Assembly (NCBI RefSeq): GCF_000003815.2
Contig: NC_049987.1
Coordinates: forward strand, 21,752,052-21,816,051
Direction of reading: 5' to 3'
Source of the DNA: Branchiostoma floridae
Lineage: Eukaryota; Chordata; Leptocardii; Amphioxiformes; Branchiostomatidae
DNA: 64,000 nt
The position numbers and the translations under genes were made by a program. Below are positions 1 through 64,000 of this stretch, in pieces. Under the pieces are notes generated by a model. It had not been told where the DNA came from and did not search any database. It saw nothing but the letters and a program-made list of their open reading frames with translations. The first letter of the stretch is position 1; every line of letters begins with the position of its first letter.

Positions 1-1408
1 ATCATATAAATTCTATATCTCTATGTTCCGTCCACACTGGTGATATAGTCCGGTCCGTTGGCATAGAGTTCTACGAAATGTGAACTAAGATGTCGCACAA
101 ACTCGTCACTTAAAATTTGTTACGACGCTGTAACTTTGAAAAGACCAGCCAACTTTAAAGTCTGTGCACAGAAAGATATTACATCAGTTGTAAATACATG
201 ATAATGATAAAGTTTATTGCAAATTCTTTCCCGTGGGCTATTTGCAGGTAACATGAGAGATTCAAATTGTGTAAAACAATATCACAAGTGTCTACTCTAG
301 TCTAAAAGTAGTAAAAAGCTAACTTTTTCGCAGACAATAGAAGACGAAATTTTAAGATTCCCACCTTTTCTATTATGTGTGGGTTTTGTGATGTTATAAT
401 CATGAATAACATTAACGATTTGACAAGCATGGAGACTTTAGCGAACATTCCCATAGCCGTAAAGCTTTGAGGCTTATTCACCGTCGAGGTTGTCGTTCGA
501 AGCAGATCAGTCTTTATTCGTCCTTCTCCACACATTTCATCAGCCGAACTCTCTCCGTGGTGATGTGGTTGTTACAATAGACCGGTTGTTACCACAAACA
601 GACAATGTTTATCTGTTTACGCTGATGTCACCACAAACAGACGATGTTTACATGTATCTGTTTACGCTGATGTCAATCACAAGCGTGGCGACGTGACGTC
701 TGACGGTCAATTCCGCATATGCGTCACTCTCCAAGCAGAAGTTCGGCTCCGACTGTTTTTTTTTAACGTGTTTTAGGCGCTTTGTACTGTTTTCTTTATG
801 TTGGCTGGAAGACATAGGGAAACAGTACAAAATAGACTGTCCGGTAAAAACGCCTAAAGCACGTAAAAAAAAACGGCCAGAGCCAAACCTCTGCCTGGAG
901 AAAGTACATTATATAATTATGTCACCTGTAGCTTAACTCAACTGCTTTGATTAGGCCACAATGACCTGATTATATGGATGACATCCGAGTGCGCATCAAT
1001 TTTCGTCCGCTTTAAGAAAACAAATTTGCGACCATACTGTGAATCGTACAGAGGAGGCGCAAAATGAACAAATCTATGCCAGAAATTGTAAAAAAAAAAA
1101 GAATATCATAAAGCGGATACTAATGTCAAAGTAGAAGATGTGATAAAAAAAGAATTCATCGTAGACTATACCATGTTCTTCGCGCTCAGCCATTTGGTCA
1201 TCCTTCCTGACAACTTACATTTCATATCAAATAATGAATGGAGGCAACTTAATTTTCGGTCCAATCTTTTTTTTTTTTGCAAACTCGCATCATCTATTGA
1301 GTGATTAGAGGATGTCATCTACATAATCAAATCAGCATGGCCTAAATCAGTCGTTTGAAGAATAGAGACATCAGTATTTTCTTTCTAACTTTTGTTGTTT
1401 CTACCCAG
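1..1408. other. Non-coding flank with a MITE and a short tandem repeat
   Basis: No coding exon could be supported here. A unit of about 39 bases (CACAAACAGAC-ATGTTTA) is repeated at roughly 588-672. A foldback element lies at about 733-897. If the lectin gene that follows has the same plan as its minus-strand copy, its signal-peptide and first CTLD exons should lie upstream, but neither is recognisable, so they are outside the window or lost. Confidence 0.5.
733..897. mobile_element. MITE, family A copy 1
   Basis: Imperfect terminal inverted repeats: AGCAGAAGTTCGGCTC on the left and AGCCAAACCTCTGC on the right. The interior is also a foldback, with GTACTGTTTTC facing AAACAGTAC. The same element occurs at about 48531-48702 and, longer, at 61408-61719. 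It has no coding capacity. Confidence 0.65.
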
Positions 1409-3874
1409 GTCCGAACTACCATTCATCTGTATGCACGCACCAAGTAAGTACCACCGGAACATGCAGGATACACAAAAAAACTATAAATTATTATATTTCT
1501 CCAATTTCTGCTATTTCCTAGCGACCTATGGAGCTTGTAGCCTGGGTACCATTCGGAAAGTAGTTCACTCCGGCGTTTGATTATTATACACAGTCGCTTC
1601 CAGCTCTGACATTTATTATACACTACATATAGTCGATCATAGTCGCTTCTCTGGTGGGTAGCATAAGCTAACATAGGAATCATTAGGAGCGACCATATAC
1701 TACCCGGATGGTACCCAGGCTATGGAGCCATACGGACCTCATACGTATACGGGCTTGAATATATACGCATTCAAGTCCGTGTGATGTCCGTATGAAAGTC
1801 GTAGCCTCTACTAGATTCTACAAGTCACTGGAAAAATATTAGGAATTGGACAAATGTAGACAGGGACATGCCAGCTGGTCGCCAACCATGATCCTCGGCC
1901 AGCTAACCCTTCTGATTTGGCATGTTATCATTGTTATGTGTCTATCTTTCTCCAATCTCCAGTAGCCATTGGATAGAAGCTGGTAGAGGCTATGAATTTA
2001 ATACGGACTTCATACGGATTTGAATGTATACGCACGTTTCTCCTGTACCTCCTCTTTAAAAAAATGGACCGTTCGGAACCAGTCCGTACCGGTTAGGAAC
2101 CAGTCCGTTCCGGTTTAAGGAACCAGTCCGAACCGGTTAGGAACCAGTCCGTACCGGTTTAAGGAACCAGTCCGAACCGGTTAGGAGCCAGTCCGAACCG
2201 GTTAGGAGCCAGTCCGAACCGGTTAGGAGCCAGTCCGTACCGGTTTAGGAACGGACAGTTCGAACATGTAAGAATAATACCATTATCAACTGTACTCTTG
2301 ACTGAACTACTGCAACCCATGGACCCTTTCTTTGATTTCATCATCCTTTCGACTACATGACATCACAAACTAACCACACAGGATATCAGACGGTATGATT
2401 CACAGGAGAAGGGCCGGCACGTTCCGACCAGGAGTTGGCTTGCGCGCCAATGTTGACATGGCGGCCGCAGGTCCGGGTAGGCTCGGGACATGCCGACGAT
2501 ACAGCCGCACCTGGTTGTCTGTTAGGCCTGGGTCCCAATTCCCAACCAGGGGCCCGGCCGGGTAGCTTTCGGACCCGTAAAATACGATAAGAAAAGCAAT
2601 AAAACACACAGAACGTAAAAAAAAAATTAGTCAGAACCATAGATTCTTTATATTCCTTGATAAGCACAATTTTTCGCTTCCGCAAGCATCCCGGGCCCGT
2701 TTCAGAAATGGGACCTAAGCCGGGCAGTATGTGGGAACGAAAAGTGCCATATAGAAGAGAGAAAAAAAACACGTAAAACATGACAAAAATATAATGATTA
2801 GTCTTGAGCATAGCCTGACTAAATCGCGCTCCTAGCGGCCGGCCTTACAGTTGCCACCATCATAACCCCAGCCAGTGAGAGATTGTGTAAAAACAGGCTA
2901 GTCATGAGCACCATTTTTTTCACGTTTCTTGATACAAATTGTATTTTTCATTATAAGCATTACTCGGGCGCAACGTTGTACTGCTTCTCTGACATAGGCC
3001 ATTAAACACATATAAAGAAAGTTTCAAGCTATCTAATGTAGAGGTCGATGCTAGATTTGATGACACAGTAGTGAATTCCATGAAGCGAAGAATGTCATCA
3101 AAGTCTCCCTTCTTTACCCGATCAAATATGGGCTGAGATTTGTAATGGTGCAAAAAAAGAAGAAAGCACCTCATCTTGGAGGTTGTCTATTTCTTGTTCT
3201 TTTCGGGGTCGGCACGCGTATTCGCACCGGTCGTCATTTACTTTTATCGCCATATCAGCTAGACATTGATTTCTATCGTTACGGATATCAGACGCAAAGC
3301 TGTTTGTCAGCTGTCAATCAAACATGTAGACTACACACCGGCGCAGTCTACACACAAGCACGGGGCGACTGGGGCATAGGTGATAGTCGGCGTATCGATC
3401 TGTACAGGTGTGACCGTGAGGTCGAATAGACGGAGTTTTATTGTGTGGTTAATGTTATTGGCTGTGTATAGTTATAGTCAATCTGACATCTAAACTACAC
3501 ACCGGCGGTTGTCTACACACAAGCATAGGGGGCCACAGGGCGGCCCCACAACGGCAGCGGCAGGGATTATAGGCCATATCGATCTGCAAAATGTGAACGT
3601 ACTTAAGGTCGAACGGACGAAGTTTTTATAGCGTTGTGTGTAGTTTTCGTGTAGCCTCTCTATGCTGTATTATCGATTCTTGTATTGTATTGTATTATTT
3701 TATTTGGCAGCTCCTTTCTTGTACCGACGTAGTTTCATTGCGTGTATGCAGTACATATATGTATTTCGTATCACATGGTTCTCAAAGCAATCCGGTAATA
3801 CATCATGTGGTATGTTATTTATGCCCCCCCCCCCCAAAAAAAACACGCACACACACACATAAACACATACACGT

Positions 3875-3935
<61 letters not shown>

Positions 3936-6462
3936 GGAAACATTCCTGTCCCTGGTGCTGAACACCCCTTCCTCAACACAGGTAGGCAGACATCCCTGTC
4001 CTTAGTGCTGAACAACATCCACACACACTGGTCACAATGGACCTCGGAGCTCAGAGCTATTGGCCTGGTCAGTTTGGCAGCGCTTGAACCCCACTGTTAC
4101 ACACCGAGAGGTTCCCCTACGGTATCCGTCAGTCCACTGGGACAAATTTGTGGCTTCGGGGCCAAGCCGGGGTACACCCCTATGGGTTCTGGTGCAAATA
4201 TAGCCTGGAATCCAACCGTATTATAGCTCCCTAGTCTCTTCTGTCCTCTCCATATGATATTTGCGGGCTAAAGAGGACAAAATAGACTCGGGAGCTATAA
4301 TACAGTTAGATACCAGGCTAGTGCAAATGTGGCCAAAGTATTATCCCCCTGCGGCTATTCCGTTATTTTGATGTCTGCGATTGTTCATTCCTTGACAAAG
4401 ACTGTTGCTGTTCAGTCGAAAATTTGGGTGAGTCCAATTTTTGTGTTGGAAATTGCATTCTAACTACATTGTAGTTCAAAATGTCTAGATAATGTATAGA
4501 TGTGATGGTTGTCCTAACCTGAATGACATGCTGAATTTCCAGCCTGCGACGATCCGCCTTTCATGAACAACACCGTCAGGTTCAACTGCGAGCCCCCCTA
4601 CGACCAGCAGGAGGTCTGCGTCTACTCATGCATCACGCCGGGGTTCCACTTGTTCGAGGGGACCAACTCCTCCTCCACGGCCACGTGTTTGGACGGGAAC
4701 TGGCACGGGCCCTTCATGTCATGCAACTGTAACTTTCAAGCATCAATGCCATCATCCTACGCAGGGACATCTAACAGCCAAACTGCCTGTCTGGATGTGC
4801 CCTGCTTTTTTTTCTATTTTGCTTTTGGACAGACGAGGACAATGTGGCACTGCACTCAAGTTTTAGTAACTTATATTAACATTGCCACATACAAGGTACA
4901 GACAGAAGGTACCCATTTTTACACCTGAGTAAAGTGAAGAAGGTCGTGTAAAGTGCCTTTCGCAAGGGCACAACGTCGGGGCGGGGCACGGCGGGGATCG
5001 AACTCAGAACCTCTTGGTTCCGAGCCGAACGCTCTACCAGTTACGCCACGCCCGACGCCAACCTGCTCTTTCAACCGTGACCCTTAGTTCCTGACCGCCC
5101 TGCTTATTAGTATTAATGTATTCCACAGGAACTAAGGGTGACGGTTGAAAGAGCAGGGTACATCCAGACAAGCACTTTGGCTGTTAGATGTCCCTGCGTA
5201 GGAGGATGCTTTTAAGTAGATGCAGGGCCTGGATAAAGATGCTATTTAAAAAAAAACCCTTGCTTTATTATTACTACCAACGTTGATGAAGGGTAGACAC
5301 CCAGTTTAGGCTTACGGTCACATTTTCAACCCTGGCAGCTTTCGGGGGCGAAAAGAATGACATAAAAGACATTAAAATACACAAAATGTCAAAATAAGAT
5401 TCATCGGCATGATTTCTGTATATCTATAGGTATACATTTTAATTTTTCGCTTCTTAAAAGATCCCGACCGCGCCCCGATTTGGAAATATGACCGATGCGT
5501 TACACGGCGCCACGTGTTTTACGTGTGTGTTTTGTGACGTTTTTATACAACATTTTAGTGGGTCGTGTTTTTAGCTCTTCTCCGGCAGTTCATGTGACGA
5601 AATGAACTGAAAAAAGAGCAAAACACCACAAAAACACACGTAAAACTAGCCTTAACTCTGCTTGGATATGACTTCAAGGGTACATCCCACTTCTTTTGTG
5701 CCCATGTAGATCTGCATTTCGCAAACCCTAACTTGATCCATATAAACTTATTTTCAGTAACGTAAAAATGCTATGGTGCAGGCTGGGTGGCAGCCTATTT
5801 AACTACCGGGCCTCCCATACTCGCTCGTGTAGGAAGCCCGGTACACTAACTAGGCTGACACCCAGGCTAGCTCTGGAGTACAACAGCAGCTGGATGTTAG
5901 ATATATAAACTGACATACATATTTGTCGTATTGGCTCTCGCCAGCATAAGCATATCATCTTTAGATCAGACTTACTTTCTAAGAGCTGCTGGATCCCGGT
6001 CCCAGATCTTACTCCAACCATTGCTTAATCTATGTAACGCTAGTTCACCTTTATCCGCGGGGTATCCTATATCCGTTTTTATATCAAACTGCAATATATT
6101 CGATATATTGCAGTTTAAAACCACCGTCCGTCAACATGACATCCCTAAGTAACAACGGATATAGGCTAATCCTCGGATAAAGGTGAACTAGCGTCACCCT
6201 AAGCGTGTGATACACAATTATAATACATTCTTCTCCCCCAGCGGATTGCCCGGAGCCAATTGTGAACCCGGGGGTCGCCATGATGGGACCAAGCTGCGAA
6301 GCACCCTACATCACCGGAGACATGTGCTTCTTCGAATGCCTAGATGAGGAAGGACTGAACATCGGCGACCACGACATGTCGTGTTTTGATGGCGTATGGA
6401 TCCATGCAGACACAGATACGGAAGGGACCCCCCTCATCTGTAAGGGGCACTATCGCCAGTAA
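1409..6462 (+). CDS. C-type lectin/sushi secreted protein, 3' part (CTLD end plus two CCP domains)
   Basis: Three exons are joined by matching splice phases. Exon 1409-1443 encodes the end of a C-type lectin domain (SELPFICMHAP), with a CCCAG acceptor and GTAAGT donor. Exon 4543-4728 encodes a sushi/CCP domain beginning TCDDPPF with four Cys, a Trp near the end and phase 1 on both sides, as is usual for sushi exons. Exon 6242-6462 encodes a second sushi domain (CPEPIVNPGV ... CFDGVWIH) and ends at TAA 6460-6462. Such proteins are secreted or surface recognition molecules. The 5' exons (signal peptide and N-terminal CTLD) are not visible in 1-1408, so this copy may be truncated or begin before the window. 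A collinear copy lies on the minus strand at 34211-36587, with a plausible signal-peptide exon near 41.6 kb. Exon calls are firm; whether this copy is functional is unknown. Confidence 0.72.
1541..1727. mobile_element. MITE, family C (AGCCTGGGTACCAT termini)
   Basis: Starts AGCCTGGGTACCATTC and ends GGATGGTACCCAGGCT as a terminal inverted repeat. The same termini occur at 34731-35026 and 52545-52796, and in a shorter related form at about 5780-5871. Confidence 0.7.
2079..2252. repeat. 21-22 bp minisatellite (GGAACCAGTCCGAACCGGTT)
   Basis: About eight tandem copies of a GGAACCAGTCCG(A/T)ACCGGTTA unit, some with an extra T. Each unit is itself partly palindromic (AACCGGTT). It lies in the large intron between the lectin end exon and sushi 1. 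Confidence 0.85.
2524..2716. mobile_element. MITE, family B copy
   Basis: Foldback of about 190 bp with outer TTAGGCCTGGGTCCCAATT and AATGGGACCTAAGCC, and inner GGCCCGGCCGGG / CCCGGGCCC. Related copies lie at about 5305-5500, 8968-9172, 16763-16940, 22040-22135 and 36905-37025, making this the most frequent family in the window. Confidence 0.65.
3830..3933. repeat. (CA)n microsatellite
   Basis: Poly-C then poly-A tracts run into about 85 bases of alternating AC with a few ACGC and ACAT interruptions. Open frames across it (THTHTH / VCVCVC) are repeat artefacts. Confidence 0.95.
4202..4320. mobile_element. Foldback element ending in CCAGGCTA
   Basis: TAGCCTGGAATCCAACCGTATTATAGCTCCC on the left is inverted as GGGAGCTATAATACAGTTAGATACCAGGCTA on the right. 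A similar hairpin class occurs at about 49229-49318 and 53140-53236. Confidence 0.65.
4744..5215. mobile_element. Nested foldback elements with an internal SINE
   Basis: Outer inverted repeat: left arm about 4757-4803 (CCTACGCAGGGACATCTAACAG then CTGGATGTGCCCTGC), right arm about 5155-5208 (GCAGGGTACATCCAG then CTGTTAGATGTCCCTGCG). Inside lies a second hairpin at about 5063-5157 (CCTGCTCTTTCAACCGTGACCCTTAG against its inverse) and a minus-strand tRNA-derived SINE. This indicates at least two successive insertions. Confidence 0.65.
4906..5062 (-). mobile_element. tRNA-derived SINE
   Basis: Read on the minus strand: a tRNA-like head with A-box-like GTGGCGTAACTGGTAGAGC and B-box GAGTTCGATCCC, then a tail with GTTGTGCCCTTGCGAAAGGC, ACTTTACACGAC and CAGGTGTAAAAATGGGTACC. 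The same tail is seen at about 40372-40450, and partial forms at 36360-36500 and 56605-56720. The head lacks a matching acceptor stem, so it is not called as a tRNA gene. Confidence 0.75.
5305..5500. mobile_element. MITE, family B copy
   Basis: GGCTTACGGTCACATTTTC opens the element and GATTTGGAAATATGACC closes it. The interior holds the GCGAAAAGAATGACATAAAAGAC and TATACATTTTAATTTTTCGC segments typical of the family. Confidence 0.55.
6028..6196. mobile_element. MITE, family D copy 1
   Basis: Terminal inverted repeat AACGCTAGTTCACCTTTATCCG / CGGATAAAGGTGAACTAGCGT, with the inner palindrome TGCAATATATTCGATATATTGCA. A second, more degraded copy lies at about 6473-6640. The two bracket the second sushi exon. 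Confidence 0.75.
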
Positions 6463-6472
6463 ACCTAGTTAG

Positions 6473-6640
6473 CCTTTATGCGGGTGTAACCTTTATCCGT
6501 TGCGTTAAAAACAGGATACTATCAAACTGCACTGCAGTATTTCGAAAATATTGCAATTTAAAATCGCCAACCGTCGACTTGATGTCCCTAAGTACCCTTT
6601 AGAAAACGGACATAGGTTACCCCACTGATTAAGGTTAACC
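6473..6640. mobile_element. MITE, family D copy 2
   Basis: Shares with copy 1 the segments TAACCTTTATCCG, ATCAAACTGCA, ATTGCA-TTTAAAA, CGTC-A-TTGATGTCCCTAAGTA and the right end GGTTAACCAGCGTTA. It begins just after the stop codon of the + lectin/sushi gene, so its transcript end may lie within the element. Confidence 0.6.
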
Positions 6641-6650
6641 AGCGTTATCT

Positions 6651-6756
6651 CCTTTCTTTCTTTCTTTCTTTCTTTCTTTCATTCTTCTTTCTTTCCGCTT
6701 TCTTTCTTTCTTTCTTTCTGTCTTTCTTTCTTTCTGTCTTTCTTTCTTTCTTTTCT
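6651..6756. repeat. (TTTC)n microsatellite
   Basis: Polypyrimidine run of TTTC units with a few CATTC and TGTC interruptions. The Lys/Arg/Glu-rich minus-strand frame across it is an artefact. Confidence 0.95.
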
Positions 6757-7377
6757 TCAGTCTGCCTAACCTCAGACTGAGGACGAAGCGTTTTTTTGTC
6801 ATTTGATAGTAGGGCAATGCGGCTTCGCTTCGGGTTGCATATCTAGACAAGCACACCAGGTTACCTCTACTCTTCCTGATAAGAACTTGCAATTGGTTTC
6901 TTTACGTGCGGAGGTTTAGCACTTGAGGCTAATGCACGAAGTTCCCTCATATACGGGGACGCCTGCTTTACGTCACCATCAGAAATGACGAATACAACAC
7001 GTCATTTTGGATGTTAACGTGAGGCTGTATGTCTATATATTAACATCATATTGTATATACAATCACAGGTTGGCCAAGCTAGAATCAACCGTGCACGTGC
7101 TGGTGACATTCTAGAAGTAATGATGGATTTTCCGTACCTGGCACATACTAGACAGATATCCTGCAGGTTATATTTTGAAAAGGGGGGGTGGGCGTTCACG
7201 GGTAGTTTACAGGCTATTTTCTGGCATGGCCCCTACGTGGCCCCGTGGGACGCCCTACGGTTCCCGGGCTATTTTGGGGGCAAGGCTGGGTCCCTGAATT
7301 TTTTTTTTCAAACTCGGAGTTAAAAATAATCTCGAGACCCAGCAAAATAATGCACGTCGTGACCTAACCGTGAAAAC

Positions 7378-7757
7378 GCAGACTAAAATGAGTCCCCTGT
7401 TTTAGGCCCTTATCCACCACATACTAGAAAGAGACCCAGACTAAAAGTGAGTCCCATGTTTCAGGTCCTTATCCACCTCATACTAGAGATCCAGACTAAA
7501 ACTGAGTCCCCTGTTTCAGGCCCTTATCCACCTCATACTAGAGATCCAGACTAAAACTGAATCCCCTGTTTCAGGCCCTTATCCACCGCATACTAGATGG
7601 AGACCCAGACTAAAACTGAGTTCCCTGTTTCAGGTCCTTATACATGTACACCTCATACTAGAGATCCAGACTAAAACTGAGTCCCCTGTTTCAGGTCATT
7701 ATCCACCTCGTACTAGATGGAGAACCAGACTAAAAATGAGTCTCCTGTTTCAGGTGA
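7378..7757. repeat. About 60-bp tandem repeat (6-7 copies)
   Basis: Unit of the form CCAGACTAAAAATGAGTCCC ... TTTCAGGCCCTTATCCACCTCATACTAGA, varying slightly in length. Two inverted copies lie at about 33880-33990, the matching place in the minus-strand duplicate. Confidence 0.9.
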
Positions 7758-7878
7758 ATAGTGCGTGAGAAGACCAGCCGGATCAGCACACCTGGTGAGA
7801 CTGTCGGAATCTCCTCTCCGTGTAGAACAGCGGTACGAGACCAACACCGCCTGAACCGTCACACTGGCGATCTGACAT

Positions 7879-8604
7879 GGAGTAAACTTAGTCTCAGAAC
7901 ATGGAGAAAACTTAGTCTCAGAACATGGAGAAAACTTAGTCTCAGAACATGGAGAAAACTTAGTCTCAGAACATGGAGAAAACTTAGACTCAGAACATGG
8001 AGAAAACTTAGTCTCAGAACATGGAGAAAACTTAGTCTCAGAACATGGAGAAAACTTACTAGTAGTCTCAGAACATGGAGAAAACTTACTAGTAGTCTCA
8101 GAACATGGAGAAAACTTACTAGTAGTTTCAGAACATGGAGAAAACTTAGTCTCAGAACATGGAGAAAACTTAGTCTCAGAACATGGAGAAAACTTAGTCT
8201 CAGAACATGGAGAAAACTTAGTCTCAGAACATGGAGAAAACTTAGTCTCAGAACATGGAGAAAACTTAGTCTCAGTACATGGAGAAAACTTAGTCTCAGA
8301 ACATGGAGAAACTTAGTCTCAGAACATGGAGAAAACTTAGTCTCAGAACATGGAGAAAACTTAGTCTCAGAACATGGAGAAAACTTAGTCTCAGAACATG
8401 GAGAAAACTTAGTCTCAGAACATGGAGAAAACTTAGTCTCAGAACATGGAGAAAACTTAGTCTCAGAACATGGAGAAAACTTAGTCTCAGAACATGGAGA
8501 AAACTTAGTCTCAGAACATGGAGAAAACTTAGTCTCAGAACATGGAGAAAACTTAGTCTCAGAACATGGAGAAAACTTAGTCTCAGAACATGGAGAAACT
8601 TAGT
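7879..8604. repeat. 24-bp minisatellite, about 30 copies
   Basis: Unit GGAGAAAACTTAGTCTCAGA + ACAT, 24 bases. Three adjacent units carry an extra ACTAGT-type insertion at about 8058-8130, and two copies have lost one A of the AAAA. Because 24 is a multiple of three, long frames run through it (SLRTWRKL or VSEHGENL per unit). The inverted duplicate at about 33690-33757 has only two or three units. I treat it as non-coding. Confidence 0.93.
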
Positions 8605-8967
8605 CTCAACTCATGGATGTACTGATGGATTTAATACCCGTGCAGTCCTTCTGAAGTTGTAGAAACGTTTTGTTGTCCAAATGCACAACAAAAATGACCA
8701 AGATGGTTAACATTGCTCACAGATGTAATGTGAGGTCAAGCCTTAGACTGGCAAATTAGTCATTAAACTGCCAGGGAATGAATCCGGTGTCTGTTATTGT
8801 ATACGTAATTGTTCACACGTAAACTTCAAGCAGATGTTGGGAGTCTAAACCGTTAGGTTATCCTAGCTGCTCATTTCTGTGATCGTGAAAATCCGCCCCT
8901 CAAGCTAGGAAAACGTGACGATTCAGCCTTCCATACATCTGCTTGGATATAAGTACACGCGCTTCTT

Positions 8968-9172
8968 AGGCTAACGTCGCATTGCCAAACAGGGACCCGG
9001 ACGGGCTGTTTGTGGAAACGAAAATAGAAATGTATACATATACACAAATATACACAAATAATGCCCATGACTGTTCTCTTTACGTTTTGTATAGTTTGGC
9101 GTCTTTTATACCATACATTTCGTTCCCGAAAGCTGCCCGGCCGGGCCCCGGTTTCGAAATGTGACGTAGGCC
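8968..9172. mobile_element. MITE, family B copy
   Basis: Left end TTAGGCTAACGTCGCATT, right end AAATGTGACGTAGGCCTAA. The interior foldback has ACCCGGACGGGC against GCCCGGCCGGGC, and GTGGAAACGAAAATAG. It is the best-preserved copy of the family. Confidence 0.75.
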
Positions 9173-9377
9173 TAACACACACGTATTGAGTAAGGTTGTA
9201 TTCAGGCATGGACTTTACGGATAAATAATTATAAGGCACGACAAAGAACATTCGACGTTTCAATCACACTTTGCCAATCTTCTCAAAACCCTGTTTTGTC
9301 TGCAGAATGCAGATATTACGGCCCACTGGTCCTGAATATAGAGTGTACATATTTAGCCCAACCCCAATTTTGTTAGG

Positions 9378-9628
9378 CCCCCTTTCCACTAGACGGCGAT
9401 CGCGCTGCGCTCTCACTGCGACCTAAATAGGATATGTGTAATCTTCACTTTCACACTTGGTACATCATACAAAACGTATCGTACAAAGTGTGACTGAGAA
9501 GACAACAAAACACACAAGGTGTAAAAAGATTCGTTTATTTTCTATAGAATTCGTTGAGCGATCTGTCAAATTTGAGGTCGCAGAGAGAGCGCGGAGAGAG
9601 TGCCGTCCTAGTGGAAAGGGGGTATTAG
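9378..9628. mobile_element. hAT-like MITE (CCCTTTCCACTAG termini)
   Basis: CCCCCTTTCCACTAGACGGC at the left and GCCGTCCTAGTGGAAAGGGGG at the right. The arms continue as GCGCTCTCACTGCGACCT against AGGTCGCAGAGAGAGCGC. The interior has no transposase. Confidence 0.75.
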
Positions 9629-9975
9629 CAACAGGACTGACGTATGCGTCATTAAACAACTTTGCTCAAATGCGATCCTTCGGAGAGAGAGGGCCGGCAT
9701 GTTTGTCATTTGTCATGGTTCAGAGTTACTGACATTGGCTAACTGCAAACAAAAATTGGTTTTCCCGAGAAGTATCGTACTCTGGGACTACTCATTGCCA
9801 CCAAGTACTGCAGGGAAATCCTCATTGGACAGCTTCAAATAATGCTTACAGTATACAGCTAGTTGTACAAAGTAAAGGCTATGTGTGACAGGTCTTTCAG
9901 TGGAATATAACCAGCTGCTGCCGTGCCGAGCGCGTGCGTGCAAACCCGGTGTATTACGACGAAGGGCGGTTAAAC

Positions 9976-10101
9976 TGGCTATAGTATAGAGATACACGTA
10001 CAGAAGCTGATGTGTCATACCAAAGTGCTGTTTTTTATACTGGCTATAGAGATACACGTACAGAAGCTGATATGCCATACCAAAGTGCTGTTTTTTATTT
10101 A
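9976..10101. repeat. Tandem duplication of about 63 bp
   Basis: CTGGCTATA-GAGATACACG ... CATACCAAAGTGCTGTTTTT appears twice in succession, followed by degraded thirds around GATACAGATACGG and CAGATATAGATAG. Confidence 0.85.
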
Positions 10102-10343
10102 CCAGCGATACCGATACAGATACAGATACGGAAGCAGGTGTTTTACGCCGAAGCACGGTAGTAATACCAGCTATGCAGATATAGATAGAGATACAAATAA
10201 TGTAATACTACATGTACACAATAACGTTAGCCTCTACCGGGCTCTCTGGATCGTTGGTTAAATAGTAGAACATTGACAAGTAGAGGGAATAGTGTGCTAG
10301 GGGAGTCGGTCAGCCAGAGGACCCAAGGATCCCTAGCACACCA

Positions 10344-10500
10344 TTGCAGTAGAAGCCGCTTAATTGCACTGCCTATTTGCCAGTGAATTCCGTGCAATTA
10401 TCCAGCTGGACTGCACCAGTTTGGGATTTCTTGCAGTTAACAGAAGTGTGCGTTAATCCGTTGTGCAATTATCTGGCTTAAACTGTACCTCTAGATCTAT
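10344..10500. mobile_element. Tigger/pogo-like MITE remnant
   Basis: Starts CAGTAGAAGCCGCTTAATTG and carries GTGCAATTATC motifs. Closely related to 21716-21870 (CAGTAGAAGCTGCTTAATTG ... TTCTATTGTACTG) and to an inverted end at about 51035-51062. CAGTnGAAnC termini are typical of Tigger-type elements; family naming is by resemblance. Confidence 0.55.
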
Positions 10501-11029
10501 AATTTCTACTATTGACCAACGACCTGCGGAGCCTGGTAGAGGCTACTGTATAAAAGTCTCGATGCCTGAACTCCGGTCTTGGTGACATGCCCGACCTGTA
10601 GGTCACTTTCTACCAAACGAGCAACTATTGGCTGTTGGTCATCACGGAAGAATAGTTGTCATGATCAATGAATGAATGAATGTATGAGGAGGCTATTTGA
10701 TCACCACAACACCCCGGAACGCAAATAAGTCAGGAAGTTACCGTGAGGGGTACAGCCCACAGACTCATTCAAGTCGCAGCGAGGACACAACCGACTACAG
10801 ATCCTGTAAAGATTACAGGTAAGAGCGGTGACTCTATCTTTTTAAGGAATCTTGAGACGTTATAAAAAGATCTCAAGATCCTCATGAAAAATTTCAATAT
10901 TGACTCGAAACGTCTCAAGATCTACCGCAAAGTCTCAAGATTTTTTGATTTTCCTACCCGCGGCGCAGTGAGACTGCCACCGTACGGCTCTAGCTCTGCG
11001 GAGGTTACTTTTGGAAAATCATATTTCGG

Positions 11030-11260
11030 AACAGATCCTATGTGCTTTCAGTTCCTATGTGCCATGTTCCCGTGTGTCCTAGCCGCGGTGTGTGCCGCCC
11101 TGTTCGGCCCTAGTGAGGTCTTAAGTTTCGAGGAAAAGAAATAATATTTCGGAACAGATCTAAGTTTCTATTATCCAAAATTCTTAAATACTCTCCTTTC
11201 TGTTCACAGTTCCTATGTGCCATGTTCCTGTGTGTCCTAGTTGCGGTGAGACTCTGCCAC
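11030..11260 (+). repeat. Two upstream tandem copies of the esterase signal-peptide exon start
   Basis: ATGTTCC-GTGTGTCCTAG occurs at 11064, 11222 and 11383, a period of about 160 bases. Each is preceded by a CAG and by AACAGATC/AAGATT-type flanks. The copy at 11064 still reads MFPCVLAAVCAALFGPSEV; the one at 11222 drifts after the first codons (MFLCVLVAVR). Only the third runs on into the esterase, so the first two are duplicated, probably non-functional leaders. Confidence 0.8.
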
Positions 11261-11382
11261 CCTGTTCGGTTCCTGTGAAAGTCTTGATAATCATTTTCAA
11301 GGAAAAGAAATCAGATTTTGGGAAAGATTTTTACTACCCAAGATTCTTACCCTGATTTCTGTCCACAGTTCCATCGCCTACC

Positions 11383-14300
11383 ATGTTCCTGTGTGTCCTA
11401 GTCACGGTGTGTGCCGCCCTGCTCGGCCCTGGTGAGGTCCAGGCGGCGGCTGACGTCACGGCGCCGGCGGGGAGAGTGTTGGGGCTGGAGCAGGATGTGA
11501 GCGGGACGACCGTCAACACCTTCCTGGGCATCCCGTTCGCACACCCGCCCGTCGGGGCCCGGCGGTTCCGGCGGGCAGAGCGCCTGCAGCCCTGGGACGG
11601 GGTCTACAACGCCACGCGGTCGGTAACAGTAACAGTAACAGTAACAGTAACAGTAACAGTAACAGTAACAGTAACAGTATTACAGCAACCCCCTTGGCAA
11701 CAGTAACGGACTGAAATATATGTAGTACTGTTAGCAGCCGGCAGGACGTACAGTTATACATTGCTACCTATTTCCTATGTTAATTTGAGTGTATGTTTAT
11801 CATGTTGTATGTTTATGTATGTCCAGAGGCACCTGAAAAGCAGACAGTAGCCTGAGTGTGATTTCCCTGGTAGAATGAATAAAATGAAATAAAACTATGG
11901 GGCCCGAGACACTTCGGAGCCGGGCTTCGAAGCCACCAAATATTTCGGTCCTGATGGACTGGCGACGCCTCACAGGTGGAGCCATTAGTATAACACAGCG
12001 TTTGAGTTATATATACATTTGACGGTGGGAGGGACTCTAAATATTTCGGACTGCTGGAGTCATTTAAGGGTCATTTATTCTGTGAGCAAGGTCGACGGAG
12101 TTTAGATGGGTAAGTCCCTATAGTGTTAATTCCAGTGTTGGATGTAAAATGCTAGCATTTTTTCTATAATTCATTATCATTCATTCTCCAGGAAACCAAA
12201 CGCCTGCTTTCAGGACGGCGACGTCGGCTCGGCTTTCTCGCCGGCACTGCAGATCCACACGCCGCTGAGCGAGGACTGCCTGTACCTGAACGTGTGGCAG
12301 CCGACACCCGTCCCCACAGGAGCACCCGTCATGGTCTGGATATACGGTGGAGGATTCTCAACGTATGTGTTCAATTCGTATCTATTTGTACCGAAATAAT
12401 TTGGATAATCAGGATGGTAGATCGTATACAGGATTTTTCTTTTACACCACCAGTTAATCTCAGCTTAGTTGACGTTTGCATGTATTTGATAAACTCTAAA
12501 ACATAGGTCTAAAACAGAACCCCACCATCGTGTCAGGCTACAGTCCACTCTGTTTGTAGAAGCGTCTGGCTTTCCAAATGTTCATCAAGACCTTATACCC
12601 TATATACAAGGAAAGTTAGTTATTTCGTTCTTTAAAAAATCAGTGTCCGCGTTTATTGTATGCTGTGATACAACAATATTGTTATACCTTCACGACACGT
12701 CTTTCATTTAATATGCTAACCGACCAATTACGACTCCGTTTACAGGATATATACATACAAGAATGGCATTCTTCTATCCAGAATAACTCAAAACTTTGCA
12801 TTTATTCTACGCTAAAGGAAAGATACGGACAAAAGAAGTATCTTTCGAATGTACACAGTTTCGAACTTCGTAGAGCAATTACAAAGATGAGAATCAGTAG
12901 TCACAAACTAAATATAGAAGCCGGAAGATATACTAAAATTCCCCGTGACCAGAGGTTTTGTCCATTTTGCCCAAATGAGATCGAAGACGAACGTCACTTT
13001 GTTATGGATTGTTCTCGATATAATGATAAACGCACAGAGCTGTTCACATTACTTTCCGCTTGTTCTAAAGAATTTGCTACTCTCTGTTCGATAGATAAAT
13101 TCAACTACATTCTGGGAGGCGATAACCCTCACTGTGTACAAGTAGGCAAATATATCCACGAATGTTTATACCGTAGAACTAATAGTGTTAATGACATGCT
13201 AGACCCTATATGTTGATTTAATCATACCTATAGATATCCATATATGTCTGTTTAGTTGTACTGTAAGTAGTTGTTATACATGTAGACCTTACGAAAGTCG
13301 CTGTACTTTTGTCGTGTCAATAAAGATTGTATATCTTTAAAGCTAACACGACAAGGATTGAATACTCAACCTTGTACAAAGAACGGAAATACAACGAAAC
13401 ACAACATCTTCCAAACACCGATCATGCATGTGTTGTCCTAACATGTGACCAACTCCCGACAACAGATAGCCTTGCTCACGAGTATCTCCCACTCATGGAC
13501 TGAAGAAGGTCAGGTCTGGGGCCATGGTAAACATGTACACAAACTTGGTTTTGCAGTGGTTCGTCTGCCGTTGACATGTACGATGGCCGGTACCTCGCCG
13601 CCACAGAGGGAGTCCTGGTGGTGAGCATGAATTACCGGGTCAGCACGCTGGGGTTCGCCTACACCGGGACGGAGGACGCCCCAGGCAACATGGGGCTGAC
13701 GGACCAGCTGGTGGCGCTGCAGTGGCTGCAGGACAACATCGCGTCATTCGGAGGCGACCCCTCCAAGGTCACCATTTTCGGCGAGAGTGCGGGCGGGGCG
13801 AGCGTCGGCTATCACCTGATGTCCCCCGAGAGCAGAGACGTGTTTAGCCGCGCCATCTTACAGAGCGGGACGGCTCTACTTCCCGGCTTGCTCCTACCTG
13901 CAGACGACATGTACGGCAGCACCAAGGCTCTGGCCGAAAGTCTGGGGTGCCCCACTGAACAAGGCCCAGCCGACATGCTGGCCTGTCTGAGAGAACAGGA
14001 CGCAGCGAGCCTTGTGGCCGGCTACCCGCCCCTCTTTCCAGTCATCGACGGCAGCTTCATCCCAGAAAACCCGGCAAAGGCCCTCGAAGATGGAGAGTTC
14101 AAACATTCGGACATCTTGCTGGGCAGCAACGCAAATGAGGGGATGATCTTCTTTATACTATTTGGACTTCCCGGGTACGCTATTGGCTCGGAGAACAGCA
14201 TCGGCAGGAGCGAGTTCATACAGAACATCCAGGCAATGACGACTGGTCTGAACGAGCCGGCAGTGGAGGCAGTCGCCTTCCAGTACACGGACTGGTCGCG

Positions 14301-17300
14301 CCCCGATGACGCGAACATGTACCGAGACGCCCTGGACACGATCGTCAACGATGAGAAGTACGTTTGCCCGGCTTTTAGCACGGCGCGCGCCCACACCAGA
14401 GTGGGGGCGACGGTGTATGTGTACAAATTCGACCATGTCGCCTCTAACTCACCTTTTCCCGACTGGGCGGGCACGATCCACACGGCTGAAATACCGTTCG
14501 TGTTCGGGGGGCCCCTGGACGCTGCCTTGGGGTACACCGCTGAGGAGGCCGAGCTGTCCCGGAGGATGATGCGACACTGGGCAAACTTTGCCAGAACAGG
14601 GTAACAGTCTCTAAAACTTTATCTTTTTTTCTATTCAATGTATGTTTCAATCATTGTATGTTCGTACTTTGATGTTATTTTTAGATAGCGCATCTCTACA
14701 AACGAGCATCGTATGATCTGAATACCAAATGACAATATTTCCTCGATGTGTTGATTTCATGAGTTCGCATTTGTACCTGTTATTGAACCGGTGTTAAAGT
14801 GCGTTTGCTCTGTGATGATAATTCCATGATTACAACAATCGTTAAGCAATGCCTTTCCTATCGAGTACTGTTATTGAAATATGATGTGTGCTGCAAGTTG
14901 CGTTGGGTTTCTAGTCACTCCTAACCAGCATCTTATCAAAGTGACTGACCCGTCATTTTTACGGCCTGAACGCTGACATGCCGGGCGAAGATGATGATGA
15001 TCGATGATGATGTGCTACAATTTGCAATATGTACATATATCATGCACGTTTCTTTGCTCAAGAATAGCTATCATGTTACTATCTTAAACGTCCACAGGAA
15101 CCCCAACAACAACAACGAGGCGGTGTGGAGCCCGTACACGGAGTCCGGCCGGGGCTACCTGATGTTGGACACGGGCGCGCCCCGCATGGTGACCGGGCAG
15201 AAGGCCAGGGAGTGCGCCCTGTGGGACCACTACGTGCCGGCTCTCATCAACACAACAGGTGGGCGGGTCAAACACAGGGCATATAAAGACATTTCGACAC
15301 CAAATATTGGTCACATTAGATTTTAATTAAGGGTTAATGACCCGCCCCGAGGTGTATATGGTGTCATAACAGGGTCTGCATGGGGGGTCCTGACAACGCT
15401 TTACGCTAAATTCGGGACGGTCGACAACGCTTTACGTTAAATTCACGAAGGCAGGCAACGTTTTACGCTAAATTCAGACAGGCTGACAACGGTTTACGCT
15501 AAATTCTGGAAGGCTGGCAACACTCGACAGAGGCGGGGTCGTGCTCCGCAAGAAAGATTGAAATTTTGACTCTCTGAAACACTATTGCCTGCATTGTGAA
15601 GGGAAATTTTCGCTGGCAAACAAAGCTAAGTTAAATGGCATTTCTAATTAAAGAGTCCCAGGGGTTCAGCGTAAGCTTATGAGGGTGACGCCAGCCAACT
15701 TATTTTTGCAACGTCGATCGCCGAAGGAAAGTCCGGGAAAATTTTGAAATCCTGCCCCCCTGAAACGCCAGTTTTTTTTGGCTATTATAGAAAACTAAGT
15801 GAAATTACATTTCTATCAGTAAAAAATGTGTTTGAGGTTGACACGTCACATCCCCCAGCCATGATACATATTTTTTACGAAGTCGGTGACCGAAGGTGAA
15901 TAGAGTGGCAAAGGAGATCCGGCTAAATTTTGAAATCTTGACCCTCTATAAAACGATATTTTGTGCATTTTGATGAGCAAATTTCTATTAGCAAAACAGA
16001 TCTTTGAGGTTGACACACATCCCCAACATATTTTCAGAATTTAGAGTTCCAAAGGCGCGAGGCGGCACAAGGAGGACCATGGAAATTTTGAAATCTTGAC
16101 CCTCTAAAATGATATTTCCTGCATTCTGATGGGTAAATTTTGCTGGCAGACTAAGCTAACTTCAATGACATTTCTATTTGCAAAAAAAAAGATTTTTGAG
16201 GGTATATACCATATTTTTACCATGTCGATGACCGAAGACGAAGGTGAAAGGAGTCGCAAGTGAGGTCCGGCGAAATTTTGAAATCTTGATCCTCTGAAAC
16301 GCAATTTCCTGTGTTTTGAAGGACTAAATTTACTGGTAGACTACGTTTCGACTTACGAAATTTGGGAGGCCAGCTACGATTTACGGGTAATTTTTAGGCT
16401 TAATTACGCTTTACGTGAAATTTTTAGGCTAGATTACGCCTTACGTGAAATACACTGGCTACGCTTTACGGTAAATTTTCCATCCTCACTACGAATTACG
16501 TGAAATAAAATAGCTTACCCTACGAATTACGGGAATTAAAAAGGCCTGCCTACGCCTTACGGAAAAGAGCATGCAGACCCTCTCATAACGCCTGGTCCTT
16601 TGCTATAACCACCGAATGAAACTAACGGGTGGGTGGGCGCAGGAATCAATCTACAAGAAGATCTTCTTGTAGATTGTAAATACCGCCCAAGACAGTATCT
16701 AGTAGTATGTGTCCCATGCACACTGTCGTGGCCAGTGGTGACCAGATTTTGCATCCATATACCTTAGGCCTACGTCACATTTGCAAACCTGGTCCCGGCC
16801 GAGCAGCTTTCGAGAACGAAAAGTATGATACGAAAGACACCAAACTACACAAGACGTAAATATAGTCGTGAACATTACTTGTGTTTATTTTTCCGTATAT
16901 ATACATTTCTATTTTTCGTTTCCACGAACAGCTTAGCCTTCCGGAAGATTGCGCAGGAACAAGGAACATATTCATAAACTTGTACCTGAAGGCAAAAAAC
17001 GTTGACCCCTCATGCTAGCAACTCCGCACACTGCAAAAATAACCTCAAAGTCGTTTGAAATTAAAGACCATGTCATGTCCTCCTTTAACAGTTACAATAA
17101 CTGCATGTGCAGTTGAATGGACGGGCACGGAAAATAAGCCAACTTCCATATCTTTGCAATATGGTACATACATGTATATATGTGTAAGGAGGGCATATGT
17201 TTATAGTGGATATAACCAAGTGCACTAACACTGTTTTTTGTGGATTTCAGATACAGCCCAGCCCCAGCAGTGCCAGGCAGTTGTAGAGTCCAGCTCGGCG

Positions 17301-17396
17301 GCGACGCTCTGGGGACAGAGTCTGGCGGTGGCACTCCTGGTGAACCTCATCAAGGACATCATCAGTTTCATCACCACTATCTTTGTCGTACTCTGA
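11383..17396 (+). CDS. Secreted type-B esterase of the cholinesterase/carboxylesterase family (585 aa, five exons)
   Basis: Exons 11383-11618, 12192-12362, 13557-14600, 15098-15258 and 17251-17396 join in phase to 1758 nt ending in TGA. The product is an alpha/beta-hydrolase that should hydrolyse esters outside the cell. Residues 1-20 are a signal peptide ([20 protein letters not shown]). Oxyanion motif YGGGF is in exon 2, the nucleophile in FGESAGG is Ser213, the acid is Glu330 (NANEG) and the base His444 ([10 protein letters not shown]). Before [10 protein letters not shown], the position of the choline-binding Trp of acetylcholinesterases appears to be Leu, so general carboxylesterase activity is more likely than true cholinesterase. 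The C-terminus after QQCQ is hydrophobic (residues about 557-585), suggesting a GPI signal or membrane tail. Exon 1 uses a GTCGGT donor followed directly by a CAGTAA repeat. A partial inverted copy lies at 31774-32479. Confidence 0.92.
11628..11688. repeat. (TAACAG)n microsatellite at the esterase exon 1 donor
   Basis: About ten units of GTAACA start ten bases after the exon 1 border. Each unit offers a GTAACA hexamer resembling a weak 5' splice site, but using one breaks the reading frame into exon 2, whereas the upstream GTCGGT keeps it. Confidence 0.9.
12600..13350 (+). mobile_element. LINE (non-LTR retrotransposon) 3' fragment in esterase intron 2
   Basis: An open stretch ending at TGA 13214-13216 resembles the C-terminal end of a non-LTR retrotransposon ORF2. 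It has a basic region ([13 protein letters not shown], then RDQRFCPFC) and a C-x2-C-x7-H-x4-C zinc knuckle (CPFC ... RHFVMDC) of the zf-RVT type found after the reverse transcriptase. No reverse transcriptase motifs precede it, so it is a 5'-truncated copy. AATAAA occurs at about 13318. It has the same orientation as the host gene. The exact ends are uncertain. Confidence 0.7.
15375..16570. repeat. Complex degenerate tandem repeats in esterase intron 4
   Basis: Two repeat types are interleaved. A 26-31 bp unit around CAACG(C/G/T)TTTACG(C/T)TAAATTC occurs about four times at 15388-15510 and, as TTACG-TTACGTGAAATTTTTAGGC-type units, again at 16340-16562. Between them is a longer unit of about 170-190 bp with AATTTTGAAATCTTGACCCT ... 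GGCAAA, seen near 15556, 15744, 15930, 16084 and 16275. Confidence 0.75.
16763..16940. mobile_element. MITE, family B copy
   Basis: Opens TTAGGCCTACGTCACATTTGCAAACCTGGTCCCGG and contains GAACGAAAAGTATGATACG-AAGACACC and TATACATTTCTATTTTTCG. The right terminus is degraded. Confidence 0.6.
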
Positions 17397-17750
17397 GAAC
17401 TTTAGTCAGATGCTCGCACACTGGACCACGCACTAGACTACACTTTAAAACAACTAAATTCTGCTAACACCAACAGCGGGACTCATCAAGGACATCATCA
17501 GTTTCATCACTACTATCTTTGTCGTACTCGGAGAACTTTAGTCAGATGCTCGCATACTGGACCACCCACTAGACTACACTTAAAAACAACTAAGTCGGTA
17601 AATTCTGCTAACACCAACAGCGGGACTCATCAAGAACATCATCAGTTTCATCACCACTATCTTTGTCGTTCTCTGAGAACTTTAGCAAGATGCTTGTACA
17701 CTGCACTACGCAATAGACTACACTTAAAAACAACTAAGTCGGTAAATTCA
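17349..17750 (+). repeat. Three tandem copies of the esterase 3' coding end
   Basis: A unit of about 140 bases starting CATCAAG(G/A)ACATCATCAG and running through GTCGT-CTC-GAGAACTTTAG occurs at 17349, 17487 and 17628. The first is the true C-terminal coding end with TGA at 17394-17396. In the second the same position reads CGGAGA (no stop there), in the third CTGAGA. The later copies lie in the 3' UTR or beyond. Confidence 0.9.
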
Positions 17751-19462
17751 TTTTCACCACAAGAAGTACTACTGTAGTAAATTTCATTAAGCCACAATGA
17801 AAGTTCTAACGTAGTAACTGTTGCGGTTAAAATCTCGTTGATTGTGTCAAGGACTATAACATAACGTCATTGGTTGTGTAGGTGCGAACCCAGTATATGT
17901 AATTAACCAACCTGATGAAACCATATATAACGTTATATATAAGATGTAATGATTTCAAGAATACACAGAATGAGAAAAGACAACAATCACCATGTTTTCT
18001 GTCATAATAAAGTGTCTTAGACAGTAAAAAAGCATGTTTGTTCACATCTTACGTGCAAATTCGAGTTCTGCAACATCGATAGTATAGTAGCAAATACTAG
18101 CAATTGTACAAAACTTTGGTCAATGGAATGATGTACACATACGAAGATAATTCTGTTCTTACCCAGGAATGTTCTATTTCCAATCATTGTCTAATAGAGG
18201 TTATTCAGTCTTATTAAAACAAATGTGAACAACATTTGACACCAGAGTACAACTTGTTTGGCATGATTTTTAGGTAAAATGCAGACACCTCAACACACTC
18301 ATTATCCGTTTAGAACGGGAAAAAATCACAAACATCTTTACAAACAACGCATTGGCATCAGGACTGCTACCGAATGTTGTAAAACATGTTGCCAAATTGT
18401 CATAAATATTATTAGCTTGAGCAAAATAGCAGCAACATTCTTTGAATTGCACAAAGAAGGTATAAACATAATAATAAAGTATGCAACTTAGGTATACATT
18501 TGTTTAAAAGCAACAAAGCTGAACAATGTTATAACTTCATACAACGAAGTTATAACAAAGTTATACATGTAACTAAATATTTTGAATAGAAGTATTTCCA
18601 GCAGCACAAACTGAGTAACTTTGTCTGTACAAATAAAAAAGCTCGATGATCACACAAATATATTCTTTCATAGGTTAAAAGTGCCTTCCTGAAGTCACTG
18701 TGAAACTTAAAACTGTAGATAAAATATCGTTACTTATCCCTGATAGTGCAAAACATACTCTTCTGACATTAAAAGACAACAGCAAGGTAGGTTTTACCAG
18801 GCAAGAGTAGGGGACAAAAACAAATGTAGAATGTTACATTAGAGTAGAACATGGCTTTCAACATTATCTCACATCCAATGATCAATGTCAATTGTCATAG
18901 ATCAGTGTTCAGAGTGGGTGATAGCTAAAAAAAATGTATTTATATATTTATTTGTTTGGTAGATATTTACCAATGTGACTGTCTGATTTCGAAGATGACT
19001 ATGACTGTCTGATTTTGAAGATGACTATTCTGCTAAAACCAAGGATTTTATGTTATTCTGAGACATAATTAAACAATACTGCTAGATAGATATTGTTACA
19101 TCACACTTTGGCAACAATTTGGCACACATTTTAGAGCTAGAGTCTATCTTGCTTTCTGGTTGAGCCATGTTCTACCTAAATGTAACAATGAATACTGAAA
19201 GTTTACACCTATCGTCTATACAGACTTTTCATTTGATGTCATCTACGCCATATTGGATTACAGCGGACGTCTGTAAAACGCATGAAGATGAGATTTAAAT
19301 TATAATCATTATGAACTCAATGACAAGCCTGACAGTACATATCACACTTTGCCAACATGGCACACATTTTAGAGTCTATCTTTCTTTCTGGTTGAGTCAT
19401 GGTCCACTTAAATGTAACAAGCTATACAATACTAATGTTAACACCAGCTGTCTAAACTGTGC
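17751..19462. other. Intergenic region between convergent esterase and MATCAP genes
   Basis: AT-rich, no coding exon supported. A segment with TTGGCACACATTTTAGAG ... TCTATCTT-CTTTCTGGTTGAG and AAATGTAACAA is duplicated at about 19110-19190 and 19345-19430. ATAACTTCATACAACGAAGTTAT at about 18530 is a short chance-like palindrome. The right part may be the 3' UTR of the MATCAP gene. Confidence 0.55.
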
Positions 19463-22400
19463 TCACCCTGAAACATACTGATACTTCCTACTGTATGTCA
19501 AAACATTAGGAGCAGCTTTCCTCCGATTCAGCAGGATTTTCTTCGGCGGTTCAGGAACGTTCTTTAAGTTCGGTACAGAGAGGCTGAACTTTCTTGACAT
19601 GTTCCCCGCTCGCTGTTTCGAGACGGCGGAAGCTTTCTTGGTTTCGTTCCTCCTGTGCGGACTGGCGATATTGTTTACAGCAGCCATTTGGCGAAGCTTC
19701 TTCCTGTAGGCTTCCTGGTCCAGCAGGAAGTGAGGCAGTTTGATGCAGTCGCGGCGAGCCAGGCGCCGGATGCGGGGGAGCTCGTCGATGCAGACCTTCC
19801 CCGAGTACAGCAGGTGGAAGTCGATGACCTCCAGGTTCCTGAGGATCTCCACAGCACCTGTAAAACATGGCATCAACTGTAGACACAGACCTTCTTGACA
19901 AGATCCAATTCTCGAAGAACACATTGGGAATTAATGTGGAATACGTTAGACCAAATCATACTATGACCACACTAATTATATTTCAATCCATACATAGATT
20001 GCAACATATTGTTTTTTGTTGCGTCTCTTCTTCTTCTCCTTCTCCTGCCAAATCTTCAAGTGGATCTAACTTTTTCATTTTTGGGCCAAATGAGCCAAAA
20101 TTTGGCAGGGAGGCAGGCATTTTTTTTTCATCCCAGTCACCCAGACCTAATCTTATATAAAAATAAGTCCCTCTTGCAGACATCTATGAAACGCAGCTGT
20201 CACTCACCNNNNNNNNNNNNNNNNNNNNNNNNNNNNNNNNNNNNNNNNNNNNNNNNNNNNNNNNNNNNNNNNNNNNNNNNNNNNNNNNNNNNNNNNNNNN
20301 NNNNNNNNTGGTCCTTCCCACATCGTCCCAGATCCTTGCCAGGTTCGGCCAGGCCAACACTGATCCCTCATCACGATCTTCCAGCGCTGGTGGACGTCGT
20401 TGATGAACGTCTCAAGATGTTGGAAAAGGTCGCTGAAGGACATCTCCGTGGACATACAGGACGCATCTAGGATTGGAACAACTCTTACTTCAGTCTTTTG
20501 TCAGGAGTAAGACTGTACAGACTTTATCTTAAGGATGTACTTCATCTTAAGGTGTACTGCCTTTCATTTGAATGACATTGCCAGTCTCGTTCTGGCGGTT
20601 CTAGAACACACTTCTCCGAACAGGTATAGATCGCCCGCTCCAGCAACAGAGTAAACAACAACTCGACATGCTCTAGCCCAAAAGAAGGGCTGCCAGAATG
20701 CGACAGTTGTACAAAGTAAACAAATTCAAGTAACTGCGAATACACACTCCTAGAGACACAGTACAATACAAGACATAAGATACAATACATTACAAGTTTC
20801 CTCCACCCATACTTACAGTAGAGCAGAGCCGGCACCCAGAGGTACTTGACCTTGGCCTGCAGCATGGTGTTGACGGTGGCCAGGCCCTCCTCGATGGCGA
20901 TGGCCTCCCACGAGCGGCAGGACCGCAGCCCGAACCCGTCACGGTTAGAGTACCAGGGCTGGAACCCATCGTTCAACATGCGGAACTGAAGCAGCGTGGT
21001 TAAGGAAGGCTTTGTGCTGTCACAACTTTAGTGTCACAAGCTTCTAGCCAGGCATGTGTCATGGCATCATCTGGACGCATTTTTCTTAAAATAACAAGAA
21101 ATTGGACACACTAGATGCCCTTACTCTGGAGAACAGATCCTCTGACAAGCATGAAATTCTGATTGGCCAGGGATACCACTTGTCTTTTACTGTGACCTCT
21201 CTGACAGTAATTTTGCCTCTTGGGATACCTTAGAATGTACCATTTGAACTTAAAATTCTTGAAAACTCTGCAGGGTGGTTTTACGTTTGGGGTGAACTGG
21301 CAACGCAAAAACCGAAATCATAAAAACGCAGTGAAAATTTCTGCATTTACAGTATTCATTATTTGACACTGTTCCAGACCAGTCTACTTCACCAGCGGGG
21401 GTGACAGAAGGATACGAAGTGCGTGCCGACCTCATGGTCCACGAGACACTTGATGCCGTGCTGTCTGAGGTACATGTTCTCCGCTGTGTTCTGCAGCCAG
21501 AGGGAGTAACGTCTCAGCTCGGGACGGTTGTACTTCTGGGCAGGACCTCGCCACTGCATCCGACCACTGCACAGGAAATTCAGACACATACTTTTTAGAT
21601 AAAAGAAGAACTTACCTGAATTGCAGAGACCAGGGTCCCTGCAGTCAGGAGCAAGTAGGCAGGTAGCCCTTAATAGCTCTTCTTCCTACCTTTTCCTTAA
21701 TATGCTTGTCAATACAGTAGAAGCTGCTTAATTGCACCCATTTGCCAGTGCATTTTGTGCAATTATCCAAATGGTGCAACAAAGCGAAGTTATTAAGCTG
21801 GACTGCACCACCATGGGATTTTGTGCAATTATCAGAAGTGTGCGATTAACTGGTTTCTATTGTACTGCATTTAAATTTATTGATTGTTGTCTGATTTTTT
21901 AAGGGATGGGTCAAGCAAATTATCTGAGGGACGGGTCCTGGAGATAGCCCTAGTAAGGCCTACCTCAAAATGAAAAATTTAAGTTTATGCCAATAGATAT
22001 GTACAATAAGACATGCTGTTGAATGATTTTTTGGTCTGTTTCGTGTTTTTGTTGTCTTTTATATCATACATTTTGTTCCCCAAAACTGCCTGGCCGAGCC
22101 CCTTTGCGGAAATGTGACATAAGCCTTAGTTTAAAGTTCAGATGGTGAGTCCTACCTGCAGTTGAGATCCCCACTCCACAGTATCTTCAGCATCCCGTCC
22201 ACTCCATGCTCCACCAGGTACTGGCTCACCATGTGCGTCGCCTCTGTCTGGTCGATCAGCGGCCCAAACGCCGCCTCCACCAGCCTGTCCTCATCGCCAA
22301 ACTTTTCTCGGACGGTTTCCAGGATTTTCTTTGCCTCCGGGAAGTGGTCAAACTTGATCTGCGCCACTTTTGTCCTCATGGCGCCCTGCACGCGCTCCTC

Positions 22401-24050
22401 CGAACCGCGCAGGTTGAACCTGAGGACCAGGGAGGGAGAACATTATTTATGTCATGGTGACGGTGACCGTGGCAGTTTTGACTCACTGGGCTGTAATAAT
22501 GTTTGATATGGGTGTTCCGGAACCGGTGATAATTTTCTTTATGTCATACCTGTGACGCGAAAACGTTTGATACGGGTGTTTTGGACCGGGCCATAACTTC
22601 CGTATCGCACAGGTTCAAAAGGTGTATCACACGCCACACGGGCTCCATTGGAATAAATTGAACTGTTTCGAGCGGGCCAAGTGTGGCGCCATTGAAAGTT
22701 CGAATACCTGATTTGGACGTTGGAACATTACTGTTGCAACACTTTTGTTCAAGGGCACCAAATTTGTTCAACTTCTGGCGCATTTCACATCAAAACAGGG
22801 GTTTTCTCAGGTGGGTATGACATAAATAAAATACAACACGGTGTTAATAATTCCGTATCACCCGAGGTCCCAGCCCGACCGCGGGTCGGATCTCCCGACA
22901 GCCAGGTTGTAAAAATGTTTGATACGGGTGTTCCGGAACAGGTGATAATTTTCTGTATCGCACAGGCTTCTTAGTTGTATCACACAGGCTTCCATCATTA
23001 TAGAAGAAATATAAAGTCAGACCTATTCAAGTGACCACCTTCATATAAGGACCACCTAGCCATTGATAGTCAAACATATACAGGTGACCACCTTTACATA
23101 AGGACCACCTGTCTAAAAATTTTATGGTGGTCCTTTAGATGATTTTCCACATAGAACAGATTTTATTGGTCCCCTGAGAGATTATTGGTCTTCTTGGGCA
23201 TATTTACTGTGTTTATAGCTCATGTTATGAGACATATTAAGTATCCAGTGCAACAGTCAACAGCCAAAGCCAAATCTCTAAGTTTGGTATAGTAACACGA
23301 TCAATGAGCATGAGCTTGTTTGGATGAACCTGTGGCAAAGTCCTTTGTTCTGACTCAATACAGCAATTGACTTTATCCTGACTACAGGTCTGGTTCAGGT
23401 CCAGAGGATCAGGTCCAGGTTCGGACCTGGACCTGATTCAGTATGTGATAACTTGTGAAGGGACAATACTCAAAACAATGGTCCATTTCGCTACAAAGAA
23501 ATCTGTTTTGTGGAGTATTCGACTACCACTGGCATTTTGAAATCCTGTAAGTACCTCTGTACAATTGATTTACAGTAAAATTTCGTAGAAATGACTATAG
23601 ACTCTACTCTTCTTTGTTTATTTTCGCCGACCGGTAAGCCCCCAAAGGTGTGAATGCCTAAACATATAGTCTATTCATTTTCCAATAGGTCCAACAACCG
23701 GTCCACCGAATTTTTTCAGGTCCAGTTTTTCTGGACTGGTCCAATAAGAAAAACCAGTTTTGTACTGGTACACTGTACAGGTACCCGGCCACACCTAGTC
23801 TAGACTGAAAAGAGCCCTGGTGAAGGCTTGCTGCTTACTTTGGCAGGTGCCCGTGATGCAGGAACCTCTGTTTCTGCTCCTCTGTGTTGATGGGTGCCAG
23901 CAGGGGTCGGCTGCGAATCGGAACGGTCTCCAGCGTCCGCACCTCCGTGACGCCCGCAGTGTCGCGGTTTCCCACCGGCCGCATCCCGACACACCGACAG
24001 GAGCGCCCGCCAACACAAGGGACAGCTTCTGCAACTTGTGCTCTTGACAC
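19463..24050 (-). CDS. MATCAP/KIAA0895-type tyrosine carboxypeptidase (DUF1704 family)
   Basis: Minus-strand exons with matching phases: about 24050-23839, 22419-22156, 21566-21416, 20985-20817, 20466 into the N gap, and 19857-19463. A further exon must end at 20208, right at the gap edge, since GGTGAGT (a donor) follows it. Family members cut the terminal tyrosine from alpha-tubulin. The zinc motif is present as HEVGTHF in exon 21566-21416, followed by the expected EEGLA (next exon), the ALLY segment and, in the last exon, VEILRNLEVIDFHLLYSGKV. The last exon adds a basic tail (RRNETKKASAVSKQR, then SRKFSLSVPNLKN). A donor-like GGTGAGC overlaps the stop codon at 19463-19465, so the gene might splice on. 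The start is unresolved: no ATG lies at the left of the first exon, and an upstream exon or the internal ATG (MRPVGNRD) is possible. The orthologue could be either paralogue of the human pair. Confidence 0.85.
20209..20308. other. Assembly gap 1 (100 N)
   Basis: Exactly 100 N, a typical placeholder of unknown true size. It interrupts the coding part of the MATCAP gene between its fifth recognisable exon and the exon whose donor abuts the gap. Confidence 0.99.
21716..21870. mobile_element. Tigger/pogo-like MITE
   Basis: CAGTAGAAGCTGCTTAATTGCAC at the left and GCGATTAACTGGTTTCTATTGTACTG at the right, with repeated TGTGCAATTATC inside. It lies in a MATCAP intron. Confidence 0.6.
22040..22135. 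mobile_element. MITE, family B, right half
   Basis: TTTTATATCATACATTTTGTTCCCC-AAACTGCCTGGCCG ... GGAAATGTGACATAAGCCTTA matches the right half of the copy at 8968-9172. Confidence 0.55.
22497..22995. mobile_element. Degraded element with GTTTGATA-GGGTGTTCCGGA repeats
   Basis: GTTTGATA(T/C)GGGTGTTCCGGAAC-GGTGATAATTTTC appears at 22501 and 22917, with a third related piece at 22566 and inverted CACGGTGTTAATAATTCCGTATCAC at 22841. CGTATCGCACAGG recurs. It looks like a nested or internally duplicated non-autonomous transposon in the MATCAP first intron. Confidence 0.45.
23020..23160. repeat. Tandem GACCACCT repeat (Tigger-like terminal region)
   Basis: CAAGTGACCACCTTCATATAAGGACCACC repeats about 70 bases later as CAGGTGACCACCTTTACATAAGGACCACC. 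Related sequence occurs at about 25066-25200 (ACATTAGGACCACCTGG ... TATAGCGACCACCTG). Confidence 0.5.
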
Positions 24051-26639
24051 TTCTAGTTGTTGTTCTCAGGGTTGCTAGGTAACTAGTCCCAGGGGAGCCA
24101 TTATGGTGTTATGTTCCGGAATGTTGCGCACATTGCTGGCTGTGTATCCACTCACACCTGGTACCTGGAATAATACAAACAGCTGTTCAATAATATTATT
24201 TTGTTTGTTTGTTTGTTTACTTTGAGGTCGGACCAGCAAATGGAATGAAATATACCTCAAGACAAAAAAGTGGTACCTTCAATCAGTCGCTATTTTCATT
24301 AAGATATCAAGATTGCCACCTCCCTTCATTAATCATTTAGTAGCTATGAATGCAAATTGGATAGAATGCTAGGTGTTCATGGGCGTTTCTATCAGATGAT
24401 GATTACCATACGCAGTTGTTCATGCATAATTCATTCTCATAATTCTCTGGTTTTGAATATGTTACTATGTGAAAAAAGACACCACTGGCAATTGACATGT
24501 TGGCAGTATGTGTCATAATTGTATCCATCAAATTATTCCATTCAAACACTAACAAAGGGCAAGCTATATATAATTTTTATAAAGCCCATACTTTATTACT
24601 GAAAGCCATTCACCCTGCCATTAACTAGAAGTTATGTTTGAAGAACACTTAACAGTAAGTTCTTCAGACATTTGACTTCTACAAGTGTAATGTTACTAAC
24701 AGTACAACCATTGCAGCTCTGTTTTACTATTGACCATTCTGTCAATGATAATTAGGCAACTGGTATGCTATTCAATGGCCTTGCCTACACAAATACAGGA
24801 CCTAGCGGAACAGTTCCTTTGATACATGTCACAACATTGGAACAATAACTCTGTGTGTGTGAAAGTTTCGAGCAAAGTTTACTCTCTAAATAAAAACTGC
24901 AACCAGGCAAAGAAAAAGATCAATACATGACACATAACGCTACTAGTGATCAATATTTGGATATACAGACAGTTTCTAAAGGTTTTCACAACACTCACAA
25001 CAGTCCATTGATCTTTGATGTCTGAGTTTGCAGCAACTTTCTTGTATTCATACATCCGAACCTATACAAGAGACCTGATCTCTACATTAGGACCACCTGG
25101 CCGAAGTGACCACTTTTTGGTAGTCCTTTAAACGAGAGCTTATTGACACAAGAGAGGAACCCTGTCTATAGCGACCACCTGTTCACATAGGCCAGATTTT
25201 AATGGTCTCTTGGGAAGTCTTCATGGGCAGTTTTGGCTGTACTTTCAGACTGTGTTTTCAGAGTTAAAATATCTTACTACGGGCGAGCAAAATTGGATCA
25301 CAGCAACCACAATCCCATGAACACCGAAATGGTTTTTAACAAGGTTTAAAGGGCTCAGCTCACTTCATGTATTAAATCAAAAATGACTGCAAGAATCCTT
25401 TACCCGGCTGTCAAAACGTCTGAATGGTAAATACTTCCTTCAAACATTTCTGTGTTTGTGTACATGACGCGAGAGGGGCCAAACTTGAACTGCCGGCGTC
25501 AGCTGTCAAACTTCCTAATCTCCTGTGAACTATGTCAACAAAACAAAGGCAAACATTTGAACCAAACATAACGTTACATGCACAATCACGATATTGTTCG
25601 TTTGCTCGCGTCTGCAGTCAAACAGAAAATTCTCCTGTGTTCCGAAAGATGATTATCTGGTCTGTGAGACGTACCTGTTTAGCTGGTCCGCCGGACACGA
25701 CTGCCAGCGGGGTGAGTGACACCTGCGGCACCTGACAACAAACAACAAAGGCACGCCATCCAGCCCACCTGGGTCTCTAGGCATGCGGTGCCAAATGTAA
25801 GAAAACAACTCACTAAAATATTGACTACATTGCAAGACTTAAAGTTAGATGTACAGTATAAAAGCAATATTAATTTAGTTTGAAGTTTGCGAGGAATTTT
25901 GATTCCCAAGTGCTTTTATTATTTTACAAATAACAAAATATCACTATGTATCAACCATGGCGCTCGTTGCGGTCAATAAGAATAGTCTATTCAATTAGTA
26001 GGGGTGTAACATGGGCAATATTTTTGTTGTTAGGAATATTAGCTTATAACGTTATGTAACAAATGTAAATGAAAATGAAGAACTATCTAATTATGATTTA
26101 ATGTTTCTACCAATATTGTATCTTTACTTAAAGGGAAGTGTGATCATCGCAGACATACCTATAATAGTGTAAACTTCCACTGACCCAACTGGATAGCGTC
26201 TTCTTGCGACATTTCTGAAAACTGCATCAGGGGTCATGCGAGGTAGCGATGCACGCTGTTGGATCTTTCCAGTTGTTCAAAACCGCAGTTTAATCAAGGT
26301 ATGGTGCCCTTGATAGCCTGTATATCTACACATTAATGAAATTGAAGTACATCTAGTATATGTTCACGCTAAAAGGCGAATGCCATGTGCTCATGCCTAA
26401 TTTTTGCACATCCCCAAAATGTGGGAGGGGGGCAGAAGAGTTGGTCTTCTTCCATCTGAACAAGGAGCTTTTATCAAATAACCGCAAAAGGTTAAAAACG
26501 TTAGCAATAATTTTGAAGGTCGATGTGGTTACAGTTAAAATAAGAGGTCGACGAAAGAGGCTAAGGTTGAATACATGATAAATAAATAAACAAACAAAAA
26601 AATAAATTATCAAAATATCTGTTGCATTAATTATCATAA
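24051..26639. other. Region upstream of MATCAP and EEF1AKMT1
   Basis: The two genes diverge here, so promoters and 5' UTR exons of both should lie in this span. I could not place them. It contains a (TTTG) run at about 24205-24220 and GACCACCT transposon remnants at 25066-25200. No coding exon is supported. Confidence 0.45.
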
Positions 26640-26760
26640 TTATGGACAGGGGCTAATCTCCAGGCAGATCCTACGGTAGCAAAAGATATTACCAAAAGCT
26701 GGCCAGCCAATTGGCCAGGCTGTTTGGCGCTACTTGAACCCTCACTGTTACACTACTCCC
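26640..26760. mobile_element. MITE end with AATCTCCAGGCAGATCCTACGGT
   Basis: CTAATCTCCAGGCAGATCCTACGGTAGCAAAAGATA-TA matches the left end of 28921-29067 (AATCTCCAAGCAGATCCTACGGTGC), whose right end GCACCGTGGATCTGGTTCGAGATTA is its inverse. This copy lies immediately upstream of the EEF1AKMT1 start codon. Confidence 0.55.
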
Positions 26761-26798
26761 CCATTTCTTTTCAAGGTTTGAGTAGGAGATGTGCCAGC

Positions 26799-29700
26799 AT
26801 GTCTGAGAGTGACGAGGAAGTGCCTCAGCTGCCAGCAGACACTCTCGCAGCACTGCAGGAGTTCTACACCAACCAGGCTGCCCGAGAGAGGGAGCTGCAG
26901 GAGGCCATGCAGCGGCAGGATGTCGGGAAGGTGGAACTGGAGGAAGACTGGGTAGGGAAACTAGTACAGTTCCTTGGAGATGGTCACTGGTACACTTGCT
27001 TGCGTTGTCTGCACCAGTACTAGTACATGCCATGCCTTTAGCGCATATAGCCTAGTATATGCCAGCCTGTTAGTCTCTGTTGGTTGCTTCCAGGGCCCAG
27101 GAAGTGACAGAGAGTGTACAAAACCAAATAAATGTTACCCAAGCTTGGTCTAGCCTGATTAAATCTCGCTTATAGCAGCCCGCCAAACATCCGCCGGAGG
27201 GGCCAGTTAGAGCCCTGGACAGCGGAGTTTGTGTTACACAGACTAAGCTTGGTCTGGGTCTCAGCAACTTTACTAGTAGGTCTTTTGGATTCTTTTGGAC
27301 TTTTTTTTTTTGGTTGTAAAAAATTGTGTTTTAAGTCCATATATTTTTGTGAACACTGGTCTCTTTATGGGTGGCCATTACTTTGCAGGGCTCGAAATAC
27401 CACATGCATATGCAAGTTTGTGCAAGTAAAATTGGTGTGGTGCAAGTAAGTTTAGACCAAACTTGCACCAGTGCAAGTTACTTTTGTCCTCTAATACCTG
27501 ACATTAGAAAAAGCTTACACACACCGAGAATATTGTCTGTCATTGAAAGGTAAAAGAAAATAACACTGAATAAAAAAAAAAAGCCTAAATTTGTTATTTC
27601 TAAATTTGGTTAGACATCCAGGTAAACTATTTTTTTTAGACAAATCCATCTCTACAATGCTAATGATTCCTATGGTGCTGTCTTACCTTGATTTGCATAT
27701 GAGTTACATTTGCATACTAATTAGTGACTTCAATATGTTCAACTGGTTTTTCCAGTTATATGTATTGTATTGAGTTGTTCTACCACTTCATTCTGGAGAT
27801 GCTTAAACTAGTTACTGTGATGGATGTCACTCGAAGAGTCCAGAAGAAATCTATGGATCTTATCGAGTTGTAGACATTGAATTGTCTTCAATTGAGGCTA
27901 AATTCACAGTTTTTATGAAACAGTTTGTACAATTTCAAACCAAAAATAAAATACGCTACGGAAAAATGTTCAAATATCCAAACATGTGGTCTTTACAGGT
28001 ATGTATCCCCATTTACTCACGTACATTTGCAAATTTTCAGAAGAGGAGATAAGGGGTTAACAGTTCACTATTTTGGGTTGTGCAAGTAAGTTTCTTTTGG
28101 TGCAAGTTACCTTTGGCTTAACTTGCACAGGTGCAAGTTGACTGAAAAGTGTATTTCGAGCCCTGAACTTTGTGATAGTCACCGCCCAGTTTGGCAACCT
28201 AGTGTGGCTCTACTAGCTAGTAACGTTATACCACCACACAGCTTAATGAATTAAGTACTAGTAGAATAAAGACTCAGTCAAGTTTTACCATGTAGAACAC
28301 TACATCAACTTTTCCCTTGCTCCCTGCAGAACCTGAGCCAGTTCTGGTACTCGGATCACACAGCTGATGCTCTGACCAGAGAGGTGCTAGATGTAACTGG
28401 TCCAAGTGGCAGGTGAGAGGCTTTTTTCATTATAGAAACTTTGAAAAATTGGCTTCTCACAGAACCACATAACATTACTTTCTTATCTTTGAATGCATTA
28501 GAAAAGTTTAAACAAATGTAATTCCTATACATTGCTTGGGCTTGATGATAAGTGCAAAGTGTATGTGAGATACTGACCACTAGCTGCTGGTACCCGAACA
28601 GTATGAGAGGTCTAATGAAGTCATGTGGTCTGGGGTAGTCATGTAGGGTTAAGTCTGTCACCTTCCTCAGGTCAATACTGACCCATACTACTTTGCACTG
28701 CAGCAAGCATCACTGCAGTGTGAAGAATGTGGTCTCAAACATGACTGAGCCTGTATCAGAGCTGTTTCCAGGACCTTTCAAATTTACTTGTTAGTATGAA
28801 ACTGTTGAAAATGTACTTTGGTAAGTTTAAATTAAAATGACATCTTTAACCAAGAAAATTAACAACATGGGCTCCCAATGAATGAGTGAGATGCAAAAAG
28901 AATTTAAGCTGGAAACAGTCCTGGTCTGTTAATCTCCAAGCAGATCCTACGGTGCCATAAGATAGTATCAAAGCTGGCCAAGGAGTGTAGCCGGCTAAGG
29001 GAGTCAAACGGGCACCTACGGGAAGTTTGATACTATACATTACGCACCGTGGATCTGGTTCGAGATTACTGGTCTGTATTCTCTCTCATCATGGTTCTTT
29101 ACTGGAGTGGATTTTCCATTGTCATTATCACCCGCAGCGTTGCCTGTTTGAGCTGCCCCACGCTGTACAAGCGACTCCGGGAGGTGAAACCCGACACCAG
29201 CAGGGCAGTTCTGCTGGAGTACGACCAGCGCTTCAACATCTACGGGGAAGACTTCGTGTTCTACGACTTCAACACTCCGCTCAAGTTCTCCCAGCCTCTG
29301 CAGGAAAACTCCTTTGACATTGTTGTCGCAGACCCGCCGTACTTGTCGGACGATTGTCTGACTAAAACTGCAATAACAGTCAAGTTCCTGACAAAGGGGA
29401 AGATCATGCTGTGTACAGGTCAGTGCCAAGATGTTTTTTTAGTCAATAGAGTCATTTCCAGATTTGGCGGTCATATTGGATTTTCTGGAGTCATGTACGA
29501 GCCATGTACAAGGCTGGACACAAGAGTTCCTAGTTGATAACATGTTTGTATTAGAGTATAAGTAGTCCATCTTCAGTGGTATTCTGCCCCTCCAACTTGA
29601 AATACTGCGGAATATGTGTCTGTCATGTGCATGACCCTGGATGACCCAGAAAAATCCAAAATAGCCGCTGTATCATTCCTCATCTGGAAATGACTCTATT

Positions 29701-30769
29701 GTATTGAACAAAACTATACTTTTTTACTGATCACTGTAGCATGTATGGTTCAGTGAAAGGCAAATCTGCTTCCATACCTAAGTGTTGCAGGTTGAAATAC
29801 TGGTCAGATAAAGATCACCAGAGCGGCAATATTGCAATCTGTAGGATGGGCTATTTTTCATGATAAGGTGCAATCCACTTTAGGTAAAAGTGCGATCCAC
29901 TATATATACTGTACAGTAGTAGAAGTGGCAAGAGGAATTTCCCTGGTACATTGAACTTGTATATGAGCACATAGCATCTTCTTGTTGCCACCAATACGAG
30001 GATAGCTTTCTGTGTCTTGATATCTACTTAAAAAGAAACCCTTAGCTTTCCATTGATTATGATTTGATGTTAGGTCTTGAGGGGCTGAAAAATTTGCTCT
30101 ATACAAGTTCAACATGCCAAGGAATGATGTCCTCAGAGCAGGGCTCTAGCCAGCTTGAAATTTTTTTCCGTCAGCCAATTCCAATCGTCGTGATAACCGC
30201 AAAAATTCATTTTCCCTAAGACACTACAAAGTAGTAAATGTTGCCATTGAGACCTTGACAAATGGGTTTTAATGAGATTATCGTATGCGAAAGGGCGCCG
30301 ACACACATTGTCAACAATAATAACAATAGCAAAACAAACAGTGTGTGGCTTTTACAGCCGTGGGTGGCGTCCCCAAGCTGCCTGTAGCTTCCACCAAGGA
30401 TTTTTGTCCGTCAAGGTTGACGGATTGCTTTTTAAATTTTTCCGTCAGACGCAGCAAATTTCCGTCCATTGACGGAAAAACGGACACTGGCTAGACCCCT
30501 GTCTCAGAGTCTCCTAATGACACTCTATCAAACATGTTGCCTTTACTGCAACCATCTTGAAGATTAGCTACAAAGTGGAATAGAACTGTGCTGTTAATTC
30601 CTAAAGCTTTAACTTGAACTGTCCACCTCTTGTTTCTATAGGTGAGAAGATGGAAGACCTGGCCTCAAGGCTTCTGGGAGTCGAACCCTGCACTTTTGTA
30701 CCACAACACACAAGGAACCTAGGCAACGAGTTCAGATGTTATGTCAACTACAAAACTGGACTGAGCTAG
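26799..30769 (+). CDS. EEF1AKMT1: eEF1A lysine methyltransferase 1 (N6AMT2 family), 214 aa
   Basis: Four exons, 26799-26951, 28330-28412, 29138-29418 and 30642-30769, total 645 nt with TAG at 30767-30769. The length, 214 aa, equals the human protein. It is a seven-beta-strand SAM-dependent methyltransferase of cytosolic elongation factor eEF1A. The start is MSESDEEVPQLPADTLAAL, followed by a short coiled acidic N-terminus. The catalytic motif DPPY is at residues 144-147 (VVADPPYLSDDC), preceded by GEDFVFYDFN. The C-terminus keeps FVPQHTRNLGNEFRCYVNY, a strong family signature. Intron phases are consistent throughout. A hAT-like element sits in intron 1 and another in intron 3. A candidate AATAAA lies at 31130-31135. 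Confidence 0.96.
27386..28165. mobile_element. hAT-like non-autonomous element in EEF1AKMT1 intron 1
   Basis: Termini CAGGGCTCGAAATAC and GTATTTCGAGCCCTG are perfect inverted repeats of 15 bases, a form typical of hAT elements. Flanks ACTTTG/ACTTTG suggest an imperfect 8-bp target duplication. Subterminal TGCAAGTAA / AACTTGCAC motifs are repeated in both orientations on both sides, a usual hAT transposase-binding layout. No transposase frame. Confidence 0.85.
28921..29067. mobile_element. MITE in EEF1AKMT1 intron 2
   Basis: TAATCTCCAAGCAGATCC at the left and GGATCTGGTTCGAGATTA at the right, with inner GATAGTATCAAAG-TGG against AAGTTTGATACTAT. It ends about 70 bases before exon 3. Confidence 0.65.
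30139..30501. mobile_element. hAT-like MITE in EEF1AKMT1 intron 3
   Basis: Termini CAGGGCTCTAGCCAG and CTGGCTAGACCCCTG. Flanks CCTCAGAG and TCTCAGAG form an 8-bp target duplication with one mismatch, the hAT length. Subterminal TTTTTCCGTCAG and TCCGTCA-ACGGA motifs repeat. Confidence 0.85.
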
Positions 30770-31773
30770 CAGTATGTCTGTAGATAGGAAGTAATAATGA
30801 TCAGGATTCTATTACCGTTGAGTCTAGGCTACAAGAATTCAATTCTTTGGTGTGTTTTAGTCTCTCCCCCTTTTTTATTTGTAATTTAAACAAGTTAAGA
30901 TACATTATTTTTGTTAACCTACAAAGAAGGGAAACATACGTTTTAGGTCAGTCTTTTATATCTTCTTCAAATGATGAAAAACATCAATATTTTGATTTAT
31001 ATAGCTTGGAAAACTTGAAAGCCATCAGGCTTCTGTTGACATTCTTCTATGGAATGATAAATCTTATAATGAAAGTCAGATGACAGGTACTGTGTGATCA
31101 AATTATCTGACTGGCATCATTTACTGCAGAATAAAACCTGCAACATCTTTGACAAAATTCATCAAAAGGGCCACCACCAGACTTTGTCCCCAAAGTGACG
31201 GAGCTCCAGACCCCATAACTGGAGGACACTGGCTGGGTGGCACTGACTCTGAAAAACACCATAAACATGCCATGAATTAAGAGCTGCAGGATGATAAACA
31301 GAATGGGCTCACAGAATGCAGACAGTGGAGAAAGATGAAGAAAGACTCAATGCAGCTGCAGGACTTTTCAAAGACTGCAGATGCAGAAAACAGAGAATGA
31401 TGATGAAGCATTAGGTCATGGGTTCTAATCCCAGCCAGGTCATTCTAATTCTTTAAAAGTTTTGGAACAAACTGCATCTCTGCTTAGCACTCAGCAGTTA
31501 TGAGAAAGGGTATGGGAGTTGAACACACACCACTGCCAGTGGACTTGTCCCCTGCCGTAGTAATGGCCCCGTGTGAAGAAGACTAACCTTCAACACTAGC
31601 TTTGACATGTATACGGACAAATAACATTGAAATCCACTTTTTGGTGTTGAAATATCTTAATAATTATATGTCGTGTGTTTGATTGTCGGCCATGCCGGTG
31701 GATACTGTCTTGGCAGGTAGTTACGATTTTGCTCCTAAAATATCTGCTTGTAGAAGTTCATGTGCCCACCCAC

Positions 31774-32479
<706 letters not shown>

Positions 32480-32579
32480 NNNNNNNNNNNNNNNNNNNNN
32501 NNNNNNNNNNNNNNNNNNNNNNNNNNNNNNNNNNNNNNNNNNNNNNNNNNNNNNNNNNNNNNNNNNNNNNNNNNNNNNN
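32480..32579. other. Assembly gap 2 (100 N)
   Basis: Exactly 100 N, between the truncated esterase copy and the 61-bp satellite. The missing 5' part of the esterase copy could lie in it. Confidence 0.99.
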
Positions 32580-33345
32580 CCTCGCCCTAAGGTTGGCCTG
32601 TAGATTAGCTTGTAGGTCAGGTTTTCATTCGACCTCACCCTAAAATTGGCCTGTAGGTTAGCTTGTAGGTCAGCCTTTCGACCTGTAGTTCGACCTCGCC
32701 CTAAGAGTGGCCTGTAGATTAGCTTGTCGGTCAGCCTTTTGACCTGTAGTTCGACCTCACCCTAAGGTTGGCCTGTAGATTAGCTTGTAGGTCAGCCTTT
32801 TGACCTGTAGTTCGACCTCGCCCTAAGAGTGGTCTGTAGATTAGCTTGTCGGTCAGCCTTTTGACCTGTAGTTCGACCTCACCCTAAGGATGGCCTGTAG
32901 ATTAGCTTGTAGGTCAGCCTTTCGACCTGCAGTTTGACCTCACCCTAAGGATGGCCTGTAGATTAGCTTGTCGGTCAGCCTTTTGACCTGTAGTTCGACC
33001 TCGCCCTAAGAGTGGTCTGTAGATTAGCTTGTCGGTCAGCCTTTTGACCTGTAGTTCGACCTCACCCTAAGGTTGGCCTGTAGATTAGCTTGTAGGTCAG
33101 CCTTTTGACCTGCAGTTCGACCTCACCCTAAGGATGGCCTTTAGATTAGCTTGTCGGTCAGCCTTTTGACCTGTAGTTCGACCTCACCCTAAGGTCGGCC
33201 TGTAGATTAGCTTGTAGGTCAGCCTTTTGACCTGCAGTTCGACCTCACCCTAAGGATGGCCTGTAGATTAGCTTGTCGGTCAGCCTTTCGACCCGTAGTT
33301 CGACCTCGCCCTAAGGTTTGCCCATAAATTAGCTTGTAGGTCAGC
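32580..33345. repeat. 61-bp satellite, about 12 copies, with alternating monomers
   Basis: Unit CGACCTC(A/G)CCCTAAG then TGGCCTGTAGATTAGCTTG then T(A/C)GGTCAGCCTTTTGACC, spaced 61 bases. Many neighbouring monomers alternate TTGTAGGTC and TTGTCGGTC, implying a 122-bp dimer as the amplifying unit. It occupies the place between esterase and lectin repeats in the minus-strand duplicate; no such array is seen in the + copy. Confidence 0.93.
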
Positions 33346-33689
33346 CTTTAGTTCATTCTGTACATATTTGTAACAATGACAGATTGGAAGCACTAATTTT
33401 GCCAAAAGACACTTAATGAATAGGTCTGCAACTTTAAGGCTGGTAATTCACTTTATTCCATTGATGGTGATCATTTTTGATAATTACAGGCCTTTCCACA
33501 ACTTTTCCAGGATGACAGCACTACTGGTGCTAAATGTACCAGTGCATCCATCAGTTGAGTCTAACATTTCTACATGTTCTGAGCACCAACGTGGCACTTA
33601 ATGCCTTTCATTTTAACCATAAACGTGTCCACGTGTCTTCAGAATTACTCATTTTACCAGTATGTAATCTATGAGTACATCCGTGGGTA

Positions 33690-33757
33690 GAGACTAAGTT
33701 TTCTCCATGTTCTGAGACTAAGTTTCTCCATGTTCTGAGACTAAGTTTTCTCCATTT
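33690..33757. repeat. Short inverted counterpart of the 24-bp minisatellite
   Basis: Two to three units of AAGTTT-CTCCATGTTCTGAGACT, reverse complement of the 24-bp unit at 7879-8604. Flanking unique sequence matches too: CATCCGTGGGTAGAGACTAAG here and CTTAGTCTCAACTCATGGATG at 8600. Confidence 0.9.
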
Positions 33758-33879
33758 TTTGGTCGCCGGTGTGACAGTTCGGGTGCGTGGGTCTCGTGTC
33801 GCTGTTCTACACGGGAGAGGAGATTCCGACAATCCCGGCGGGTGTGCTGATCCAGCTGGTCTTCTCATGCACTATTCAC

Positions 33880-33990
33880 CTGAAACAGGGGACTCAGTTT
33901 TAGTCTGGATCTCTGTCTAGTATGTGGTGGATAAGGACCTGAAACAAGCGACTCATTTTTAGTATGGGTCTCTGTCTAGTATGTAGCATC
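33880..33990. repeat. Inverted counterpart of the 60-bp tandem repeat (two copies)
   Basis: CCTGAAACA-G-GACTCA-TTTTAGT-TGG-TCTCTGTCTAGTATGT occurs twice and is the reverse complement of the unit at 7378-7757. Confidence 0.88.
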
Positions 33991-34210
33991 AACTTTCGTC
34001 TATTTTCCAAAAAAGCTTTCTACCTGTAAATCACACAAAACATCTGAAAAATGAGAAATATATGCCGTAAATTGACTTAAAAAATCGAAAACTGCTAATA
34101 ACGTCTTAGAATGCCAAAGTCACTTCCAAAGTCAAAGAAGAAGTGGTGTGTGTGTGTATATGTGTGTGTGGTATCATGACTTGCGTGTTATGAAAGTTGA
34201 ACAAGCTTAT

Positions 34211-37200
34211 TTAAAAAAGATGATTTTCGTCGCTAGATCTTTTCTCAAACCAATAGCAGTATCTAACGAAATGTTCCTTACAGACGAGGGGGTCCCCGGG
34301 CAGGTCTGTGGCCGCATGGATCCATCGCCCATCAATACACGACATGTCGTGGTCACCACTGACAAGATCATACCCGTCCATGCATTCAAAGGAGCACATG
34401 TCCCCGGTGATGTAGGGTTCTTCGCAGTTATCGCCTAAAGTGGTGACTCCCGGGTTCAGGGGTGGATCCGGGCAGTTCGCTGGGAAGAGACATCACACAT
34501 CTATTACATGACGTTATCTCAGGGAGACTTATTGACTGGTTGCCCGAAGGAAGGCGCAGAGTGGGTCGACCAAACATAACGTTAAAGACAACGATAGAAA
34601 GAGACATTGGACTTCAATGTCTGCCATGAATGACAGATCAAACTGGAAAAACTTAATGTATTGTACATCACAAGTGTAAACCGGATATATGATGATGATG
34701 ATGATGAAAACTTACATAAATCATTCTAGCCTGGGTACCATACCATCGTGGCGCTCGAGTTGCTCTTCGGCGGTGTAGGGGTGGCCGCCCGTGCAGTTAA
34801 TTGGTACAGGCCGGGGGACTTCTTACGGGGTTAGGTTAATTTCGTTGCGCCCCGACGCTGGCGGCGTAAACTCCAAAGGCCGGCTTCAAGCTCTGGCGGC
34901 CAAATCTCAAAGGGCAGCTAATCAGACAGGCTGACGTACAGGCTGACAGAAGCAGGTCGGTGCCTAAGCACTGGGCCGGGTAAAGCACCACAAAGCCGAC
35001 CAGCGGAGAATGGTACCCAGGCTAAACTCATTCATCATTCAAGTCCATTTCCGGTGGAACAGGCTTTTGTCAAATGTATGTAAATGCTTAAAACGAGCGA
35101 TGCGTACAATTGCAGACCATGAAGGGGCCGTGCCACTTCCCATCCAGACAGGTGGCGGTAGCGGAGGAGACGGTTCCCTCGAACAGGTGGAACCCCGGCC
35201 CGCATATGTAACGGCAGACCTCCTGCTGGTCGTAGGGGGGCTCACATCCGGAGATGACGGTGTTGTTCATCACTGGCGGCTCGCCGCAGGCTGGGAAATT
35301 ACACAGTAATGAATAGTTGAGGCTATCCCACAAATTATGTGTAGCGTCATATAAAGAGGAAAAGCTTTCCCTCATGCACGATAAGTCCAACTGATGATGG
35401 TGATTATATATATGGCTGACTTGGTCCCATTGTCTGATGGTGCCATGGAGCCAAAAGGTAAGGAGTTTTAGTTTGAGTCTATTCAGATCCAAAATTAGAT
35501 TAGACATTAAGTCCAACTGGCGACCGTTAGCTGACATCTTCGATAGCTAATAGACGTCAAATGTGAACTATCCCACTTCTGACACCATGTTGTGGACTTC
35601 AGAGGTTTTCATATTCTTGATCCAAATGGGGAATTACCTCTCTATCAGCTTTTACTCCATGATTGAACAGATGAATGTCCAAGCTATAACTATAAATCTG
35701 TGTAAGGGTAAGTTAGGTTTCAAAGATGTCAAATGGTGATGGTCTAGTACTGAACATTTTCGATTTCATATAAACCATTACAACAGAGAGATCAACATCA
35801 ACCTTCATTATATTGCACAGTGCGTGTCTGCGGGGGTCATTGAAATCATCGCTGTTGGGCTGAACAGTGTTTATTTACATGTTGACTCAACCGTTGTTTA
35901 GTAACTTGTTTGATTGACACATTACAAATAGCTCAGGCGACTGATATCCGTAACGTTTGTGATCACCGCTGCTGCTATCATAACAGAGACACGGATGGGG
36001 CCGGGGCCGCATGCCCTCACCAACCCGGACACGCTGGCGTCATGTCAACACCGGCGGCATAAACTCTCTTTCTAAGAAGTTGGATCTAGTCCGGTTTTTG
36101 TCGCGTGCAGAATGATGAAATCGAGGGTTACGGTTGGTGCTTGAAATCACATTGTCAGACCGCTAGAGTCGTCATGGCAGAAGTCATTTCGCTACACGAC
36201 AGAGGTCGTTTCGCTACATGGGAAAAGTCGTAATTTGCTACACGGTACAAGTCGTTACGCTACATTTGAGTGTTATTTCTCTATATAGGCTCATAGCATT
36301 AAGAAATCATCTTCCTTTGCGTTCACAAATGTATTTACAGACGTCAGTGATCTTTGTGGCGTCTTGTGTGGCGTAAATGGTAGACTATTGAACTCGTAAT
36401 CTAGAGGCCCCGGGTTGATACTCGCCATGCCCCCGGCGTTGTGCCACTTTACACGAATCTCCCACTTGAGGATGGAGTGACGCCCACTAAGTCCTACAGT
36501 AACTATGATGCAATAATTTACATGCTTTACAACATACTCTAGTGTTACTTACTTGGTGCATGCAGACAGATGAATGGCAGCTCGGTGCTGAGTAGGAACA
36601 ACGAGAGAGAAATAAGATATGAGTTTATTTGCTAGAATGAAGTCAACACGCAATAAACTGGCCATGGGTTACTCTGTCAACATTTCTGATGGAATTTAGA
36701 TGCACATGAACAGAGCTAGAGAGGATCGTGCAAACCCCTTAGCAGGATTGCAGATGGGCTTTGTTTGGCTTATAGAGGCCTCCTCTATAAACTAGTTAGG
36801 GAAGATGCATGACTACAAGAAACTGGGTTCAAGGAGAATGGATATGCAATAAGAAAACTGCACATAATACGCCAACGTTCAACTAGTAAGCCTGCTAAGC
36901 CAGTTAGGCTAAGGCCTACGTTACATTTCCTACCCAGAGTCCGGCCGGTTTGCTGTCTTATATTGTACTTTTCGTTCCCAAAACTGGCCGACGGGGCCCT
37001 TTGTGTAAATGTGACGTTAGCCTAAAGACGCTAGCATGTTTCCCCTGTTCAAAGTGTCGGCCAGCAATGTCATGTGCTTTTTACCATAAGCTGGCGGTCT
37101 TACATAAATATGAGATGTAACATCATCGTATGAAGATACTAGTACTTTTACAGGACTTGTCTCTACCCAACGGTACGTGGGCGTTTTATACTCCTGTTGG

Positions 37201-40200
37201 TCACGTTTTTCTCCGCTTGTGTGCGTCTCCTCAGGGTTGGCGCCAACAGTGTCGTCAAAGCGATGATTGACAATCATAAGCAACGTCTGTTTGTGGCGAC
37301 AACAGGTCGATAGAAACAACACATCATGGAGATGGTTCGGCAGATGGTTGGTGTAAACTTGTCAAGAATGGCGAATAAATACTTGGCACTTTCAGGTTTA
37401 ACATTTCATACTACATACTTAGGTATAAGCCTCAAGTGTCTACCTCTTGGTCCATACAGTTGTGTTTCCCCGTTTGTGTCTAATGCATTACATCATTGTT
37501 GCCCTGTATTCAAACGGCGTCTGTCTGTTTGTAGTGACAACCGGTCGATTCCAACAACCGTATGCCCTGGCGCAGTGAACACATTCCCTAGTAGCGCCGC
37601 ACACAGCGAAAGTATTGCACTGTGTACAACTAGTACTGTTGTTCCTGATTATGATTTCTTATTTGTGAATGTTTAAATGACGTTACGTATACGCTAGAAA
37701 ACAATTTCTCAAGCAACTGGACATGATTTTGGAAACGGTCAGACGTTTCGGATAGCACCCACTACGTTTCGTCAATGAAATTGAAAAGATCAAGTAGAAA
37801 AAGGTTTTATATGTTGATGAATGATGTTGTCACGTCAATAACCCAAAGCAAGGAAGAATTTGCAACTAGAAAGGTAACATTTGCAAGCAACTACAGAATG
37901 TTTACTTTCACACCGGTGAGCCTAACAACCTACAGTACATTGTTTATTCTTACTGAAACACAGCCATCCCTGCTCTGTCCTGCCACTTGCTACATAATGT
38001 AATCGAACACCGCAAGGTGTCTGCTACTTTACTAGTAACCATGACAACCGTCTTGTCCAGGTCGTTGTCTTTATTTGTTCGGAACGAAAGAAGAGGAAAA
38101 AGAAGAAAGTAGTAAAACCAAGACGTTCCTTTTCGTGAAGGTTAACACGAAATTGGTAAATAAATATGCTAGTCTTACTAATGTGTAGATACAAGAAAAT
38201 GTTACTCAACTCAATTGACTGCTGCCCTCCTTCACAGCCTTCCTCTGTGGCCATACTGATCCAAGCGCTATGTGGGGAAAGACATTACTAGGTTTGATAG
38301 ATTCTGTGATTACAATGTAGTGTCTAGTGGCACATAGGTCAGCCTGTGTCCTTGCTGTTTCTGTATCAGGGTACATTTACGGAAAGAAGTTGCTAGCCCT
38401 TCCCTGTACTTGGCATTCATCATCATCGTTAATGACATCAAGGAGGTATCCATGCTTATATTCGGCATGTAACGTTACTCTAGCTTACTGAATCTATATT
38501 ATTTTTCTTTTCTAAAACTGTACTAGTACTAAGTCACCATTAGATCTTTGAGACCATGCTGTAGAACAATGAATGTTTCAAGCGTCTTCCTCTAAAACCA
38601 TGCAATGGTGTACAACTACACATAACGTTACAGGAATGTCATTGGAAGAATGTCCAAAAAAGTTCAACGTGACATCGAACATCATCGAACATTGTTCCGT
38701 CTTGGCTATCGAACGCGCGTTGTCCGCTAGTAACCTTTCATTTACATGTTTTTATAGTTGCGTGGCCGGACTTGAGTAACAAAATAGTAAACACGAAAGA
38801 TTTCATGTAAACAGCACAGTATCTTCTTGACCCATAGCTAGTAACCCGTAAGCAACAACCAAAACAACTATGATAGCGCCCAGGCTACTCTCACTCTACC
38901 CGGTCTCAATTAATATCGTGCGTGCCTGTTTTGTAGAATTTTCTCCAGGGGCTATGCACCTTTCTCACGCGGCGGCCATGATAGATCTAAAACGAGTTCA
39001 ATGAGGCAAACAAAAGACTGTCCATCATAATCAGCAGTTCAACCAATCGCATGGAAATTAAAAGATCCAATAAGAGAATGGCTGCATGTCTATAAAATAT
39101 CATTATGTATTTATTTTGCATCTCTTAGGGACAATGGGGTCAGTGTATGCTACTCTAAATTTCTATATCTGTCGGTGCATAACGGTAGTTATAATATTTA
39201 TTATTTGGCCTTATATTGCAAAAACAATTGTGGTTTTGGGGGGAAATAATTGGGAGTTGGTTTTAGAAATACGTTTTGTCTGTTTGCCTTATTGACCTCG
39301 TCTTCAATCAATCATGGCCGCTGCGTGCACAGACATTGGAAAAAGCCTGGCACCCAGTCTACACATACACTGTTCTGTAGAAAAAAACAACTCCAAAACT
39401 CCACTCACACTGTTCTGTAGAAGAACTCAGAACTCCATTTACACTGTTGTGTAGAAGAACTGAAAACGCCACTCACACTTTTCTATTGAAGCTCAGAACT
39501 GTACTCACACTGTTGTGTAGAACAACTCAAAACTCCACTCACACTGTTCTGTAGAAGAACTTAAGCTCACACTGTTCTGTATAAAAAACTAAAACTCACG
39601 TTGCTCTGTAGAAGAACTCGGCAGCGTGCTCGTCATGACAGTCGGGCGCGGCCAGGTATCCGTCCATCGCCTCGCACTGAGCGACGGCCTCGGAGAAAGT
39701 CGCCGTCGTGTCCGAGAAGTAGTAACAGTGCCCTTCGAACTCTTCGTAACCCTCCAGACATTCTGAAGAGCAAGAAAAGAAGTATAAGTATAGATTGCTT
39801 GCTCAGCTGAGACCCAAAGTTTTTTTACATGTTCTAAACAAGCTAACATAATAAATCACATTGCGCATTTGCACATGGACATTCAGGACAAGGGCTATTT
39901 TCAACGACAAAGAACAAGGTATACGTTGTTACTTATGAAGGTCTTGGGCTCCGAAGCTTGAACATAACGACTGATTGGGTGTGAAGCTTTTTCAGCCCAA
40001 CAGGACAGAGTTTTCGTCGGGCACCTACCTTTCCCCTACGGCCGGCCTGGCTGGCCGAGCCTGTTACAAGCGCCGGATCGATATATGTACATGTATATGT
40101 GCTGTACACGATCGTCTTTTATTTTTCTATTTTTTCTTTCCTTTCATGTTTTTGATGACGGTGAGAAACCGGTGGTTGGTTCCAAACACAGGCTCGGTAA

Positions 40201-41623
40201 ATTTGTATATTAGGTACACGGAACAAAGTTGGACTTGTGTCATGGACGAGACGGCGCTCACCTAACCCCAATCAAGCCACAGAATCCCTGAAGTTAGGTC
40301 CAATACCCGAGTGGCTAGGCTAGGGCACACCATATCGAGAGATCAATGGTTTAACCCGGTCAATCTTTGCTAGACGTTGTGTCCTTGGGAAGGGCACTTT
40401 ACACGACTTCCCTGACCCCACCCAGGTGTAATAAATGGGAGGTAAAAGGCAATGGAAGGAGAGGGATCACCACCGCCTTCCAATACCGTGCCCTAGACAC
40501 CGTGGATAACAACCTAGTCTCTACCAGACTGACTACACTGGCTGTTATGGGGAGATCAAGATTTTTTCTGCCAGAGGAGTTGGCCGGCGGGTCTTCCAGA
40601 CTGAATTCGCTGGCTGATATAGGGAGAATAATATGCCAGTGAAGTTTTGCTACCAGAGGATCGGAGTTGGCCGGCCGCACAGGGGAAACATTAACCTTAG
40701 CGTGGACTGACTCCCTTGCCCAATTTCCCGATATTTTTTGACGACCTCTACGATCCCCGTCCATAGGAGAGCCTGGTGGAGGTTAATACCAACCCACTGT
40801 CCCAGCAGCCTCACAGGACCTACCTTCATCGTTACCTACCGTGTTCTTCAGAGTGCTCGAGCTCGTCGTGTCCAGATTTTTTGCCGACTTTTACGACCCC
40901 CGTCCATATATAAGTCCTGGTGGAGGCTAATACCAACCCACTGTCCCAGCGGCCTCTCTAGACCTACCTTTACCGTTACCTACCGTGTGTGTGTTCCTCA
41001 GTGGTTGTTGAGTGTTTTTCTCTTTACGTACAGAGATCTGATGCCTGGAGCCCCCGCCACCGACATGAGATTGGGCGGTAAAATATGCATGAAGAGCTGG
41101 GGAGCATATCACTGATGATGGTTACACCTGTATGAGACCATTACAGCTTAGGCCAAGCTACATGCGATCTTCTATACACTTCCCCGTATCCCCATAGGAG
41201 AGCACGGTGGAGGTTAATACCAACCCACTGTCCCAGCGGCCTCACAAGACCTACCTCTACCTTCACCGTTACCTACCGTGTGTGTGTTCCTCAGCGTGTT
41301 CGAGCTCGTCGTGTCCAGATTTATGCCGACTTTTACGACCCCCGTCCATATGAAGGCCTGGTGGAGGCTAACACCAACCCACTGTCCCAGCGGCCTCACA
41401 AGACCTACCTCTACCTTCACCGTTACCTACCGTGAGTGTGTTCCTCAGCGTGCTCCTCGTCATGTCCGTGTGCATCGTCTGAGTGCCCGTCCGACTCCAA
41501 GTGCTCGTCTGCGTGCTCGTCCAACTCCAAGTGCTCGTCCGAGTGCTCGTCTGCGGACACCCAGCGCGGACCCAACAGCCCGACCACCGCGAGAAGAAGA
41601 ACACCGACCGCAAGACGGGACAT
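34211..41623 (-). CDS. Secreted C-type lectin/sushi protein (signal peptide, D/E/H-rich linker, CTLD, two CCP domains)
   Basis: Minus-strand exons in phase: 41623-41431 (signal peptide MSRLAVGVLLLAVVGLLG..., then an Asp/Glu/His-rich stretch), 39762-39600 (first half of a CTLD: ECLEGYEEFEGHCYYFSDTT, with C and Y/F pattern), 36587-36553 (CTLD end TELPFICLHAP), 35290-35108 (sushi 1, CGEPPVMNNT ... CLDGKWHGPF), and 34479-34211 (sushi 2, CPDPPLNPGV ... CIDGRWIHAA, stop TAA). It should be a secreted sugar- or ligand-binding protein. The middle of the CTLD (WIG, EPN/WND region) was not found between 39600 and 36587. Exon phases would allow direct joining, which would leave the domain without its ligand-binding loop, or a missed exon of 3n bases. 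The C-terminal tail after the last Cys differs from the + copy (KEHFVRYCYW here, KGHYRQ there). Confidence 0.8.
34731..35026. mobile_element. MITE, family C copy between the two sushi exons
   Basis: TAGCCTGGGTACCATACC at the left and AATGGTACCCAGGCTAA at the right. Confidence 0.7.
36170..36320. mobile_element. Half copy of the foldback element family F
   Basis: Repeated (A/G)GTC(A/G)T-TTCGCTAC-A units followed by TTGAGTGTTATTTCT-TATA-GGCT-ATAGCATTA match, in order, one arm of 43587-44034 (TCGCAAC units, TTGAATGTTATTAATTTTGATAGCC-TATAGTATTAG). Confidence 0.6.
36360..36500 (+). mobile_element. tRNA-derived SINE, degraded
   Basis: Head GTGGCGTAAATGGTAGAC and CCCCGGGTTGATACTCGCC, then GGCGTTGTGCCACTTTACACGA, parallel to the SINE at 4906-5062. 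No intact tRNA stems. Confidence 0.65.
36905..37025. mobile_element. Short MITE, family B
   Basis: TTAGGCTAAGGCCTACGTTACATTT on the left and AAATGTGACGTTAGCCTAA on the right, with GTACTTTTCGTTCCC-AAACTGGCC inside. This is a shortened copy of about 120 bases. Confidence 0.7.
37026..39359. other. Lectin intron without recognisable exon
   Basis: AT-rich sequence within the CTLD of the minus-strand lectin gene. I looked here for a middle CTLD exon (WIG / EPN / WND type) and found none. Short frames in this span have no family resemblance. Confidence 0.5.
39360..39600. repeat. Tandem array of the CTLD exon donor border (about 35-bp units)
   Basis: Units of the form ACTCACACTGTTCTGTAGAAGAACTC occur about six times before the genuine exon end ACTCACGTTGCTCTGTAGAAGAACTC at 39595-39620. 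Read on the minus strand, each repeats the last coding bases (TTCTTCTACAGA) with a GTGAGT-type donor. Confidence 0.85.
40305..40480 (+). mobile_element. tRNA-derived SINE
   Basis: Head CCCGAGTGGCTAGGCTAGGGC ... GGTTTAACCCGG, then GACGTTGTGTCCTTGGGAAG, GCACTTTACACGACTTCCCT and CACCCAGGTGTAATAAATGGG. The tail is the same as in the minus-strand SINE at 4906-5062. Confidence 0.8.
40738..41430. repeat. Four tandem copies of the lectin signal-exon 3' border plus intron start
   Basis: A unit of about 150 bases (ACGACCCCCGTCCATA ... CCTGGTGGAGGCTAA-ACCAACCCACTGTCCCAGC ... CGTTACCTACCGTG, then CTCAGCGTG-TCGAGCTCGTC) starts near 40738, 40885, 41190 and 41329. On the minus strand each carries HAEEHTH-like codons and a CACGGTAGGTAACG donor. 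Only the copy at 41431 connects to the signal peptide. A relict of the intron part lies at about 45780-45845. Confidence 0.85.
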
Positions 41624-41631
41624 CGCTTCTG

Positions 41632-44185
41632 TTATATACCGACGGTTGGAGGACCTTTTACAAGAGCTATGTAGACACAGTGTACGCTTTTTGGACCACT
41701 TACACGGCTGGGAGTACGTTGCTAGAAGTTTTGATGGTGAAGAAGTTCAGATGGTTGTCAGGACCCCGTCTGTTGGATCTGTCCCGTCGTCTTCTGGGTT
41801 AGATCTCGCCAGGCCCCTGTTTATGGCTCGGATTGCCACGTACCGTATCCTGTCTGGCACCAAGCCCCATGTTACGCCTACATTATACGCCAGTCAATAA
41901 AATAAGGATCAACTTGTATATGTGTATACTTTATACCTTTCATCATTCTGCCAAGTGCCAACTCACTTCTACAACAACCGGCACTTGCAATTTTCCTGTC
42001 CGACATCTTTGACTTTGTTCAGTAACGATCGAATGACTACGGCAGTGTAGATTGGTTTAGAAAGACATAAACTCTGCGTGAGCTAATTTCATAAGCAAGG
42101 TTGTGGCGATGAAATTTATGCAGATGTAGCGAGTTATTCTTTATCCAGCCGGCAAATATCGATCGCACGGATGCCTACCGTTTATATTATATCGCCAGCC
42201 ATTGATCTGTTGGACATTTGAGACTTGCCGCCTGTTTTGTTAATAGTTGTGACATTTCAAGATGTTTTGTTATTAGTTTTGACACTTGTGTACAGTTATC
42301 ATTGACGCGCGAGTCGCACATACATCCTATGTAGTTCTAGAAAAACAATTATGTTTCCTACTTTTGAAGAAACTTTTAATGATGTTCTTTTTCTATCCTT
42401 TCTTTATTCTAATGGTAGCCGGCTAACGTTGGCCATCAAGTTGTTCTTGAAATCTGTGCTTCATTGCTGCAAAGTCTATGAACTCAGTCCACGGTATGGA
42501 TGGTATTGTAGCATACACTGTGTAACCGGCCCATTGAAAGATTCCACCGAGAATCATATATACACTTAACGTTACATCATACAGAGGTTTCCCTTCAGTA
42601 GTAGTGTACTTCCCTCGCCGTCCTCAGCTGCACCCGGCTGTCATCGGTGCTGCAGTACGCCTCTGGTCGGCGGGGCGGCAGTGTTGGCCAGACACTGCCC
42701 GGCAAGTAGTTTCTAGTTGTTGCAACTCTGAGTCGAACCCCAGTAGGATGTATCCAGGCCTGTCTCTGCTATCTTTCTTGTCAGATCCCTTCTGTTTTTC
42801 CTCCTACTATATACACTAGAACCTAGGAAACGGTGCGTGAGTGTGGCCAGGGCAGAAGCAAAGCAACAGCGATTTCGGCAAAACTTGATGCCGATGCGAT
42901 GGCCTATCGCTCCGATGCGGCTGCGGTTGTTGGTTGCCTTAACGTACAGAGATTTGATGCCTGGAGCCCCCGCCTCCTCGTCCCCCACTTGAGATATGAC
43001 GGTAGACTCTCATATGATATGCATGAAGAGCTGCGGAGCATGACACCTGCACTGTCTGTATCAGACCATGTACCATGACTAAGATACATGTGAACTTCTA
43101 TACACTTAAGTCTTATGTCTACGGGAAAAGGTTACCGTCATCATCATCGTCATTTTTGTAATACTGAGCATACTTTGTTAAAAAGCACTTACACTTAACT
43201 TTTCTACACATACCTTAAACAGATCAGGGTAAAACAAGTATTTGTTGCCATCAAGATATGCTTTATTGTTATAGTGATTACGTATATTCAGGAAAGTACA
43301 TGTCTGTTACGTGTTAACAACACTGTTTATCATAGATACAGAAAAATACAAAGGGAGGACAAACGTTATCACGACTGCCATGTTGCCAATGTAAATGTGA
43401 ACAATACAATGATAGCATGCAGACATGTTATTTCTATTATCTATACGTATCTTCTTTATGTGGTTGTTTGTTGCATTTTGTCAGCCACAACTTTACAAAG
43501 GATAGACTCACCATGGAAAGGAATTCCATAGTGACTCACAAACAAACATATATATAGTCTAATACATCATATACTGTTCACTATACGGGTTACAGGTTGT
43601 TTCGCAACAATGTCAGTTCGCAACCGTCAGTTCGCAACAAGGCAAGTCTTTTCGCAACATGTACAAATTACAAGTCTATTCGCAACAAGGTACAAGTCGT
43701 TTTGCAACATTTGAATGTTATTAATTTTGATAGCCTTATAGTATTAGAAATCGTTTACGTATTCATAACATAATTATACTCCTACCTGTGCACGTATGAA
43801 ACTGTACCGCCCGGCGCATGAAAATCATCGGGCTGTCAGGTCTTTTGCACCCGGTAAAATTTTTCGCGAAAGGAGTATAATTATGTTAGGAATACGATTT
43901 CAAATACTATTAGGCTATCAAGATTAATAACATTCAAATGATGCGAAACGACTTGTACCTTGTTACGAAAAGACTTGCCTTGTTGCGAACTGACGGTTGC
44001 GAACAGACATTGTTGCGAAACAACCTGTTACCCACTATACTAGTGATGAATTCTACCGACGTGTGTAGTCTAGGAGCTAGGGCTTGAGAAGCTGAAGTTT
44101 ATAGTTGATAGTTTTCTGTGCTTTCTCAGTTCACCTTTACCCGTCAATTTAGGCGTTGAGTCTAATCTTTGTTGACTGCGGGGGG
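41632..44185. other. Intergenic region with repeats
   Basis: The promoter of the minus-strand lectin gene should lie at its left end; the sequence there shows TATATA-like GTTATATACC at 41631-41640, on the correct side but close to the ATG. A segment near 42945-43075 (ACGTACAGAGATTTGATGCCTGGAGCCCC ... ATGCATGAAGAGCTG) repeats 41025-41120. No coding exon is supported. Confidence 0.5.
43587..44034. mobile_element. Large foldback element with repeated TTCGCAACA units
   Basis: Both arms, about 170-180 bases each, are inverted copies: GGTTACAGGTTGTTTCGCAACA ... TTGAATGTTATTAATTTTGATAGCC on the left, and the reverse on the right ending TTGCGAAACAACCTGTTACC. Each arm has four or five imperfect (A)AGTC-TTCGCAACA units. 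A spacer of about 110 bases separates the arms. Confidence 0.85.
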
Positions 44186-45286
44186 CTAAATTTTGTACCG
44201 TTTTTTGATGAGCTTTAACATCAGACTGCCTAGAAAAATGGCTAGCACAATACCGATGACGTCAGCAGCACCAATCAATGACTCACCACTAGTCGACGTC
44301 ACACTACTGACCGACGCGTCCTCAATCCCTGTGCTGGTGTTCGCGCGACTGGTGACAGTTTCAGAGACAGTTCCATCTTCTGTTGCAGTGTCGTTTGGGG
44401 ATAAACTCTTAACACGTTGAACCGTGGTTACGTGCGGTTTGTCCCTTTGCTCAGTTGGACCGGCTCTTGTATGGTTACTTTGTAGGGAGCCATAAGTCCT
44501 AGTACTCCTCACCATGCCCTTACCGTCGTTGCTTGGGATAAATGTAGAAGTCTTCGATGTTGTTGAAGAGCGTACAGATGACTCACACTCTGAAGAAGGG
44601 ATGGAAAGGGTTGACAGGGGTCTTTTTTGAAACCGGGCGGGTGAACTGCAGATCAGGTCGCCTGTATCGCTGGGTAGAAATGGCGCGTCGCATAGATCAG
44701 CCGAGCGACATGTGAAATCAGTGTCACCACAGGTCTGTAGGCATCTCAGCTTGGTGATCAGCCATCGCAGGCTGCAGTCACAGCGGAAAGGGTTGTGGTC
44801 CAGCATCACTCTGGCTTGGATGTGGGGAACCCCCAGGTCGCGCTCAGACAGGGACGCGATCCGGTTGTCGGACAAATTTACGGTGAACAGTTTCGTGAGT
44901 CGTGCGATGCACACTCCTAATCCAACGCTTCTTATCCTGTTCGACTCGAACTCGAGAAACCTCAGATTTGGCAGGTTGCAGAGGGATCCCCACGACACGG
45001 TCTCGATGAGGTTTTTACTGAGGTCCAGCGTGTACAGCTCAGGCAACGGCGGGATGTACGTAACGTGGCGGATCATGTTACTGTGCAGGTGCAGGAGAAC
45101 TGTTTCGGGTGGTATGTTCTCGGGGAAGGCGGACAGTGCGCGCTTGGTACATTTAACGCGTAGTTGACTGAAGGTTGATATTTGTGGGCAGATGCAGTCT
45201 CTGGGTAAAGTCTCGCCATCGGTACTCACGGCCTTCCAGACAATGATGACGAAAAGAACACGTCGTAGGCTACCGAGGACTCCCAT
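44186..45286 (-). CDS. Single-exon leucine-rich-repeat type I membrane protein (366 aa)
   Basis: An intronless frame with an ATG at 45286-45284. Residues 1-23 form a signal peptide (MGVLGSLRRVLFVIIVWKAV). Residues about 31-60 are a Cys-rich LRR N-cap (CICPQ), followed by about four to five LRRs (LYTLDLSKNLIETV, LRFLEFESNRIRSV, LFTVNLSDNRIASL) to about 165, then a Cys-rich C-cap (HNPFRCDCSLRWLITKL ... CGD ... CRSADLC) to about 225. A Ser/Thr-rich stalk runs to about 335 and one membrane helix (VIGIVLAIFLGSLMLKLI) ends in a short basic tail. The protein should sit at the cell surface with the LRRs outside. Amphioxus has many such LRR genes; the exact orthologue is not identified. Intronless structure could be native to this family or a retrocopy. 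Confidence 0.9.
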   Translation of the reverse strand: MGVLGSLRRVLFVIIVWKAVSTDGETLPRDCICPQISTFSQLRVKCTKRALSAFPENIPPETVLLHLHSNMIRHVTYIPPLPELYTLDLSKNLIETVSWGSLCNLPNLRFLEFESNRIRSVGLGVCIARLTKLFTVNLSDNRIASLSERDLGVPHIQARVMLDHNPFRCDCSLRWLITKLRCLQTCGDTDFTCRSADLCDAPFLPSDTGDLICSSPARFQKRPLSTLSIPSSECESSVRSSTTSKTSTFIPSNDGKGMVRSTRTYGSLQSNHTRAGPTEQRDKPHVTTVQRVKSLSPNDTATEDGTVSETVTSRANTSTGIEDASVSSVTSTSGESLIGAADVIGIVLAIFLGSLMLKLIKKRYKI

Positions 45287-45310
45287 CTCTATCCAGGTTC
45301 GATGTCTACT

Positions 45311-45375
45311 AGCCTGATTAAATCTCGGTTATAGCAGCCCGCCTAATGTCCGCTTTTGTTACACAGACTACCGTC
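45311..45375. mobile_element. Repeat shared with 27150-27245
   Basis: GCCTGATTAAATCTCGGTTATAGCAGCCCGCC-AA then TTTGTTACACAGACTA occurs at both places, with a CCGGAGGGGCCAGTTAGAGC insert only in the 27 kb copy. It lies in the putative promoter of the LRR gene. Confidence 0.6.
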
Positions 45376-47197
45376 TCGGTCGGTGGTGTTTTGATCATTC
45401 GTGAAGCAAAAAATACTGATTGAATAACACATCTAATAGAGCGGCACTTCTATAACCCTGTCCGACTTTCTGGCCACCACTATGCTGACAATAATAGCGT
45501 AATTAATCAGAGGTGACCCAGCTCTGGTCCTGTGGTGGTGTTGTTGCGCCAGACTCGTCTAGTCTCCGTGCGTCTGTGCTGCAGTCCTCTCACGGTCTGG
45601 AGAGCGTCCTTGGCCTGCGGAACACAATCTCTCTCTGGCTTATTGTGCCCACTTCTAGGAACCTGACCTTGTCTCTACCAGACTGGCTACGCTGGCTGTT
45701 ATAGGGAGAATAATTTGTCAGGCTGCAGGGAGTTTTGCTACCAGAGGAGTTGGCCGGCCACTCTTAAAGCCAATTTCACGAATTTTTTGCCGAATTTTAC
45801 TATCCCCGTACCCCCGTAGGACGTCCTGGTGGAGGCTAAGGCTAAGGAAGCCTCGCTTCTGTATGGTACTCGACACGAGTGATTGGTCTTCTATTACCGA
45901 GGAGGAAGCACGCACCTTCTGACGTTCTGCATGTCTCTATGGTCTCAGATCACTGGCTGGTGACGTAAAAAACGCCAGACGCCTCTCTACATGACAGAAA
46001 ACATTGAATATTAAAAAGCTGGACAGACAAATTATGTCTGGGAGCGTATCGTGTAACGTTTTGGCCTTTTGTAGCTCTCCCTTTCATCTTTCTTCAGATG
46101 GCACTCTGCGTTTTACTTTGTTGTCATCGTTGTTGTTTGTATTCGCTTATTTCTGTGCGTATTTCTGTGTGTGTGTTAAGTGTGTGCATTCGTGTGTTTG
46201 TGTTTCTGTCGTCCATTGAAACATACATTGAATGGCATCGATTAAAAGAGATAGAATTCCCACACAAGTCTTTAAATGTCAGAAAACAGGCAACATATTC
46301 TATATAAGTGAGGGACAAACACACACACATACATGCGCGCGCGTTTTGTGTATCTGTGTGTTTGTGTCGTTCATACCAATATATTGAATGACCCCGCTTA
46401 AAGAAATATGAAATTCCTTTACAAATCATTAGATGTCCAAAAGGCAACATATCCTATAGTATATAATAGTAAATGAGGGACTTTTGTGCAGAAAAAAACA
46501 CATGAAAAATCTAATCAGCTAAGAAACGGCTCGATCTCCCATTGTCGAGTAATATTTTCTGCAAGAAATGTAACAGACGGAGAGTTAACAGTAGCGGTAC
46601 ATGAATGCCCAAATGTAATCAAACCACAGAAAAAAACTTTGTTACGCTTCAGGTGATCCGTATGTATGTCGAATACAACCCTACCTCACACGTACAAGTA
46701 GCGACATGTTTAATGTCATGTCAGGTCAATACATCTACAACCCCATGCAAAAAAGAAACTGCACGGTTCCTAAATGATATTTGACAAATGTAGCGTCGCA
46801 AAGTAGACATATACTCAATGTTATTAAGTAAATCACTGTAGGTCCCAATTGATCTAGTCTATTATCAATATTGTAATTAAAATTGTTGTTATAGACATTT
46901 TAGTACTTGACTGTCACTTGTGTTACCTGTTTATTGCCAAAATTGTCACATATATGCAACCGCTGCGCAATTAAAGAACTTCTCCTTATCTTAGCACGCT
47001 CCGTCCACGCTGTGATATGATGTTTCTTACCGTAGTTGATAAAGGGTTAGGGTTTAAGCTTTTGACTCGAGTTCGAACCTGGAAAAAGCAACGACCGTTT
47101 CATGACGAAACGGAAATTTGAAAATCACCTCGCCGAAGATTGCTTTGCAGCGTGACCGGTCATGAAGACTCAAATGTAATCAAACTACAAATTAAGA

Positions 47198-47365
47198 AAA
47201 CCACACACGCACACACGCATACACACACACACACACACGCACAGACGCACACACACACGCACACGCACACGCGCGCACACACACACGCAGACGCACACAC
47301 ACACACGCACACGCACATACACACACGCACACACACACGCACATACATACATACACACACACATG
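47198..47365. repeat. (CA)n microsatellite
   Basis: About 165 bases of ACAC with ACGC interruptions. Frames across it are artefacts. Confidence 0.95.
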
Positions 47366-48530
47366 TTGAGTGAGAGAGAGAGAGATTTGGGAGAGGTAGA
47401 TAGATAGTCAGGTTGGTGTGCAGTACCGCTGTGGGACGCAGTGGGGCAGTAAAGATCGGCGTTTTCAACATGTCTTTACATGATGTGCTATACAAGTTGC
47501 TATAAACATTCTGAATCAAGCAGCTTTATTGCCAAACAGAGCTTAGCACACTAATATCCCCAAACCAATATGAAAATTAAACCATGTCACTCCCCTGACC
47601 GGCCGACTTCCCTTGCGTACTATTGACTCTATTTGTCCAATTCCTACTATTTAGACCACCGATCCGCGGAGCTGGGTAGAGTTCCCTGTGCCCTGCAGCG
47701 GTTAGTGACGTGCGATCTCTCGTCCGACTGACATTCTTATGAAGAATCTCAGGTTGAATCCCCTGTCCGGACCTGCTGACAATACTGTACCACAGACTTC
47801 ACGAGTTTTATCACAACACACGCCTCACAGGCTGTTCTACTGTAACCTAACCACTGCGCCAACCACCCGTGATACAGTATGAGGTGAGTTTTATTCCCTA
47901 AATTGTGGAAAACACGAGATATTTAGTGTAAACCAAGTGTTTGTGCCAAGCTGTACAGATCGACAGCAAACCAGTCCGACCAGTCGCCAAGGACATCTAT
48001 TATATACAATGTAAACTCCGCGTCCTTGGGCCTGCGTTAGGCTTAGGTCCAAATTGTAAAACGGGGCCCTGCCTGGCAGTTCACGGACTGAATGTTTTTC
48101 TTTCGTGCGTGGCCCTTAGGCCACACCGATTTAATTTTATGGATGACATCCTCTGGAGACCCCAAAACTAATGCGCGCGGGCGAAAAACAAAAACAAACC
48201 CAGCAAATAAAAAAATACTGCTAAACCACAGGACCACAAAGCTATCATTATGAATCAAACCACAGAACACAATGTATCAAAAGAAACAATAAGTCTTTAT
48301 TTGCAGGAGGCACATGTAGGTTGTATTAATCATCTTAGCAGACTCATATATTGGCAGGAACGATCAAAGAAGTACACTATTAGAAGGCATACTCGCTGGA
48401 CGTCGAGAGTCTTTCGTACAACTGTACATCCCCTCGCCGATTGTATACGTTACCTATCCACAATAGTGCCCTCCTTTGATGCTGACGGATTTTGATGATG
48501 TACATGTGTTTGTTGTCGTATCATACTATA

Positions 48531-48702
48531 CAAGCAGAGGTTAGGCTCCGGCTGTTTTGACGTTTTTTTAGGCGTTTTTATCGGGCTCTCTATTTTGTAC
48601 TGTTCTCTTTTCGGCCGCGAGACATCAAGAAAACAGTATGAAATAGAAAGCACGATAAAAACGATTTAAAAAACAGCTGGAGCCTAACCTCTATTTGGAG
48701 AG
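48531..48702. mobile_element. MITE, family A (most complete copy)
   Basis: AGCAGAGGTTAGGCTCCGGCTGTTTT at the left and AAAACAGCTGGAGCCTAACCTCT at the right, with inner TTTTTATCGGGCTCTCTATTT-GTACTGTT facing AACAGTATGAAATAGAAAGC-CGATAAAAA. About 170 bases and fully foldback. Confidence 0.85.
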
Positions 48703-49013
48703 TAATCATACCATGGTCATATTGCCAGATTTCCAATTTGTGGCAAAGCAAGGAGCACCATTTACTACAAAACTAGCACGTTTGGGGGAGTTTTCCAACA
48801 AACAGACATATGCTGGCCCTTTGGTTCGGCAATTTCCGGACTTCCGGCGTGGAGCCTCGTAGGATCGGAGGTGAATTTTTTATTTTTTTTTGAGAACAGG
48901 AGAAAACTAATGCGCGCGCGGATGTCATCCATAAAATTAAGTCAGCGTGGCCGTACGTGACGTACGTAAAATAAAAAGATACTTTGTTTACGTAGTGTTT
49001 ATCTATTTCTCAG

Positions 49014-50801
49014 TTACCGCGTGGTTCTCGTGCTGGTTCTAGTGACCACTTTAGCCTCGAGGTCGGACGCTTTGTTCTTTGTCGGACTCAACGGACATTC
49101 CGGTAAGCCTCAAGATCTGCTTTTCCAACATCTAAAACTTTCATTTAGTGTTGAATTTTCAACGTTTCGGCTTCTTAGGCTTGAAGTTAGTCTATAGGAA
49201 TTCTAAGCAGTACTGCTATATGTGTAGTCTGGAATCCTGGGTTCCAGCCTTGTTAGCTTTGGTCCACTCCCGCCTTCGGGAGCGGACCAAAGATAACAAG
49301 GCCGGATTCCAGGCTAAACGTGGGATGTTGCAATAATTATTTTGAGATTTTGTCAGCTGATCGGCTCCGTATTTTGAAGAGCTCACTCTAACTGAGGTCC
49401 GGTCACTTTCGTCTTGCGATTATCGTATATGGCTCGTTCTCATTTAAATGTCGAAAACGTGTCGCCTGAATTTACGACTTGATATTGAGCAAATTATAGA
49501 CAGCATGACTGGTCCCTTTGTTTTTCCACAACCCCTGTAATGTTTCACAAAAGATGCACCATAACATTCATATTGGTTCATGGCTTTGAAGGTTATTATA
49601 GCCTCGGGTGGGATTTAAACCCCTAAAAAATGGCTGTCGCCTGAGAAGATGTGAAGAATTCAAATAGTAGCCAAAAATGGTACAATTCAGTTCCCAAAAT
49701 GATTGTTCGGCAAATGAAACCAGCTACCCAGACCCTCTGTCCGATCACGTCAGATCGCTACCATCACTGATCTTGGAGGCTGTATGAGGAGGTTTATGCC
49801 TGTCGCCAGATTCTGTAACAAACGTTACCACGGTTGCCACGGTTATATTATCCACGTATAAGACTAGAAATTGCCATTTTTGTGACGCTTTACAGTTTTT
49901 CTGGATTTCTAAAGAAACAAAAAAAGGCCATTGACTGCCATTGTATCCCACACTGCTTACAAAATGTTGTACAGAAATGACTGTAACAAACGTTACCATT
50001 ATGTCATGGCTTCTACGCATTCTGTCTGACCCGGTGCAAAATGCTGCCCACTTTTTAAATGTCCCTAGGGACGTCAACTTATGCCTAAATGATGTAGCCA
50101 ATAATGCTAATACTTTTGAAGATAAGGGTTAAGTTTACTGTTGTAACAAACGTTACCGGTAACGTTTGTTACCTGACCTGTAATGCATTACCAATGGGAC
50201 CGAAAATGATAAGTTGCCATTTTTTGGCTATGGTTAAAAGAGGAATTTTCCTAAACAACCTGGTAGTTTTCACTGAAAATAAAGCCGATTTCTTTTTCGA
50301 CCAAAAAAATACTATTTTCGACATTTCAATGAGAACGAGTGATATATGATCGGAAACTGAGGGCAGTGATGGTCATTGATTGAGACAGCCGTACGTGCGT
50401 CGTACGTTGTCCTGTTACTAAAAAGGCTGTCTTAGATACTTGGTGGCGGTTGGTTCTTTCACAGCTTCTTGAACGTTCTACAATATCAAATCGTACGACG
50501 GCCTAGGACGAATGTGACCACGCAGCTATCATTATCCAGACTTGTGGTTCCGCGTAGAAAGAAGAAATGTATAATTATTTTAAATTTTCATTATGGTTTA
50601 CATTCCATGAAGACTGCGGGGTGCTACCCTACGTCTACGGCACGTTCCACATTGGCTGCGTGTATCCTTACACCCGCGGGGAGACCTGCTACTTCCGCTG
50701 CTTCCCGGGGTTTGTCCCCGTCTCTGGGAGTCAGATCATCGTGCCCAGGACGTGCTTGGACGACGGCACCTGGTCTGGGGAGCCACTGAGATGCCGCAGA
50801 G
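49014..50801 (+). CDS. Secreted sushi-domain gene, two linked exons (partial)
   Basis: Exon 49014-49102, after TTTCTCAG, reads RVVLVLVLVTTLASRSDA, a signal-peptide-like core, then LFFVGLNGHS and a phase-1 donor GGTAAG. Exon 50613-50801 begins in matching phase and encodes one sushi/CCP domain (DCGVLPYVYGTFHIGC, CYFRCFPGF, TCLDDGTWSGEPLRC) with four Cys and the usual Trp, ending in a phase-1 donor G|GTACG. The initiator ATG must be in an upstream exon not found, or the first exon is misjudged. Downstream exons are uncertain; the Ig-like piece at 51887-52004 may belong. The two-exon link is inferred from phase and order. Confidence 0.6.
49380..50400. mobile_element. Large degraded foldback element with GTAACAAACGTTAC sites
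   Basis: CGTATATGGCTCGTTCTCATTTAAATGTCGAAAA near 49425 is inverted as TTTTCGACATTTCAATGAGAACGAGTGATATATG near 50315. The interior holds GTAACAAACGTTACC at about 49815, 49983 and 50142, the last directly followed by its inverse. It lies in the intron of the sushi gene. Confidence 0.6.
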
Positions 50802-51210
50802 GTACGAATTCTTTACTGTAGATTCCACTAGTAATGTAGTAACTGAAATTGTTGCAATATAACGTATATGTGTAGTATTAGACTGTACCTTTTGTTGTAT
50901 AAACATTGCCATACACTGTCACTGATGCAATTGTTGCGCAATAAACCATCTATCTATCTATCTATTCTTACAAGCAAAAGATAGAATATGATACCCGATA
51001 CAGTACAAGCCAGCACAACGGATCAACGCACACTTCGTGCAATTAAGCGGCTTCTACTGTACTATCTAAGTGTTTCAAATGCAGGAAGCATTGCTATAAT
51101 GTTTATGTTGTTAATCTTTAAGATAAAACTAGAGACACTCTGCGTATATGTTTGTAATTACATTTATTGTACAATGATGAACAAAAAGAAGGAAGAAAAA
51201 CTATAGAACA

Positions 51211-51296
51211 AATGCTAACACTTTGCTTCCAACACTAAATTAAACTATAGGGACTTACCCGTTTAATTCAGTGTTGGAAGTAAAGTGTTAGCATTT
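51211..51296. mobile_element. Short perfect-arm hairpin (ATGCTAACACTTT)
   Basis: ATGCTAACACTTTGCTTCCAACACT faces AGTGTTGGAAGTAAAGTGTTAGCAT around a 35-base centre containing TATAGGGACTTACCCG. Related sequence at about 12110-12160 (GTAAGTCCCTATAGTGTTAATTCCAGTGTTGG) shows it is a dispersed element. Confidence 0.7.
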
Positions 51297-51886
51297 TTTT
51301 CTATTATCTACTCTACCAACACAGATGAACTTTCATGCTAAGAAAGAAAAATTGTTCATCTATTTCGATCCAATAAAAAGATCGTATGGAAAAGGTTCAT
51401 TCCCAAAGTTTCTGTGTTTTTTTCCTCAGGTTTCTTCTTCTTCTTCGGTAAGAAGTGAACACCCGAACCTCTGCACTGATCTTCCTCAGCAAAAACTACA
51501 GCCAACACAACCACGCTTTGCCAGCGCACTGAACAGTATAAATCTGCACTCTAACACCGAAATGCTACATCACCTGTTTAGAGAACAAACAAACAACATA
51601 TGGGAAGAATTAGAGATGACGTGGTGACTTACGTCCAATATTAAAGTGGGATAATCGTCTTCCACTGTCTCAGAAAAAGAAGTCAAACCCAATAAGTTAC
51701 ATCTTTAAGTTAAACTATAGTAGTCGCTTACTATACTGTTTAGCATTATTTGTCTGTCATTTTTGTGTCACTTGCAACTATCCCTTGGACAAGAATTTGC
51801 AATAAACTTATTATCATTGTATTTACAAACCTTCTCTCACACAGGTGTAATCTCTTATATCATATAGAAATATCCCCCCACTCCAG

Positions 51887-52004
51887 TATCCCTAGAGATT
51901 GCGCTGTACTGGTAGTTGTTGAAGATGCAAATCCGGACCATGCAGGCATGTATAACTGTCAATATCTGCCAGAAACGTATCAACGGAATTTTGTCCACAT
52001 CTGA
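51887..52004 (+). CDS. Possible terminal exon with an Ig-like end
   Basis: After a polypyrimidine stretch and CACTCCAG the sequence reads IPRDCAVLVVVEDANPDHAG then MYNCQYLPETYQ and a TGA. The D-x-G-x-Y-x-C pattern is the hallmark of the last third of an Ig domain. The upstream Ig strands were not found, so it could be a chance frame or a decayed exon. The link to the sushi exons is only by position and strand. Confidence 0.3.
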
Positions 52005-52840
52005 TCGTTTAGAATGTTATGTAGCACACCTGGTTCGTTTCTTAGTGAACAAACATAAATAAATACAGACAAGATGTCGACGCACTCAAGTCAACTTAAA
52101 TTGGCGCCGCTATCGAACATGAACAGAATTAAACTAACACAGGCATATCGATACATAAACGGACAGATACATGTATGCAGTTATAAATAACATCAGGGTC
52201 TTAGGGTCTTATTTACCCGTGATCCCCCCCCCCCCCTCTAGGTGTTTCTAGCAGGACACTGATAAAGATATAACAGTCTGAAGTTCATGTTCATGTTACA
52301 TCTGGTCATTTAGAACGTTCTGAAGTTCGTTGTATTAAGTTCACGACCACTCATGTGGGCCGCAACACACACGTGCTGAGCTGGTGTAGCATGTGAAACC
52401 TGCGTAGGCCAGCAGCAGTTTATTTTTCAATATCCGCTAAAACTACCGACCAAATTCTGTCAATGTTTGAAGTCCATGGCAATATGTTACATCCGATCAT
52501 TGATAATGTTCTGCAATACATGTCACTTCATTGCCATGCTACATTAGCCTGGGTAGCATCCGGATAAAAGTTCGCCCCTATGTTCGTTTCTGTGTTAAGA
52601 CCAAGCAGCGCCCTCTTCCAAAATTTGGACGGTTCCAGACTTTATTAGAAATGTCAAGGTTTCCAGACAGAATAGTAGAGAAGCGACTTTAAAATGTATA
52701 GTAATACTAGTTGTCGGAGCTAGAAGCAGCAACTGTATATTGTGTATAGTGAACGTCGGGGCGAACTACTACCTGAATGGTACCCAGGCTAATGCTACAC
52801 CTAATCATTTAGAATGTCCTGTAGTACACGTAGTTCGTTG
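52005..52840. other. Intergenic, with a family C MITE at about 52545-52796
   Basis: TTAGCCTGGGTAGCATCCGG and TGAATGGTACCCAGGCTAA are its termini, and inner GTTCGCCCCTA faces CGGGGCGAACT. The rest shows poly-C at 52226-52236 and repeated AGAACGTTCTG / TTCGTTG pieces resembling 52800-52845. No coding exon. Confidence 0.65.
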
Positions 52841-52848
52841 CCCGAAGT

Positions 52849-54218
52849 TCAGGGCCACTCCTGCGGCCCGCAGCACACACGACACAGACTCCGCTGGTAC
52901 AGCATGAAGCGCGCGTAGGACAGCGGCAGGTGGATGCCGGACAGCAGGGCCTCGGCACAGCCGTGACAGCAATCACAGCACGCGATGAAGGGCAGGAACA
53001 GCACGTACAGCACCTAGAGGTGCAGAGAAGAGTTGGAGAAATCGTAATGTAGATCGGATTCATTGTTCAAGTTACCGAAATCTTTCGCACCGAAGTCGTC
53101 CCTCATGATCAGTAAGACACCTGGAGACACATGATTATCGTAGCCTAGAGTCCAGCTTTGTTCGCTTTAGTCCGCCAACGGCTTAGCGACCTTCGGGAGC
53201 GGACTATAGCGAACGAGGTTGGGTTCCAGGCTATGATTCCCGTACGTTTACGAGCTTATATTCAGCCTGTCACCCAAGCTTGAGAAATGGGTCAAATCTA
53301 TAGCTACTTTACGAAGACTTTAAATGGACAGTATCTGTAGCGAGAAGACGGGATGGATACTGGGGTCTGTCCAGATGTGCGAAATTGGCAAGAACCTATC
53401 AGTTCTGAACTCAAACTCGCAATCCACAGGTTTTATCAATCTCCTTGCTTATAATTCACTTGGTTTTAGATAGCATTGTATGACATCAAAACCTTTTGAA
53501 TAAAACAATAAATGGAATGAGATAGACTAAAACAAATAAAGAAACAGAAATCACTTTAAAGAACGAACTCACTTTGCAGTTAAAACTAACCGAAAACTAC
53601 TTGTTTTATCTGACCCCTGGCACTCAAAGTTTCCGTAGGATTAGAAAACACATGAAGACAAGTGCCGTGAATTATTGGCAAAAGTAAACCGGATTACTTT
53701 CCAAGCAGAGGTTGAGTCGCGAAGATATAGTCACGGTAGTCTATAGCTAAGGGCACAACCCGCCGTACGTGCAAATACGTGCTGTCTAGGTGCCAAAACG
53801 TAGCAATCTTTTCCGGGGATCCGTAAGTGGTAAGTACCGCCGACGTACGAACTCGTAGGGAATCCGACGGATTTTGGAACACGCAGACACGCCGTAGAAC
53901 TTTACGTTATTTACGCGGATTCGCCCTCCGTACGTGCCAGTACGGGCGACGCGTCTGCCCTGTACAGCCTGAACGTTATTAGAAATACGTGGCGGACGCG
54001 ACGTGGCCTTCCCAAAAAACGTACGGACAAATTGCACGCACGGCGGGTTGTGCCCTTAGCTTCTACTTGTAGAGTAAAACCGGATATACTATGAGTGCTT
54101 TACCCACCGACAGCCATAGCGCCAGCGGGATGCCCACCAGCACGATAACGAAGAACCAGAAGACGGCCCACAGCCAGCCGCAGGTGCAGCGGCAGCAGGT
54201 ACGGCAGCACTCGCACAT
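52849..54218 (-). CDS. Small Cys-rich membrane protein, 91 aa, two exons
   Basis: Exon 54218-54108 (ATG to a GTGGGT donor, 111 nt, phase 0) joins exon 53013-52849 (after CCTCTAG, 165 nt with TGA). The protein starts MCECCRTCCRCTCGW, continues with a hydrophobic helix (LWAVFWFFVIVLVGIPLALW) and a second one (VLYVLFLPFIACC), then DCCHGCAEALLSGIHLPL and ends CRVCCGPQEWP. It has sixteen Cys, many next to the membrane and therefore candidates for palmitoylation. I do not recognise the family. Support comes from high GC codon-like sequence in an AT-rich area, clean splice borders and a frame preserved across the intron. The first exon is too short to stand out as an open frame on its own. Confidence 0.62.
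53140..53236. mobile_element. Foldback element in the intron of the Cys-rich gene
   Basis: TAGCCTAGAGTCCAGCTTTGTTCGCTTTAGTCCGC faces GCGGACTATAGCGAACGAGGTTGGGTTCCAGGCTA. It is a sibling of 49229-49318, which shares GGAGCGGAC and the CCAGGCTA end. Confidence 0.75.
53746..54060. mobile_element. Foldback MITE with GCTAAGGGCACAACCCGCCGT termini
   Basis: GCTAAGGGCACAACCCGCCG on the left is inverted as CGGCGGGTTGTGCCCTTAGC on the right (20 of 20). Inner GTACG-rich segments (CCGTACGTGCAAATACG, GTACGTGCCAGTACGGGCG) are also inverted. About 315 bases, no coding capacity, in the intron of the Cys-rich gene, 48 bases from its first exon. Confidence 0.85.
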
Positions 54219-55714
54219 GGCGCTGGGAGGGCGGCATCGGGAGTTACTTCTTAATTAGACCACTTGGTATATGTAATATTGGTGGCTAGCAATTCATCAG
54301 GGTTTGGAACCTTAAACAATATCTTGGCGAGCTAAAATCAAGAGAAGCTAGACTGGTGCACAGCACAGAAGAAACGCGGACAAAAGGACTAACAGATGTG
54401 CCCTCGGTGGCAGGGACTGTCCTTAGCCATAGTCGAAGGGTTGGTATCAATTAGGACTTTACCATGGTCAATACTGACCTAAGGAGGCCTAGTATACTTC
54501 AGGGGGCTGCATTTGTTTGTAGATGTTGGGCGCTGTACTTTTAGCACTGCCACACTTTGAACAGGTTAAAGAACCCATCAAAGTTCTCAGCAGAGTAACA
54601 AACTCGCCAACTCCTAGTGCAAAACTGGTGTTTGATGTTATACTGTAATCTACTATTCAATTTAGCTTTATAAAAATATATACTCAAGGTTTGCTTCAAG
54701 CTTGGTTTAACAAAAGCAGATTGCTGATCCAAAAATTTCCTATGTAGGGTTTCCCCATACCTTAAAATACAAAAAAAAGCCCATTTGATTACTACAGCTA
54801 AGACTAATTAAGTAACAAAGCAATCCTTACCTTCAAATATCTGACAGTCTTGCTCCCTAGAATGCGACAAAACTTTACTGTGAAGGCTGCACTGAACAAA
54901 TTACACTCGATGATGCCATAGCAGCAATAACAACCCAACAGAAATCCCCAACAACACGGTTTCTCCATCATCAACAAACGCAGCAGACACCTCACACAAG
55001 AGCTGGCTGTTTTCCACTTCCACTTGAGGCCATTGTTGGAGAGGCTGTTGTTGTGAACTACTACTTGAATCCATTATTTAAGAAAACAAGGAGACGTGAA
55101 GGTGGAGTTAAGTCAGTGCTGTTGTAAGAACACTTAAGGTACCTGTTAGAATAACTCCAGTGTCCTTAACTACATACTAGAAAGGTGTAAACAAACCAAC
55201 GTCACGAAGGAACCATAGATACGCATTCAGTGATACACACAGACACAGACACATACAAACACATACAGAGATACACAGACAAGCACACCAACATACGTAG
55301 ACACCCACACTGACAGCATGGATCTGATTGACTAACTTTACACCTAGGTACCTCTTCTTTGCAGAATACCCATTTCCCAACATATTATCAATAAATAGGA
55401 AACAAAAGTCCCCCTCCTAACCATAGTTTACTAGACTATGTATGTAGACTAAGTATGTAATGAACATGGTACATGTGTAATACAGAAAAATGGACTTTTA
55501 ATATAACAACTTTAAATATCAATTTGAAATACATGTATATAGTATTAGAGGAAATCTAGTGTGAATAATATGGAGCTACAGTCTTTCCATTTTTGTCTTT
55601 ATTGATATTGATATTGAAGTTTAATGCATATTCATGCACCCTTGGGGCTAAATGCAGTAAGTCATATACAAGGAGATTGATAGGTAAGCTATTCTATTCT
55701 ATCTAAAAGCCTAA
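54219..55714. other. Upstream of the Cys-rich gene and downstream of STN1
   Basis: No coding exon supported. The Cys-rich gene promoter should lie near 54220-54500. TTTATT at 55598-55603 (AATAAA on the minus strand) is a candidate polyadenylation signal for STN1, about 110 bases past its stop codon. Confidence 0.5.
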
Positions 55715-57202
55715 CTAGAATGCTATATAGTAGTTCTCTGACGTGCTGATGACGTCACTCTGTGACTCCAGCTTGTCTAAGATGTGAACCACAACGTTGG
55801 GGCCGACACCAGAAAACCTGGGGTTGGTCCGTAAGCAGTCCAGCACATGCCGATAGTGGCACCCTGACTCCGAGTACTTTGGATTCTGACTCTCTCGCCT
55901 CACAATTTCCAAGACATTTGACTCCAGGGTCTCATCCCTGTCAACAACCACATACAGGTTGTCCTTGTCGGTCCTTTTGTACACCAAACCCAGGTCCTCT
56001 AGACCCCCAACTGCCTGAGTAAAGAGAGAGTTGACTTGTTTCGCCGTCATCGCAGACTCGTTTTCCTTTCGTGCCTTCTCTACAACGGCCATAAGACTGT
56101 CCACTGTGGCAAGCTCCTTGATTTCAAAATTTAAGACAGTGCTGCTTGTGTTGAGAAAGTCTGCAATGGCGTCTTGCAGGGATTTCACAACCCCTGCCCC
56201 TGTACAGTCACCACTGTCCCCATTCCCTCTCTGGAATGGTACATCGTAGAAGTCCTGATACAACTGGAGCTGCTTCATCGTCCTGTTGATCTCTATCGAG
56301 CATGTTGGGTCGTCAACGTGGCGGAAATATGCTGCGCCAACTTCCCTCCGACCACGGTACAACTTGATTCGTCCCCGCACATGTAACAGGTCTCCAAGTC
56401 TCGCCGGCTGCTTCAGCTGACGGACACATTTCTTAATCTCCCGCCTCTTTAGGGCTAAGAAATCCGCAAACTCCTTTTCTGCTGAGTCAGCGGATGTTGA
56501 TGCTCCAGTTGTGGAATAATCAGTATCATCCATTGAATCTTCACCTGTAGTGGACTGGACTCTGGGTTTCCAGCAGGTGCAGCCAATCACACCTGTATGG
56601 GGATGGAAAGGTGGTCTAGTGGTTAGGGCTGTTGACTTGGAATATAAAGGTGCTGGGTTCGAATCCCAGCAAGCCTCAATTTTGTGCCCTTTGGAAAGGC
56701 ACTAATAATCATAACATTAGACTTAGTTGGTAAGTATATGATTACATATCTCCAAGCCAGAGATCCTGTGACAGGACGGCAACACCTTGAGTGGACTGAA
56801 CCTTACATGCAGTTGAGTCTTACACATTGCTTGTACTTACTACACACTACATATTAAGCTTGTTTGTTACACCTGAAGAGGTTTACCGATTATGGGAAAC
56901 AAACAGACAAGACAAACACCTGTTCCGTCATCGATGGCATAGTTAAACAGTTTCTCCCTCTCCTCCACCCTCACCACCCAGCCCAGCAGGTCCACACGGC
57001 TGACTGGATGGTTCCTGTAGGCAAACACGTTCATCGCGGGGTGGCCGGGATAGGTGTCCATTTCTAAGACATCTCGGACAAACATCTTGACGTAGGCGCG
57101 GTGCAGAGGATCCAGCCCCCAGTACATCTGTGGGAGGTAAGGGAGGGACTTCTCCTTGTGGACTCCTGGAGATCTCTGGAGAGTGGATGGGGACTCTGCC
57201 AC
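55715..57202 (-). CDS. STN1: CST complex subunit STN1 (OBFC1)
   Basis: Two minus-strand exons join in phase: 57202-56920 and 56592-55715 (stop at 55715-55717). STN1 works with CTC1 and TEN1 at telomeres, binding single-stranded DNA and promoting C-strand fill-in by polymerase alpha. The first exon holds YWGLDPLHRAYVKMFVRDVL and the start of the OB fold (HPVSRVDLLGWVVRVEER, then DDGTG); the second continues VIGCTCWKP and LGDLLHVRGRIKLYRGRREV, followed by the two winged-helix regions and the end LDKLESQSDVISTSENYYI, as in vertebrate STN1. The start is not settled: the frame is open to the left of 57202 without an ATG there, so the first Met is either in an upstream exon or the one in LPQMYWGLD. 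A SINE lies in the intron. Confidence 0.93.
56605..56790 (+). mobile_element. tRNA-derived SINE in the STN1 intron
   Basis: GGTCTAGTGGTTAGGGC is an A-box-like and GGGTTCGAATCCC a B-box sequence, with a T-arm (CTGGG/CCCAG) intact. The acceptor stem and anticodon arm do not pair, and a TTTTGTGCCCTTTGGAAAGGCAC tail follows as in the other SINEs. So it is not a functional tRNA gene. Confidence 0.75.
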
Positions 57203-57827
57203 TGCTCGTGCCGGTTGTTTTGGTGGAGTATCAGAAATAAGAAATAAATACTGTTAACTTTACACAATCAAACAAATCTATTTTGTTAGATATACTTGTT
57301 AGTAGTATCCATCTTGTATCACAGCTAATGGACAAATAAAGCCAATACAGCCAATGGTATCTAAACAATTAGTTAATGAAATTATTTTGTAGAAGCTTAC
57401 TTACTCGCCCCCCTCCCCACACAAATTATGGTTTTGCCGTTCTTCCTACCGAGACAGAGATGATACAGTACGGTGAAGAATATGATATACTTTCCATCTT
57501 TCAAAATGTAGAGAAGTAAACCGATTTACTCACTTTGTAGGCTAAATTCATTAAAATCCAGCCATAATCAAAGTTCCTACATTTCAAAATGTCCGCCAGC
57601 AAGTAGGAAGTGCTCAAAGCATTGTGGGATAGGTGTTTGGGAAGATAAAGTTAATTTTGATTCTTGATAAGACTTGACTCGTGATTAAACTCATCTACTG
57701 ACTCGGTATACAATATACTTACAAGAAAAGATCGATGTATTGAGTTAATTTTGGCGCGGAGATCCGAAACAAACAACAACTTGCATTCGCCTCGTTCTGG
57801 ACCCACGGTGTCGTCATAGCAACCAAG
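57203..57827. promoter_or_regulatory. Shared head-to-head promoter region of STN1 and PPIL6
   Basis: STN1 (left) and PPIL6 (right) are transcribed away from each other, with about 620 bases between coding parts. This span should hold both promoters and a possible STN1 5' exon. The sequence just before the PPIL6 ATG (AACCAAGATGGCGGCGGACG) contains CAAGATGGCGGC, which matches the YY1 consensus and covers the start codon. No TATA box was seen. Confidence 0.5.
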
Positions 57828-60800
57828 ATGGCGGCGGACGCGCAGGTACAGCACCTCCAGGTGTACGGACTCTTGCAGGATGAGACTTTCCACGTCGCCA
57901 AAGCTTGCGCCGAGGTGAGCAGGACTTGCAAGACGTTCTTAAGGAATGAAAGAACAGTTTTAAGAAGAGCTGATTGCTTACTGGCGTCAGTTTTGCCTTT
58001 GTTTATTGAAAGTCCAAGTTGCCCCCCTCCCACAACATTGAGATACCGAAAACAAATTGTTGTTTTGAAGTTATCAACGACAAATTGTCAGCAAGTTATT
58101 GACGAATTCGTCATTATTCTAAGTCATATTATACATAAAGTAATTGCTAATTCCTTGAGCACCTAGCATAACTTACCAGAACTATCATACTTCATAGTTC
58201 TGATAATGATCGATTTTTCATCTTTTCTTTCAGACTCTGCACCAAAAGATGCCAGAGAAGTTCTCAGCTCCGGACATCAAACCTATGGTGGAGTTTGAAT
58301 GGGAGGAATATCTGCAGGCCAAGAGGAAGGTATGAATATTTACCAGACATACTGACAGTACTTTCAAAGACAAATTGAACTATTGGTCCCTGGATTTTGT
58401 GTTCCCAAATCAGAAGCGAAGGTAGTATATATACTCTTCTTCATAATGTTTTCATGCTTGCATTTTGCATATTTTAAGAAAGCTTCCAGGGAGCCAACAC
58501 GCCATCATGTCATGCTTTGAATACACTAGAAATCATGAAAAAAGTTGAACAACCCCCCTCAAATAAATTTTGGGTATAAAGGAGTATCCGCTCTAAAGGC
58601 TAGTAAAGCAGTATCCTTTCTAAAGGAATATCCTTTAATTAACACAACCAATTGGTTCAAATATCATCAAGTCAAGGTAGACACCTGTTGTGCTGTGGCC
58701 TGACAATATTGTTCATCTTCCTTTCAGGAACTGAAAGGTGAGATGTGGGCGTTCCAAGAAAAGATCATCTCCTTTGCGAACGGTCAGATGCTCGGTGGAC
58801 ACCAGGAACTCATCAAGTGGGCGCAGGATAACCACGAGTACCAGGACTTCAGACCGCCCGCGCTGTACCTGGCTCTGGCTGAGGAGGCCTACAAAAACAG
58901 GCTCAGCAATGGGGTCAGCATTTTACTGGTCTTTTTCTTTTACAATATCTGTTCCCTTAGACATATACCAACAAGAATGGTTTTGAGACATTGTATGAAG
59001 AGATTATTATTGTATTTACCATAATGTTATATAGAGAACTGATAGAGAAGATTCATTTTTGTACAATATGCTAATTTAAGTAATTCTTGTTGCAGAGAAC
59101 GTTTGCGTACCTGGACATTTCTATTGGAGGTGAGGCAGCGGGGAGGTTACTGTTTGAGGTAGGGGAATTCTGTCATCCACTTTGTCTGTCTGTTTGTGTT
59201 TATTCTGTTTGTGTTTGTTTGTTTGTGTTTGTTTGTAGCCATTGCCTTGCTGCAGCTGAGCAGACATGGCTGTATGTCTCTCACAGCTCTACTAGTAAAT
59301 GAATATTTGATACAATGACAATTTCTAAATGTATTTTTGTACTGTAGATGAAGGTTAGACATCCAGGTAATACGCAAAAGCATTACCCAAGTAACTGGAT
59401 ATGGTTTTGAAAATGGCCAGATTTTTCAGGTAGCATCCATTATAACCCACCTATGAATTGATATGCAACAGAGATAAAGATGATTTTTTTCCCCCATCTC
59501 TACAGCTGTACACAGACAAGGTACCAAAGACATGTGAAAACTTCCGGGCTCTCTGCACGGGGGAGAAAGGTCGCTCCAAGGACTCCAACATCGACCTCCA
59601 CTACAAGGGGTCCATCTTCCACAGAGCAGTCAGGAATGGATGGATACAGGGGGGAGGTGAGCTTTAGGCCCAATCTATACACAGTTTTGGCCGATATCTG
59701 TGGAGATGTCGGGAGGGATCTGGAACGTAGGTCGCGGGACACCCGTGGCGCTTGCAGTCATAAACAGCTATATAGCCTAATGAGCCCGCGTTATATGCTA
59801 ATGAGCCCTCCCGAAGTCGGGACACATCTACACACGCGCGGAAGCTGTCGGGGACCCCAGCTAAGCTATCGGGGACCCCTGCTAAGCTATCGGGCGAATG
59901 GTCCAGACCTTACGGGAGAAATTTTCCCGATATCGTTATGGCAATATTGCAGTTCCATCTAGACGTTGAAAAAAAGCTGTCGGCGAGAGGTTGTAGGCTC
60001 GCCGATATCAGGAAAAACTGTGTCTAGATCGTGCCTTAGACATGCATTGTGATGAGCCTGTAAGGTGTGACATGTTTGTGACAGGTACCAAGTCATTATG
60101 TGAAAAATGCTTTGAACAGTTAGTTTTCTTCTACCAAAACTCACCATATTAAAGCTTTAAGGTTACTTCTACGTAATATTCATATGTGACATTTGAGGTA
60201 TTCTTAAGTGTGTCCCGGTATATATCAAAGAGCAGGCTAATGTAGAATGTGTCAGTCTTTCAGTATTATCTCTCTGTACCCGACCCTACAGTTCTGAATT
60301 TTAAGGTTATTACTATGACTTGGTGACATTGAATCTACTATGTAATTCAGAAATTCATGAAGTGTTTTATCCCCACTCGTGCAGATATACCAAATGGAAG
60401 AGGGGATGCTGGAGAATCCATTTATGGACCTGTTTTTGAAGGTTTGTCAACAAGAAAACTTTCGGTCAAATCAGAAAACGATTATTTCCATCAACATTTT
60501 ACTTCATGCTTTCGAATGTGGTGCAAGATGTATGCAGTTTTTGTGGTCAGTGTGAAATTGTCTATTATCGTCTGCCATGTTCAAAGAGAATCATTGAATC
60601 AGTTTTCAACTACTAGTATTTCCTCCCTAGACGAGAACTTTGCGGTTCCCCATGACAGACGGGGAGTCCTGGGGATGGCGAACCAGGGCCGTCACACCAA
60701 CGGGTCACAGTTCTACATCACCATGCAGCCAACTGCATGGATGAACACCAAATATGTGGCCTTTGGGTAGGTCTGACCTCTGTGTATGCAATGAATTGAG

Positions 60801-61336
60801 CATTGGTTTTCAGTTTGCTGCATTATCGTTGCTTGGTCTAGTGGTGTGAAGTCACTTTCTTGATCATTTGGTGCCCATGATTAGTATGAATGGAAAGAAA
60901 GCAAAACTGCACAGCATCGGTGCATTGGCATGCGGCAGATTTCTTTCCTAGCCCCTACCCTTCCAAATGTTATCATGAACTTGCACTCATTTCTTCGTTT
61001 GTTCATTCTTTTGTTCGTTCGTTTGTTGATTTGTTCGTTCGTTCGTTTGTTTGTTCATTCATTCACTCTTCCTCTTTCTTTCCTTCCCTTATTCATTCAT
61101 CCATTTTTTCCTTCATTCCTTTTTATCAAATAAGGAATTAATTCGTTCATCATTTACACATTTTTTTATTCCATCTACCTTGCAGACAGCTGATAGAGGG
61201 CACGGCCCTCCTGCAGAGGTTAGAGGACCAGGCAACGTACAACGAGCGCCCGAAGGCGGACTGCAGGGTGGAAGACTGCGGCGTGCTGCAGCCGGACGAC
61301 GTGTTGGCGCAGGCCCCTGCTGTCAACGGGCATTAG
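57828..61336 (+). CDS. PPIL6: Cyclophilin-like peptidyl-prolyl isomerase PPIL6, 308 aa
   Basis: Eight exons, 57828-57914, 58234-58329, 58728-58913, 59096-59158, 59506-59656, 60385-60441, 60631-60766 and 61186-61336, total 927 nt with TAG. Human PPIL6 is close in length. The N-terminal 120 residues are the PPIL6-specific region ([31 protein letters not shown]). The cyclophilin domain starts near residue 126 ([20 protein letters not shown]). Compared with cyclophilin A, catalytic Arg55 and Gln63 are kept ([14 protein letters not shown]), as is the Trp of the proline pocket ([13 protein letters not shown]), but Phe60/Met61 appear as Gly/Trp, Phe113 as Tyr (SQFYITM) and His126 as Tyr. Weak or altered isomerase activity is therefore plausible. 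A candidate AATAAA lies at 61795-61800. Confidence 0.95.
60984..61125. repeat. TTCG/TTTG/TTCA tetranucleotide tract
   Basis: Degenerate repeat of (TTCGTTTG), TTCATTCA and related units in PPIL6 intron 7, ending about 60 bases before exon 8. Confidence 0.85.
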
Positions 61337-61407
61337 TGTGCTTGATTCTGGACAGCTATATCTTCAATTGAAGGCTCTTATAGTACAGTAAAGATACTAG
61401 TACTCTC

Positions 61408-61719
61408 CGAGCAGAAGTTAGACTCCAGCTTGTTTTTGGCGTCTTTCTATGCATATTTGTTGGGCTTTCTATTTTGTAATGTATTCTTTTTTTTCATCTG
61501 TCAGCTTTGGCAACAAAAATGAGAAAGCCACAAATGCCTAAAAAGCTGCTAAAAAACTTTCTTAACTAGCTAGTCCATTGACCTCCAGGTTTTTGGGAGA
61601 GCTGTCTACAGGCTTGTCTCTCTCCTGCTATAGTCTTTCAAACACTCATTTTTAGGGACATCCAATCTGCAATGTTGTCCTGTCAAAAAACAGACTGAGC
61701 CTTACCTCTGCTTGGAGAG
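61408..61719. mobile_element. MITE, family A, long copy
   Basis: Left AGCAGAAGTTAGACTCCAGCTTGTTTT with GGGCTTTCTATTTTGTA, right GACTGAGCCTTACCTCTGCTTGGAGAG. An extra segment (about 61560-61680) separates the second arm. It lies just downstream of PPIL6. Confidence 0.6.
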
Positions 61720-63272
61720 TAGGGTAATGATATACTGTAGAGAAAGCTTTCTGCACATTTGACTGGTTTGAGGGTATTGACTTCCATAAGGAACAATAAA
61801 AACTAGTTCTTATTGATAGAGAATTTAAGTCACATGTAATAAAGTGTACAGAGTGTGCCAGAGATTTTTCAGGCAATTCAGAATTAACTTCACCCCAAAG
61901 TAAAAATATTTAGGTGTGGTAGAGGTATGATGTAAAGTTTCCCTATTATGTGTTTCTTTTAAATGCTCTGAAGGATTTTGTCTTTTGTGTGTACTGGCTG
62001 AGTATGGAGGTTATAGAGCATCTAAAATGTATGTGATTATCCAGGGGGCTCTTAGAAAATAAAAAAAAATGCTATGTTTCTGTTGTACAGAATATGACCA
62101 TGTATTCCTGTGAATTCTATTGCTGCATACAAATCTATGGGAATGTAAAAAAGAAACACAATATTAAAGTAAGGAATTCTGATTCTGCGTGTAATGACTT
62201 CTCGAAAACTTGATAATATACATACGATAATTTAGTTCGTTGTTGTCACTCAATCCTGTGGCTGACTGAGGTACAACATATTTAGTCAAGTGTGTGGTTC
62301 ACTTAAGTTTTTATGCACAGACATCCAAGACTAACCCTTACACAGTGCTTACATCCTTGCTTTGAGACTGGAGACAAGATAGACAACTAGTAATAAGAAT
62401 GTCATGAGTTTTTTAATGATATCATTGCATAATTATACAAGGAATGGTGAAATGGGAGCAACAGCGATCATCACAATATAACAGGCAATGCAAAAGTCAT
62501 CAGATCTACATATAGGGCTTGTAAAGCTTTTAGTTTATAATTCTCTGTGGTTAATTCTGAAGCGTCGACAAGGATGTTGAATGTTAAACTTTGTACTTTC
62601 ATCTCTTCCGCTTGTCAGGAAAGGTTTTTGAATGAGGAACATACACTGAAATTGAAAACTACCTGAGAATACCACTCACGGATCTACAAAATCCGCTCTA
62701 TGACAGGTGGTAACTATGGACAAACTTGTTCTTAATGATTGTGTCAATGAAAAATTATCAAAAGGACCTTAAAAACTGGTCATACTGGCCAGATAGTCCA
62801 TACTAGTGTGGAGGTGGTCACTTGTACAGGTTTTACTACACTCGTTGTCTCTTCCTTGTCTTCTTTTCTTGTTCCATTATGACGGTTGTGTTGGCGGTCC
62901 CCGTCACACTGACGGACGAAAGGTGCACTCTCACTGCACTTGCGTCAAGCTTGCGTCACTGCGGGGTTCAAAAGATACTGAACGAATTTGAGAGATAGAG
63001 AAAGAATTTTCTTAGTTTTTGTGTATTTTGTCGTTTTCTAAGTCATACGTATTACGCAATATCTAGATTATAAAAAAAATCGTTGAAAATCAAACAGTTA
63101 AGCTGTGAACGAACCCCGCAGTGACGCAAATGCAATGAGAGTGCACCTGAACACCGTATACGTACTTATTCACAGTTTCAAATCAAAGCAACAATCAAAC
63201 ATCAGGAATTATCAACAACTCCGCAGGTATCTCCTCACTCCTGCACGTATTAAACACGAAGTTTCACGCCCC
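61720..63272. other. Intergenic region 3' of PPIL6
   Basis: No coding exon supported. It includes probable PPIL6 3' UTR (to about 61800) and a foldback element at 62922-63147. The rest is AT-rich without recognised structure. Confidence 0.55.
62922..63147. mobile_element. Foldback MITE (GTGCACTCTCA termini)
   Basis: GTGCACTCTCACTGCACTTGCGTC ... GTCACTGCGGGGTTC on the left is inverted as GAACCCCGCAGTGACGCAAATGCAATGAGAGTGCAC on the right. Confidence 0.8.
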
Positions 63273-63387
63273 TCAGTAGCTTATCCGGAACTTCTCGTGC
63301 TCCAGTTTGCTGATCGGTCTCTCGTTGTTGAACTGCGCCTTGTCGATTCTGCAGAACGGACTTCCTTTGGTGGCCAACCACTCCCTC
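63273..63387 (-). CDS. Probable last exon of an unrecognised gene entering from the right
   Basis: On the minus strand, TTTTCCCCACAG is followed by REWLATKGSPFCRIDK and AQFNNERPISKLEHEKFRIS then Tyr and TGA. The 115-nt exon has a strong acceptor, balanced base composition unlike the AT-rich surroundings, and a charged, folded-protein-like composition. I do not recognise the protein. The rest of the gene would lie beyond the 64 kb edge or within the array to the right. Confidence 0.5.
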
Positions 63388-63429
63388 CTGTGGGGAAAAC
63401 TGCGGTTATTAGCGTATCCGTTTCCTTAG

Positions 63430-64000
63430 TATTTGAATTCCCTGTCCCTGGTGCTGAAGGTTTGTCCCACTAATACCGCATCCCTGCCCTTAGTGTTAAT
63501 AGAACAACACTCAATATACACCATCCCTGCCCCTGGTACTGAAGGTTTGTCCCACTAATACCGCATCCCTGCCCTTAGTGTTAATAGAACAACACTCAAT
63601 ATACACCATCCCTGCCCCTGGTACTGAAGGTTTGTCCCACTAATACCGCATCCCTGCCCTTAGTGTTAATAGAACAACACTCAATATACACCATCCCTGC
63701 CCCTGGTACTGAAGGTTTGTCCCACTAAAACCGCTTCCCTGCCCTTAGTGTTAATAGAACACCACTCAATATACACCATCCCTGCCCCCTGGTACTTGAA
63801 GTTTGTCCCCACTAAATACCACATCCCTTGCCTCTTGATGTTAATAAGAACAACTCCTTCAATTTAACACTATCCCTGGTCCCAAGGAATTGAAAGGTTT
63901 GTCCCCACTTAATTACCTCCAACCCCTGGCCCTTTTGGAGTGTAAATGATAACCATACACCATCCCTGTCCCTGGTACTGGAAGGTTGTCCCACTAATAC
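63430..64000. repeat. 85-bp tandem array reaching the window end
   Basis: Unit CATCCCTGCCCCTGGTACTGAAGGTTTGTCCCACTAATACCGC ... TTAGTGTTAATAGAACAACACTCAATATACAC, 85 bases; GAAGGTTTGT starts at 63541, 63626 and 63711. From about 63783 the units acquire many single-base insertions. A distant relative is at 3941-4010 (CCCTGGTGCTGAACACC ... CCTTAGTGCTGAACAAC). Confidence 0.93.

Follow-up and report, generated by a model that had tools for sequence, protein, structure and literature searches.

The window analysed here, a 64,000-nucleotide stretch of Branchiostoma floridae DNA, contains two oppositely oriented arms, each with exons of a C-type-lectin-domain-like (CTLD-like) gene with two sushi exons and of an esterase gene, on either side of a 13.8-kb loop with unrelated genes (Table 1; negative positions lie upstream of the window). 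The loop carries exons of MATCAP and a methyltransferase-domain frame, EEF1AKMT1-type by the name given to it in the sequence-only reading, which lacks a second full match in the assembly. Five MATCAP exon translations, joined in minus-strand order, served as the query; residues ~52-240 of the matched chain are covered by the exons above an assembly gap and residues 259-323 by the exon below it, while the score against the Pfam MATCAP model (22.4 bits) falls under its 27-bit cut-off. No RNA families were found in the window at gathering scores, and a literature search of titles and openings of abstracts found no description of this locus.

Table 1. Features of the two inverted arms and the intervening loop
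Feature	Position	Strand	Detail
Arm A	1..17356 in window, upstream to about -5478 (C9:21,746,573)	+	Inverted collinear chain
Last CTLD-like exon, arm A	1409..1443	+	ELPFICMHAP; predicted edges, from AG/GT
Sushi 1 exon, arm A	4543..4728	+	Pfam Sushi, E 3e-06; 80% to arm B; predicted edges
Sushi 2 exon, arm A	6242..6439	+	76% to arm B; predicted edges
Minisatellite segment, arm A	7376..8707	+	Apparently noncoding; ~6.5 copies of 55-60-bp unit, ~30 copies of 24-bp unit
Cholinesterase-like carboxylesterase gene (predicted), arm A	11224..17396	+	Exons ~11356-11620, 12166-12371, 13540-14600, 15098-15258, 17250-17396; edges approximate
MATCAP exons, both sides of 20209-20308 gap	19466..22442	-	KIAA0895-like 7z5g, E 3.1e-25
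Methyltransferase-domain open frame, EEF1AKMT1-type	29031..29534	+	PF10237, 1.8e-34
Arm B, shorter inverted copy	31146..41922	-	Inverted collinear chain
Esterase 3' half (exon 3 3' part, exons 4 and 5), arm B	31146..32479	-	Exon 3 with in-frame TAG and interrupted by gap
Assembly gap (100 N) at exon 3 of the arm B esterase	32480..32579	.	Starts three bases past last aligned exon 3 base
61-bp tandem array at gap edge	32580..33349	.	Without counterpart in arm A
Minisatellite segment counterpart, arm B	33459..33984	-	~2 copies of 55-60-bp unit, ~2.8 of 24-bp unit
Sushi 2 exon, arm B	34282..34479	-	Pfam Sushi, E 3.3e-08; predicted edges
Sushi 1 exon, arm B	35108..35290	-	Pfam Sushi, E 3.2e-09; predicted edges
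Last CTLD-like exon, arm B	36553..36587	-	ELPFICLHAP; predicted edges, from AG/GT
First CTLD-like exon, arm B	39607..39762	-	96% to arm A -2675..-2520
Signal-peptide exon and upstream sequence, start of CTLD-sushi gene, arm B	41547..41922	-	ATG at 41623; 64% to arm A -5478..-5095

C-type lectin domains comprise a first part with paired cysteines, a central part with W-G and WND motifs, and a final part with the PFIC motif. Sequences resembling the first and last parts occur in both arms, whereas a motif scan of both arms located the central motifs in neither, and the C-type-lectin Pfam models did not match the CTLD-like fragments; the label is a reading of the sequence. The joined arm B fragments gave a sub-threshold match to another family, PF05966 (E 0.011; 15.5 versus 22.5 bits). 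The Sushi (CCP) model PF00084 was matched by three of the four sushi exons (sushi 1 of both arms and sushi 2 of arm B), while sushi 2 of arm A, on its own, had no Pfam match at 1e-3. Both the first CTLD-like exon and sushi 1, the latter used as a lone query because one including introns (4400-6500) was swamped by a transposon, match the 513-Mb assembly only twice, once in each arm, with no third copy of either. All lectin-gene exons compared are open in both arms.

Exon 3 of the arm A esterase (13531-14601) matches the COesterase domain (PF00135; 1.5e-95), its best PDB chains are acetylcholinesterases (AChE), and AChE and BChE chains are matched down to 5e-100; the gene is predicted to encode a cholinesterase-like carboxylesterase. 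Its exon layout was taken from a paralogue in the same genome (C1:11,572,711-11,578,285), which has the same exon order, is 84% identical over exon 3 and, unlike the arms, has no lectin-sushi match in a 50-kb stretch around it. The arm B copy, in contrast to that on C1, is interrupted by a gap and has an in-frame stop codon, a TGG in exon 3 having become TAG. Position 32479, previously read as the start of the arm B esterase, is in fact a contig end, and the missing 5' half was not found elsewhere in the assembly, where the nearest other copy is that on C1 (84-87%). The arm A esterase is apparently intact and that of arm B apparently broken.

The sequence-only reading had proposed six landmark pairs in the same order on opposite strands, and all six are present and collinear. 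Exact string positions were confirmed for the CTLD end exon (1409/36587), sushi 1 (4543/35290) and sushi 2 (6242/34479), and the 60-bp (7379-7755/33878-33984) and 24-bp (7875-8608/33690-33755) repeats and the esterase exons 3 (3' part; 14358-14647/32476-32194, 81%) and 4 (15091-15267/31941-31765, 97%) likewise hold. To these can be added the signal-peptide exons (MSRLAVGV... in both arms), the first CTLD-like exon together with a 34-bp minisatellite (-2694..-2307/39780-39397, 86%; the minisatellite follows the exon at 39359-39619 in arm B), a 73% stretch whose arm A member lies upstream of the window (-1814..-1576/38821-38559) and esterase exon 5 (17232-17356/31267-31146, 66%). The arms thereby extend past the earlier limits, to ~22.8 kb (A) and ~10.8 kb (B) rather than 14 and 5 kb. 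The inverted chain, with several homologous landmarks in one order on opposite strands, comprises fifteen collinear anchors (2,177 bits), as opposed to a single match of 51 bits on the direct strand and a best of 173 bits among sixteen control comparisons of flank segments (eight overlapping pairs on two strands, which are not independent and some of which contain a 2,068-N gap).

Only 2,892 alignment columns are shared by the arms, the longest block spanning 398, with identities mostly of 64-87%; esterase exon 4 (97%) and the first CTLD-like exon (96%) are the exceptions. Absence of an anti-diagonal across introns and intergenic parts had been named as grounds for dismissing the duplication: most intron sequence indeed cannot be aligned, but one noncoding segment, several hundred bases long, can. 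The core of this minisatellite segment (7650-7960) matches the 513-Mb assembly in the two arms only, and the idea that its landmarks are dispersed repeats was accordingly rejected. Since intron-separated exons, the noncoding segment and its minisatellites are common to the arms, the block was copied at the DNA level and not as a retrocopy. Weaker noncoding anchors of 40-63 bits each (2445-2524, 509-612, 3252-3352, 16625-16699 and -124..-39) may be repeats or chance matches and are not to be relied on; that at 2445-2524 adjoins a repeat also present on C1.

Arm A is the longer in all eight intervals between chosen anchors. The unequal arm lengths had been attributed simply to loss from one arm or gain by the other, an account that finds no support here. 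The largest arm B deficit, in the interval from the minisatellite segment to esterase exon 3 (982 versus 5,650 bp), contains the 100-N gap of unsized extent, so that the shortfall may be unassembled sequence. The sources of the length difference are this gap in B and, in A, minisatellite growth and young transposons, including inserts at 12704-13337 (98-99% to the five other copies compared) and 4806-5060 (96-97%). Among some introns searched, young copies were seen in A only. The broader notion that transposons are restricted to arm A is wrong, as an old repeat family is represented in arm B at ~37858-38147, with identities of 70-87% to the 40 copies scored out of 2775 candidates. The 61-bp array at the gap edge had no other match in the assembly, in a search that skips simple repeats.

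Synonymous divergence (dS) between the arms is 0.46 for sushi 1, 0.61 for sushi 2, 0.52 for the CTLD end exon (8 sites), 0.38 for the esterase exon 3 part, 0.30 for the signal peptide, 0.119 for esterase exon 4 and 0.07 for the first CTLD-like exon. Recent segmental duplications span at least 1 kb at an identity of at least 90%, a level the arms do not reach. Values of 0.3-0.6 in five of the seven coding pieces point to an old duplication rather than a haplotype misjoin; they are roughly tenfold the heterozygosity reported for the whole genome (3.2-4.2%), itself not a synonymous-site figure. It is very unlikely that two haplotypes of one locus, or foreign contigs, were scaffolded head to head. 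The contig 20309-32479 is bounded by two 100-N gaps, and PMC7269912 describes haplotypes that were assembled separately and then merged (HaploMerger2) and scaffolded (HiRise); if that study's B. floridae assembly is the one analysed here, as seems probable, local misjoins are conceivable. No gene spans the right-hand join, which rests on collinearity with arm A. Against an artefact, however, divergence is far above allelic in most coding pieces, introns are for the most part unalignable, MATCAP exons keep their order from one side of the left gap to the other, which fixes the orientation of the loop, the sequence flanking the right gap follows arm A order on either side, and the methyltransferase frame is single-copy. 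Divergence and MATCAP continuity led us to consider the haplotype misjoin unlikely.

The sequence-only reading further suggested that recombination could flip the middle. The inverted orientation around a 13.8-kb loop would permit this, and amphioxus is said in PMC12500494 to have elevated inversion and translocation rates. The longest identical inverted tract is, however, only 98 bp, followed by tracts of 66 and 55 bp, short of the few hundred identical bases that non-allelic homologous recombination calls for; the minimal segment for efficient recombination is put by PMC3966225 at 337-456 bp in humans and at >200 bp in mouse cells. The human inversion HsInv0209, by contrast, has a 782-bp stretch at 99.9% within 7-kb repeats at 94%, according to PMC3961182. 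With tracts this short, it is highly improbable that the repeats are recombination-competent and that the 17-31 kb loop flips in the population.

The inverted duplication of the lectin-sushi and esterase block around MATCAP and the EEF1AKMT1-type gene is supported. Very probably an ancestral block was duplicated at the DNA level, its copy became inverted beyond these two genes, and the arms have since decayed until too unlike to flip readily. The ancestral block would have consisted of a signal peptide, a partial C-type-lectin-like domain and two sushi domains, and then a cholinesterase-like esterase, and would have been copied and inverted across the loop genes probably in a single event rather than by tandem duplication and subsequent inversion. 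Thereafter most intron sequence would have diverged beyond alignment, transposons and further minisatellite copies would have accumulated in arm A, and the stop would have arisen in the esterase of arm B while the lectin-gene exons compared stayed open. Most likely, the arrangement does nothing today as a structure, leaving two paralogous lectin-like genes with one intact-looking and one broken-looking esterase. It offers a clear, checkable case of an old inverted duplication with unrelated genes in its loop, in which exon-level reading detects what a DNA dot-plot nearly misses and an assembly gap can pass for biological loss.

Divergence is mosaic, with the first CTLD-like exon, the minisatellite segment and esterase exon 4 far closer than the rest, and the dS values of 0.07 and 0.12 are lower than a single old event predicts. 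Ectopic gene conversion of short tracts between the arms, an addition to the duplication rather than an alternative to it, is a tentative explanation, somewhat less probable than its absence. Synonymous divergence is more heterogeneous than expected among the six exons compared (observed value reached in 22/5000 permutations, and in 0/2000 with exon groups chosen after seeing the data), noncoding 7660-7943 is 87% identical and so less diverged than sushi-exon synonymous sites, and the patches of 156-286 bp are near the B. floridae non-crossover tracts, reported in PMC12500494 as predominantly <200 bp. On the other hand, exon 4 has a dS of 0.155 between either arm and C1 versus 0.119 between the arms; with a third copy on another chromosome nearly as conserved, low divergence at this exon is not peculiar to the arms, and conversion is possible, not established. 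As sole cause of the 97% identity of exon 4 it was rejected on the same grounds. Identity of the first CTLD-like exon, moreover, ends at the exon's upstream edge, with no third copy found to polarise it. Still more doubtful is that the decayed arms continue to swap exon-sized tracts, perhaps seeded at shared minisatellites, which would keep the lectin-like exon and the noncoding segment young, as islands of concerted evolution within a decaying palindrome whose intervening sequence diverges.

Human inversion loci with inverted segmental duplications (PMC3961182) likewise have two inverted gene-bearing copies around an unrelated single-copy segment, but most pieces of the amphioxus arms are only 64-87% identical, with introns mostly unalignable and identity tracts of at most 98 bp. 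Oppositely oriented paralogues also occur in the long inverted repeats of paralogous pairs in Caenorhabditis elegans. There, complete intergenic sequence is near-perfect and thought to be actively maintained (PMC1803023), whereas in the amphioxus arms only patches are highly similar. If conversion does operate, the locus would be an amphioxus test case for inverted paralogues staying alike in short islands; if not, it reflects ordinary gene-family history.

The block of a lectin-sushi gene and a cholinesterase-like esterase is present in two inverted copies, arm A (about -5.5 to 17.4 kb in window coordinates, negative values lying upstream) and arm B (41.9 to 31.1 kb), separated by a loop with MATCAP and an EEF1AKMT1-type methyltransferase frame. 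The six landmark pairs which the sequence-only reading placed on opposite strands in the same relative order are borne out by self-comparison, alignments and exact positions. Extending the comparison by 40 kb on the upstream and 30 kb on the downstream side revealed that the window truncates arm A: upstream of it lie a signal-peptide exon, a further stretch and, between them, a CTLD-like exon followed by a 34-bp minisatellite, and all three have inverted partners at 41.9-38.6 kb. Comparison of A (-6.5 to 17.7 kb) and B (30.9 to 42.6 kb) yielded a best inverted chain of fifteen anchors (2,177 bits; 2,892 alignment columns) and one match (51 bits) on the direct strand; control flank segments of the same size reached at most 173 bits in sixteen non-independent comparisons (eight overlapping pairs on both strands, some including a 2,068-N gap). 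Five of the fifteen anchors are weak and noncoding (40-63 bits), possibly repeats or chance matches, and the case for inverted duplication is carried by the other ten. Among these ten, the short and weak esterase exon 5 anchor (58 bits) is nevertheless partnered in the C1 gene, a third esterase paralogue on another chromosome.

Genome-wide searches covered 513,431,437 bases in 431 contigs, in which the window occupies C9:21752052-21816051. The two lectin-gene exons searched singly, the first CTLD-like exon and sushi 1, each gave two matches, while all seventeen matches of the minisatellite core (7650-7960) fall within the arms. Esterase relatives occur elsewhere, at C1:11,572,711-11,578,285 (84% over exon 3) and as more distant copies; the lectin-sushi exons have no match in 50 kb of sequence surrounding the C1 gene. 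No second full match to the loop methyltransferase frame was found in the assembly. The block thus seems to have undergone a single local duplication.

Synonymous divergence was calculated by Nei-Gojobori counting with Jukes-Cantor correction. For the 3' part of esterase exon 3, the A-C1 (0.39) and B-C1 (0.41) values approximate that between the arms, so that the arm split and the C1 split are about equally old; over the whole exon, A-C1 divergence is 0.33. Amphioxus heterozygosity is given as 3.2-4.2% in PMC12500494. The arms are an old inverted duplication which is real, specific and of known kind.

Synonymous divergence between arms A and B, and genes outside arm B
Feature	Position	Strand	Synonymous divergence
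Signal peptide			0.30
First CTLD-like exon			0.068
CTLD end			0.52 (8 sites only)
Sushi 1			0.46
Sushi 2			0.61
Esterase exon 3, 3' part			0.38
Esterase exon 4			0.12
LRR gene (outside arm B)	44189-45328	-	
STN1 C-terminal domain (outside arm B)	55718-56701	-	

Heterogeneity of divergence among six exons, those from the first CTLD-like exon to esterase exon 4 in the table, is improbable by chance (22/5000 permutations reach the observed value; 0/2000 with groups picked post hoc), and a noncoding stretch of 87% identity is less diverged than the synonymous sites of the sushi exons. Gene conversion keeping patches of the arms alike would fit this heterogeneity, and PMC12500494 describes non-crossover tracts of B. 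floridae as mostly <200 bp. However, esterase exon 4 shows synonymous divergence from C1 (0.155) almost as low as that between the arms, and the CTLD identity stops at the upstream edge of the exon. The 34-bp minisatellite (39359-39619 in arm B; -2532 to -1358, and longer, in arm A) starts where the CTLD-like exon ends. Its unit looks like the end of the exon joined to the 5' splice site (TTCTACAGAACAGTGTGAGT), and donor- and acceptor-like sequence is therefore present in the units.

All five lectin-gene exons compared between the arms keep an open reading frame in each. Central CTLD exons were found in neither arm and the C-type-lectin Pfam models gave zero matches to the lectin-gene fragments, leaving the lectin activity of the product uncertain. 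At a position that codes for tryptophan in A and C1, the arm-B esterase has TAG. As replacement substitutions in this copy show no clear excess (dN: A-B 0.14, A-C1 0.14, B-C1 0.17), the stop could be recent, polymorphic or a sequence error. In esterase exon 1, the signal-peptide region (11036-11426) is seemingly present as two to three decayed tandem copies, ~158 bp apart.

The simple account of the sequence-only reading, in which one arm lost or the other gained sequence, is not supported in that form; gains were seen in A. Intervals between chosen anchors are longer in A in 8/8 cases (19,918 versus 8,681 bp in total). A transposon fragment in an arm-A esterase intron (12704-13337) shares 98-99% identity with the five further copies compared, on other chromosomes (40 scored of 854 candidates), which suggests recent insertion. 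Its open frame has no Pfam match and carries a CPFC-type motif, presumably retrotransposon-like. An element with ~61-bp terminal inverted repeats (4750-5208) has an inner part (4806-5060) that matches further copies in the genome at 96-97% identity (40 scored of 8,423 candidates). Minisatellites are also larger in A (24-bp unit: ~30 copies versus 2.8), and arm B contains an older repeat at ~37858-38147. The largest difference (5,650 versus 982 bp) includes the unsized gap at 32480-32579 and may reflect unassembled sequence or loss of esterase exons 1-2 from B; these exons were not found elsewhere in the assembly.

If, as we infer, the analysed assembly is the B. floridae chromosome assembly, its build history is that outlined in PMC7269912: Sanger shotgun, with two divergent haplotypes assembled apart, merged by HaploMerger2 and scaffolded by chromatin contacts. 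Gaps of exactly 100 N on either side (20209-20308 and 32480-32579) set off a 12.2-kb contig. The left gap sits within MATCAP (Pfam match 22.4 bits, under its cut-off), where the exons above it align with roughly residues 52-240 of KIAA0895-like chain 7z5g, and the one below it with residues 259-323, strand and order being preserved; this fixes the orientation, relative to arm A, of the contig with the inverted esterase. With ~16-20 residues absent between the flanking matches, this gap may hide a short coding piece. The right gap starts three bases past the point where the alignment of arm-B esterase exon 3 ends, and the following contig opens inside a 61-bp array with no further match in the assembly (the search skips simple repeats). 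Beyond it the order continues as in arm A, and the join stands on this collinearity alone.

The longest identical inverted tract between the arms is 98 bp, compared with a requirement quoted as >200 bp in PMC3966225, and recombination between them should therefore be rare. The suggestion that the loop could flip is not supported, and there is no sign here that a flip has occurred.

Self-complementary elements at 43587-44033 and 48524-48704, the latter with relatives at 726-901 and 61401-61490, are probably small DNA transposons, their class being guessed. An 85-bp tandem array (63439-64000) reaches the end of the window, beyond which lies the 2,068-N gap.
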